64,000 bases of DNA from Beroe forskalii (lineage: Eukaryota; Ctenophora; Nuda; Beroida; Beroidae): contig WFMF01000003.1 in assembly GCA_011033025.1 (NCBI GenBank), positions 620,001-684,000 of the forward strand, written 5' to 3'. The notes below the pieces were generated by a model. It saw only the letters and a list, made by a program, of their open reading frames with translations, was not told the DNA's origin and made no database searches. Positions within the stretch are counted from its first letter, which is position 1, and every line of letters starts with the position of its first letter. The position numbers were made by a program, and so were the translations under genes. Below are positions 1 to 64,000 of the stretch, piece by piece.

Positions 1-5
1 TATCT

Positions 6-217
6 ACAATAATTGATGAGTAATTGATTTATTATTTTTTGACTCAATGGTACAAGTACGAATGGAAATGATGTGGTTCTTTAATGACAATCAATTTCGT
101 TGTTCTACGACTCGTAGAACGACGAAATTGATTGTCATTGAGGAACCACATCGTTTCCATTTGAACTTCTACCAATGATAAGTTAAAATTGGATTAATAA
201 ATTACTCATTGATTGTA
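6..217. repeat. Long imperfect foldback (inverted repeat)
   Basis: The two halves are reverse complements of each other around a centre near 110, where GTTCTACGA meets TCGTAGAAC. The inner ~50 bp of each arm are nearly perfect (ATGACAATCAATTTCGT pairs with ACGAAATTGATTGTCAT). The outer parts, such as GAGTAATTGATTTATTA against TAATAAATTACTC, are more diverged. No open frame lies inside. It looks like a foldback or MITE-type element, though the outermost end may lie before the window start. Confidence 0.75.
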
Positions 218-389
218 ATCATGCGACTCCTAAGGACCCGATCCTTGAAATGTACATACCGCACACGTGTTACTGATATAATCGTATAACACGTACAATG
301 AACATGGCGCCGCAGTACCATTCTCATTTCTAGAATTCGCGATAACTGCTTTCTAGTGAGGGTTCTTGTATCGACATAACATACTTTAT

Positions 390-1980
390 CGGACATAATT
401 CATAGCTTCATCCTGTGTCCAATCCCCCCCCTGACTTTTTCAACTCCCCCCTTTCCAAAACCTCCCCCCTGAATTTTCAAAATCCTCAATCCCCCCCTCC
501 CCCTTTTGGGCACCCGACCCCTGAATTTCAAAAATTCGACCGACCCCCCACCAATAATTTAGAAAATTTTTATAAGATATGTCCATTGAATTGTTTACAA
601 CAGAGTCAACCGAAACTAGAAATTTTGTGAAAGTATGTAAACTATGAAATGTGGCTGCGACACCGCAAGTCAGACAAAAAATTTAGTCAGTTTTGAGTTT
701 TAACAAATAATATTTCCAGTGACTGAAATGGTAATGAAGTTCAATTTTGATGTCAATTAATCCTTGAATATATCAGCTATAAAATGAAACTTGTAAGGGA
801 ATCATGGCAGTAAAACCAAGCCTCTCAGGCAGGGAAACCAAGCCTCTCAGGAATATTGTCAACACAATATAAAAACTTTAGAGGCGTAAGACGAACACGC
901 AGACAATATAGAGCCCTGCGCGAGCAGGGCTCTATATAATATTTAAATGTCGACAGCGAAGCTGGAGACATTTAAATGATTTAGAGTGCGAGGCGAAGCG
1001 AAGCTGAGCCGAGTGCTCTAAATCATATTTCTGCGGTGAGTTTGAGCCTCTAAAGTACTATAGTAGTCGAACGGTGTACACGAGACACACCCTGTACACA
1101 ACAAGCACATTACACCTTATATGGTAATAATAAAAATGCTTGTTTACACAAAACAAAAAAGCGCATAACTCAGCCGTTTTTTGAGCAATTTTGATCAAAT
1201 TTTCAGGATATCACGGGCAAGATATGACCAATGTAATCCTGGAGTAGCTAACATTTTTGACCTCCAGAAATTGAGATATGACAAATAAACTGGTGTTTTG
1301 TTTTAAAGTTACCGCTTAATAAGTGGCTTTTCAGTCATAACTCCGCTTCTGGGGCTCAAAAATGAATCTAAACTTCACTGAGATGTTGCTTATATCTAGC
1401 TCTAAATATCCTGAAAGTTTCGTCAAGTTTGCTCAAAAAACCTCGAAGATATGCACATTTTTGTAACGCAAAAACAAAGGTCGCATAGATTTACATTTAA
1501 TGTTGTAAGTCATACCAAACACATGATATAAAACGCGTGTAGAACACGACTCTACGCATATAGTGCTACCCTCTATATCGGTCAAAACTTGTCGTGAGAC
1601 TACTATAAAAACCATGAAACACATTTGTTAAGTTGATATCCCTTGAAAATGGCGGGGAATTGAAGTATCGTACTGATTCAACAGTCTTACAAAAAGACAG
1701 CGGGGGTCTGGGGGCGCAGCCCCCTGCAACCAGAGGGTCTGAGAAAAAATCTTTCTCACGAAAATAGGATTTTCATCTCAAATTTCGAAATTCTTCTGCC
1801 AGATCCCAATCCCCCCTCCCCCCTTAATTTTTCACTCCTCCCTTCTCTCCGAGTCCCCCCAGAATCATTGACATTCGGGCAACCCCCCACCTACCTTATC
1901 TGACCCAAAATCTTCATCTCTCCCCCCCCCTCGTCTTAGGAGGGGGGGGGGATGAAGCTATGCATAATTATCGCGGACAT
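390..1980. repeat. Possible 1.6-kb element with short inverted ends
   Basis: CATAGCTTCATCC at 401-413 is found inverted as GGATGAAGCTATG at 1950-1962, each next to C- or G-rich homopolymer tracts (421-550 and 1796-1950). The interior has no convincing coding sequence. It holds a branched hairpin structure (875-1056) and a GC-rich stretch near 1700 reading GGGGGCGCAGCCCCC. The inverted ends could be chance matches next to low-complexity DNA, so assignment as one mobile element is weak. Confidence 0.35.
875..1056. other. Four-stem branched inverted-repeat structure
   Basis: An outer stem pairs ACTTTAGAGGC (875-885) with GCCTCTAAAGT (1046-1056). Inside are three perfect hairpins in series: 907-919 with 924-936 (13 bp, TATAGAGCCCTGC, 4-nt loop), 941-951 with 967-977 (11 bp, ATTTAAATGTC), and 976-986 with 1016-1026 (11 bp, ATGATTTAGAG). 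The last two loops carry smaller nested complementarities. The fold is a closed multibranch junction on either strand. No family was recognised; it could be the core of a foldback transposon or a structured RNA. Confidence 0.6.
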
Positions 1981-2020
1981 TACATTCACGCTGAGCACCT
2001 CAGCGTGAATATTAATGTCC
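1975..2020. repeat. Hairpin with 12-bp perfect core stem
   Basis: ATTCACGCTGAG (1984-1995) pairs with CTCAGCGTGAAT (1999-2010) around a 3-nt loop, and GGACATTA pairs with TAATGTCC on the outside. It has no T-run or other terminator context, so it is listed only as an inverted repeat. Confidence 0.6.
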
Positions 2021-3014
2021 GTGAAATTTTAGGTTCGTGATACTAAAGTCTGTGATAATTATGTCTGATGGATGATGTTTTGTGGAGAAATGGACCTTAC
2101 TGATCATAGCACAACTTGTCTGTCGTCTCGCACTCCAATATATTGGTCAGTTATAGTTCCATTTCTCCACTTTTAAACACAAGAGTTAAGCTGTCAAATT
2201 ATCAAATATCAAGTCGTTTATTTTAAATTCTAAGTACTTTTTAGTGTTTGCCATCTTATGCGAATCCTAACCTATTTACTAGTAGTAGTACTAATATTTG
2301 AGTTATTTTGTGAAATTGCTCAAGTATTGATCTGTAGCACATAGTTTAGTTGACGCGTGTTCTGTGCGAGAAAATTAAATTATAAATGCTATCTGATCCC
2401 TTCAATGTCCACCAGTCCAGTTGAAGTTTGGTTTTAATGACCTAATGGTGTTATGATTGCGCACTTCTAAGGATAGTCCTAATCACTGACGACTACGGAA
2501 GCTTAATTGGTGTTGTTTTGAGGTAACCAAGTATATTTTATTATGGTTTATAGTTTTTAGTTTATGGCAACGATTCATGATTTTTATTTGGATTTTGTAT
2601 AATGAACAGCATGTATTTTGCCAATTTGATTTTCCGTCTTTCTATTTCAAAATAAGAAATAAGTGATCAAGATAATATTATTATTATTTTTTAAATTTTC
2701 TATTTTTCAAATTTCCCAAATTTTTTTATCAAATTTCGGGAGAGTTTTATCAAGAGGTTAAGCGAATTTTCTATATTCTGTTTACGTTGTAAAATTTGAT
2801 AGAATAATTTATGTTCTTAAGTTAGAACTTGTCGTCATTTTATTAATATTATAATATGACTTGCGAGACATATTTATGTGGAACGAAATTTGGGGATTTT
2901 ACGAAAAAATCCCCATACTTTTGAACCCCCAAAAATTTCTATCCCAGATTCCAGGATTATTATTGTCCCATATAAATATACCTCGAAAAGTAGTAGTATT
3001 ACTAATAAAATCTA
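2021..3014. other. AT-rich intergenic DNA, no gene seen
   Basis: No open frame with protein-like composition, RNA gene or sizeable repeat was found here. A short segment near 2878-2915 (GGGGATTTTACG then AAAAATCCCC) forms a weak hairpin. Confidence 0.5.
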
Positions 3015-3816
3015 TAGTACAGTCAAAATTGGATTTAAAAGTGGACAAATTCGACTCGCGCACATTTTCCGCCCAAGATGAAGTCTCTACGACCTTCCTG
3101 AGCCAAGATACCGAAATACCCTAAATTAGGCCATGCGGGTGCCCCAAAAATGGTTTTTGGTCCATAACTCGGTTTATGAACATTTTAGAGCATATGTTTA
3201 TTGGTAAGTTTTATATAAACATGTTCATTGCGCACATTTTCCGCCCAAGATAAAGTCTCTACGACCTTCCTGAGCCAAGATACGGAAATACCCTAAATTA
3301 GGCCATGCGGGTGCCCCAAAAATGTTCTTTTGGCCCATAACTAGGTTTTTGGGCATTTAAGAGCATATTCCATTGACAATTTGTATATAAAAATGTCCAT
3401 TGCGCACATTTTCCGCCCAAGATGAAGTCTCTACGACCTTCCTGAGCCAAGATACCGAAATACCCTAAATTAGGCCATGCGGGTGCCCCAAAATCGGTTT
3501 TTGGCCCATAACTCGGTTTATGAACATTTTAGAGCATATGTTTATTGACAAGTTGTATATAAACATGTTCATTGCGCACATTTTCCGCCCAAGATGAAGT
3601 CTCTACGACCTTCCTGAGCCGAGATACGATTTTTTACATATCAGTCGGCTGCTCCTCGGCTAAAAATCGATTTTTCGGCACTTTCCACACCTCGGAGAGG
3701 TGTGGAAAGTTGTTAGATCGATTTTTCATGCAAAAAACCATGGAAACCGTGCAAAATCGCTTGGAGTCGAATTTGTCCACTTTTTTGGCTATTTTTTGCC
3801 AGATTTGACTGTACTA
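3015..3816. mobile_element. Non-autonomous TIR element with internal tandem repeat
   Basis: The left end TAGTACAGTCAAA and right end TTTGACTGTACTA are exact inverted repeats. A second matched pair lies just inside: AAGTGGACAAATTCGACTC at 3040-3058 and GAGTCGAATTTGTCCACTT at 3765-3783. A CTA trinucleotide flanks both sides and may be the target duplication. There is no transposase. The interior is 3.3 copies of a 172-bp repeat plus a 14-bp perfect hairpin (3680-3693 with 3697-3710). It resembles a MITE that has amplified its interior. Confidence 0.7.
3058..3630. repeat. 172-bp tandem repeat, 3.3 copies
   Basis: Copies begin GCGCACATTTTCCGCC at 3058, 3230, 3402 and 3574, so the period is 172 bp each time. 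The fourth copy stops after about 55 bp. Copies differ by scattered substitutions. They lie wholly inside the TIR element. Confidence 0.9.
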
Positions 3817-3903
3817 CTAGGCAAATATTGGTATTAACAAAATGGGGTTAACCCGAGACTACCTAGCAGCTGAATTGTTAAATACGTGCTAAAATCGTGA
3901 AAA

Positions 3904-3945
3904 GGCCACGCCTTTTTGTCTGTGCACAGACAAAAAGGCGTGGCC
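3904..3945. repeat. Perfect 42-bp palindrome
   Basis: The left half begins GGCCACGCC and ends GTCTGTG; the right half is its exact reverse complement with no spacer. It sits in the subterminal part of the 2.8-kb TIR element. A related single arm (GGCGTGGCC) recurs near 6530. Confidence 0.9.
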
Positions 3946-4391
3946 AATTTCGACCTCTTCCAACACAGATCCGTCGGTTAACTTTTTCTTGGTAAGTAAG
4001 GAAACTTTGAGAACATAAAAATCCCATGCCATGGCATGGGATTTTTTTGAGTATGCATGTCAGTGTCCAGACGTTTTGGCGATTCATGGTTGTTTAATTG
4101 ACCATCTTGAAGGAGAATCATCTAGGCACGCATTTTAAAAACGTTGCCTGAGCCCTTTGGGGCTTTTTTTCTGCAACCTGCGATGTAGATGTCCCATCAG
4201 AAGGTGACAAAGATAAACGGAGGGGTTTCGGCCCACGTACCCCTCACAGCTTACAACTGCAAGGCTGGGCCACCCAGGACTCCGGATTCCTGAGCAACAC
4301 AGTTTAGAGGGAAGGTGTAGAAAAAAGAAAGAGTTCAGTAGAGGTAAAAGATCATTGAGTGCTAAAATCGTGTGGAATATCTACAGGTGTT

Positions 4392-5996
4392 TGCCTCACA
4401 AAAGTCCCACTATTTTTCATCATGCCATAAATCATCTAATTCATTATTATTTTGTTTTTTATTCATCTCTAAGGACGGAGGAGAAGCTGAATTCTTCTTC
4501 CCGGATGATTGAAATGGAGAAAATAGGAGTTTTCATTTTGAAATTTTGTCCTAAAAAACGTATGGGTCTACACCTTGCCTCACAAAAGTCCCATTGAAAA
4601 ATTTTTCTTTTTCTTCTGTTATGAAAATGCTACATAATTGAAACTATGCAGGCTCATTATTTGATTCAATTGCCTTCATCCTGAAAGCATTTTTGGTGTT
4701 TACAAACGAAATTAATGTCATATTTTGGAGATTTGAAATAAATTATGCCTCACAAAAGTCCCATGATATGAAATAATGCTACATTTTTTGTTTAAGCAAA
4801 AATAAATCTCTTGATATTATTGTTTTTAAAGATGCTAAGTAAGTTAAATTTGCGTAATAGATGGTTTCCTTGAGCACCTGAATGGTTAAATGGAGTAAAA
4901 ATTTCATGCAATCAATTGGTACTTTTGTGAGGCAATATTGTATTTGGCTATATTATTCGAACAAATTTCGTAATTTTTTAATCCTCAAATTTTGCATCGT
5001 ATTTTTGAAGATGTTTATTGACCTATGAAAAGATTTTGTATTTTCAACCTTTTCCAAAGAAAATTGACGGTAAAAGCCTCAACAAAAATTTCTACCCACA
5101 AAATATTGTTTTTTCAGTCAAATTTGGATAAATGATAGCTATTTGAGTCACCAGCGATTATGCTAGCTTCCTTTTTGTCCCAAAGATCTGCCTAATAGAA
5201 AGATATTGGCAAATGCAAACTTATTTTTCGTGCAAAACTTTTTTTTCGAAAGTTTGGACTTTTGTGAGGCATAAATGGTGATTTCTCTTATTGCCTCACA
5301 AAAGTCCAATCAACATTTTTTTCTTTTTTATAGATGCAATGAAGCATTGATGCTGCTGATATTAATATGACATTCTGAAAATCAAATTACCTTGCTTAAT
5401 TTTGCCATTCCAGGCATTATAAAGATAGTCCATGATATTTTGTTGGCTTGAAAATGTGTTATGCCTCACAAAAGTCCCTTTTTGAAAATATGTTGTGCAT
5501 TTTGAATTTTCAAACATGATTATTTATTATATATAGGTCATAAAGGTTCATACTACAAGACCAATATGCTTTTTATCAAACATCTAAAAGCCAATACAAC
5601 CAAATTCTATTTTATGGTATGGTACTTTTGTGAGGCAATGGTATTTTTTCAACCTTTTTTTTCTTGTTCTTGATCACACATTCTCTAAACTTCGTTTATA
5701 TTATATTCTATTTATATGGGTCCAATTCAATCATACGCCCTTTTCATGACTTATCTCCAACGGATTAATCATGATAGGCAGCCAGAACAATTTCATGGCC
5801 TAAAAATTTGTATTTATTGAGTCATTACCTATAAAATAAAAACCATTTAAGCTTATATGGTCTGAGGAAGTTTATTTTGTTCTTTCATTAACACAGTTTC
5901 AGGATCAAAAACTACCAACTCATATGTAGGATATAATTTCTTGTGCATACATTTTATGCGATAGGACTTTTGTGAGGCATGGAATTTTGTGAGGCA
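4392..5996. repeat. Phased 17-bp motif series, ~170-bp spacing, both strands
   Basis: The motif TGCCTCACAAAAGTCCC occurs on the plus strand at 4392, 4576, 4746, 5292 and 5462, and inverted (GGACTTTTGTGAGGCA or GGTAC variant) at about 4917, 5256, 5631, 5964 and 5981. A decayed copy is near 5075. Successive spacings are 184, 170, 171, 339, 36, 170, 169 and 333, so most are one or two times about 170 bp. The sequence between copies is not obviously repeated. Confidence 0.85.
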
Positions 5997-6636
5997 TTCA
6001 CCTGTAACTATAATTATAAAGTTATTAAAACCTGAATGTGAGTACGTTAAAATGAAAGGGAGGTTGTAGGCATCTGCCTGTCCAGCCACACATTCAGTCC
6101 CAGGCTAATCATACAGCAAGTTATTCAAGGTCAGCAACAAGCTGCACAACAAACCAGTACAGAATGTGAAGAACCTCGCGTGCCATGAATACCTAAACAA
6201 ATTGATCTAAAATTTACTGTTATCTAAAATTGCATATTTTTGAAAAACTAAGCTATTCTTATTAAGGCAACGTTTAATAATGTTTAATAATGTTTAATAA
6301 TGTCTACAAGATTGGAGTTACTATATCCTCTTTCAATCAGTTTTTGGAAAACTTTTTTAATATTGAAATAGAAAGTTAGCATACCTAAGTTAATACGGCC
6401 TCCAAGAGGGTTCTAAGCAAGAATAAACACTTGCATTGTTTTTCTCGTGCAAAAATAAGTGGGTTTAGTGTATAAAGCTCAAAATGTTGAAATTCGAATT
6501 TTTGTCGAAAAATCCCACGGTAAACGAAGGGCGTGGCCAGTTTCGATCACTTCCGACACAGATCCGTCGATAAGTAAAGACACTACATAAAGAACATAAA
6601 CGCCAATTTTCAGCTTGCCAAGTGGTAGTCTCGGGT

Positions 6637-8746
6637 CATTGGCAATATTAGCCTTGATTAATAGAAATCACATGGAAATAATATTGTTTGTTTTAAAATC
6701 AAAGTTGCGATTGTACAAGTTTTCCAACATTTACGAAATTTGTAGTTGCGGTGAGTTATATTGGTACCCTTTTTCCATATTTCTTGATTGAGCTGTACCC
6801 CCTACTCCGTGCACATGTCACGTGATCATGCTAGTTACTCATAATGGACGTTGCTAGGAGCTGGATGTATCTCAGTCCGGTCATTGTTCCCAAGGATACT
6901 ACGCCGGCTTCAGTAACTGGAGTGTGTTGTTGCTTTCCTCGTTTCCAAGCAGATAGTACACTGCGAGCACTACACTAGGATAGTACTAGGATATCATTAT
7001 CTCGGGTCATTGGTTACTAACCAAGTAAAACTTTCGGACTGCACCACTTAGCTAGCTAATGGTCCGCTAAGCGGTCTACATTCTGAAAGTTTCACTTGTA
7101 CTGACGTACTGAGTACTCTAGACTTATTCTTCCGAAAACCTGAACTTAGTTTGAAGTAGAATCTGTTTTAGACTCTGTTATCGGAGTACAATGTACTTTG
7201 TACAATGTACATCGTAAAACTAAAATATACATAGAAAATTCATTCCTTTACCAGATGACAGAATTTCCAAAGAATTAATTTTTAGCTGGGATTTATTTGA
7301 AATTTCCAAGTCATATTTGTAGAGAGGGTTCTTGATAAGTGTTCTGCCGTACTGAGCTGTTCTTTTTCCATTTTCCTCGAGATTAAAAAATGGAGTCGTT
7401 TTCCCCCTTCCCCCGGGGAAATTTAGGCTCCACACTTCCACAGAGTAACCAGTCTCGATAGCAGATAGTATGGTTGTTGCAATTTATAATCCTCATGGAT
7501 TCCAGAGGGCACTTAAACTCCAGATGCCTCATGTTGTTAGAATTTGTTTGTATTCAAAGAGCCCTTATGTTATTATAAACTTATTTCAGTGCTCCATGCT
7601 TATTGCTCCACTCTGAAGTACAAAACACATCAGTTTCCAAGTAAATTCTCTTACAAATTAGTTAAAAATCAGTGCACGAGCATTTGTAAATTGCAGTACA
7701 ATCACCGTCACAGATTTGGACAACAGAAAGTTGCTGGCCGCAATCAAGTGAGAAATTTAAAGTTGCCATTTCTAAGACTCCAAACCGTTCTGAGTAATGC
7801 TTTTAAAAGACTGCATAAATCGTGGAGTTACCTCGCCATATAGCTGCATGATAATCCGACTTTAAAAGAGTCTAACGAATCGTTGTGAAGCACGGCTAAC
7901 TGCTGAGATTGCTGCGATTCAGCTGAGAGCTCTGCCTGAGAGCACATGTGCCCTGGATAAGTCACGTGACTTATCACACGTGACTAATAGTTCTGTACTC
8001 TTAAACTCTTAAACACTAGGTCTATTGCTTCTCTCGTTCCCTGTTCCATGACTTGGAGATTCATTAAGTCCTTGTTTTGTTGATGGTTATCATTTCAGTC
8101 TCAGTACCATGATAACAGTAATTTTAAGTGTGAATCAGGATTATATTCTTGATTTTGCATACTTTACACAATATCTTTAAAATTGTGTATTCGAATGTGT
8201 TACCGAGCAATAGTACTTACTACTATTCTATAACACTTTACTGTGTAGCATTGATGTGCATTTGATGCTTTTAATGAAAGCATTTGTTGCATTAGTAGTG
8301 CTGTATAGGGTTCCCATGCTAACATAATGTAGGGAAATAATATTATCTTTAGTTTGTGCAACTTAATATTAAGGTTAAGGACTTTGATGGTAATCCGATT
8401 ACGATGATTTCTATTTTATTAGAAAGCTATATTTATCGCTATTAAGAGAATTGCGCAATACGGTGTCCCGTAACCTGCTTAAACTCCGTGTGTATTCGTT
8501 ACTGTGTTTACATTTGCAACATTTCGAGTCCAGCAGCCTGTGCCACATTAATTGCCTTTCCCTGACTATAGTTACCACTCCTGTGCTGTACTAGTTACCA
8601 CCCCTGAGCTACACAAGTTACCACCCTAAGCTAAACCACCTTGAGATATCCCATTCCTAAGATAAACCTGCACAATGTGCCTGACCCCCCGTAACCTAAC
8701 AGTTCCTCCAGTAGTTACCAGTCAGGGAAGCGTCAAGTTACCCGCC
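6637..8746. other. Intergenic region upstream of gene A
   Basis: No coding exon is supported here. Around 7030-7110 an imperfect stem pairs AAGTAAAACTTTCGG with CTGAAAGTTTCACTT. Around 8570-8650 is a degenerate run of AGTTACCACC units just before the gene A start codon; this could be part of the 5' UTR or promoter. Confidence 0.45.
7967..7991. promoter_or_regulatory. Paired CACGTG E-boxes, one CLEAR-like
   Basis: AAGTCACGTGACTT is a 14-bp palindrome containing GTCACGTGAC, the consensus bound by MiT/TFE bHLH factors, and a second CACGTG follows within about 10 bp. It lies ~770 bp before the gene A start codon. Such E-boxes also arise by chance, and no TSS evidence is visible. Confidence 0.3.
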
Positions 8747-11700
8747 ATGCCTAACCCGGTCCATGGGACCCTCTCAAACACCTACCGCTCTGACCGGATG
8801 TTCACACCTCTCGCTCCCTCTCGTGACACCACCTCAAAATTCCTGTGAGTTTAGTGACACCACCTCGAAATTCCTGTGAGTTTAATCAGTGACACCACCT
8901 CAAAATTCCTGTGAGTTTAATCAGTGACACCACCTCAAAATTCCTGTGAGTTCAATTAGTGACACCACCTCAAAGTTCCTGTGAGTTTGACTAGTGACAC
9001 CACCTCACAATTCCTGTGAGTTTAACTAGTGACACCACCTCAAAGTTCCTGTGAGTTCACCCTCCTTGACACCACCCACAAAATTCCTGTCAGTTTAACT
9101 CGTGACACCACCTCAAAGTTCCTGTGAGTTTAACTCGTGACACCACCTCAAAATTCCTGTGAGTTTAACTCGTGACATTACCTCAAAATTCCTGAGTTTA
9201 ACTCGTGACACCTCAAAAATTCCTGTGAGTTTAACTAGTGACACCACCTCAAAGTTCCTGTGAGTTTAACTCGTGACACCACCTCAAAATTCCTGTGAGT
9301 TTAACTCGTGACACCACCTCAAAATTCCTGTGAGTTTAACTAGTGACACCACATCACAATTCCTTTGAGTTTAACTCGTGACACCACCTCAAAATTCCTG
9401 TGAGTTCACCTCGTGACACCACCTCAAAATTCCTGTGAGTTTAACTCGTGACATTACCTCAAAATTCCTGTGAGTTTAACTCGTGACACCACCTCAAAAT
9501 TCCTGTGAGTTTAACTAGTGACACAACCTCAAAATTCCTGTGAGTTTAACTCGTGACACCACCTCAAAGTTCCTGTGAGTTTAACTCGTGACACCACCTC
9601 AAAATTCCTGTGAGTTTAACTAGTGACACAACCTCAAAGTTCCTGTGAGTTTAACTAGTGACACCACCTCAAAATTCCTGTGAGTTTAACTCGTGACACC
9701 ACCTCAAAATTCCTGTGAGTTTAACTCGTGACACCACCTCAAAATTCCTGTGAGTTTAACTAGTGACACCTCAAAATTCCTGTGAGTTTAACTCGTGACA
9801 CCACCTCAAAATTCCTGTGAGTTTAACCTCAAAATTCCTGTGAGTTTAACTCGTGTGACACCACCTCAAAATTCCTGTGAGTTTAACTAGTGACACAACC
9901 TCAAAATTCCTGTGAGTTCACCTCGTGACACCGCCTCAAAATTCCTGTGAGTTTAACTCGTGGCACCACCTCAAAGTTCCTGTGAGTTTAACTCGTGACA
10001 CCACCTCAAAATTCCTGTTAGTTAAACTAGTGACACCACCTTAAAATTCCTGTGAGTTTAACTCGTGACATTACCTCAAAATTCCTGTGATTTAACTAGT
10101 GACACCACCTCAAAATTCCTGTGAGTTTAACTAGTGACACCACCTCAAAATTCCTGTGAGTTCACCTCGTGACACCACCTCAAAATTCCTGTGAGTTTAA
10201 CTAGTGACACAACCTCAAAATTCCTGTGAGTTTAACTCGTGTGACACCACCTCAAAATTCCTGTGAGTTTAACTAGTGACACAACCTCAAAATTCCTGTG
10301 AGTTTAACTCGTGACACCACCTCAAAATTCCTGTGAGTTTAACTAGTGACACCACCTCAAAATTCCTGTGAGTTTAACTCGTGACATCACCTCAAAATTC
10401 CTGTGAGTTTAACTAGTGACACCATATCACAATTCCTGTGAGTTCAACTCGTGGCACCACCTCAAAGTTCCTGTGAGTTTAACTCGTGACACCACCTCAA
10501 AATTCCTGTTAGTAAAACTTGTGACATTACCTCAAAATTCCTGTGAGTTTAACTCGCGACATTACCTCAAAATTCCTGTGATTTAACTAGTGACACCACC
10601 TCAAAATTCCTGTGAGTTTAACTAGTGACACCACCTCAAAATTCCTGTGAGTTTAACTAGTGACACCACCTCAAAATTCCTGTGAGTTTAACTAGTGACA
10701 CCACCTTAAAATTCCTGTGAGTTTAACTAGTGACACCACCTCAAAATTCCTGTGAGTTTAACTAGTGACACCACCTCAAAGTTCCTGTGAGTTTAACTAG
10801 TGACACCACCTCAAAGTTCCTGTGAGTTCAACTAGTGACACCACCTCAAAATTCCTGTTAGTTAAACTCGTGACACCACTTCGAAATCCCTCTCTCATTT
10901 GACTTCCCACTCAGGTACACCACCACTGGACCGGGCTTAGCTCGACCTCACGGTCAGAAGTGGGGTCGTGGAGATGACTACGGTCTCCACATCAACACCT
11001 CGGAGTTTGCTAGTATCAAGGGACACAGGCACTTCAGCACTGGATTCGAATACATCCCCAAGTAATGATCTCATATTGACCAACATTTCAATGCTTGTCT
11101 TGATTTTCCAATTTCATTTACAACCAACTTATATATAATTCTTTAGTTTCAAACTTACACGGTCGCTATAATAAGATTGGGAGGGGTATAATAACTATCG
11201 TATGGTATCCCTTTTCTGCTTCATTCATCCCTCCGCTCTCATTTCTCTTCCAGGCCTCCCCACAAAACCCAGTACCCACCTCTCCACCTCTCACTCCCCA
11301 ACCCACCTCCTTCATCTCTAACCACTTACTCTTCACCTCTCCCTATAGCTGTATTTTGCCCTCCCTCTTCACCCACCCACCCTTTCCCTTTCATAAGTTA
11401 CCCCACCAACTCAAAAATACCCGCTAACCCCTACACATCCACATCCTGTGTCACCATACCCCCCCCCCTTCACTGCTCCCAAGTCCCCACTCACTCCCCA
11501 CCCCTTGCAGGGACGTACCGCAGAACATCGTGTACAATCTGACCTCCTTGAAGCGGGACCCCACCCGTCCCCACGACCACCTGGTAGTGGAGCCCCAGAA
11601 GATCAACATCCAGGAGTCCCAGATCGGGCTGCCGTTCCCCCAGCAGCATGTGTACTACTCCCACCTGTCGCACAAGGATGTGTTCCCCCAGCACAAGCCA

Positions 11701-14700
11701 CCTTCCAAGCAGGTGGCAGTGCTCCCTCACCAGCAGGGGGAGGCTGCCGACTCAGACGGTGAGCCGCCCTGCTTCTTAGGGAGGATTCACTTATTCAAAT
11801 TATTTTAGTATTCCATTATTCTTCACTTGTTCATTACCAGATTACAGCACTTCTGTATTGTGGTTTGTAGATGATAATACGTAATCAGCCAGGGTGAGGG
11901 AGAGTGTTTCTGATGACCACGCTAAACCCTCCTATAACAAATACTACTGTGATTGTTAACTATAATCGGGGGAGGGGTACAAAATCAAGTCAAAATTGAT
12001 TAAGAGTAATATGGGATTGGGAACGATCTCATGCTGTTGTTCATCGGTAGGCTAATCAGTATGCAAGATTAATCTTCAATTACAATGATCGGGGTTTTGG
12101 GCTCCGTTTAGTCATAACTTGGTTATTTTTCATCCATTTTTGACAAACAAATACTCTAAAATGTTAAATGATTATCTCGTCGAGACGAATCAAGAGAAAT
12201 CAAATTGTGAGCTCCATCTCCGTTGGTTTAGATTGTGTTTTAGGCCTCATTTTTTCCTGTTCCCAATCGCGTTTTTGTTTTACAAAAAGGCATTGAGAAA
12301 AGGTTAGCAGAGATCGTGTATTTTGGGGGTTGTGTATATACTACCTTTACGCGTACTGTTAAATCTGAAATAGGCGGTGCTGCGCGCGACCGTATGTCGT
12401 TGGTGGTGGTTGGTGGTACACTTTCAAGCATCCAACTGCTCCTTTATAATATCACTCGCGTCAGAGTAGCTTGGTGTAGTGGCATCCTTTGCATTGTGGG
12501 TTGCAGCTAGCTATTACAGCGTTGTAAATATTTGAGTTCAATGCTCTGCTCTGTTCATTCTGATGTTGAAATTAATTCTCTCTCAAAAATTTAACAATTC
12601 TTTAATCATGAAATCAAATTTTCACGGAATCAATCTAATGATTGATTGGATTTCAATCACATACTCATTTGGCTTCCTTTAAGTAGCGGGCTATTCGGGC
12701 AATTTACAATGGGCAGTATTAGTGCAATCAGTTATGAATGATCTTAAGAATTGACGAGAGGAAAGAAAGACATGAGAGTTTGTCTCGGTTCATTATTGAT
12801 AATAGTGATATATCTGAATTATCTTTTATCTTAATCTTGTTCAGTAAATATTATATTGTGTATCTCAATCTTGAAAACAATTAAGGCGGGGTAAAACGAT
12901 AACGAACATTGCATCAGTTTGATATCTGCAACGCAACACATAAGAAAACGTAACGCGTAAGGAAAACGGTGATCGTAATTATGAAACTCTGAACGGCGCG
13001 CAACTGAACGAATCTTCAAAGAGTTCTACGAAATGGCGGGAACGCGCGCGCGAACCTTTGGCACGTGAAACGAAATCGCCCACGTGATATTTTTATCTGC
13101 GCGCGTCAGTTGATAGAAGAAGCGCGATTGTATCATGATTTGGATGGTCACTTTTATGCTTTATCGTCAACTCATCATGTCAGTAAATAAGTCGGACAAC
13201 GATTGTCGATCAAATGACGGCGTGTTTTAATACCAGCTCCAGGGAACAGGAAATTAAGCGCCTGCATACGGGAACAACGGGCACAAGAAATAAGCCTGCA
13301 GGCGCATTTCTTGTTGCTCTGGGGTTTCACCTGAACAATGTTGCACGGTGCATGGACTAGAATCCACCATCAAATTTTTGCATGTCCACTGTTCAGGGCA
13401 TCATGACCAACTCATATCTCAAAATGTTTTTAAACATATCAGGAATGAACCCCCCCTACCCCTCTCACAACATCTGTGCGCGTAATGGATGTATTTTTGG
13501 ACATTCATTTCGGACGTTTTGCAGATTCATGCAGGAATTTGTGATGCTAGCAATAATATATTAAGTAGCATATGCTGAATATGAGCCATCTTCTCTATGG
13601 AATACTGGCGGTCCCTGACAGGTGGCCTCTATAATCTCTGGCCTCACAACTGCTCAAATATAAATGAAATTTAATTTGATTTTACTCCTGTGTGGTTCTG
13701 TAGTGTGTTACTTAGCGACCCTTGATGCTTGACAGATATTTCTCTCGCACTTGCACTTTACTTTAGCGAGACGTCTTACTTATGCAGTTTACATTAGGGA
13801 GTTTTGGAGTCTACTAGGATTCAATATACTTAGTTTTAGGAGTTCACCAGGTCCCTGAATATCAATGTTACTTTGAGAATTATTCAATCCCAGGCAAATT
13901 GATGAATATCCGTAAATTCCTTGATCTAATTCACTGGGTTCGTATTTAGATGATGTTTCAAACTCAGAACCAAGAGAGACTAGAAGCTGGCCAGAATAAC
14001 ATCGAAGGTAAGTAAAATACTTAAATACAAAGCAATCAGATGCCGAAATTTGGGCCGTGAAAGGGATAGTATTAGTATGTTCAGACTTACTTTGGAGGTT
14101 TTGGAGACGGAAAAAGATCTGGTCTTTCCTCTAGATAATCTTCCTTATAAATGATTCAAAATCAAAAGAACACAATAACCCAAAGGAACATAATTCTTCA
14201 TAGAAAGGCTAAAACAAAATGCTTTAACATCGTCATCATAAAAGACTCTTCCCTGAAGTAGCATCCTACCTTTAATATTTTCCTATAATAATTTCAAAAG
14301 CAAGATTTCAACAAAACGTTATTATAAAGTTATAAGATTTCCTAAACAAAGATTATTTTTCACAACCGTGCCAAATCAAATTATATCATTCATAACTCTT
14401 CCAAAGTAATCTAATGTCAAAACTACATTTTTGATCGAGAATTATTTATTAGTAAATTTTTGAATCACGGGACCATATTAATTCCTTTGATTAAAGAAAT
14501 ACTTTGAAAAAACGGAATCAACTCGCTATATGGCTTCTCTTTGATTGACAATTTATTTTGTAAAATCAACCATATAAGTTTAAGAAACCTTTTGTACTCC
14601 CATAAAGTTTTTTTTAAATATAATCCAAAATTATTTCGATCAGAACAACATGGACCGAGAATTTGAATTTCAAAATATTCCACGCCAACATATACTCCTC

Positions 14701-16237
14701 ACTAAAATAAATAAAAATTTGGAACCACACATTAGGTGTTTTATTGCTCATCGAAAAATATTTAAAAGCCCAAACGTATTAATTTTATTTTCCTCTTTTC
14801 AATGCAAGGTCAAATTACCGTTCAGAATTGTTATACAAAACACATCAACTTTTAATTTTGCTTTGAGCAGAAAGGGGGGGGGGGGTAAGTACTAATGAGC
14901 AAGGTTAGCAACATGGTGGGAAATTTTGAATTCTAATCAACTGCAGCCTTTTCACTTAGAGCTATACCTGACCACTTTTTCAGGTGAGTATGACGTGGAA
15001 CCTGTGCTAGCATTCAGCAGAGAGTTTAAACCGGATCTAAGGTCCTCCACAAAGGGAAATGCCTGGAGGAGCGAAACTCTCAACAGTGATTGGGTAGGTT
15101 GGGTGGGGCTTTACTGTGATTGGGTAGGTTGGGTGGGGCTTACCTAACTCTCAACAGTGATTGGGTAGGTTGGGTGGGGCTTTACTGTGATTGGGTAGGT
15201 TGGGTGGGCTTACCTAACTCTCAACAGTGATTGGGTAGGTTGGGTGGGGCTTTACTGTGATTGGGTAGGTTGGGTGGGAAGTATTTTCCTGGAGGCATTT
15301 TCCTGGGGGTATTTCCGGGGGGAGTACTTCCTTCCTGGGGGGAACCATGCCGGGTATTTTCTGTGGCGTATTTCCTAGAGAGTATTTCTTGTGGGTATTT
15401 CTTTTGGGTATTTCCAGAGGGTATTTCCTGGGGGGTATTTCTAGGGGGTTTTTCCTGGGGGTGGCTTTCCTAGAGGTATTTCCTGAGTGGGGACTTACTG
15501 TGGTGCTTTTCCTCGATCGGAATTGTTTTGGTGTTATTGCTCATGCTGTGGTGATGATGTGATATGGCAGATTGCTGAGAGGAAATTCTAGCTGGGCGTC
15601 TGCCTTTTAGTTTTAGAGTAATAACTTTTTGCGTGGTTCTAAGTAAAGCTAAAACTAAAAGTTGTCTCGTCTATGATTATTTTACTAATTCAGTCTCGCT
15701 TTTTTCAATTGAAAGTCTCAACTATTTGTAAGTGGGACGCTTAACATACTATTTTCTCTCCAGCGACCGGGGCCAGTGGAGCGACCAGCGGACCAACTGG
15801 TCACTGCGGAGACGTTTAACAAGCACAAGAAGTACGCTAAATCCCTGAAGGAGACCCACTATTCCCGAACACATGGGCAAGCTATAAAGGTACAATATAG
15901 TCAACATTATACCCCTCCCAAGCTTACTAGGGGTAGTTACAAGGTACTAGTCAACACTATCCAGCCTTTGATATGGTATCTTAAACGGGCGCTGATTTTT
16001 ACATGGCAGTTCATACAATCAATGTAATTTGAAATACTGAAACTTATAAACTTTCAATTTCAGGGGCTGCAGCCACCGTCAACTACAAACCTGAGCAACT
16101 TCAAACAGAGCTGGAAACACGACATACTGAAGTCGTTCAACGAGAATCACTGCGAACCCCTGCCTGACATCCGAACACCTCGAGAAAAGAAACACGTGTT
16201 CTATGGAGTTCATACCATGTCCATCGAACATGGCTAA
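8747..16237 (+). CDS. Gene A: unrecognised seven-exon protein
   Basis: Exons are 8747-8844, 10915-11061, 11511-11758, 13950-14007, 14984-15093, 15764-15889 and 16064-16237, each with AG acceptors and GT donors. The start ATG follows CCCGCC, a good Kozak context, and the stop is TAA. Joined phases agree except between exons 3 and 4: exon 3 ends in phase 1 at GTGAGC while exon 4 needs phase 0. Either an exon was missed or exon 3 uses the weaker donor GTGGCA after 11709. The product is about 280 residues, hydrophilic, rich in K, H, S and P, with no signal peptide or membrane segment. Exon 2 (residues 33-81) reads like short ciliary microtubule-associated proteins (HFSTGFEYIP), but that is only an impression and no family is assigned. 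Arrays sit at the ends of exons 1, 5 and 7. AATAAA is at 16407. Confidence 0.7.
8822..10880 (+). repeat. 35-bp minisatellite spanning exon 1 / intron 1 donor
   Basis: About 59 copies of a ~35-bp unit fill nearly all of intron 1. The unit is GACACCACCTCAAAATTCCT (the last 20 coding bases of exon 1) followed by GTGAGTTTAACTCGT or CTAGT (donor and first intron bases). The first copy is the true exon end, so every unit carries a strong GTGAGT donor. Many units also end in CTAG before the next TGACACC, a possible weak acceptor. Copies differ by single substitutions and a few short deletions. Confidence 0.95.
12250..13280. mobile_element. ~1.03-kb dispersed element, copy 1
   Basis: It begins TTTTTCCTGTTCCCAATCGC and ends near ACGGGAACAACGG, with TTTCCTGTTCCC inverted as GGGAACAGGAAA near the right end. 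A second copy lies at 17,731-18,993. In the matching place of the right arm (around 25,190) it is absent: GAGGCCTAAAACACAATC adjoins GCCCCAGAGC directly. Just beyond its right end a stem pairs GCGCCTGCA with TGCAGGCGC. There is no transposase frame. CATTT-like sequence flanks both ends in the filled site. Confidence 0.65.
15072..15290 (+). repeat. 41-bp minisatellite at exon 5 donor, left arm
   Basis: The unit CTCAACAGTGATTGG plus GTAGGTTGGGTGGGGCTTAC reproduces the last 15 coding bases of exon 5 and the 5' splice site. Three full units alternate with a shorter variant starting CTTTACTGTGATTGG. The homologous array in the right arm is about ten times longer. The following 15,280-15,490 is a degenerate run built on GGTATTTCC. 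Confidence 0.9.
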
Positions 16238-16345
16238 TTAGTCTATACCATGTCCATCGAACATGGCTAATTAGTCTATTCCATGTCCATCGAACATGTC
16301 TAATTGGTTTATTTCTAATCCATCGAACATGGCTAATTAGTTTAT
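16204..16345 (+). repeat. ~40-bp repeat over the gene A stop codon, ~4 copies
   Basis: The unit contains ACCATGTCCATCGAACATGG and the stop TAATTAG, so the C-terminal codons and stop of exon 7 are duplicated downstream into the 3' UTR. CCATGT and ACATGG within each unit form a small inverted repeat. The right arm has three matching units at about 19,230-19,345. Confidence 0.8.
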
Positions 16346-16406
16346 TATACCTAGTCCAACTCCATCGACCTTGGCTACCCAGCTGGAACAGAAACGTTCA
16401 AACTTC

Positions 16407-16412
16407 AATAAA
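16407..16412 (+). terminator. Gene A polyadenylation signal AATAAA
   Basis: CAATAAACG lies 170 bp after the TAA stop of gene A and is the first canonical hexamer downstream. Confidence 0.6.
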
Positions 16413-16750
16413 CGTCTAGTACTCAAGTAAACGCTTTTAGTTTTTACTCTTTTAGGAAACCAGTAACGTCACTAAGAAACGTTTAATGAATTTTTGCCCA
16501 TGTGTAACGTATTATAACAGCATCCGTGTGGTTTGGAATAAACGTTTCATGAAAAACGTTTTGTTAACTATTAATCAAAAACGTTTAATATAAGTTTTCC
16601 GGAAACGTTTCTTAGAGTTAGACGTCATACAGAAACACTAATTGAACAGAAAATATCAAGCAAATTAGGTCTTGTAGTTTGGTTGATTTTTGATTTTTAA
16701 AAAGATCGTTTTCAAAAACGTTTCTGATTGATTTCCGCGAATGATGAATA

Positions 16751-16999
16751 AGGGTATGTCTCCCATATAAACGGCTGAGTGACGTCACAGATCTAAACGT
16801 CAATTTTTCTGTATCCTAAACCTAACCATTGCCCTAACCAAAACCCTAACCTTAATCCTTATCCTAAACCTAACAATCCTGACCCTAACCAGAACCCTAA
16901 CCTTACTGCTTAAAGCGCTAGATGCGCTTAATTATATTTTTCTGAGTGACGTCATTGTCATAGATAATGAAGGCTCCTGTTTATATGGGAGACTGACCT
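16751..16999. mobile_element. ~250-bp MITE
   Basis: GTCTCCCATATAAAC at 16,758 is exactly inverted as GTTTATATGGGAGAC ending at 16,993, with partial matches extending outward (AGGGTAT against GACCT). GAGTGACGTCA occurs near both ends. It lies in the spacer between the duplication arms, has no coding capacity, and contains the telomere-like run. Confidence 0.7.
16813..16906. repeat. Degenerate CCCTAACC-like interstitial repeats
   Basis: About ten imperfect units such as CCTAAACCTAACC and CCCTAACCTTAATCC sit inside the MITE. They are similar to the TTAGGG animal telomere repeat but are interrupted and short, so this is not a telomere. Confidence 0.5.
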
Positions 17000-17111
17000 A
17001 AATAAGCCATTTAAATTCAATTTTAATCGCTTTATTATTTTCTAATTCTCGACCAATAGGGGCGTGTCGAATCGACGGACGTTGTCCTTGTCAGACGTTG
17101 TCTGACCTTGT

Positions 17112-17666
17112 CAGACGTTGTCTGACCTTCGGCGGACGCGCGAGCTTCGCGCGCGCGCCCGCCGAAGGCGTAGGGGTCAGACAAGTACAACGTCTGACAA
17201 CGTTGTCCGTCTATTTCTTCTGACTGGAGAGCGCAAAGTGACGTCCAAATGTGGAACGACGGAACGTTGCGCAGCGCGCGAGGGTAGGGTAAAACTAAAA
17301 AACATCCAGGCGCGGTTCCGCATTTGGCCTATTTTGCAGATTTTAATTTTTGCAAATCCAGCGGGCCTACCGCCACCGGGAATTGTGGGTATCTAGTCTA
17401 ACGGATGACTAGCGCAACTAGCGGATTAATCGTTGTCAGGCGTTACCTGACCCCCCCGCCCCCCTCTGCAGTCTGCGTCAGACCCATTATTTTAAATGCG
17501 AGTCGTGGCTCGACGGACGTTGCCCCGTCTATTTCTTCTGACTGGATGGCTGCAAAGTGACGTCCAAATGTGGAACGTCCAAATGTGGAACGTTGCGCCG
17601 CGCGCGAGGGTAGGGTAACATCCTACGAGTCGTGGCGAGCGCAGAGTCTGCGCTCGCCACGACTCG
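17112..17666. repeat. GC-rich spacer with direct repeats and long hairpins
   Basis: CCTTCGGCGG (17,126) pairs with CCGCCGAAGG (17,159-17,168), flanked by GTCTGACC and GGTCAGAC. A ~90-bp segment containing GTGACGTCCAAATGTGGAAC is present twice (about 17,205-17,296 and 17,516-17,616). At 17,626-17,666 is a 41-nt hairpin with perfect 20-bp arms (CGAGTCGTGGCGAGCGCAGA) and a single central G. Frequent CpGs and the lack of any coding frame fit a mobile-element end or insertion cluster. Confidence 0.75.
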
Positions 17667-17730
17667 CAATTCGCATTTAAAATTTGACGACGTCAGACAA
17701 GACACGAGTGTGTTCCAGAAGGATAAGTTA

Positions 17731-18993
17731 TTTTTTCCTGTTCCCAATCGCGTTTTTGTTTTACAAAAAGGCATTGAGAAAAGGTTAGCAGAGATCGCGT
17801 TTTGTGGGGGTTGTGTGTATACTACCTTTACGCGTACTGTTAAATCTGAAATAGGTGGTGTACCGAATTTGGTCGTACATGCGCGTGGTATGTATGTCAC
17901 TTAGCTTCAAGCATCCGACTACTCCTTTATAATATCACTCGCGCCAATATAGCTTGGTGTAGTGGCATTCTGTACTGTTTGCACTGCAGCTAGCTTGCAG
18001 TTATCCGGGTTCAATGCTCTGTTCATCGTAATATTGAAACTTTGAAATTGATTTTCTTGAAATCTTCATCATTCTTCAATTTCTTCAAACTTTTCAATAA
18101 TGAGAGTTACATGAATGCCAATTCCGATTTTCTTGAAATTCTCCATTATGTATTTACGAAATTTGAATCTTTAATCTTGAATCTAGTAATCCTTTTTATG
18201 TTCAAGTTGGCACAGTTGATCATAAAGTCGCAAATTTCGCCGCTCAGGAAGGACATTGCATTTGGTTGAATATCAATGGTCGCCATGAGCAATCCGCGAT
18301 CAAGTGAGCTCTGGCCTCTGACTGTGGTATTTGAGCATTAGCAACATAACATCAAACAGCAGAAACTTGTAAGGACAGGAAATAATGTGATTTCGAATGG
18401 AAACGCTTGATAAATGATAATGCGCACGCTTGATGTGGCACGAGACGATTCACAAAGCTCAAAAGGAAACAACCAAGAATGAATGCGTACGCGCGCAAAC
18501 AGAACATGGCAGGTGTTCATGAATTTTGCGCGCGCAGTAAAATGCACGTGCGACTTGTGATCACGTACGACCATATAATATTGCTATTTGCTTCATAGAA
18601 TTTCAGCGCATGGCGCTCGCCGAGGTTAAAGAAAACGAGCGTATCTATTCTTTCCAGTTTATACTTTAACGAATGGAATATTCATAAAATTGATTCATAA
18701 ATCATAGTATTGCGATGTTCAAAACGATGAAGCGTTTTATCGTCAACTCATCGAAATCTTGTCAGTAAGCGAGACAGGCAATGGTGACGGCGTGTTTTAA
18801 TATTTAATTTACATCTTTAGTTTCAGCACTGTTTGGGACTTTCTCCATTCCACGAGTTTCAAGATCCCTTTGATTGATCTGACATTGCTTTTGAATATGA
18901 AATTAGACTTTAATTATATTCTATTTCTAATGACGGCGTGTTTAATACCAGCCCCAGAACAGGAAATTAAGCGCCTGCATACGGGAACAACGG
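17731..18993. mobile_element. ~1.26-kb dispersed element, copy 2, at the inversion junction
   Basis: It shares with copy 1 the start TTTTTTCCTGTTCCCAATCG, the segment TACCTTTACGCGTACTGTTA and the end GCCTGCATACGGGAACAACGG. Its right end directly abuts TGATTAATAG, the first base pairs of the right duplication arm. Internally it is longer than copy 1 and diverged. No protein is recognisable. Confidence 0.65.
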
Positions 18994-20119
18994 TGATTAA
19001 TAGTTTACAAAACGTTTTTCATGAAACGTTTCTTCCAAACCGCACGGATGCTGCTTAATAATACGTTACACATGGACAAAAATTCATTAAACGTTTCTTA
19101 GTGACGTTACTGGTTTCCTAAAAGAGTAAAAACTAAAAGCGTTTACTAGAGTACTAGACGTTTATTGAGGTTTGAACGTTTCTGTTCCAGCTGGGTAGCC
19201 AAGGTCGATGGAGTTGGACTCGGTAAAATAAACTAATTAGCCATGTTCGATGGATTAGAAATAAACCAATTAGCCATGTTCGATTGTTCGATGGACATGG
19301 TATAGACTAATTAGCCATGTTCGATGGACATGGTATGAACTCCATAAAACACGTGTTTCTTTTCTCGAGGTGTTCGGATGTCAGGCAGGGGTTCGCAGTG
19401 ATTCTCGTTGAACGACTTGAGTATGTCGTGTTTCCAGCTCTGTTTGAAGTTGCTCAGGTTTGTAGTTGACGGTGGCTGCAGCCCCTTTAATTGGAAGTTT
19501 ATAAGTTTCAGTATTTCAAATTACATTGGTTTTACGAACTGCCATGTAAAACTCAGCGCCCGTTTATAATACCATATCAAAGGCTGGATAGTGTTGACTA
19601 GTACCTTGTAAGTAGTAGTAACCTTAGTAAGCTTGGCAGGGGTATAATGTTGACTATATAGTACCTTGATAGCTTGACCATGTGTTCGGGAATAGTGTGT
19701 CTCCTTCAGGGATTTAGCGTATTTCTTGTGCTTGTTAAACGTCTCCGCAGTGACCAGTTGGTCCGCTGGTCGCTCCACTGGACCCGGTCGCTGGAGAGAA
19801 AATAGTTAAGCGTCCCACGTACAAATAGTTGACTGAATTAGTGAAATAATCATAGACGAGACAACTTTTAGTTTTAGTTTTTAGAACCACGCAAAACATC
19901 ATTACTCTAAAAGGCAGACGCCCAGCTAGAATTTTCTCTCAGCAATCTGCAATAATATCACATCTTCACCACAGCAATAGCACCAAAACAATTTCGATCA
20001 AGGAAAAGCACCACAATAAGTCCCCACTCCGAAAATACCCCCAGGAAATACCCCCAAGGAATACCCTCTAAGAAATACGCACCAGAAAATACCCCGCATG
20101 ATATACCCCCGGGGAAAGC

Positions 20120-22400
20120 CCACACAACCTACCCAATCACTGTTGAGAGTTAGGTAAGCCCCACCCAACCTACCCAATCACAGTAAAGCCCCACCCAACC
20201 TACCCAATCACTGTTGAGAGTTAGGTAAGCCCCACCCAACCTACCCAATCACAGTAAAACCCCACCCAACCTACCCAATCACTGTTGAGAGTTAGGTAAG
20301 CCCCAACCAACCTACCCAATCACTGTTGAGAGTTAGGTAAGCCCACACAACCTACCCAATCACTGTTGAGAGTTAGGTAAGCCCACCCAACCTACCCAAT
20401 CACTGTTGAGAGTTAGGTAAGCCCCACCCAACCTACCCAATCACAGTAAAGCCCCACCCAACCTACCCAATCACTGTTGAGAGTTAGGTAAGCCCCACAC
20501 AACCTACCCAATCACTGTTGAGAGTTAGGTAAGCCCACACAACCTACCCAATCACTGTTGAGAGTTAGGTAAGCCCCACCCAACCTACCCAATCACTGTT
20601 GAGAGTTAGGTAAGCCCACACAACCTACCCAATCACTGTTGAGAGTTAGTAAAGCCCCACACAACCTACCCAATCACTGTTGAGAGTTAGGTAAGCCCAC
20701 ACAACCTACCCAATCACTGTTGAGAGTTAGGTAAGCCCCACACAACCTACCAAATCACTGTTGAGAGTTAGTAAAGCCCACACAACCCACCCAATCACTG
20801 TTGAGAGTTAGGTAAGCCCACCCAACCTACCCAATCACTGTTGAGAGTTAGGTAAGCCCCACCCAACCTACCCAATCACTGTTGAGAGTTAGGTAAGCCC
20901 CACCCAACCTACCCAATCACTGTTGAGAGTTAGGTAAGCCCCACCCAACCTACCCAATCACTGTTGAGAGTTAGGTAAGCCCCACACAACCTACCCAATC
21001 ACTGTTGAGAGTTAGGTAAGCCCACACAACCTACCCAATCACTGTTGAGAGTTAGGTAAGCCCCACCCAACCTACCCAATCACTGTTGAGAGTTAGGTAA
21101 GCCCCACCCAACCTACCCAATCACTGTTGAGAGTTAGGTAAGCCCCACCCAACCTACCCAATCACTGTTGAGAGTTAGGTAAGCCCACACAACCTACCCA
21201 ATCACTGTTGAGAGTTAGTAAAGCCCACACAACCTACCCAATCACTGTTGAGAGTTAGGTAAGCCCCACCCAACCTACCCAATCACAGTAAAGCCCCACC
21301 CAACCTACCCAATCACTGTTGAGAGTTAGTAAAGCCCACACAACCTACCCAATCACTGTTGAGAGTTAGGTAAGCCCCACACAACCTACCCAATCACTGT
21401 TGAGAGTTAGGTAAGCCCACACAACCTACCCAATCACTGTTGAGAGTTAGGTAAGCCCCACCCAACCTACCCAATCACTGTTGAGAGTTAGGTAAGCCCC
21501 ACACAACCTACCCAATCACTGTTGAGAGTTAGGTAAGCCCCACCCAACCTACCCAATCACTGTTGAGAGTTAGGTAAGCCCCACTGTACCCAATCACTGT
21601 TGAGAGTTAGGTAAGCCCCACACAACCTACCCAATCACTGTTGAGAGTTAGGTAAGCCCCACACAACCTACCCAATCACTGTTGAGAGTTAGGTAAGCCC
21701 CACCCAACCTACCCAATCACTGTTGAGAGTTAGGTAAGCCCCCACCCAACCTACCCAATCACTGTTGAGAGTTAGGTAAGCCCCACACAACCTACCCAAT
21801 CACTGTTGAGAGTTAGGTAAGCCCACTAACCTACCCAATCACTGTTGAGAGTTAGGTAAACCCCACACTACCCAATCACTGTTGAGAGTTAGGTAAGCCC
21901 CACACAACCTACCCAATCACTGTTGAGAGTTAGGTAAGCCCCACAACCTACCCAATCACTGTTGAGAGTTAGGTAAGCCCCACCCAACCTACCCAATCAC
22001 TGTTGAGAGTTAGGTAAGCCCCACCAACCTACCCAATCACTGTTGAGAGTTAGGTAAGCCCCACCCAACCTACCCAATCACTGTTGAGAGTTAGGTAAGC
22101 CCCACCCAACCTACCCAATCACAGTAAAGCCCCACACAACATACCCAATCACAGTAAAGCCCACCCAACATACCCAATCACATTCACAGTAAAGCCCCAC
22201 CCAACCTACCCAATGACAGTAAAGCCCCACCCAACCTACCCAATCACTGTTGAGAGTTAGGTAAGCCCCACACAACCTACCCAATCACTGTTGAGAGTTA
22301 GGTAAGCCCCACCCAACCTACCCAATCACAGTAAGCCCCACCCAACCTACCCAATCACAGTAAAGCCCCACCCAACCTACCCAATCACTGTTGAGAGTTT
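20120..22400 (-). repeat. 41-bp minisatellite at exon 5 donor, expanded in right arm
   Basis: About 55 units on the minus strand, each with the exon-end bases CAACAGTGATTGG followed by GTAGGTTGGGTGGGGCTTAC. Shorter variants with CACAGTAAAGCCCC on the plus strand lack the TTGAGAG part. The array starts exactly at the donor of the exon 5 copy. The left arm has only about 0.2 kb of the same repeat, so this is expansion since the duplication, or contraction on the other side. Confidence 0.95.
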
Positions 22401-23639
22401 CGCTCCTCCAGGCATTTCCCTTTGTGGACGACCTTAGATCCGGTTTAAACTCTCTGCTGAATGCTAGCACAGGTTCGACATCGCCTCACCTGAAACAGTG
22501 GTCAGGTATAGCTCTAAGTGAAAAGGCTGCAGTTGATTAGAATTCAAAATTTCCCACCATGTTGCTAACATAGTACTTACCCCCCCTCTCTCTGCTCAAA
22601 GTAAAATTAAAAGTTGACGTGTTTTGTATAACAATTCTGAACGGTAATTTGACCTTGCATTGCAAAGAGGACAATAAAATCACTACGTTTGGGCTTTTAG
22701 ATATTTTTCGATGAGCAATAAAACACCTAATGTGTGGTTCCAAATTTTAATTTTTTTTAGTGAGGAGTATATGTTGGCGTGAAATATTTTGAAATTCAAA
22801 TTCTCGGTCCATGTTGTTCTGAGCGAAATAATTTTGGATTATATTTTAAAAAAAACTTTTATGGGGTACAAAGGTTTCTTAAACTTATATGATTGATTTT
22901 ACAAAATAAATTGTCAATCAAAGAGAAGCCATATAGCGAGTTGATTCCGTTTTTCAAGTATTTCTTTAATCAAAGGAATTAATATGGTCCCGTGATTCAC
23001 AAATTTACTAATAAATAATTCTCGATCAAAAATGTAGATTTTGACATTAGATTACTTTGGAAGAGTTATGAATGATATAATTGAAATTTGATTTGGCACG
23101 GTTGTGAAAAAATAATCTTTGTTTATGAAATCTTATAACTTTATAATAACGTTTTGTCGAAATCTTGCTTTTGAAATTATTATAGGAAAATATCAAAGTT
23201 AGGATGCTACTTCAGGGAAGAGTCTTTTATGATGACGATGTTAAAGCATTTTGTTTTAGCCTTTCTATGAAGAATTATGTTCCTTTGGGTTATTGTGTTC
23301 TTTTGATTTTGAATCATTTATAAGGAAGATTATCTAGAGGAAAGACCAGATCTTTTTCCGTCTCCAAAACCTCCAAAGTAAGTCTGAACATACTAATACT
23401 ATCCCTTTCACGACCCAAATTTCGGCCTCTGATTGCTTTGTATTTAAGTATTTTACTTACCTTCGGTGTTATTCTGGCCAGCTTCTAGTCTCTCTTGGTT
23501 CTGAGTTTCAAACATCATCTAAATACAATTACCCAGTGAATTAGATCAAGGAATTTACGGATATTCATCAATTTGCCTGGAATTGAATAATTCTCATAGT
23601 TACAAGGATATTCAGGGATCTGGTGAACTCCTAAAACTA

Positions 23640-24444
23640 CCTTAGTGGTAGAAATTATGATGTGTACTTATTATGACGAATGAAATTATGATTGGTACTA
23701 ATTATGATGAAAAAATTTTGGGATAAAAACAAACCTTTTGAGCGAACAACCAGTGGTATGAAATTTCATTATTTTGTAACCATTTTATCCGGGTCCCGGC
23801 CCTTTGAACCAAAATTGTCCAGAATCCTCCGAAGTTTGATCAAAAATCATGAAATAATCCTTGATGCCGGCTATTTTCTGACAAAATCATTTCTTTTAGC
23901 ATGATTTACATCCATAATTGTGCTAACTTTCAACATCATGAATCATGGTGATTGGGAAGTTAATGTTATGTGAATATCATGCATGCACATTGCATTCACA
24001 TATTGTTTTTCGACCAATGTTGTCTATGTTTTCATTTTGGATCAAATGGCAAATTTTGTCTTTGATAAGGTCTGGCAGTAAGGTAGCTTATTTGGAGGTT
24101 AGGGCCTTGATTATTGGTATCAACTAAGTTGAGTGAAACTCCGTAATTTATGGCAACTCCATGATATGATAGCACCGCAATCTTTGATTTTGAAAATTTG
24201 CTGATTGAAGTTGTATTACAAAGATGTGAAAAGGGCCTTGGAGCCAACCATAATTTTTGGGCAACATGGCCATCCTGGTTGTTTCAACATGTTTTCTAAA
24301 AGTCTAAATTATGGTCGAATTTTGATAAAGTATAAATTATGATCTGTAGATATTATGATGAGTAGAATTTATGATGCGTACTAATTATGATCATTTTGAG
24401 AAAATAATCATAATAAGTACGCATCATAATTTCTACCACTAAGG
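23640..24444. mobile_element. 805-bp TIR element with TA target duplication
   Basis: CCTTAGTGGTAGAAATTATG at 23,640 is inverted at the right end (…TTTCTACCACTAAGG to 24,444), with about 36 of 37 positions matching. TA flanks both ends. The left duplication arm has no such element here and reads AAAACTAAGTATATTG. The interior is AT-rich with no transposase. TIR length and TA duplication suit a non-autonomous Tc1/mariner-type element. Confidence 0.85.
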
Positions 24445-24475
24445 TATATTGAATCCTAGTGGACTCCCAAAACTC

Positions 24476-24776
24476 CCTAATGTAAACTGCATAAGTAAGA
24501 CGTCTCACTAATGTAAACTGCATAAGTAAGACGTCTCACTAATGTAAACTGCATAAGTAAGACGTCTCACTAATGTAAACTGCATAAGTAAGACGTCTCA
24601 CTAATGTAAACTGCATAAGTAAGACGTCTCATTAATGTAAACTGCATAAGTAAGACGTCTCACTAATGTAAACTGCATAAGTAAGACGTCTCACTAATGT
24701 AAACTGCATGAGTAAGACGTCTCACTAATGTAAACTGCAAGAGTAATACGTCTCCCTAATGTAAACTGCAAGTGCA
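24476..24776. repeat. 31-bp minisatellite, ~9 copies
   Basis: The unit is ACTGCATAAGTAAGACGTCT plus CACTAATGTAA. The left arm has a single copy of the sequence near 13,760-13,800. It lies in the intron between exons 3 and 4 of the gene A copy and overlaps no exon that I could recognise. Confidence 0.9.
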
Positions 24777-26230
24777 AGAGAAATATCTGTCAAGCATCAA
24801 GGGTCGCTAAGTAACACACTACAGAACCACACTGGAGTAAAATCAAATTAAATTTCATTTATATTTGAGCAGTTGTGAGGCCAGAGATTATAGAGGCCAC
24901 CTGTCAGGGACCGCCAGTATTCCACAGAGAAGATGGCGCATATTCAGCATATGCTACTTAATATATTATTGCTAGCATCACGAATTCCTGCATGAATCTG
25001 CAAAACGTCCGAAATGAATGTCCAAAAATACATCCTTTACGCGCACAGATGTTTTGAGAGGGGTAGGAGGGGGGGGGGTCATTCCTGATATTTTAGAAAC
25101 ATTTTGAGATATGATGCCCTGGACAGTGGATATGCAACAATTTGATGGTGGATTCTAGTCCATGGACTGTTCAGGTGAAGCCCCAGAGCAAAAATGAGGC
25201 CTAAAACACAATCGAAACCAACGGAGATAAAGCTCACTTTTTGATTTCTCTTGATTCGTCTCGACGAGATAATCATTTAACATTTTAGAGTATTTGTTTG
25301 TCAAAAATGGATGAAAAATGACCAGGTTATGACTAAACGAAGCACAAAACCCCGATCATTGTAAGAATTGAAGTTAATCTTGCATACAGATTAGCCTACC
25401 GATGAACAACAGCAAGAGATCGTTCCCAATCCCATATTACGTTTAATCAATTTTGACTTGATTTTGAACCCCTCCCCCGATTATAGTCAACAATCACAGT
25501 AGTATTTGTTATTGGAGGGTTTAGCGTGGTCATCAGAAAGACTCTCCCTCACCCTGGCTGAGTAAGTATTATTATCTACAAACCACAATACAGAAGTGCT
25601 GTAATCTGGTAATGAACAAGTGAAGAATAATGGAATACTATAATAATTTAAATAAGTGAATCCTCCCTAAGAACTAAGAAGTAAGTATAATTAGATATAA
25701 GAAGCGGGGCGGCTCACCGTCTGAGTCGGCAGCCTCCCCCTGCTGGTGAGGGAGCACTGCCACCTGCTTGGAAGGTGGCTTGTGCTGGGGGAACACGTCC
25801 TTGTGCGACAGGTGGGAGTAGTACACATGCTGCTGCGGGAACGGCAGCCCGATCTGGGACTCCTGGATGTTGATCTTCTGGGGCTCCACTACCAGGTGGT
25901 CGTGGGGCCGGGTGGGGTCCCTTCAAGGAGGTCAGATTGTACACGATGTTCTGCGGTACGTCCTTGCAAGGGGTGGGGAGTGAGTGGGGACTGGGGAGCA
26001 GTGAAAGGGGAGTGAGGGGGGGTGAGTGGGGACTGGGGAGCAGTGAAAGGGAGTGAGGGGGGGTGAGTGGGGACTGGGGGCAGTGAAAGGGGGAGTGAGG
26101 GGGTATGTATGACACAGGATGTGGATGTGTAGGGGTTAGAGGGAAGTTTTATGTAAAATTAAACACTCGGGCCTTCGGGCTTCGGTCATTGGTGTGTGTT
26201 ATATATCGGTTTGTACTTTTTACTCGTTAA

Positions 26231-26606
26231 GGGTGATCCATAAAGGACGTCCGCAAAGAGGGGGAGGGGGAATCTGGCCAATGCGGATGTTTGAGGACGT
26301 AGGGAGAGGAGTTGTTTGGCCTAATGCAGACGTCAACATTTATGAAAATTTTGGTCGATTTGAGTATTTTTTCACTTGAAAATAGTCGATTTTTTGAATC
26401 TTGACTATGATTTTCGACATTGAGTCAAACAATAAAATTGATTTTGTCACCATATTCTCATATTTGAGAAAAATGATGACACAAAGTATTTTCAATGAAA
26501 ATGCGAACGTCTGGAGGGGGTATCTCAGCTTTTCAGGTTGCGGACAAGGGGGAGGGAGGGGTCTGAAATAGCCGGAATTTTGCGGACGTCCTTTAGGGAT
26601 GGCCCC
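26231..26606. mobile_element. 376-bp MITE with TTA flanks
   Basis: GGGTGATCCATAAAGGACG at the left is inverted at the right (GGACGTCCTTTAGGGATGGCC), and both continue with CCGCAAA. TTA is found immediately outside both ends, as expected for a 3-bp target duplication of PIF/Harbinger-type elements. No open frame lies inside. It sits just outside the outer edge of the inverted duplication. Confidence 0.75.
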
Positions 26607-26687
26607 TTACCACTTTACTTACCACTTACTATTGCTTATCAATGGATGTTAATGAGTATTATGAATCAAGATTTTTCTTGATTTCCT

Positions 26688-26745
26688 GTACCTTTAAAGG
26701 AGATAACTAGGGTGAATTGATGGAGAGAAAGTCCGTATTGCATTG
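26688..26745 (-). repeat. Isolated relic copy of the 65-bp BLTP2-array unit
   Basis: ACCTTTAAAGGAGATAAC and GATGGAGAGAAAGTCCGTAT match the 65-bp unit of 32,105-37,400, with about seven differences between and after them. On the minus strand it ends AAAG|GTACAG, so the donor-like junction is kept. It lies 5.4 kb beyond the end of the array, on the far side of the DSL gene. Confidence 0.8.
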
Positions 26746-28027
26746 AATATTGATATCAGCCAGAATGTAAGGAATTTGTGACATTGGCACATTTATACAT
26801 CATTTTTTCAAAAAAAGTTATAATGCCGATTTTTCATTAAAAAAGTTAGTTTGGAAATCTGTAGTGGCCAAAATTGTTTTTGAATAATGTTACCTTGTTA
26901 TTTGTAGCATTAGATGCCATATTGTGGCATTAAATGTGGCATCAAATGTCACAATTAATAATATTTAACCTCACAAATTTTGTGAGGTTAAATACTTAAA
27001 TATGAGGCTGATTAGAGCAAATAATGCTCTTTTACACAGCTTTTGCCATCTAATCCTAACGAGATAAAATTACATGGGGCAATAGTTCTGGGGGTCGAAA
27101 TTTTGGGTGTACGAAATTTGGGGATTTTTTTGGGATGTTGCACATTTCAACGTATGATGATGATGTCATATTGAGATTTTGTGGGACGAAAACATGGGAA
27201 TTTTCTTTCGAAGAATCCCCATATTTCGCGCTTATTATAAAAAAAAACATGTCTCGTAACTCGTAAGGTAGGTAATCATTTTTGACCGATTGAAAAACCC
27301 TCTCTCCTCAAATCATGACACATCAACATATTTGGACATTGGAAATGGTTCCATTATACCACCATTTGACAATAAATCGTATGGACATCATGTCCGTTGG
27401 ACATGATTAACAACTCTTGTGCCACCTTCCCATAGCGATAGAAGGCGGTATTCCGACACCAACCAGGAACCAGGAACCAGGCACCAGGAACCAGGCACCG
27501 GGCTGATGACGAAATCACGAAAAAATGAGGAGGAGCAGCTACTTTGTGCTTTTGTGTTGCGATTAAAATATTTGATAATTCAAAACTTACTCAAAATATA
27601 GATCTGACTTTAAAAAAACAGTAAAACAGGTTAGATAGGCATCACATTCTGACTGACTGAAGACGAGTTTCCGCACTGGAAACTGTTTCATCATAAAGTA
27701 ATAGAATTAAATTGATATCTTTAGAAATACGAAGAAATTGCTCCATTTCCGGATAAAACATACTTTCAAACCTTACTCAGAAAATAATTTTGACTTTTTG
27801 AAAAACACTAAAACATGTAAAATAGTCATCAAAATTGTGACTGACTGAAAGCGACCGGCGAGTTTCCGTATCGGAAATATTATTATGACAATATGAAACA
27901 GTTGATATCTTTAAAAACTAAAACGACGAAGAAATTTCTCCATTTTCAGATGAGCATTCTTTTTTGGTTCCATCACTTTTTTATCTCGATTTTATTTAAC
28001 AAATAAAGGATCTTTCTGATTAGGTAC
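26746..28027. other. Intergenic DNA before the DSL gene
   Basis: No supported exon. A short GGAACCAGGCACC repeat lies at 27,470-27,500. Two diverged segments sharing GCGAGTTTCCG and ACTGACTGA lie at about 27,640-27,730 and 27,835-27,950, a roughly 190-bp duplication. Promoter elements of the DSL gene are not identifiable. Confidence 0.4.
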
Positions 28028-31000
28028 ATGTTAAACGTTGGAAGCATGTTCTGGAGCCCCTGTTTTCTTCTGAGTCTTGTTGTCTTCACTTCTCTCATGG
28101 TGAGTAATTAGTCTGTTGATGGGGCTATCATATCTCCATGAGTGCAACTAACAGTAGCGTATTACTGTGGTGTCTCGACCTTACGAGGCACAGCGTATTG
28201 ACATTATAATACTCCTGGGTACTTCTTTTCTTTTTTGTACTTTTACACGGGTTACAATCTCGCACGGGTTCATAATTTTGGTACCTTGATAACCACTCTC
28301 CGACCTTTAAGATCTTTTTATGCCAACTGCGTTGTGCCAATGGGAACACATAGGCAAGTTCGTCAGTATGTATGAGCGTACTCATGAGCATGATTTTGCA
28401 GTGTTTCAAAAAACTCAGTGCGTATTATCACGGTTAGCACTTTTTACTCGTTACTATACCCTTCATTATGCACTAAGTAGCGCAATAGACGGTGCGATAT
28501 CATAACACCACTATAACAAAGCTTTACCAATCAACAGGTACCGACATCGCAGTCGAATAATATCTTCCGTATCAAAATAGAAGAATACGAGCTGGTTGAC
28601 GGAGAAGCTGTACACAAGTGTACTTACAGGGATGATTACTGCAAATATTATGAACGCATATACTTCTGGCTCTCTTATTTAAGGATGAGAATATCATACC
28701 AAACGGGCAACGAAAAGATACTCATTTTACACGGAACTGAAATAACAAGCAATGCTAGGGACTTAGAGGCTATCATGTACTGGGAATTACTCTTGCCCGC
28801 CGACCCCACCCCACCTGAGCGTGCAGTGCTGTTTGATATCGTCTGGTATGACCTGATTGAACCTGAACAGGACATTATACACCTTCCTAAACCAAGTGAT
28901 AAGACGTGGAGTGAAGCCACAGAAATTAATTGCACGCTTACTCGTAATCGCAGCTTCCTGCTTTCAATTAAGACACAATTAACGTGTGACACAGGGAACT
29001 GTCCCTTCTGCTCACAGTACTACCAGAATATAAGTACTTGTGACAAGCACTGCAGTAGCCCTGTTGAAGGCAAATACACTTGTAGCGAGGAGGGAGGGAA
29101 GATATGCCACTACAACTGGCAGGGAGAGGACTGTAACACCTGCTCCAAAGGGTATTTTGGGGAGCAGTGTCAAACACCTTGCTTTCCCACTGAAGATTAT
29201 TACTGTAGCGAATCAGGTGAAAAGGTGTGCATTGACAACAGAAACAACCCAGAAAACTACTGCGTTATTACGAAGCCCCTGATAAACGTAACTGCATTGT
29301 TCATATCAGCAATATCTATAGCTGCAATACCGATACTACGGGCACTGGTTGTGTTGTTGCTAGGGATAATGGTCAAGTTACAGGGACCCAGAGTACCTGA
29401 TGAGGAAGCAGGAGTAAGGGCGGAGGAGGAATCTTTGAGTGATGAGTGGTGGGAGGTTGACGAGGAGGAGGATTATTATGAGGATTTTATAATGCAGCAT
29501 ATGGTGAGTAGAAGTCACTTATAACGGAATTGTACTGCAAATCAAGCCCAAAATAGGCCAGCGCCACTTTGGCGTGCACACTTCACATGGCCATAACTTC
29601 GTCTTTTTTCATCCAATCTTGACAAACAAACTATACACATGAATGATAAGCTCCTAGAGACGAATCAAACCGCTTCCGTTAAAATTTCGATTTTCGGAAC
29701 TTTTTTATCTGAGGCCTCACATGGAAATGTTTGAACTATGGATTCAAAATACCTTGGCCAACTTCCATCTCAAATTCGTGTTTCCCAAATTATTCGTTAT
29801 AAGAAGAATAATCAGCCCATTTAACTTAGAGAGCAAGTTAAAAACGTTAAATGATACGATAAAGTATGAAATCAGGAGCTTTCGAAAATCATGTGATTAT
29901 CGTCGTCAGCCCATTTAATACTTTAATATGATTAATTCATCATCATTCAGGATAGAGACCAAGCAACTGCTATTACGGAACATGGGATTACACAGGACAC
30001 AGGGAAAAGTGAGGAGAATGAGAGGAGGATCAGAGGACGCCACAGAATGGACACTGGTTTGACGTGGGACGCAGATGTGATTGTACATGAGGTGAGTTAT
30101 CCTGTTTTCATTTTCAAAGGGGAAATTTCATGACCAGAACCTCAAAGGATTACATTTATGGTGAATACTTGAAAATATTTAATATATATATTTATAGTAT
30201 AGATAACTGGGTACTAGGGACTGCTACTACCATAGAGTGATTAGAAGTACGTATACACATCATTTCTTCAGCGTAACCAGGTGGACGGTGTAAGGGAAGA
30301 TAGGACGACACCTGATGAAGCAGGGAGAAGTGAAGGATCTGTCCAGACGATAGAACAAGAGCGGAAAAAGGAAGAGAATGACGAGAACGGAAATGTGACA
30401 CTGACACAGGATGAAGATGAAGAAACTGGCAAAGAAAAGGAAAAAGAGGAAGATGGGGAATATGTAAATGCTATACTGACACAGGATGAAGATGAAGAAA
30501 CTGGCAAAGAAAAGGAAAAAGAGGAAGATGGGGAATATATCAATGCTATACTGATACAGGATGAAGATGAAGAGACTGGCAAAGAAAAGGAAAAAGAGGA
30601 AGATGGGGAGTATATAAATGCTATACTGATACAGGATGAAGATGAAGAGACTGGCAAAGAAAAGGAAAAAGAGGAAGATGGGGAATATATAAATGCTATA
30701 CTGATACAGGATGAAGATGAAGAGACTGGCAAAGAAAAGGAAAAAGAGGAAGATGGGGAATATATAAATGCGATACTGATACAGGATGAAGATGAAGAAA
30801 TTGATGAAGAACAGGAAAAAGAGGGAGATGGGGAATATGTAACTGCGATACTGATACAGGATGAAGATGAAGAAATTGGTGAAAAAGAGAAAAAAGAGGA
30901 AGATGGGAAGTATATAAATGCGATACTGATACAGAATGAAGATGAAAAAATTTGTGAAGAAGATAAAAAAGAGGAAGATGGGGAATATATAAATGCAATA

Positions 31001-31513
31001 CTGATACAGATTGAAGATGAAGAAATTGATGAAGAAAAGGAAAAAGAGGAAGATGGAGAATATGTAACTGCGATACTGATACAGGATGAAGATGAAGAAA
31101 TTGATGAAGAAAAGGAAAAAGAGGAAGATGGAGAATATATAAATGCGATACTGATACAGGATGAAGATGAAGAAATTGGTGAAAAAGAGAAAAAAGAGGA
31201 AGATGGGAAGTATATAAATGCGATACTGATACAGGATGAAGATGAAAAAATTTGTGAAGAAGATAAAAAAGAGGAAGATGGGGAATATGTAAATGCGATA
31301 CTGATACAGGATGAAGATGAAGAAATTGATGAAGAGCAGGAAAAAGAGGAAGATGGGGAATATATAAATGCTATACTGATACAGAATGAAGATGAAGAAA
31401 CTAGCAAAGAAAAGGAAAAAGAGGAAGATGGGGAATATATAAATGCGATACTGATACAGGATGAGGATGAAGAAATTGATGAGGAACAGAAAAAAGAGGA
31501 CGTCGGGGGATAG
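28028..31513 (+). CDS. DSL-domain single-pass membrane protein with YxN-repeat tail
   Basis: Four exons, 28,028-28,099, 28,538-29,503, 29,951-30,091 and 30,272-31,513, are all in phase 0 and give 806 residues. Exon 1 encodes a signal peptide (MLNVGSMFWSPCFLLSLVVF). Residues ~33-150 resemble the N-terminal C2-like (MNNL) domain of Notch ligands (FRIKIEEYEL, VLFDIVWYD). Residues ~174-226 form a DSL domain: CPFCSQYY, CDKHC, GKYTC, ICHYNWQGEDC. One degenerate cysteine-rich segment follows (to ~266), instead of the usual EGF series. A membrane segment spans ~274-304, then a ~500-residue acidic tail. From residue ~443 the tail is 25-residue repeats with 14 copies of DG[EK]Y[IV][NT]AILIQ; 12 have Asn at Tyr+2. 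DSL domains of the family bind Notch extracellularly. That the tyrosines dock SH2 proteins is inference. It could be a receptor rather than a ligand. Confidence 0.85.
30410..31495 (+). repeat. 75-bp coding minisatellite in the DSL-protein tail
   Basis: About 14.5 in-frame units of 25 codons. Tyrosine codons recur every 75 bp from ~30,461 to ~31,433. The conserved core is DGEYINAILIQDEDEE, and the linker varies between TGKEKEKEE, IDEEQEKE, IGEKEKKE and ICEEDKKE types. Adjacent pairs of linker types repeat as blocks, showing higher-order duplication. The frame stays open throughout, unlike in the intronic arrays. Confidence 0.95.
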
Positions 31514-31633
31514 ATCATCGCTTTGGACTATTCTGCCTAACTGTGGGCGCGATGTTAATATAAATCACCAAATTTGTTTTATATGAAGCGAATTATAAAG
31601 AGGCTCCAGATATGTGAACACTATTACAGCTGG

Positions 31634-31639
31634 AATAAA
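31634..31639 (+). terminator. DSL-gene polyadenylation signal AATAAA
   Basis: GGAATAAAATG lies 121 bp after the TAG stop and is the first canonical hexamer. From there to 32,100 I see no gene, only AT-rich DNA and a single CCCTGGCCAGGG palindrome at ~32,038. Confidence 0.55.
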
Positions 31640-32104
31640 ATGATACATTAGCGTCAAATATGCCTTTCTAAGAAATTCACAGACATTTAGAAACAGAATA
31701 TGGGGAATATTTCCATTTCAGAGCCTAACATTTTAGGTAACTAATAAGGTTTAACTAATTTTAACAAACGCTAAATACACAGGAATATTCAATCCCATTG
31801 CGCATCTTTTAAGGCGTTGTTTTATCATAATTTATCAGTTTTATTTGCTTTATCCTTTTATCTTTTCAGTTTGTATAGTAGGTAATATTCGATGATTGCA
31901 TTATTTCATAATTATTTCAGTTTGTGAATTTCATATTCATTCAGTTTGTGAATTTGATCATTTGAAAATTTTAAATCGACATGTTTTGCCACATTTCTAT
32001 TATAGATTAGTTCTTACCTGTTGGTTATCAATTCCAGCCCTGGCCAGGGCGGTAACCCCCAACAATAATAATTAAAAAAACTGGCCAGGGGTATAAGTTA
32101 GAGA

Positions 32105-35100
32105 TTTGAGTGTCACTTGAGTGACTTGATGGAGAGAAAGTCCGTATTGTTGATGTAGATCTTACCTTTAAAGGAGATAACTTGAGTGACTTGATGGAGA
32201 GAAAGTCCGTATTGTTGATGTAGATCTTACCTTTAAAGGAGATAACTTGAGTGACTTGATGGAGAGAAAGTCCGTATTGTTGATGTAGATCTTACCTTTA
32301 AAGGAGATAACTTGAGTGACTTGATGGAGAGAAAGTCCGTATTGTTGATGTAGATCTTACCTTTAAAGGAGATGATAACCGTATTGTTGAGTGACTTGAT
32401 GGAGAGAAAGTCCGTATTGTTGATGTAGATCTTACCTTTAAAGGAGATAGTCCGCTTGTTGAGTGACTTGATGGAGAGAAAGTCCGTATTGTTGATGTAG
32501 ATCTTACCTTTAAAGGAGATAACTTGAGTGACTTGATGGAGAGAAAGTCCGTATTGTTGATGTAGATCTTACCTTTAAAGGAGATAACTTGAGTGACTTG
32601 ATGGAGAGAAAGTCCGTATTGTTGATGTAGATCTTACCTTTAAAGGAGATAACTTGAGTGACTTGATGGAGAGAAAGTCCGTATTGTTGATGTAGATCTT
32701 ACCTTTAAAGGAGATAACTTGAGTGACTTGATGGAGAGAAAGTCCGTATTGTTGATGTAGATCTTACCTTTAAAGGAGATAACTTGAGTGACTTGATGGA
32801 GAGAAAGTCCGTATTGTTGATGTAGATCTTACCTTTAAAGGAGATAACTTGAGTGACTTGATGGAGAGAAAGTCCGTATTGTTGATGTAGATCTTACCTT
32901 TAAAGGAGATAACTTGAGTGACTTGATGGAGAGAAAGTCCGTATTGTTGATGTAGATCTTACCTTTAAAGGAGATAACTTGAGTGACTTGATGGAGAGAA
33001 AGTCCGTATTGTTGATGTAGATCTTACCTTTAAAGGAGATAACTTGAGTGACTTGATGGAGAGAAAGTCCGTATTGTTGATGTAGATCTTACCTTTAAAG
33101 GAGATAACTTGAGTGACTTGATGGAGAGAAAGTCCGTATTGTTGATGTAGATCTTACCTTTAAAGGAGATAACTTGAGTGACTTGATGGAGAGAAAGTCC
33201 GTATTGTTGATGTAGATCTTACCTTTAAAGGAGATAACTTGAGTGACTTGATGGAGAGAAAGTCCGTATTGTTGATGTAGATCTTACCTTTAAAGGAGAT
33301 AACTTGAGTGACTTGATGGAGAGAAAGTCCGTATTGTTGATGTAGATCTTACCTTTAAAGGAGATAACTTGAGTGACTTGATGGAGAGAAAGTCCGTATT
33401 GTTGATGTAGATCTTACCTTTAAAGGAGATAACTTGAGTGACTTGATGGAGAGAAAGTCCGTATTGTTGATGTAGATCTTACCTTTAAAGGAGATAACTT
33501 GAGTGACTTGATGGAGAGAAAGTCCGTATTGTTGATGTAGATCTTACCTTTAAAGGAGATAACTTGAGTGACTTGATGGAGAGAAAGTCCGTATTGTTGA
33601 TGTAGATCTTACCTTTAAAGGAGATAACTTGAGTGACTTGATGGAGAGAAAGTCCGTATTGTTGATGTAGATCTTACCTTTAAAGGAGATAACTTGAGTG
33701 ACTTGATGGAGAGAAAGTCCGTATTGTTGATGTAGATCTTACCTTTAAAGGAGATAACTTGAGTGACTTGATGGAGAGAAAGTCCGTATTGTTGATGTAG
33801 ATCTTACCTTTAAAGGAGATAACTTGAGTGACTTGATGGAGAAAGTCCGTATTGTTGATGTAGATCTTACCTTTAAAGGAGATAACTTGAGTGACTTGAT
33901 GGAGAGAAAGTCCGTATTGTTGATGTAGATCTTACCTTTAAAGGAGATAACTTGAGTGACTTGATGGAGAGAAAGTCCGTATTGTTGATGTAGATCTTAC
34001 CTTTAAAGGAGATAACCTTTAAAGGAGATAACTTGAGTGACTTGATGGAGAGAAAGTCCGTATTGTTGATGTAGATCTTACCTTTAAAGGAGATAACTTG
34101 AGTGACTTGATGGAGAGAAAGTCCGTGTATTGTTGATGTAGATCTTACCTTTAAAGGAGATAACTTGAGTGACTTGATGGAGAGAAAGTCCGTATTGTTG
34201 ATGTAGATCTTACCTTTAAAGGAGATAACTTGAGTGACTTGATGGAGAGAAAGTCCGTATTGTTGATGGTCTACCTTTAAAGGAGATAACTTGAGTGACT
34301 TGATGGAGAGAAAGTCCGTATTGTTGAGTCTTACCTTTAAAGGAGATAACTTGAGTGACGGAGAGAAAGTCCGTATTGTTGATGTAGATCTTACCTTTAA
34401 AGGAGATAACTTGAGTGACTTGATGGAGAGAAAGTCCGTATTGTTGATGTAGATCTTACCTTTAAAGGATAACTTGAGTGACTTGATGGAGAGAAAGTCC
34501 GTATTGTTGATGTAGATCTTACCTTTAAAGGAGATAACTTGAGTGACTTGATGGAGAGAAAGTCCGTATTGTTGATGTAGATCTTACCTTTAAAGGAGAT
34601 AACTTGAGTGACTTGATGGAGAGAAAGTCCGTATTGTTGATGTAGATCTTACCTTTAAAGGAGATAACTTGAGTGACTTGATGGAGAGAAAGTCCGTATT
34701 GTTGATGTAGATCTTACCTTTAAAGGAGATAACTTGAGTGACTTGATGGAGAGAAAGTCCGTATTGTTGATGTAGATCTTACCTTTAAAGGAGATAACTT
34801 GAGTGACTTGATGGAGACCGTATTGTTGATGTAGATCTTACAAGGAGATAACGACTTGATGGAGAGAAAGTCCGTATTGTTGATGTAGATCTTACCTTTA
34901 AAGGAGATAACTTGAGTGACTTGATGGAGAGAAAGTCCGTATTGTTGATGTAGATCTTACCTTTAAAGGAGATAACTTGAGTGACTTGATGGAGAGAAAG
35001 TCCGTATTGTTGTTGGAGATAACTTGAGTGACTTGATGGAGAGAAAGTCCGTATTGTTGATGTAGATCTTACCTTTAAAGGAGATAACTTGAGTGACTTG

Positions 35101-37400
35101 ATGGAGAGAAAAGTCCGTATTGATTGTAGATCTTACCTTTAAAGGAGATAACTTGAGTGACTTGATGGAGAGAAAGTCCGTATTGTTGATGTAGATCTTA
35201 CCTTTAAAGGAGATAACTTGAGTGACTTGATGGAGAGAAAGTCCGTATTGTTGATGTAGATCTTACCTTTAAAGGAGATAACTTGAGTGACTTGATGGAG
35301 AGAAAGTCCGTATTGTTGATGTAGATCTTACCTTTAAAGGAGATAACTTGAGTGACTTGATGGAGAGAAAGTCCGTATTGTTGATGTAGATCTTACCTTT
35401 AAAGGAGATAACTTGAGTGACTTGATGGAGAGAAAGTCCGTATTGTTGATGTAGATCTTACCTTTAAAGGAGATAACTTGAGTGACTTGATGGAGAGAAA
35501 GTCCGTATTGTTGATGTAGATCTTACCTTTAAAGGAGATAACTTGAGTGACTTGATGGAGAGAAAGTCCGTATTGTTGATGTAGATCTTACCTTTAAAGG
35601 AGATAACTTGAGTGACTTGATGGAGAGAAAGTCCGTATTGTTGATGTAGATCTTACCTTTAAAGGAGATAACTTGAGTGACTTGATGGAGAGAAAGTCCG
35701 TATTGTTGATGTAGATCTTACCTTTAAAGGAGATAACTTGAGTGACTTGATGGAGAAAATTGTTGATGTAGATCTTACCTTTAAAGGAGATAACTTGAGT
35801 GACTTGATGGAGAGAAAGTCCGTATTGTTGATGTAGATCTTACCTTTAAAGGAGATAACTTGAGTGACTTGATGGAGAGAAAGTCCGTATTGTTGATGTA
35901 GATCTTACCTTTAAAGGAGATAACTTGAGTGACTTGATGGAGAGAAAGTCCGTATTGTTGATGTAGATCTAACCTTTAAAGGAGATAACTTGAGTGACTT
36001 GATGGAGAGAAAGTCCGTATTGTTGATGTAGATCTTACCTTTAAAGGAGATAACTTGAGTGACTTGATGGAGAGAAAGTCCGTATTGTTGATGTAGATCT
36101 AACCTTTAAAGGAGATAACTTGAGTGACTTGATGGAGAGAAAGTCCGTATTGTTGATGTAGATCTTACCTTTTAAAGGAGATAACTTGAGTGACTTGATG
36201 GAGAGAAAGTCCGTATTGTTGATGTAGATCTTACCTTTAAAGGAGATAACTTGAGTGACTTGATGGAGAGAAAGTCCGTATTGTTGATGTAGATCTTACC
36301 TTTAAAGGAGATAACTTGAGTGACTTGATGGAGAGAAAGTCCGTATTGTTGATGTAGATCTTACCTTTAAAGGAGATAACTTGAGTGACTTGATGGAGAG
36401 AAAGTCCGTATTGTTGATGTAGATCTTACCTTTAAAGGAGATAACTTGAGTGACTTGATGGAGAGAAAGTCCGTATTGTTGATGTAGATCTTACCTTTAA
36501 AGGAGATAACTTGAGTGACTTGATGGAGAGAAAGTCCGTATTGTTGATGTAGATCTTACCTTTAAAGGAGATAACTTGAGTGACTTGATGGAGAGAAAGT
36601 CCGTATTGTTGATGTAGATCTTACCTTTAAAGGAGATAACTTGAGTGACTTGATGGAGAGAAAGTCCGTATTGTTGATGTAGATCTTACCTTTAAAGGAG
36701 ATAACTTGAGTGACTTGATGGAGAGAAAGTCCGTATTGTTGATGTAGATCTTACCTTTAAAGGAGATAACTTGAGTGACTTGATGGAGAGAAAGTCCGTA
36801 TTGTTGATGTAGATCTTACCTTTAAAGGAGATAACTTGAGTGACTTGATGGAGAGAAAGTCCGTATTGTTGATGTAGATCTTACCTTTAAAGGAGATAAC
36901 TTGAGTGACTTGATGGAGAGAAAGTCCGTATTGTTGATGTAGATCTTACCTTTAAAGGAGATAACTTGAGTGACTTGATGGAGAGAAAGTCCGTATTGTT
37001 GATGTAGATCTTACCTTTAAAGGAGATAACTTGAGTGACTTGATGGAGAGAAAGTCCGTATTGTTGATGTAGATCTAACCTTTAAAGGAGATAACTTGAG
37101 TGACTTGATGGAGAGAAAGTCCGTATTGTTGATGTAGATCTTACCTTTAAAGGAGATAACTTGAGTGACTTGATGGAGAGAAAGTCCGTATTGTTGATGT
37201 AGATCTTACCTTTAAAGGAGATAACTTGAGTGACTTGATGGAGAGAAAGTCCGTATTGTTGATGTAGATCTTACCTTTAAAGGAGATAACTTGAGTGACT
37301 TGATGGAGAGAAAGTCCGTATTGTTGATGTAGATTTTACCTTTAAAGGAGATAACTTGAGTGACTTGATGGAGAGAAAGTCCGTATTGTTGATGTAGATC
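32105..37400 (-). repeat. 65-bp minisatellite made of exon 8 sequence, ~80 copies
   Basis: On the minus strand the unit runs from AAGATCTACATCAACAATAC through CTCAAGTTATCTCCTTTAAAG to GT. The first part lies wholly within BLTP2 exon 8, so the unit is tandemly duplicated coding sequence. Each junction AAAG|GTAAGATC forms a 5' splice site out of the repeat joint. Copies are nearly identical over 5.3 kb, with a few short deletions between 34,250 and 35,130. The copy next to the exon has GTAAAA, the others GTAAGA. Confidence 0.95.
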
Positions 37401-40400
37401 TTGGCGTTGTTCACTGACATGTTCTCCACAATTCCTTTGCCGGAACTGTCTAAAGCCCCTTCCTCCGTCAAACTCTCTATCTTAAAACTCATGTTCCTGG
37501 CGAATTGTTTTAGCTTTTTAGAAACGTAAGGCCGTGGACTGAAAGTCCCAACTCCTTATAATCCACTTGTCATTACATGACAGTCCAATTGACATCACCA
37601 TCAGTTTTTTGCATGTAAACTGTCCATTTTCTATTTATGCGTTGATACTACAAACAGGAACTAGCGGAATCAAGCCGAAATAAGCCGAAACAAGCGAAAC
37701 AACCCGAAACCAACCCCAACCCTAACCATAACCCGGGTTGGGTCGCTGGGTTCGGGTTGTTTTGCTTGTCTCAGCTAGTACCTGCTTGTAGTATTGACGC
37801 CTGTTTATGAGTTTATGATACAATCACAAAACCCTGATAGCCTGACTTCATTATTTTGAAATTATCAAAGTCCAACAATAATCGTTCAGCACCAATAAAA
37901 TGCACAGATGCAGTATCATGAACACTGACCTAGTCTCTTCAACATCTGAGATGCTACAAGACACGTTCTGTATCCTGAAGCTGTGATCTTTAGGTATGAC
38001 CGGGAAGATCTTCAATAACTTGGCAAAGAGCGGGTCCTTCTGTTTTGTGACTGATTCTAAGGGAGGGTGAGTGATCAAATTAGCAAAACTTCGGTTAATA
38101 GGATTTTAAGAGTTCACAAACCAAGTCTAAAACGTGCATCTATGTATCTATTAAATTATTATAAAAGAATAATGACTTAATTAATTCATACAGAGGGAAA
38201 GTGACGAGATGAGGTCTATTAAATGCAACCCATCATCCTTATATCAAGTAAAAGATAATTCAGAGACACTGAAGATACACAACAATGGCATGGTTATGAG
38301 CTAGACATTTGGCAGATACCTGCCAATTCAATAGGTACCTATTGAATTGGCAGGTACCTATTGAATTGGCAGGTGCCTATTGAGTTGGCAGGTACCTATT
38401 GAATTGGCAGGTACCTATTGAATTGGCAGGTACCTATTGAATTGGCAGGTACCTATTGAATTGGCAGGTACCTATTGAATTGGCAGGTACCTATTGAATT
38501 GGCAGGTACCTATTGAATTGGCAGGTACCTATTGAATTGGCAGGTACCTATTGAATTGGCAGGTACCTATTGAATTGGCAGGTACCTATTGAACTGGCAG
38601 GTGAATTGGCAGGAATTGGCAGGTACCTATTGAATTGGCAGGTACCTATTGAATTGGCAGGTACCTATTGAATTGGCAGGTACCTATTGAATTGGCAGGT
38701 ACCTATTGAATTGGCAGGTACCTATTGAATTGGCAGGTACCTATTGAATTGGCAGGTACCTATTGAATTGGCAGGTACCTATTGAATTGGCAGGTACCTA
38801 TTGAATTGGCAGGTACCTATTGAATTGGCAGGTACCTATTGAATTGGCAGGTACCTATTGAATTGGCAGGTACCTATTGAATTGGCAGGTACCTATTGAA
38901 TTGGCAGGTACCTATTGAATTGGCAGGTACCTATTGAATTGGCAGGTACCTATTGAATTGGCAGGTATCTATTGAATTGGCAGGTACCTATTGAATTGGC
39001 AGGTACCTATTGAATTGGCAGGTACCTATTGAATTGGCAGGTACCTATTGAATTGGCAGGTACCTATTGAATTGGCAGGTACCTATTGAATTGGCAGGTA
39101 CCTATTGAAGTGGCAGATACCTATTGAATTGGCAGGTGCCTATTGAATTGGCAGGTACCTATTGAATTGGCAGGTACCTATTGAATTGGCAGGTACCTAT
39201 TGAATTGGCAGGTACCTATTGAATTGGCAGGTACCTATTGAGTTAGAGGGTGGAGTGGTGGTTTTCATGTGAGAAATAACATCCAGCAATCCCTCGTAAA
39301 CCATTACTGACAGCATGTCCCCTGATACTTTCACTGTTTCGATCTGAATCCAATTAGTAAGGTAGTCTTGTCAAGAAGTCAAATCGATCTCGTCAAAAAT
39401 TCAATGTACTCTCATCACTCTCATCACTAAAAAATGAAAGTACTCTCACTAAAAAGTCAAATTACTCTCGCCAAATAGTCAGAGTACTCTCCTCAAAAAT
39501 TAAATGCTATTCACGAAATCAATATCAAAGACAGTATCGTGCCTTTTCAATTGCTAACAATAAATCCGCTATCTATTGAAGTATTTATCAGATATCAAGT
39601 GTATGACGTAAGTCTTACAGTTTCGAAGTGATACGAAAGGAGAAGGTCTATCTTGACTCCCATGGAGGTGTTAAGGTAGATTGTCTTGTCGTCCTTAACC
39701 TTCAATTCTATGTGATCCAATGCGAAGTGGGAGGATACAAAGCTGAAAGAGTGTCAGGGGATACAAAGCTGAAAGAGTGTCAGGGGATACACAGCTGAAA
39801 GAGTGTTAGGGGATACAAAGCTTAAAGAGTGTCAGGGGATACAAAGCTGAAAGAGTGTCAGGGGATACAAAGCTGAAAGAGTGTCAGGGGATACAAAGCT
39901 GAAAGAGTGTAAGGGGAAACAAAGCTGAAAGAGTGTCAGGGGATACAAAGCTGAAAGAGTGTCAGGGGATACAAAGCTGAAAGAGTGTAAGGGGAAACAA
40001 AGCTGAAAGAGTGTCAGGGGATACAAAGCTGAAAGAGTGTCAGGGGATACAAAGCTGAAAGAGTGTCAGGGGATACAAAGCTGAAAGAGTGTAAGGGAAA
40101 CAAAGCTGAAAGAGTGTAAGGGGATACAAAGCTGAAAGAGTGTCAGGGGATACAAAGCTGAAAGAGTGTAAGGGGAAACAAAGCTGAAAAGAGTGTCAGG
40201 GGATACAAAGCTGAAAGAGTGTCAGGGGATACAAAGCTGAAAGAGTGTAAGGGGAAACAAAGCTGAAAGAGTGTCAGGGGATACAAAGCTGAAAGAGTGT
40301 CAGGGGATACAAAGCTGAAAGAGTGTCAATCATTTGAAGAAACTTGATATTAAATTGTAATCTATAAAACACAGTACAAAGTTGCAGTGATTCGATCAAC

Positions 40401-42982
40401 TCATTTCTCTGTGTTATAAATGATGGAACTTCATTATATCGTAGCTACGGTAGGATACACAAACGGTTGGATATGAGATGTAATTGGTTAGAATTAAGTG
40501 AGATGGCAATCATTATCAACATTCAAAATGTTAATAACAAAGTAAGAAACCTATTAGACTCATCAGGGAATCATTATCACAACATTAACAATGTTAATAA
40601 CAAAGTAAGAAACCTATTGGTCTTATCAGGGAAGAACACCAGGTTAATCCCCGTAGACAAACACGTGTTAATGCTGATGTGATCTTGCTGAAGGAGCAGC
40701 CGTATGCTTTCCACTCGGAAATGCATCCTCTGAAAAGATATCTAACTGAAACGAGTATAGTGTATACTAGTATAGGAGTTATGAGATTTTTCTAAAATTA
40801 AACATCATGACGTATCGACGAAAGAAGGTTGTAACTTGTCAGTATATTTCTCATAAAGTTATTGATCATCCTCTATCTAAGCAACTATCAGTAATATGTT
40901 TTGTAATTCAAAATCAAATAGGTTTCGATGGTAAAACTACAGTTGTAAAGAGAACTACTTCTCCTTAGTTTCACCTTCGCATTGAATGTAGGCGTGTAAA
41001 CCTGAATTAAGTATAAGACCAGTGCAGGTAGTTTGAAGGGCTTCCTCTGATCCTCACTGATCTGAAGTCTCTTGGACTGCTTCCTCCTCGTGACAGTCTC
41101 CCAGAAGGCTGGCAACTTAACGTCCACTGCACCCACGAACACGCCGAATAACCGCCTTAAAACGGTGCAGGGTTAACACCTGGGCAGTATCCAAGAGACT
41201 AAGACACATTGTCCCACGTAGTAAGAAGGGGGGCACATTGTCCCATGTAACACTGAGGAGGACACATTGTCCAACTTAGTGCTAACTGGGAGAAATTGTT
41301 CCACATAGCACTAAGTGGGACACATTTTCCCACGTAATACTAAGTGGGACACATTGTCCCACGTAATACTAAGTGGGACACATTGTCCCACTTAGTAAAA
41401 AGGGGGACACATTGTCCAACTTAGTGCTAACTGGGACACATTGTCCAACATAGTACTAAGGGGGACACGCTAACTTTGGGCTAGAAAAGAGGCGTGATAC
41501 GAGTGAGATATGGCGTATGACTAACTTTGGGTTGGAAAAGAGGCGTGACACGAGTGAGACATGACGTATAACTAACTTTGGGTTAGAAAAGAGGCGTGAT
41601 ACGACTATACGAGTGAGACATTTCGTATAACGAATTAACTTTGGGTTAGAAAAGAGGCGTGATACGATTACGAGTGAGCAATGTCGTATAACTAACTTTG
41701 GGTTAGAAAAGAGGCGTGATACGAGTGAGATATGACGTATGACTAACTTTGGGTTAGAAAAGAGGCGGGATACGAGTGAGCAATGTCGCATGACTAACTT
41801 TGGGTTAGAAAAGAGGCGTGATACGAGTGAGACATGTCGTATAACTAACTTTGGGTTAGAAAAGAGGCGTGATACGAGTGAGATATGACGTATGACTAAC
41901 CTTGGGTTAGAAAAGAGGCGCGATACGAGTGAGATGTGGCGTATGACTAACTTTGGGTTAGAAAAGAGGCGTGATGTGAGTGAGACATGTCGTATGACTA
42001 ACTTTGGGTTAGAAAAGAGGCGCGATACGAGTGAGATATGACGTATGACTAACTTTGGGTTAGAAAAGAGGCGTGATGTGAGTGAGACATGTCGTATGAC
42101 TAACTTTGGGTTAGAAAAGAGGCGCGATACGAGTGAGATGTGGCGTATAACTAACTTTGGGTTAGAAAAGAGGCGTGATGTGAGTGAGACATGTCGTATG
42201 ACTAACTTCGGGTTAGAAAAGAGGCGTGATACGAGTGAGATGTGGCGTATAACTAACTTCGGGTGAGGAAAGAGGCGTGATATGAGTGAGACATGTCGCA
42301 TGACTAACTTTGGGTTAGAAAAGAGGCGTGATACGAGTGAGACATGTCGTATCTTGAGGGAGAGGAGGCCGGGAGACTCCACTGCGATGTCGTGTACTCC
42401 CAGGAAGGTCACGTGACCTATGGTTATCTTGAGGCGGGTCATTCTGCTGAGGAACCAGCCGAGCACCACCGCTACTAACCTGCAGGGATCACATCATCGT
42501 ACCTTGCCAACACACACTCAGTCACTCAGTCACTAACTAACAGATGAAAATTATCAGAGGAACGCACCCTCCCAAAATCTAATTTCCATTTGTTTGGGAA
42601 AACTTGATGTACCTCTAGAAAATCAAAATGACTACCTAATTATCTGGATAATTTTTATACTTTTATAAAACTTTTGGGCAAGTATTTTTTTTCTCCGAAT
42701 AAGCAAAGCAATAACTTAAAAGGTGGAATCTCATTTGACCTTAATTATTGATTGGCCTTTGATTCAACCGAACCCACTCATTATAAACCGCCCTTTTTGA
42801 CCAGCCTTTTGGAAAATAATTTCTTTGTTATCTTATTAAATAAGAGCCAGTTAAACGAGGGGACTGCCAATATAAGCATGATAAGATGATAACAATATAA
42901 GATGATAACAATACCTTGAGAGACACGCGAGGGAGAGGATAGCCACAGCAAAGTGAAGGAGCATGGTCAGGTAGATACTCAT
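37340..42982 (-). CDS. BLTP2: BLTP2 (KIAA0100/hobbit) lipid-transfer protein, first 8 coding exons
   Basis: Exons in transcription order: 42,982-42,915, 42,479-42,309, 41,155-41,002, 40,729-40,614, 39,742-39,619, 39,343-39,235, 38,056-37,930 and 37,496-37,340. All phases join, giving 342 residues. The N-terminus is a membrane anchor (MSIYLTMLLHFAVAILSLAC), then LVAVVLGWFLSRMTRLKITI and GHVTFLGVHDIAVES, matching the start of BLTP2 where the anchor leads into the first chorein-type β strands. Exon 6 (IETVKVSGDMLSVMVYEGL) also fits. BLTP2 is an ER-anchored bridge-like protein that moves phospholipids at membrane contacts. The family is ~2,200 residues, so about 1,900 are missing here: exon 8 runs into the 65-bp array and no further exon was found. 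Arrays touch the ends of exons 2, 4, 5, 6 and 8. Confidence 0.8.
38319..39240 (-). repeat. 19-bp minisatellite spanning exon 6 donor, ~48 copies
   Basis: On the minus strand the unit is AATTCAATAG followed by GTACCTGCC. Exon 6 ends CTCAATAG|GTACCTGCC, so each unit repeats the exon end and 5' splice site. One copy is partly deleted near 38,605. The far end closes with an inverted unit, giving a perfect 36-bp palindrome at 38,319-38,354 (CCTGCCAATTCAATAGGT and its complement). Confidence 0.95.
39738..40328 (-). repeat. 26-bp minisatellite spanning exon 5 acceptor, ~22 copies
   Basis: On the minus strand the unit is CCCCTGACACTCTTTCAG followed by CTTTGTAT. The true exon 5 begins CTTTCAG|CTTTGTATCC at 39,742, so each unit carries a pyrimidine tract, the 3' splice site and the first exon bases. 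Variants with CCCCTTACACTC alternate with the main form. Confidence 0.95.
40510..40635 (-). repeat. Two-copy ~60-bp duplication over exon 4 donor
   Basis: TCCCTGATAAGACCAATAG|GT at the end of exon 4 and the next ~40 intron bases (TTTCTTACTTTGTTATTAAC) are duplicated once downstream, as TCCCTGATGAGTCTAATAG|GT. This may be an early stage of the arrays seen at other exons. Confidence 0.8.
41200..41465. repeat. ~29-bp repeat with GTGGGACA...TGTCCCAC palindromes
   Basis: About nine units of the type GGGACACATTGTCCCACGTA occupy BLTP2 intron 2 just after the 51-bp array. Each can form a small hairpin. This array ends ~45 bp before the exon 3 acceptor and does not include it. Confidence 0.85.
41465..42355 (-). 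repeat. 51-bp minisatellite spanning exon 2 donor, ~17 copies
   Basis: On the minus strand each unit reads CATGTCTCACTCGTATCACG, then CCTCTTTTCTAACCCAAA|GTTAGTCATA. The coding part gives RHVSLVSRLFSNPK, the end of exon 2. The unit is 17 codons long and stays open in the exon 2 frame through nearly the whole array, so splicing from a later copy would add multiples of 17 residues without a frameshift. Confidence 0.95.
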
Positions 42983-42999
42983 CACTGCAACAAGGTAAT

Positions 43000-43262
43000 A
43001 GTTCACTACTCAGTGAGTTGGGTCTCTAGTTCACTTCTCAGTTAGTTGAGTCTCTAGCTCACTTCTCACTCAGTTAGTTGGTTCTCACTGAGTTGAGTCT
43101 TTAGAGAACAGGAGGTGATAAGCACTCGATTCAGAGAGAAACAACACAAAATGTCAAATTCAAGGAAAGGGGGTATTCTTTGATAAGTTGGCAGTAGAGA
43201 AACAGCACAAGATGTTAAATCCACAAGATGTCAAATCCACAAGATGTCAAATCCACAAGATG
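43000..43262. repeat. Short repeats upstream of BLTP2
   Basis: Three units around GTTCACTTCTCAGTTAGTTG lie at 43,000-43,095, and about four 16-bp units AAATCCACAAGATGTC at 43,205-43,262. Both are in the probable 5' UTR or promoter of BLTP2. The remaining sequence to 44,060 has no gene that I can support. Confidence 0.7.
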
Positions 43263-44066
43263 TGATCCGGAGATCAGTAACAGAAAACCCTAGTGATCCT
43301 CGTATTATGTTGATCAGCACTGATCAGCACTGTTCATAGCCTCCTCCTCTTTAGAGTGAGCTGTGTTCAAAGCATGTGTAAACACAGGTTGTAAGGGATT
43401 CTTCTGATGAGTAGTTCATTACATGCATTCTAGAGTAACAGTAAATATGTTATGTAAGTACTGTGCAATATACAGAGGTTTTATTATTAGCAATACAAAT
43501 TCATACAGTAACAAGAAGTGCGCGTGTTTTCTCTAACCTTGGCGGGCACTTAAAATTTACTTCCTCAGTCCAACAAAGTTATTGCTAAGCAGTTCCTGAT
43601 CCATGGATATCCATGAAGTTACAATAAATTTTAGAAGTTTGAACGTGATTAAAATACGGACATGTCATGAGCATTTTTTGCCGCATGCACGCAAATTAAT
43701 TTAAGCTGATTGATCGAACCGACTCTTCAAAAGTTGTTAACCTAAAATAAAGGGACAAATCGTTCTAGATACTTAGATAAGAAGATAAGTAAAACTTTCT
43801 ATTTCCCGTCAGAGATTAGCGCCCTGGCTAGAGCGGGAGGAATGCATAAAAGACTACAGTAGCATAACAGTCAATAATTTAGAACATTTTACAAGTTTAG
43901 AAGTTTAGATATAGCACAATTATTTATCTCCTCATAGACTACGCTATTGTCTTGCGAAACAATCTATTCAATAATCAATAAGATCCTAACTGACACTTAA
44001 TTTCAAAATATAGACATAAAGTCAGCTTTATGTAGAACAAAAAAATCAATTAAAACGAGCTTCTCT

Positions 44067-44073
44067 TTTATTT
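44067..44073 (-). terminator. SLC36-type gene polyadenylation signal
   Basis: AAATAAA on the minus strand lies ~117 bp after the TGA stop. The next gene, BLTP2, starts 1.1 kb further on in the same direction. Confidence 0.6.
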
Positions 44074-44189
44074 TTAAAAACATCACAAAATCAGTCAGTT
44101 TGCCTTGCTCTCTTCAGGTCTTCCCTCCCATTCCTGTCCCTCCTAACTCCAACATACACCCAATGTACAATACTCCCTGAGAGACTGAA

Positions 44190-47100
44190 TCAGGAGAACA
44201 TCTCCACAAGTGTCACGTAAGTAGCTAGAACCCCGAATACGGAACCTCCTATTGCCAGCAGCCACATTCCAGCTTTCTGCCAAACACTCATCTGAAGAAA
44301 GAGACTTATAACCGCCCTGGCCAGGGCGGTATCTCATCTGCAGGGGAGAGAGACTTATATCCGCCCTGGCCAGGGCGGTATCTCATCTGCAGGGGGAGGG
44401 AGACTTATAACCACCCTGGCCAGGGCGGTATCTCATCTGCAGGGGAGAGAGACTTATAACCACCCTGGCCAGGGCGGTATCTCATCTGAAGGGAGAGAGA
44501 CTTATTGCCGCCCTGGCCAGGGCGGTATCTCATCTGCAGAGAGAGAGAGACTTATAACCACCCTGGCCAGGGCGGTATCTCATCTGCAGGGGAGAGAGAT
44601 TTATTCCCGCCCTGGGGCCAGCAGGGGAGAGGGACTTATCTCATCGGTATCATCTGCAGGGGGAGAGACTTATTACCGCCCTGGCCAGGGCGGTATCTCA
44701 TCTGCAGGGAGAGAGAGACTTACTGCCGCCCTGGCCAGGGCGGTATCTCATCTGCAGGGGGAGAGAGACTTACTGCCGCCCTGGCCAGGGCGGTATCTCA
44801 TCTGCAGGGGAGAGAGACTTATAACCGCCCTGGCCAGGGCGGTATCTCATCTGCAGGGGGAGAGAGACTTATTCCCGCCCTGGCCAGGGCGGTATCTCAT
44901 CTGAAGGGGGAGAGAGACTTACTGCCGCCCTGGCCAGGGCGGTATCTCATCTGCAGGGGGAGAGAGACTTATATCCGCCCTGGCCAGGGCGGTATCTCAT
45001 CTGCATTAATGTTTGTCTGATAATGCCCTGGCCAGGGCGGTATCTCATCTGCAGGGAGAGAGGGCTATTACCGCCCTGGCCAGGGCGGTATCTCATCTGC
45101 AGGGGAGAGATATAACCGCCCTGGCCAGGGCGGTATCTCATCTGCAGGGGAGAGAATGCCCTGGCCAGGGCGGTATCTCATCTGCAGGATTAGAACCGCC
45201 CTGCCAGGGCGGTATCTCACCTGCAGGGGGAGAGAGACTTATTCCCGCCCTGGCCAGGGCGGTATCTCATCTGCAGGGAGAGAGACTTATAACCGCCCTG
45301 GCCAGGGCGGTATCTCATCTGAAGGGAAAGAGAGACTTATATCCGCCCTGGCCAGGGCGGTATCTCATCTGAAGATAAGAGAGAGAGAGGCTTATAACCG
45401 CCCTGGCCAGGGCGGTATCTCATCTGCAGGGGAGAGAGACTTGTAACCGCCCTGGCCAGGGCGGTATCTCACCTGCAGGGGGAGAGAGACTTGTATTCCG
45501 CCCTGCCCTGGCAGGGGCGGTATCTCATCTGGGAAAGAGAGCTTAACCCGCCCTGGCCAGGGCGGTATCTCATCTGCAGGGAGAGAGACTTATTCCCGCC
45601 CTGGCCAGGGCGGTATCTCATCTGCAGGGGAGAGAGACTTATTGCCACCCTGGCCAGGGCGGTATCTCATCTGCAGGGGAGATAGACTTACTGCCGCCCT
45701 GGCCAGGGCGGTATCTCATCTGCAGGGGGAGAGAGACTTACTGCCACCCTGGCCAGGGCGGTATCTCATCTGCAGGGGGAGAGAGACTTATTCCCGCCCT
45801 GGCCAGGGCGGTATCTCATCTGCAGGGGGAGAGAGAGACTTATTACCGCCCTGGCCAGGGCGGTAACCCCCCGCGGTAATAAAGAGAGACTTACTGTTTC
45901 CCCGCCTGGCCAGGGCGGTAACCCCCCGCGGTACTGTTTACTACTTCAACTACAAACGAACCTATATTTTTTCGTCAGACAGTTTATATTATCTGAGATA
46001 TTTAACTTTCTACTGACAGTGGGGTGTTTTCTTTCTAGGGAACAGCATCTATTTGAATTTTTGAAGGTCAATTAAAAAGTTGTCAAGCTTTTAGTAAGTT
46101 AGTATAGTAGTATAGAAGTGCTTTGATAAAGTCGAAAAGGAATCCCGGTTGAGAGCATGATCTACTCAAGCTCCCAAGTACTCATTACAGTAAGCATAAT
46201 ACTATAATAGGACAATGTGCATTGGAATGTTTCCAGGAAAAATAAAGTTGACCGGGTTGAAACCCAAGCAAACAAAGAATTTAGCCCAAGAATCAGAAGG
46301 GTGGGGCGTGGGTTTCCAAGTTTCCAACTAACTTGGTGCTTGAAGCAGGCGAGATAGCAAGCCGTGGGGAATATGAATTGCATGAGGGTACCACTAAAAG
46401 CACCAGTCAGAGATACCATGTGTCCGAATGAGATACCAGACGCCTGAACAAAATGAGATGAAAGTTATTTATAAGAGATAATCGTGCCTCATTTCTAATT
46501 GATGTAAACTATACTATCGATTAAAAACCAATAATCGGGAACTAGAAAGATAACCAGGAACCAGAAAGCCAGAAGAATACTGCAACACGATATCCTGCAA
46601 CATGATACCATTACTTCACCACACTCTTCTTCCATATTGATAATAATGTATTCGACAAGAATAACTTGATGGGCTCATTTCCGAAGAAAGATTGGTTACA
46701 GTAAAATAATAAGTGAGCATGAAGTGCCGACTGATTATTTTCATTTGTATGGTGAGCCGTTAGGCGAACCACACGAAGTACTTTAACTTATTTTTATCGA
46801 CTCCATCCTCCCCCCATCAAATATATCTTCGTATCCTGATTGTCTGATTATGAATCCTGTTCAGTCTTGTTTGAAATAATCCGTGTGCTAATTGACCATT
46901 TACTAAAGCATGTTTATTATTGGGGCAAGTAATGAAGAAAGACTGTCCAATAAAAACCCTGATGATATATACTCACAGCAAGTACAAGTCCAAAGACTGT
47001 TACACCTGCACGTAGAATGTTCTGTTTCCAATGCAGGTTATCTTGGGATATCCTTCCAGGCTTGAACAACTCCTGGAATAATCTCTCAGTGTATCGAGTG

Positions 47101-50100
47101 TATCGGATATGCCGGTATGTGGTGGGTAATCCCACTTAATTGAAATGAAATAATTTCTACATGCCCTTTGACTTAAGGACTTACTTAATCATTATTAACA
47201 ATCATGCAGATTGAATCTTATAATAATATCGGTATGTGGTTGGGTAATCCCACATAATTGAATTGAAATGAAATGAAAATAATTACTACATAGACACGCG
47301 CTTATCGGTCTATAATTTTAGATGACAAGCCCTATAGGCGTAAGCCCGAGGGTTTCATTTTGGGATACTTCCCGAGCCGTAGGGAGGATGGGTGGGTTAA
47401 ACCGAGCCCGTAGGGCGGACCCGATCAGGCAGGTGTCTATATATTATAGACCCGCATGAAAACGTCAGAGGGTTCTATAAGTCTATAACACTATAAGTAC
47501 ATCAGAACACGGCACACAGTTCTCTAAATAAGTAAATAGTAGCACATTGAAAGACGACAATATCTTGATGAGTTGCTAGTGTGATATTGTGATAATGCTC
47601 CTTCTACTCTTCTAACCTTTTCAAGGATTTCCAGGACAACAATGAGTTGCACAGAAACACTCATCCCGATTCCGAAGACCAGACTGAAGGGATAGAAATC
47701 GTTAGGTTTGCAGGGGACTGCAGATCAATGCAGCAGTGTTAAATGACAAATGTACCTTAGTTATTCGTAACTTCATACTATCAAATTCAGTTCTCATTAT
47801 AATATTATGTAAACTTTATTAAAACTGGAACAGGAATACTTTATGGAATTTAATATTTTAATATCTGAGGACATGAAGTATTGTGTGAGGCAACCCATTG
47901 CACACTTTTTCCAGGCTCCCTTAGATTTTTTCCCTTAGATTTTTCCCAGGGGGCTTTGGAAAAATAAGGGGGCTTAAATTTCCATGAGCAAATTTTCATT
48001 TTTCAGAGCCCTAAATTCGCAAAGAAATACAACGAAAAACATACTTTTCGAGTTTTTGTTTGTTTTATTCTGAAAGCAGTGAATATCAAAATATCAAAAT
48101 TTCAAAGTTTCTGCTTGATTTAACTTTATATTACACGTCTTTTTTGATGATAAAATTTTTGTGAATATCCTTCTTAGTCCCTAATAACAAACGTCATATT
48201 GGCTATTTTCTGGGCTACGATAGGACATTTTCGTATTTTCCAGGGCACTGGGCACCCACGTGAAAGAGAGCAATTGCCCCCAAAGTTCATAAGTTTGCCA
48301 CCACTTTACCATATTGTGTTTAAAACTTCAGTTAACTCTGCCTTGAGTTTACTTTGCCTTAAGCTTACCATTTAGTTCACCATACCTAAGTTTGCAATTT
48401 CAGTTAACACTGTAATCGGTCACCGAATAACTATCAGTTTATCATTTATTATTATGTTTTACACTTTTAATAAAGTAAGTCGATTGAATAAAGTTAGTTA
48501 TTTAAATTAAGTTCACCAACTAAATTAAGTTCACCAACTAAATTAAGTTCACCAACTAAATTAAGTTCACCAACTAAATTAAGTTCACCAACGAAAACAA
48601 GCACCTGGGAGGAAGGTAGTGTACATGAGGGTGGCACACACCAGAACGAAAACAAGCACCTGGGAGGAAGGTAGTGTACATGAGGGTGTGGCACACACCA
48701 GAACGAAAACAAGCACCTGGGAGGAAGGTAGTGTACATGAGGGTGGCACACACCAGAACGAAAACAAGCACCTGGGAGGAAGGTAGTGTACATGAGGGTG
48801 GCACACACCAGAACGAAAACAAGCACCTGGGAGGAAGGTAGTGTACATGAGGGTGGCACACACCAGAACGAAAACAAGCACCTGGGAGGAAGGTAGTGTA
48901 CATGAGGGTGGCACACACCAGAACGAAAACAAGCACCTGGGAGGAAGGTAGTGTACATGAGGGTGGCACACACCAGAACGAAAACAAGCACCTGGGAGGA
49001 AGGTAGTGTACATGAGGGTGGCACACACCAGAACGAAAACAAGCACCTGGGAGGAAGGTAGTGTACATGAGGGTGGCACACACCAGAACGAAAACAAGCA
49101 CCTGGGAGGTAGTGTACATGAGGGTGGCACACACCAGAACGAAAACAAGCACCTGGGAGGTAGTGTACATGAGGGTGGCACAGAACGAAAACAAGCACCT
49201 GGGAGGAAGGTAGTGTACATGAGGGTGGCACACACCAGAACGAAAACAAGCACCTGGGAGGTAGGCATGAGGGTGGCACACACCAGAACGAAAACAAGCA
49301 CCTGGGAGGAAGGTAGTGTACATGAGGGTGGCACACACCAGAACGAAAACAAGCACCTGGGAGGTAGTGTACATGAGGGTGGCACACACCAGAACGAAAA
49401 CAAGCACCTGGGAGGAAGGTAGTGTACATGAGGGTGGCACACACCAGAACGAAAACAAGCACCTGGGAGGAAGGTAGTGTACATGAGGGTGGCACACACC
49501 AGAACGAAAACAAGCACCTGGGAGGAAGGTAGTGTACATGAGGGTGGCACACACCAGAACGAAAACAAGCACCTGGGAGGAAGGTAGTGTACATGAGGGT
49601 GGCACACACCAGAACGAAAACAAGCACCTGGGAGGAAGGTAGTGTACATGAGGGTGGCACACACGAAAGAACGAAAACAAGCACCTGGGAGGAAGGTAGT
49701 GTACATGAGGGTGGCACACCAGAACGAAAACAAGCACCTGGGAGGAAGGTAGTGTACATGAGGGTGGCACACACCAGAACGAAAAACAAGCACCTGGGAG
49801 GAAGGTAGTGTACATGAGGGTGGCACACACCAGAACGAAAACAAGCACCTGGGAGGTAGTGTACATGAGGGTGGCACACCAGAACGAAAACAAGGGGGAG
49901 GAAGGTAGTGTACATGAGGGTGGCACACACCAGAACGAAAACAAGCACCTGGGAGGAAGGTAGTGTACATGAGGGTGGCACACACCAGAACGAAAACAAG
50001 CACCTGGGAGGAAGGTAGTGTACATGAGGGTGGCACACACCAGAACGAAAACAAGCACCTGGGAGGAAGGTAGTGTACATGAGGGTGGCACACACCAGAA

Positions 50101-53100
50101 CGAAAACAAGCACCTGGGAGGAAGGTAGTGTACATGAGGGTGGCACACACCAGAACGAAAACAAGCACCTGGGAGGAAGGTAGTGTACATGAGGGGGTGG
50201 CACACAGAACGAAAACAAGCACCTGGGAGAACGAGGGTGGCACACAGAACGAAAACAAGCACCTGGGAGGAAGGTAGTGTACATGAGGGTGGCACACACC
50301 AGAACGAAAAACAAGCACCTGGGAGGAAGGTAGTGTACATGAGGGTGGCACACACCAGAACGAAAACAAGCACCTGGGAGGAAGGTAGTGTACATGAGGG
50401 TGGCACACACCAGAACGAAAACAAGCACCTGGGAGGAAGGTAGTGTACATGAGGGTGGCACACACACCAGAACGAAAACAAGCACCTGGGAGGAAGGTAG
50501 TGTACATGAGGGTGGCACACACCAGAACGAAAACAAGCACCTGGGAGGAAGGTAGTGTACATGAGGGTGGCACACACCAGAACGAAAACAAGCACCTGGG
50601 ACGAAAAACAAGAACAAAACAAGCACCTGGGAGGAAGGTACATGAGGGTGGCACACACCAGAACGAAAACAAGCACCTGGGAAGGTGGCACATGAGGGTG
50701 GCACACAGAACGAAAACAAGCACCTGGGAAAAAGGTACATGAGGGTGGCACAGGGAACGAGGAAAACAAGCACCTGGGGCAACCAGAACGAAAACAAGAC
50801 CTGGGTGGCATGAGGGTGGCACACCAGAACGAAAACAAGCACCTGGGAGGAAGGTAGGGTGTACATGAGGGTGGCACACACCAGAACGAAAAAGCACCTG
50901 GGAGGAAGGTAGTGTACATGAGGGTGGCACACACCAGAACGAAAACAAGCACCTGGGAGGAAGGTAGTGTACATGAGGGGCACACACCAGAACGAAAACA
51001 AGCACCTGGGAGGAAGGTAGTGTACATGAGGGTGGCACACCACCAGAACGAAAACAAGCACCTGGGAGGAAGGTAGTGTACATGAGGGTGGCACACACCA
51101 GAACGAAAACAAGCACCTGGGAGGAAGGTAGTGTACATGAGGGTGGCACACAGAACGAAAACAAACCTGGGAAAACAAGGGTGGCACCACCAGAACGAAA
51201 ACAAGCACCTGGGAGGAAGGTGGTGTACATGAGGGTGGCACACACCAGAACGAAAAACAAGCACCTGGGAGAAGGTAGTGTACATGAGGGTGGCACACGA
51301 ACGAAAACAAGCACCTGGGAGAAGGTAGTGTACATGAGGGTGGCACACACCAGAACGAAAACAAGCACCTGGGAGAAAGGGGGTACATGGGCACACCTGA
51401 ACGAAAACAAGCACCTGGGAGGAAGGTAGTGTACATGAGGGTGGCACACACCAGAACGAAAACAAGCACCTGGGAGGAAGGGGGGGGTACATGAGGGTGG
51501 CACACACCAGAACGAAAACAAGCACCTGGGAGGTAGTGTACATGAGGGTGGCACACACCAGAACGAAAACAAGCACCTGGGAGGAAGGTAGTGTACATGA
51601 GGGTGGCACACACCAGAACGAAAACAAGCACCTGGGAGGAAGGTAGTGTACATGAGGGTGGCACACACCAGAACGAAAACAAGCACCTGGGAGGAAGGTA
51701 GTGTACATGAGGGTGGCACACACCAGAACGAAAACAAGCACCTGGGAGGAAGGGGGAGGGTGGCACACACCAGAACGAAAACAAGCACCTGGGAGTGAGA
51801 AAGGTAGTGTACATGAGGGTGGCACCAGAACGAAAACAAGCACCTGGGAGGAAGGTAGTGTACATGAGGGTGGCACACACCAGAACGAAAAACAAGCACC
51901 TGGGAGGAAGGTAGTGTACATGAGGGTGGCACACACCAGAACGAAAACAAGCACCTGGGAGGAAGGTAGTGTACATGAGGGTGGCACACCAGAACGAAAA
52001 ACAAGCACCTGGGAGGAAGGTAGTGTACATGAGGGTGGCACACACCAGAACGAAAACAAGCACCTGGGAGGAAGGTAGTGTACATGAGGGTGGCACACAC
52101 CAGAACGAAAACAAGCACCTGGGAGGAAGGGGTGTACATGAGGGTGGCACACACCAGAACGAAAACAAGCACCTGGGAGAAAGGTAGTGTACATGAGGGT
52201 GGCACACACCAGAACGAAAACAAGCACCTGGGAGGAAGGTAGTGTACATGAGGGTGGCACACACCAGAACGAAAACAAGCACCTGGGAGGTAGGTAGAGT
52301 ACATGAGGGTGGCACACACCAGAACGAAAACAAGCACCTGGGAGGAAGGTAGTGTACATGAGGGTGGCACACCAGAACGAAAACAAGCACCTGGGAGGAA
52401 GGTAGTGTACATGAGGGTGGCACACACCAGAACGAAAACAAGCACCTGGGAGGAAGGTAGTGTACATGAGGGTGGCACACACCAGAACGAAAACAAGCAC
52501 CTGGGAGAAAGGTAGTGTACATGAGGGTGGCACACACCAGAACGAAAACAAGCACCTGGGAGGAAGGTACATGAGGGTGGCACACACCAGAACGAAAACA
52601 AGCACCTGGGAGGAAGGTAGTGTACATGAGGGTGGCACACACCAGAACGAAAACAAGCACCTGGGAGGAAGGTAGTGTACATGAGGGTGGCACACACCAG
52701 AACGAAAACAAGCACCTGGGAGGAAGGTAGTGTACATGAGGGTGGCACACACCAGAACGAAAACAAGCACCTGGGAGAAAGGTAGTGTACATGAGGGTGG
52801 CACACACCAGAACGAAAACAAGCACCTGGGAGGAAGGTAGTGTACATGAGGGTGGCACACACCAGAACGAAAACAAGCACCTGGGAGGAAGGTAGTGTAC
52901 ATGAGGGGGCACACCCAGAACGAAAACAAGCACCTGGGAGGAAGGTAGTGTACATGAGGGTGGCAAAAAACAAGCACCTGGGAGGAAGGTAGTGTACATG
53001 AGGGTGGCACACACCAGAACGAAAACAAGCACCTGGGAGGAAGGTAGTGTACATGAGGGTGGCACACACCAGAACGAAAACAAGCACCTGGGGACATGAG

Positions 53101-56100
53101 GGTGGCACACCAGAACGAAAACAAGCACCTGGGAGGTAGTGTACATGAGGGTGGCACACACCAGAACGAAAACAAGCACCTGGGAGGAAGGTAGTGTACA
53201 TGAGGGTGGCACACACCAGAACGAAAACAAGCACCTGGGAGGAAGGTAGTGTACATGAGGGTGGCACACACCAGAACGAAAACAAGCACCTGGGAGGAAG
53301 GTAGTGTACATGAGGGTGGCACACACCAGAACGAAAACAAGCACCTGGGAGGAAGGTAGTGTACATGAGGGTGGCACACCAGAACGAAAACAAGCACCTG
53401 GGAGAAGTAGTGTACATGAGGGTGGCACACACCAGAACGAAAACAAGCACCTGGGAGGAAGGTAGTGTACAGGGTGGCACACACCAGAACGAAAACAAGC
53501 ACCTGGGAGGAAGGTAGTGTACATGAGGGTGGCACACACCAGAACGAAAACAAGCACCTGGGAGGAAGACATGAGGGTGGCACACACCAGAACGAAAACA
53601 AGGACCTGGGAGGAAGGTAGTGTACATGAGGGTGGCACACACCAGAACGAAAACAAGCACCTGGGAGGAAGGTAGTGTACATGAGGGTGGCACACACCAG
53701 AACGAAAACAAGCACCTGGGAGAAAGGTGTACATGAGGGTGGCACACACCAGAACGAAAACAAGCACCTGGGAGGAAGGGGGCCGTATTATGTAGTGTAC
53801 ATGAGGGTGGCACACACCAGAACGAAAACAAGCACCTGGGAGAAAGGTAGTGTACATGAGGGTGGCACACACCAGAACGAAAACAAGCACCTGGGAGGAA
53901 GGTAGTGTACATGAGGGTGGCACACACCAGAACGAAAACAAGCACCTGGGAGGAAGGTAGTGTACATGAGGGTGGCACACACCAGAACGAAAACAAGCAC
54001 CTGGGAGGAAGGTAGTGTACATGAGGGTGGCACACACACCAGAACGAAAACAAGCACCTGGGAGGAAGGTAGTGTACATGAGGGTGGCACACACCAGAAC
54101 GAAAACAAGCACCTGGAAGGTAGTGTACATGAGGGTGGCACACACCAGAACGAAAACAAGCACCTGGGAGGAAGGTAGTGTACATGAGGGTGGCACACAC
54201 CAGAACGAAAACAAGCACCTGGGAGGAAGGTAGTGTACATGAGGGTGGCACACACCAGAACGAAAAACAAGCACCTGGGAGGAAGGTAGTGTACATGAGG
54301 GTGGCACACACCAGAACGAAAACAAGCACCTGGGAGGAAGGTAGTGTACATGAACGAAAACACACACCAGAACGAAAAAACAGAAAACAAGCACCTGGGA
54401 GAAAGGTAGTGTACATGAGGGTGGCACACACCAGAACGAAAACAAGCACCTGGGAGGAAGGTAGTGTACATGAGGGTGGCACACACCAGAACGAAAACAA
54501 GCACCTGGGAGGAAGGTAGTGTACATGAGGGTGGCACACACCAGAACGAAAACAAGCACCTGGGAGGAAGGTAGTGTACATGAGGGTGGCACACACCAGA
54601 ACGAAAACAAGCACCTGGGAGGAAGGTAGTGTACATGAGGGTGGCACACACCAGAACGAAAACAAGCACCTGGGAGGAAGGTAGTGTACATGAGGGTGGC
54701 ACACACCAGAACGAAAACAAGCACCTGGGAGGAAGGTAGTGTACATGAGGGTGGCACACACCAGAACGAAAACAAGCACCTGGGAGGAAGGGGCCGTATT
54801 ATTAGTTTACCAAGTCTTTCACACTGCAGAAGATGGAAGCTGGAAAGATATAAACGTAACTACCTCATTACATAAAATTAAGGTTGTCAAGTAACTAAGG
54901 TTTGGTTAAATTTTGTTCGACTTTTCGTAATTGCCTAAATTTCACGAAAATTTGTCAAGTAAGCTTTCCTGGAGTTATAGCTGTGGTATTCTGAAACGTC
55001 CAAACCCTTCCATTCATTAATTAACAATTTCAACTATAATTCGTTTTCCGCGCACAGTAACAGACGGGATAACCTACAACTGGGATAAGTATAAGGGTAC
55101 ACAATAAAATCATTCAGGTAGTTTTTCCCAGTATGACGTCACATTGTTTTCAAAATTAAGGTAACTTAAAAGGTAGGTGTATTTAAAATAAGGTTCGTAA
55201 AAAATTTACGAGCACTTTATTAAGGTGAAATTCGACTCGATCACCTTAATTAAGTTATTCCTTAATTTCATGTAATAAGGTACTTCAAACTTTCGAACAC
55301 CTGATGCACTCTACCAGCTAACCAGTACGCTATAGGGGGGAGTTTCACTGTCCCAATTGTCCCAATTGTCCCTGTCCCAATTTACTATTTTTTGAGTTTG
55401 GGACTGGTTTTTGGGACAATTGGGACAACTGGGACATTTGGGACAATTGGGACAAACAAAAAGTTGAAAAAATGAGTCATTTTTCCTTTTTTACATTGAT
55501 ACAAGTTTTTCTATCATTGACATGAAAGTTATATTCATACTACTATACTAAATACATATTTTGGTTGTGTTTGTTTGCAGTGGTTAAGTGTTCCCACATC
55601 CCTAGCCAAAAAACAAAACTATTTGAGCTCTAGTTGTCTCTGTCACTGTTGTCCCAATTGTCCCATTTGTCCCAAATGTCCCATTTGTCCCAGTCTGCAT
55701 TCACTTTTTTGAGTCCCATTTGTTCCATTTTCTCTCTCCCAATTGTCCCATTTGTCCCAAATGTCCCAATTTTCCGAGTCCACATTCACTTTTTTGAGTC
55801 ACATTTGTTCCATTTTTACTGTCCCAATTGTCCCATTTGTCCCAAATGTCCCATTTGTCCCAATTGTCCCTGTCCCAATCCACTTTTTCTTGAGTTTGGG
55901 ACAATTGGGACAGTGACACCCCCCCCCCCGCTATACAAAAGACCCATTTTCTATCTTTATTGTTTTACAATCTTAGACACACATCCACAGTATAGAATGA
56001 TGCCTGACTCACGGTGTAAGTCACAGAGTACTGACACACTACCTACCCTGTTGAAAAGGTGGGGTTTCTTCATGCTGCACTCGGTTGGTATAACGACACC

Positions 56101-59100
56101 AGCTCCCTCGAATGCAAAGGCAGCCATCCCGAACATCAGGGGCAATGTCCTGCAGGACGCTTTAGTTGGTATGTTGGTATGCAGGACGTTTTAGTTGGTA
56201 TGTTGGTATGCAGGAAGTTTTAGACCCGTTCTAGACAGGGAATTTTGAGGAGCTATTGCTCGAGCAATTGCTCGAGCAAGCCTGTCTAGAATGGGGTTTT
56301 TCGCTTGCCCGAGCTATTGCTCGAGCAATAGCTCGGGTAATAGTCGGAGGTATTACCCGAGCAATTGCTCGAGCAATAGCTCGGGCAATCATTCCTGTCT
56401 AGAAAACACTCTTACCCGGGCAATAGCTCTCACTGATACACGTGACCCTGTCACGTGGGTCGAGTCATGACACAGCGTGAAATAGGAAGCTGATTCATAG
56501 CTGATGGCAGTGACGCAGGACGCTATACCTGTTTTGTTATTGTAACAATATACCTTCCTTATGCACGTGATATTAGAGATGCGCTGACAGGAGCTATAGC
56601 TCGAGCAACCCTGTCTAGAAAGATTTTCGAATCCAATGATTGCTCGGGTAAGCGTGGAGGGTCATCCTGTCTAGAAAGTAACGCTTGCCCGAACAATTGT
56701 TCGAGCAATAGCTCCTTGAAGCTCCTGTCTAGAACAGGTCTAAGTTGGTATGTTGGTATGCAGGAAGTTTTAGTTGGTATGTTGGTATGCAGGAAGTTTT
56801 AGTTGGTATGTTGGTATGCAGGACGTTTTAGTTGGTATGTTGGTATGCAGGACGTGGGTATTGGTATGTTGGTATGCAGTACGTTGGTATGTTGGTATGT
56901 TGGTATGCAGTACGTTTTACTTGGTATGTTGGTATGCAGGACGTTTAGTTGGTATGTTGGTATGCAGGACGTTTAGTTGGTATGTTGGTATGCAGTACGT
57001 TTTAGTTGGTATGTTGGTATGCAGTACGTTGGTATGTTGGTATGTTGGTATGCAGGACGCTTTAGTTGGTATGTTGGTATGCAGGACGTTTTACTTGGTA
57101 TGTTGGTATGCAGGACGTTTAGTTGGTATGTTGGTATGCAGTACGTTTTAGTTGGTATGTTGGTATGCAGGACGTTTAGTTGGTATGTTGGTATGCAGTA
57201 CGTTTTAGTTGGTATGTTGGTATGCAGTACGTTGGTATGTTGGTATGTTGGTATGCAGTACGTTTTAGTTGGTATGTTGGTATGCAGTAGGTTTTAGTTG
57301 GTATGTTGGTATGCAGGACGTTTTAGTTGGTATGTTGGTATGCAGTACGTTTTAGTTGGTATGTTGGTATGCAGGACGTTTTAGTTAGTATGTTGGTATG
57401 CAGTAGGTTTTAGTTGGTATGTTGGTATGCAGTACGTTTTAGTTGGTATGTTGGTATGCAGGACGTGTTAGTTGGTATGTTGGTATGCAGTACGTTTTAG
57501 TTGGTATGTTGGTATGCAGTACGTTTTAGTTGGTATGTTGGTATGCAGGACGTTTTAGTTGGTATGTTGGTATGCAGGACGTGGGTGTTTTAAGAGCAGA
57601 CCTATATCTCATGGGCTGGAATATCCCATGTTCAAAAGCACAATGAGACACACATTCAAATATGAAACCATCAAATTATTAAATTAAATGTATTGATTAT
57701 CACGGTGTTTTTAGGAATTGCCAAATCTCTTCAAAAGTTCAAAGAAATGCTACAGGGTGGTTGATAAGTCCATACATCTATTATATATACACAGTTCATT
57801 GAATTAATTGTCAAGTTAATTTAAATGTACTAAAGTTGTTACTGTACCTCCAAGGCGGTAACACATCCACTTGGAAGGCTACCTCTGGAACTACTTGATG
57901 AGAGATCTGCAGACACCCAATAAAGGCAGTCACCACAATACCTGCCGATATAAGGACCATAGTTAGTTTCATTGGCCTAACTACTGTCAACCTTCAACCA
58001 ATGGATCACGAGTTTTACAGCATCAAAAACTCTAACTCATAGCTCACTCGGCGCTGCTTCAAACCACCAAACCACTAATGTCAAGCTACATTTATTAATG
58101 TTTTTAATGCGAATAAACACACTTGACTCACCTCCAATTATGGTTAACTCGGCGAGAAAGGATATCACTCCGATATGTTTCATTCTGAAATTCGTTCATT
58201 TTATGAACTGTAGCTATCAAATTATTGGTAATTCAATAAATTTGTCAGTATTCTCTTCTTGGCTGGGCGAAGTGGAATGTGCTTTTTTGAAATTCAATTA
58301 ATTTCGTCGAACCTTCAATGACATCAGAAAATTCACCTTTGACTGTACAAAGTAGTGTTGTAAACGTTAAGTTTAAAACTTTACAACACAAGCCGAGATC
58401 TTAATTTGATTTATACTTTACAATGCTAATATCTGGTTTAAGTAGGTAAGTAAGTAGGGATGATATTTACCCAAAAAACATTATAAACATAATATTAAAT
58501 GTAAAATTTGAATTTGAAATAAAAACAACATACGATCGAATCCAGCTGAGACCGATGTAGAAGGGAGTGATGAAAACCATCAAGGCCCAGCGAGACGCTG
58601 TTGAAGATAGGATGGGGAAGTAGGGTGTCAAGTTCTCAGAAACAAACACTGCAAAATGAAGCTCTGTTTAGTTGTTTCACCTCAATTCATTAAGGAAGCG
58701 ATAAGGAAGCGATTGAGGAGCTAACCTAAAATTTGGCATTTAAAATAATTGGCAATTTTGTCATCTGCTTTACAAACTTATAAGTGTGAAATTTTCGTGT
58801 TAATTGAAGAACAAACATCATAATGATAAAGTTACAGTGTAAACTGAATTTGTAAACTTTTTGTTGAACTTACCACCTCACCAAAAATTGAAAATTTATG
58901 GGAGAGTGCTGGTGAACTTACTGAGTAAACTGGAATGAGACTTATGGTGAAATTAAAGTGCAAACTAAGATTGTAAACTTAGAAACTTAAGGTAAAGTGG
59001 AAGTAAAAATATGGTTTAAACTTAAGTATAAACTGTAAAGTTATGGTAATCTTATGGTAAATGCCAGCAGATAACAAAGTTGCGAATAATATTCAAATGT

Positions 59101-60882
59101 AACATCAAAGTGATTTGGAATGCAATCATCTAAAAACATACCAAAATAAATGATTACAGCTCCAAACTGGAAGGTAATTATGATAACGTCCAGTGCAATG
59201 CTCCAATGCCTGAAATAAAAGGGATTAAAAACTGCTTATATCTAGACACGCTTAAATTCTTAAAATTGCACAAGCCGCCACATAGCCTGTACGCTTTGCA
59301 AGGCTTTTGCAACTAATGTTGACATGTACTACAATGATCAGCTTGTTGTGATCGAATGTAAGCTCTATCTCATTTGGCTAGAGTTTCAACTCCAAGGGAA
59401 TCCTAACCATAAAACCATCCTGGCAAACTCATATCCAAGAAATGTGTTTTTCAAATTATCAGACTTGGCAATGGCCTCCCTTGATAATAACATTTCACAT
59501 TCTCAGTACACGAATTCAAAGCTTTTTGTTCTTGATTAAGATTCTTTATACTTTAATTATAGTTCGTAGAGCTACCATCAAAAACACTCTAATCCTTTCG
59601 TGAGACTACTACAGTTCTTTATTGATAGTGTATCAAATTCAGTACAGTGTGACAAACCTGCCCAGTAAAAGGAGAACCACATCACTGTAGGAAAGGTTAG
59701 CTGACGATTTCTGGGACAGATGGTTCTTGCATTTCACTAGGCAAACCATTGACACCGTACACATCACTGACACTAATATGAGGCACAATATACCTGCCTG
59801 AAAAGTTATATGGTGTGATATAATTACACTTTTATTATACTATCATATAGGTAGTGTTTGCAGTACTCAAGGGGTGTGATTCTTTTTGCACTACCTATTT
59901 CAAGGCTAACTAGTGCCTAATCACTAATCTCTCTGACTTCACCATCATTCCCTACAAGAAGATCTACTTACAACAATTCCACTGTATCTGAAGGCAAAAG
60001 GCAGACTAAGTATGCCAGCTCCTGTGTAGCACTTCAGAAGATTTGCAAAGACTGCCCCAATCCTGAAAATACATCTGATACAATGCATCTGAGCATCTCA
60101 GAGACATTATTCAACTAGAAGGCCCACTGGACCTTCTAGGTCACAGGAAACTCTCAAACTCTCAAAAATCATACTTTTTCATACAATAAGGCTTTTTAAG
60201 GACAATAAAGTAATTAATGCCAATTAAAATTTAATTCGTATTGAAGGACATAGTAAAGCATTTGTACTCATTAACTATTTCAGCATGTGTGCATCACAAT
60301 AGTAATAGCACGTAATACTGAAATCACACAGTTATTGATATACCCAGAGGTGCGTGGAGCTTCCAATGCCCATGATTTCACTTCAATTTGTAGTTCAGAC
60401 TCTTCAAGCTGAAATTCAGGAAACTTCATGTTTCTGATTGTTTATTTCAGAATTATAATATTAAGATTTAATACGGGGTATGTTATGAGTTGATAAGAGT
60501 ATTTTATGAGTTTATCTGGGTGTTTTAATGAGTTGATGGGGTATTGGGATATGAGTTTATAGGTGCATGTTACGAGTTGATAGGGGTACATTATGCATTG
60601 ATAGGGGTACCTATTATGATTCATGAGTTTTATTCTACTAAGATACATGAAATTTAGCCTTTTTTGGTAATCAATTTTAATTGATTAGATGTTAACTTAA
60701 TTTCCTGATCTTTTTCTTAATATTTAGATAAGGGCCTATAAGATAGAAATAGGTATTTAAAAGGTATATATATCTTAAGCAATATAATTCATACCCACAT
60801 TTTTCAAGTTCATGTACTCTTTTCCATTATTCACATTGTAGATTACAGTATCATCCTCACTATCACTCCCAGCTACAAGCAT
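44190..60882 (-). CDS. SLC36-type (Aa_trans) amino-acid transporter, complete
   Basis: Fourteen exons, in order: 60,882-60,799, 60,418-60,354, 60,062-59,972, 59,797-59,658, 59,209-59,142, 58,648-58,534, 58,184-58,132, 57,941-57,848, 56,149-56,047, 54,779-54,725, 47,717-47,617, 47,072-46,977, 46,443-46,333 and 44,291-44,190. Every phase agrees and the product is 425 residues, a normal length for the family. Hallmarks are a hydrophilic N-terminus, KCYTGAGILSLPFAFRYSGI (TM1), SYSDVV, FGMAAFAFEGAGVVIPTEC (the conserved FEG motif), and LTGAFSGTLMQFIFP near the C-terminus. The family are proton-coupled or related amino-acid transporters of plasma membrane or lysosome; substrate cannot be told. The exon 12 acceptor (CCAG|GAG) is the least certain. 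Exon 10 (55 nt) is identical to the unit of the 6.2-kb array. Arrays also touch the acceptors of exons 9 and 14. Confidence 0.92.
44290..45930 (-). repeat. ~50-bp minisatellite at exon 14 acceptor, ~32 copies
   Basis: On the minus strand each unit reads CTCTCCCCTGCAG|ATGAG followed by ATACCGCCCTGGCCAGGGCG. Exon 14 itself begins CTTTCTTCAG|ATGAG, so every unit has a pyrimidine tract, AG acceptor and the first five exon bases. Each unit also has the perfect 18-bp palindrome CCGCCCTGGCCAGGGCGG. A few units are truncated (44,610-44,650, 45,150-45,200). The last two units end in CCCCGCGG instead. Confidence 0.95.
45931..47616 (-). other. Introns 11-13 remainder
   Basis: Apart from exons 12 and 13 no coding sequence is seen. 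A ~60-bp segment containing GGTATGTGGTGGGTAATCCC is duplicated at 47,105-47,165 and 47,225-47,290. The first copy abuts exon 12. A branched inverted-repeat structure follows at 47,307-47,452. Confidence 0.5.
47307..47452. other. Branched inverted-repeat structure in intron 11
   Basis: GGTCTATAA (47,307-47,315) pairs with TTATAGACC (47,444-47,452). Enclosed are several short hairpins, including CCTATAGG, GGGATACTTCCC, TCCC...GGGA around GAGCCGTA, and GCCC-GTA-GGGC. It shares the AGGCGTAAG string with the four-stem structure at 875-1056. The family is unknown. Confidence 0.45.
47718..48507 (-). other. Intron 10 segment, no gene seen
   Basis: AT-rich intron sequence between exon 11 and the arrays. 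Short C/T-rich runs appear near 47,910-47,960 on the plus strand, but no exon or RNA gene is supported. Confidence 0.5.
48508..48590. repeat. 18-bp repeat, 5 copies
   Basis: Units of TTAAGTTCACCAACTAAA lie directly at the end of the 55-bp array. They have no sequence relation to it beyond the last CACCAACGAAAAC joint. Confidence 0.9.
48590..54790 (-). repeat. 55-bp minisatellite whose unit is the whole of exon 10, ~112 copies
   Basis: On the minus strand the unit starts GTGCTTGTTTTCGTTCTGGT and ends TACACTACCTTCCTCCCAG. It equals exon 10 of the transporter (VLVFVLVCATLMYTTFLP, a membrane helix). Each joint reads CTTCCTCCCAG|GTGCTT, which is both a good acceptor and a donor. The first copy (54,725-54,779) follows the intron end CCCCTTCCTCCCAG. 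The unit has no stop in any of three minus-strand frames, hence long spurious open frames of over 2,000 codons. Copies are near-identical, with deletions concentrated at about 50,580-51,490. Confidence 0.95.
55335..55929. mobile_element. 595-bp foldback element with GCTATA target duplication
   Basis: GGGGGGAGTTTCACTGTCCC at the left end and GGGACAGTGACACCCCCCC at the right are inverted. GCTATA flanks both sides (55,329-55,334 and 55,930-55,935). The interior is largely tandem TGTCCCATTTGTCCCAAA-type repeats, inverted at the two ends so that most of the element can fold back. It has no coding capacity and lies in the transporter's intron 9. Confidence 0.8.
56150..57590 (-). repeat. ~28-bp minisatellite at exon 9 acceptor
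   Basis: On the plus strand the unit is TTAGTTGGTATGTTGGTATG followed by CAGGACGT, about 32 copies once an inserted MITE is discounted. On the minus strand exon 9 begins AAAGCGTCCTGCAG|GACATT and the array starts within that acceptor sequence (ACGTCCTGCATACC). The AG itself is altered to AT in the array copies, so these lack an exact acceptor. Variants AGGACGT and AGTACGT alternate. Confidence 0.9.
56221..56742. mobile_element. 522-bp palindrome-rich MITE inside the 28-bp array
   Basis: The ends TAGACCCGTTCTAGACAGG and CCTGTCTAGAACAGGTCTA are inverted repeats, with TA at both outer ends. The interior has several TTGCTCGAGCAA palindromes, in runs such as GAGCTATTGCTCGAGCAA, and further internal copies of CCTGTCTAGAA. 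No protein is encoded. It interrupts an array unit, so it inserted after that part of the array had formed. Confidence 0.8.
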
Positions 60883-61064
60883 AGCAGTGGGTCCACAGTA
60901 AGTGTGGTCTGGCAGTTACTTAATTTTTACATGCTCAAAAAGTAGATACAAATGACACTGATATGGGATACATTTTATTACATGATACATTTTATTAAGC
61001 ATAAAACTATAAAAACAACAATCCAACTCAACCTCAATCAACCCCCCCCCCCCTGGAACGCCAC
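60883..61064. promoter_or_regulatory. 182-bp gap between divergent start codons
   Basis: The transporter starts at 60,882 on the minus strand and the ORF1-like gene at 61,065 on the plus strand. The gap is AT-rich, with TACATTTTATTA written twice and a poly-C run at 61,041. A shared bidirectional promoter is possible, or the right side may be the 5' end of a retrotransposon inserted upstream of the transporter. No TATA box or initiator could be assigned. Confidence 0.35.
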
Positions 61065-61925
61065 ATGAAGGCTCAGAGACTCAACAGCACCCTAGAGAGA
61101 GAAACAGTGTGCGTCTTCCCTACCTCATTGATCAAGCCCGAAAAGAAGGATTTCGATTCTGCACGGAATGCTATATCGGAACTGTTGGTAAGTCCCCTCC
61201 CAAAATAAATAAATAACCAAGGCCGGCTGCTCACACGAATGACACTTGTAACCAGTAGCCGCCTCAGGTACTACATAAATCTCAACCCTGAATCAAATCA
61301 ATAAACATTAACACGTGACTCACTAATACTTACCCCGTCTCTTTTTCAGAAGCCATTGAACGTGAGAGTCTCAAACATCCTCAATGACAATCGAGGACGA
61401 ATGATAAAGTTGACGGTGGACACCGAGACAAGTAATGCTATCATCAAGGGACTCTCCAACGGGATACCGGGATGGTCAACGTATAAGCTTCCTGACAACG
61501 AGCCCCATTTAGAATTCTCTCTTAAAATTTGTGACCAGTGTCCTGCAGTTCACTTAAAAGACAGGCCAGCTATTGAGAGATTAGTTCAAGCCGCGATTGG
61601 GCACCTCGCGGAACCTGAGGATGTTGCTGTTGTCAGACCACCACGCTTCCATACTGGAACTAGACAGAATAAAATTTTCCTCAAATGTAAGAATAATGAC
61701 ACAATGAACCGTCTGAGAATCGAAGCAAGAAATAACTCCGGCTCGATGCACTGTGTCTTAACGAGGAGCTGGGTGGAATTCCCCGAGGAAGAATCAGCAC
61801 TTTCAAGCCGGATGAAAGGGTCTCTTACAGTCAACGAAGACATGGACAACGGTGAAAGCCGTGAGAACACCCCCAAATCCCGCTCCTCAGCAAACAGCTC
61901 TCTCCGGAACGTAGCCTTGGACTAA
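61065..61925 (+). CDS. LINE ORF1/gag-like protein, two exons
   Basis: Exon 61,065-61,187 ends CTGTTG|GTAAGT and exon 61,350-61,925 begins after TCTTTTTCAG. Both are phase 0 and give 232 residues. Without splicing the frame stops at TAA after 61,200. The segment VCVFPTSLIKPEKKDFDSAR to TVDTETSNAIIKG resembles the RNA-binding ORF1 proteins of Jockey/CR1-type LINEs, with a βαβ-like first half and a second similar domain (NKIFLKCKNNDTMNRLRIEA). No zinc knuckle is present. AATAAA lies at 62,062. A real intron is unusual for a retrotransposon, so this could be a domesticated copy or a host gene. Confidence 0.6.
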
Positions 61926-62061
61926 GGCAAAAGGGGCCAGTGACACCGGATAACCCAGCGTGAGGGGGCCAGAATACACAGCTGGTCTGTCGAGCCCAGA
62001 CAGGACAACGCCTGACTGGAGTACGATTCAGGTCGGAGAAGAATTGCCCTGATTTCTAGCC

Positions 62062-62067
62062 AATAAA
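62062..62067 (+). terminator. AATAAA after the ORF1-like gene
   Basis: CCAATAAACTTTTT lies 137 bp after the stop codon. If used, the ORF1-like gene would end before ORF2, making them separate transcription units. From here to 62,706 there is no supported exon; a possible donor GGAG|GTAAGC is at 62,692. Confidence 0.45.
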
Positions 62068-62706
62068 CTTTTTACCTTTTCAATCCAATCTATTGTGTAT
62101 TTACTAGTACCCGATCTTCTTACATGAAATTGAATTGAAAATGGGGTCTGAAAGAGGAAACCCCATAATCGGGGCACAACCCACCTAAATCGAAGTTCTA
62201 GGGCAGAGGGACATTGAATTAAATTCAACCCCCCCCAGGGAATCAATCTATAAAATCTCCTATCTCCTAGTTTAAGCACCTATAGGTATGCGCGCGCGGC
62301 GCGGGGTTGGCCATACAGGGATACTAAAGCACCTCTTTAACCGAACCGAATTCATACCCCCATACAGCCCATAATCTATGATTGAAGAATGATTCAAGGC
62401 TCTTCCCTATCCGCCACAATTAGGGCCCTAATCAACCATGACCCCCAACTGACCAGAAGGGGAAGCGCCTTCGCATACGCAAAATAATACAAAAATACGA
62501 AATACAGGGGAACGCCGCGCATCACTACCAGTCGAGCACTATAACCTCCCCCTCCGCAGGCATCTGAGCGCGGGAAACTGATCAAGAACACCCCAGCCCA
62601 ACCTTCTGCTTCTCTCTTTGTACACGTTTCGACCACGTATTGACCAGAATTGCTTCTGCTCCGCTTGATAGTCAACAGTCTCTCGTTGGAGGTAAGCTAA
62701 CTCAAA

Positions 62707-64000
62707 TGAACTCAACTCAACTCACTCATTATTTCAAGGGTTCTGAAGCCCCACAGCGGGATACCAGTCCCTCCCCACCACAGGGTTCTGAAGCCCCACA
62801 GAGGGAAACCAGCCCCAATCCAATTAAGGACTCTGAAGCCCCACAGCGGGATGCCAGTTCCGCTCTACCTAAGGGTTCTGAAGCCCCACAGCGGGATACC
62901 AGCCCCATTTTACACAAGGACTCTGAAGCCCCACAGCGGGATACCAGTTCCTCCCTACCTAAGGGTTCTGAAGCCCCACAGCGGGATTCCAGTCCCTTGC
63001 CTATCAAGGATGCTAAAACCCCCACGCGGGATACCTACCCATGTAGCCCAAAAGTAGAAAGTAATATTTCAATGAACCCCGCTAAAACCAAAATAACCCA
63101 TTTTTTCCAACGAACACCCATTAACACCGTATCTCCTTTTCAGGACCCAGCCGAAGAGAAGCCCACAGCCCGAAAGCGCAGCGAACGGAAGACTCCGAAG
63201 AAAGGTAAGTCAACTTACACTACGAAACTTAAACAAATCAATCTTCAAAAGAAAAAAGTAGCATGTAAAACCTATTTCCAAGAACTGAAATTCAATGAAA
63301 TACTCCTTGGACAAGAACCGTATTTTCACAAAAATAAACTGATGTCGGTTCCCCAATCTCATAAATCTTTCTCCCCCCACCACAAAGATACACCTAGAGT
63401 ATGCATCTTATTACCGCTAGAGCTAGGTAAGCAATCTTATAGCATGACCCCATTTTGTACCAGAGACTTAATTGCGGTCAGGTGCAACCTTAAAGGTAGG
63501 AAAGACACCATTTTCTGCTCTGTTTATCTGAGTCACGAACCAGCCTCACCAGAAATAGACACTGATACCTTACAAAAATTGACTAATTTAGTGGAATTCG
63601 CAGACAACAAAAATTTACCGCTCATAATGGGCATTGATACCAATGGACACCATGTCCTCTGGAACAGCTTCAAAGAAAACGACCAACGAGGCCGAATCCT
63701 AGCCAACTTTATTGATAAGACGAAGCTAACAGTAGAAAACAAAGGGAAAAACCCAACCTTCCTGAACAGCAGGGGGCACAAATCCATAATAGACATTACC
63801 GTTACAAATAAACGAGGAAGCAACCTCATCTCCCATTGGGAGGTATCAAGCAACACATCACTGTCCGATCATAAAATGATAACATGTGACGTTGACATGG
63901 GGAACAGTAAAGAACAGTTCACAAGGAATTATCAGGATATGGATAAAACTAAATTCAAGAATGCAGTATCCAAAATAATGGAGAATAAGCCATTCAGGGC
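62707..64000 (+). CDS. LINE ORF2 N-terminal extension and AP-like endonuclease, runs off window
   Basis: The frame is open from ATG 62,707 to the window end (431 codons). Residues 1-165 are an extension: MNSTQLTHYFKGSE, six to seven SEAPQRDTS repeats, KITHFFQRTP, then a basic stretch (ARKRSERKTPKKG). The rest is an exonuclease-endonuclease-phosphatase domain with the LINE signature residues present: N in LKQINLQK, E in LLGQEPYF, D-N-H in MGIDTNGHHVLWN, D in IIDITVTN and the final SDH in SLSDHKM. It nicks target DNA for reverse transcription. The layout fits Jockey/I/R1-type LINEs. The reverse transcriptase lies beyond the window. The intact active site suggests a young copy. Confidence 0.85.
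62737..63040 (+). repeat. ~54-57-bp coding repeat in ORF2, 6-7 copies
   Basis: GGTTCTGAAGCCCCACAGCG or its GACTCTGAAGCC variant recurs every 54-57 bp, encoding [KG][GD]SEAPQRDTS with a variable 6-7-residue linker. Units stay in frame, so the repeat seems to be translated as a low-complexity linker between the two KITHFF-like motifs. Confidence 0.9.

Follow-up and report, generated by a model that had tools for sequence, protein, structure and literature searches.

Minisatellite arrays carrying splice sites are common in the genome of the ctenophore Beroe forskalii

Here we find that tandem-repeat arrays carrying splice sites are real and common in the Beroe forskalii genome, and that most, perhaps not all, of their nearness to splice sites is as expected from random, harmless duplication in short introns. 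We analysed a stretch of 64,000 nucleotides (the window), in which an earlier note had placed ten arrays on exon-intron boundaries of three genes. TRF recovers an array at all ten places, with copy numbers from 2.0 to 116, and eight hold exon-end bases together with the splice site: those at two SPMIP4-like exons, at exons 2, 4, 5, 6 and 8 of a BLTP2-like gene, and at transporter exon 10 (Table 1). At transporter exons 9 and 14 the array merely abuts the acceptor by TRF. Duplicated boundaries of both kinds were seen, donors (5') and acceptors (3'). Arrays of this type were also found beyond the window, in IMPDH, EF-hand and dynein genes; as in the eight named cases, the unit there contains exon-end bases plus a splice site, like the "mirages" of amphioxus.

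Table 1. Genes and arrays in the window. Coordinates are window positions; a slash marks the splice junction.
Feature	Position	Strand	Unit and copies	Basis
Donor-spanning array, SPMIP4-like exon 1	8821..10891	+	~35 bp, ~60 copies	TRF, sequence, Pfam PF15093
Donor-spanning array, later SPMIP4-like exon (exon 4), ...ACAGTGATTGG/GTAGGT	15075..15278	+		TRF, sequence
Donor array of 15075..15278, inverted paralogous copy, 2.27 kb	20119..22388	-		TRF, comparison of copies
Donor-spanning array, BLTP2-like exon 8	32115..37402	-	65 bp, ~82 copies	TRF, sequence
BLTP2/Hobbit-like gene (tentative), exons 1-8	37340..42986	-		Frame, splice signals, Pfam
Donor-spanning array, BLTP2-like exon 6	38333..39241	-	19 bp x 47.7	TRF, sequence
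Acceptor-spanning array, BLTP2-like exon 5	39733..40328	-	26 bp x 22.9	TRF, sequence
Donor-spanning duplication, BLTP2-like exon 4	40508..40633	-	63 bp, two copies	TRF, sequence
Donor-spanning array, BLTP2-like exon 2	41470..42352	-	51 bp x 17	TRF, sequence
Aa_trans (PF01490) amino-acid transporter gene	44193..60882	-		Pfam, spliced alignment to homologous transporter
Array adjoining acceptor of last transporter exon (14)	44300..45865	-	50 bp x 31.6	TRF, spliced alignment
Acceptor-spanning array, transporter exon 10	48590..54791	-	55 bp, 116 copies	TRF, spliced alignment
Array, transporter exon 9	56151..57582	-	29 bp, 2.5 + 28.9 copies	TRF, spliced alignment

The exon edges of the transporter, which shares 68% identity with Bolinopsis and Mnemiopsis proteins, were set by a spliced alignment against a homologous transporter, and those of the SPMIP4-like and BLTP2-like genes from reading frame, splice signals and Pfam. 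The SPMIP4-like gene is a Pfam match to PF15093, scoring 63.0 bits without the later exon and 69.4 bits with it; this exon is number 4 in the present count and was taken as the "exon 5 of gene A" of the earlier note. The BLTP2 label is tentative, since its 16 bits lie below the Pfam cut-off of 24.5. A search for full-length BLTP2 relatives at E<=0.001 found none.

The unit of the SPMIP4-like exon 1 array terminates in ...AAATTCCT/GTGAGTTT. The donor array of the later SPMIP4-like exon measures 204 bp in one paralogous copy and 2.27 kb in the other. The flanks of the two share 94.7% identity upstream and 85.7% downstream, and comparison of the copies indicates that the copy number of the array changed after the gene copies had duplicated. 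In the BLTP2-like gene, 63 of the 65 bases of the exon 8 unit are exonic. The reading frame of the exon 2 array is open by chance. At transporter exon 9, the array stops at the A of the acceptor AG (56151) with zero coding bases inside, and is interrupted by an insert at 56224-56742. The TRF edge of the exon 14 array (44300) lies 8 bp from the junction, and its unit carries CAG/ATGAG, which resembles the true acceptor.

The phase of the units relative to the splice site is random. Exonic shares of the unit range from 0.08 to 0.97 with an even spread (18 arrays, a set that excludes transporter exons 10 and 14, FN3 and L028; KS against uniform, P=0.75). The splice dinucleotide is no more conserved among copies than the other unit positions (12 arrays, mean rank 0.55, P=0.13). 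Unit length is a multiple of three in 3/16; multiples of three are thus not favoured, and translation of the copies does not seem to be required.

To set the counts against a neutral expectation, we used p=2(P-1)/(l+P-1), the probability that a unit reaches over one of the ends of an intron, where P is the unit length and l the intron length. Array-free introns have a median length of 210 bp, so that a duplication touching an intron often reaches its end; about a fifth of such duplications are expected to overlap a junction. In the window genes, which are the discovery set, 5 of 17 arrays span against 3.15 expected (P=0.17), or 6 of 19 against 3.9 (P=0.14) with SPMIP4 introns 1-3 added. The BLTP2 exon 8 and later SPMIP4 arrays were left out of all counts because the far end of the intron was not placed. 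Dynein introns were picked by Pfam hits, independently of arrays, and were taken from two alignments per locus (142 in the first) by agreement or flank identity, giving 87 introns, 174 junctions and 31 arrays; 12 arrays in unmodelled stretches were excluded, among them the L028 115-255 donor array, which spans by inspection. Eight of the 31 span against 6.9 expected (P=0.37); correcting one intron lowers the expectation to 6.2 (P=0.25). This intron, at the L027 5774 array, had been mis-modelled, and the corrected values given here come from recomputation with corrected introns. Without this array and L030 8013, whose exon end is uncertain, the count is 6/29 against 5.5; an earlier filter (68 introns) gave 4/24 against 4.41. 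A homology-based definition of spanning gives 9/31 against 6.46 (P=0.14) for dynein and 16/57 against 10.5 (P=0.03) with IMPDH pooled in. In IMPDH, 2 of 9 arrays span, with an expectation of about 1.2. It is kept apart or used only in pooled counts because the coding-edge scan that yielded it among further cases, with several training exons in the wrong frame, favours arrays.

The enrichment at junctions that the earlier note had claimed thus holds in part. In the array-independent set, strict spanning is only 1.2- to 1.4-fold and not significant, whereas dynein arrays at most 15 bp from a junction are more numerous than expected (16/31 against 10.3, P=0.009; against 9.5 with corrected introns, P=0.004). 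Among dynein arrays of at least nine copies, 3 of 7 span against 1.44 expected (P=0.09; 0.76 and P=0.02 with corrected introns) and 5 of 7 lie within 15 bp against 1.24-2.08 (P=0.001-0.005); when the window arrays are added, 8 spanning arrays are counted among 15 of this length class, against 3.3 (P=0.002). These samples are small, several thresholds were tried, and TRF edge trimming can make spanning arrays look abutting. Of the eight abutting dynein arrays, six are, by coordinates, next to the acceptor. Strong donor motifs occur in 3 of 30 flanking arrays of at least four copies against 0.3 expected, two of the three being duplicates of one array, and in 2 of 55 with fewer copies against 0.5 (P=0.09). 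In the window, the top threshold was reached by 0 of 17 arrays with four or more copies and by 0 of 17 with fewer. Weak in the flanks and absent in the window, this enrichment was dropped as main evidence.

We consider it somewhat more probable than otherwise that these mirage-type minisatellites arise by tandem duplication with random breakpoints and are tolerated when the exon-proximal splice site is kept. Ordinary tandem duplication or slippage would copy 10-130 bp with breakpoints independent of the splice site. If the copied segment runs over an exon-intron boundary, the exons could still be joined correctly at the exon-proximal splice site, which is the first donor or the last acceptor; the surplus copies would fall to the intron, and selection would tolerate them because the remainder is spliced out. 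An equivalent duplication within an exon would be purged unless the frame were kept. Since introns are short and arrays plentiful, boundary-crossing arrays would be common, and once established, an array would expand and contract as any minisatellite does. The suggestion of the earlier note that only duplications preserving a splice site survive fits the uniform phase, the ordinary dinucleotide conservation and the near-neutral spanning count. Use of the exon-proximal copy and harmlessness of the others are what we infer; with as many as 116 acceptors in a row, it is not evident that the last one is readily picked, and we count this against the random-breakpoint account.

The note had also proposed that junctions act as seeds. 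Here splice junctions would help duplications to begin or to expand, whether by way of transcription, R-loops, splicing or a repeat-prone acceptor polypyrimidine tract, and the enrichment would exceed what survival explains. The excess within 15 bp and at nine or more copies, the acceptor-side majority of abutting arrays and the donor motifs of the flanking arrays speak for this idea, and its odds are raised by the sharper long-array excess with corrected introns. Conversely, strict spanning in dynein is not significant, breakpoints have no fixed phase, the window arrays lack top-threshold donor motifs, and the sample sizes, multiple thresholds and edge trimming noted above apply. We regard seeding as possible, though doubtful, and are equally tentative about its stronger form, in which junctions, and acceptors above all, are preferred sites of minisatellite birth or growth, the rate for long arrays being 2-4 times the neutral one. 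In the Rogers model, introns are reportedly gained via tandem genomic duplication of exon sequence with AG/GT; our arrays would then be new introns grown from exonic AGGT. They resemble it in the tandem duplication of AG/GT-bearing exon sequence, with AG/GT present in many units, and 6 of 11 array-bearing dynein positions have no counterpart among the other dynein loci. The idea was also raised for amphioxus globins in the available part of one report (PMC3087553). However, the arrays sit at one intron end, none of the eight spanning dynein arrays covering both, and the other 5 of 11 positions recur in another dynein locus (at most one residue off, same phase). Some introns have paralogous counterparts that are array-free by TRF: at residue 193, L034 carries arrays and the L027 intron none; at residue 405, L026 has an abutting array and the L028 and L029 introns none. 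Rogers-type gain, which the earlier note had mentioned as a known model, thus appears scarcely plausible.

Insertion of a mobile unit with splice sites, as an introner or transposon, is extremely improbable. The palindrome CCGCCCTGGCCAGGGCGG in the transporter exon 14 unit, with similar sequence near 32030 and 43810, would suit such an origin, but units match their own exon edges and dispersed copies were not found: 17 of 18 junction units have no match outside their own array (~0.36 Mb, E<=0.001, at which very short units may be missed), and the remaining one matches one single copy 5.4 kb past its array. It is also very unlikely that an assembler made or misplaced the arrays. Genes do not continue past the two longest ones: the remainder of transporter exon 10 was not found in the assembly, transporter residues ~294-331 have no match there at E<=0.001, and BLTP2 C-terminal exons sit on a 23-kb contig. 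Yet the copies have diverged, several genes and several contigs carry arrays, and cases of 2-5 copies span merely ~70-190 bp. Misjoins at the longest arrays could alter their copy numbers.

The arrays have parallels elsewhere. In the available parts of two reports, amphioxus mirages occur at Adh3, globins, troponin C and PGBD5 (PMC3087553, PMC3902484) and, at Adh3 and globin genes, leave splicing undisturbed (PMC3087553). As described there, they too are 10-160 bp tandem repeats over exon-intron boundaries at either end, with AG/GT in many copies, and the amphioxus copy number is unstable (PMC3087553, PMC3902484). In the ctenophore, copy number differs between paralogous copies. The class, which the earlier note had thought new, is by this match already known. 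Unlike those described in this cephalochordate, the ctenophore arrays reach 116 copies and 6.2 kb and affect several genes in one 64-kb window; they are set here against a neutral expectation. Normal splicing, reported for amphioxus, is presumed for the ctenophore. A further parallel is the dual-specific splice-site tandem repeats of polyubiquitin UBC, whose units also carry a splice site and whose expansions, in the part of the report available, are argued to be less harmful since they can be spliced out (PMC10809524). There, the units are coding and the intron is a whole number of units long; ctenophore introns also hold unrelated sequence, and multiples of three make up 3 of 16 units. Literature searches found no ctenophore report of such arrays.

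A phenomenon of lancelets is now placed in a ctenophore, from an animal lineage very far removed from theirs, and its commonness can be gauged from an array-independent gene sample, at about 8 arrays per 174 dynein junctions. The simple quantitative null supplied here is one that any claim of a splice-junction hotspot must beat, and with an annotated ctenophore genome, seeding by splicing or transcription becomes directly testable. If a junction preference were true, splice-site arrays would form a class found throughout the genome, driving the growth of introns and perhaps serving as breakpoints of rearrangements.

Three genes of the window carry tandem arrays: an SPMIP4-like gene, an amino-acid transporter with 68% identity to Bolinopsis microptera and Mnemiopsis leidyi proteins, which identifies the source animal as a ctenophore, and a BLTP2/Hobbit-like gene represented by its N-terminal exons. 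The surrounding contig is 2.13 Mb long in an assembly of 216 Mb. In the 264 kb around the window, 213 TRF arrays cover 23.4% of the sequence; 13% coverage is given in a paper on a Hormiphora genome with the same program (PMC8527503). TRF found arrays at all ten exon edges named in the earlier note, which had described them as holding terminal coding bases plus the splice site, or beginning within it. Eight do hold exon-end bases and the splice site; at transporter exons 9 and 14 the array lies next to the acceptor instead. With a slash marking the junction, the BLTP2 exon 5 unit is CCTGACACTCTTTCAG/CTTTGTATCC, an acceptor with ten coding bases; the exon 6 unit, ...TTCAATAG/GTACCT, has the donor inside; and the SPMIP4 exon 1 unit, ...AAATTCCT/GTGAGTTT, is present in about 60 copies. 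Transporter introns were located using our own spliced aligner with a homologous transporter as query. Those outside the exon-10 array were recovered with GT-AG ends; within that array the exons it proposes are artificial, a consequence of the missing portion of the gene.

Features of the window and related loci of the same assembly
Feature	Location	Description
SPMIP4-like gene		PF15093, 69.4 bits vs cut-off 27
Inverted (palindromic) SPMIP4-like duplication	window 11464-16577 and 18994-26010	~86-98% identical in pieces
Transporter		PF01490 (Pfam)
Transporter exon-10 array	window 48590-54791	6.2 kb
BLTP2/Hobbit-like N-terminal exons		PF10344, 16 bits vs cut-off 24.5; label tentative
Lone diverged exon-8 array unit	window 26689-26740	donor AAAG/GTACAGG; 5.4 kb past array
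BLTP2/Hobbit C-terminal exons	G000:C1076:10310-14106	separate 23-kb contig; part in L036
DSL-type ORF pair	window 28517-31513 (Pfam DSL match) and left flank L003, 4.5-8.5 kb left of window (by eye)	similar; oppositely oriented; a 75-bp in-frame repeat close to each
Palindrome-rich insert	window 56224-56742	inverted ends; interrupts 29-bp array; resembles MITE
Uninterrupted dynein heavy-chain genes	G000:C534:78781-79992 and C1024:1426554-1427768	frames of 3010 and 3715 codons

The genes stop after the two longest arrays, at transporter exon 10 and BLTP2 exon 8. Transporter residues ~294-331 are absent after the former, and no match to them turned up elsewhere in the assembly at E<=0.001. The BLTP2/Hobbit C-terminal exons lie on another contig, and inspection of parts of the assembly did not reveal the gene's middle portion. 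These breaks reflect either misassembly or real breakage. Between the exon-8 array and its lone unit copy lie an ORF with a DSL domain and a coding repeat of 75 bp.

Junction arrays also occur outside the window. A scan of array edges in the flanks, by its design a biased sample, gave a 16-bp donor array in an IMPDH gene (Pfam E=2.8e-116), an acceptor array of 18.8 copies of a 91-bp unit in an EF-hand gene, and a 47-bp donor array in both of two duplicated copies of an FN3-like gene, a label assigned by eye to a gene that gives no match in a Pfam search. To keep the choice of gene independent of arrays, dynein heavy-chain loci were picked by Pfam search (80 exon matches); 12 of these loci were analysed, and a long dynein encoded by a single exon served as the reference. 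L027 has three junction arrays, L034 two, and L033 and L035 one each; one in L028, seen by inspection, stands outside the counts, and a case in L030 is uncertain. The uninterrupted dynein genes on C534 and C1024 contrast with their multi-exon paralogues. Introns with arrays occupy 11 dynein positions; five of these are shared with another dynein locus and six are not. Among the five, the intron at residue 193 has arrays in L034 and none in L027, and that at residue 405 has an abutting array in L026 and none in L028 and L029. Judged by these shared positions, the five recurring introns appear to predate their arrays.

Units are private to their locus in 17 of 18 cases (about 0.36 Mb compared, E<=0.001), which speaks against a mobile element. 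The exonic share of the unit is spread evenly from 0.08 to 0.97 (18 arrays, KS vs uniform P=0.75), and therefore breakpoints ignore the splice site. Across the copies of an array, GT/AG is conserved no better than the rest of the unit (mean rank 0.55 in 12 arrays, P=0.13), and periods show no preference for multiples of three (3/16). In the SPMIP4 inverted duplication, the two copies of the gene share a donor array that is 204 bp long in one and has reached 2.27 kb in the second, between flanks 94.7% and 85.7% identical, so arrays appear to change length fast. The second SPMIP4-like copy diverges in sequence where the array-bearing exon starts.

The earlier note held that a genome-wide class of splice-junction minisatellites would be new to its author. 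Amphioxus "mirages", tandem repeats of exon-intron boundaries, were already described, with units of 150-160 bp in globin and 10-72 bp in Adh3, in genes reported to be spliced normally (PMC3087553); PGBD5 and troponin C were added in another paper (PMC3902484). A paper on polyubiquitin describes tandem repeats with dual-use splice sites and argues that expansions of this kind do less harm, since splicing can remove them (PMC10809524). Among the matches listed in our searches of open-licence literature, we saw no ctenophore report of junction-spanning minisatellites.

Comparing intron interiors with junctions is the wrong contrast, because a duplication would be harmless as long as it touches an intron. 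Our null instead takes the chance of overlapping an intron end as 2(P-1)/(l+P-1), where P is unit length and l the array-free intron length plus one unit; not counting arrays, the dynein introns are 210 bp long at the median, with quartiles of 157 and 323. Among 87 dynein introns, 8 of 31 arrays span a junction vs 6.9 expected (P=0.37). Moving the L027 array at 5774 to its correct intron lowers the expectation to 6.2 (P=0.25), and removing it and the uncertain L030 case gives 6/29 vs 5.5. With spanning defined by sequence match to the junction, the count is 9/31 vs 6.46 (P=0.14) for dynein and 16/57 vs 10.5 (P=0.03) for dynein, window and IMPDH together. The window genes, which are the discovery set, give 5/17 vs 3.15 (P=0.17), or 6/19 vs 3.9 (P=0.14) with SPMIP4 introns added. 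Pooled and corrected figures, which contain them, are 14/50 vs 10.1 (P=0.09) for all spanning arrays and 8/15 vs 3.3 (P=0.002) for those of at least nine copies; the latter class in dynein is 3/7 vs 1.44 (P=0.09), corrected 0.76 (P=0.02). Dynein arrays within 15 bp of a junction number 16/31 vs 10.3 (P=0.009), corrected 9.5 (P=0.004), and by coordinates six of the eight abutting arrays lie at the acceptor side. All of these counts are affected by TRF's trimming of array edges, small samples and the many thresholds tried. With regard to the earlier note's suggestion of junction placement beyond random, strict spanning (8/31 vs 6.2-6.9 in dynein) is mostly expected under the null. Across these few arrays and many thresholds, long arrays are over-represented, as are those that end shortly within the intron, chiefly on the acceptor side.
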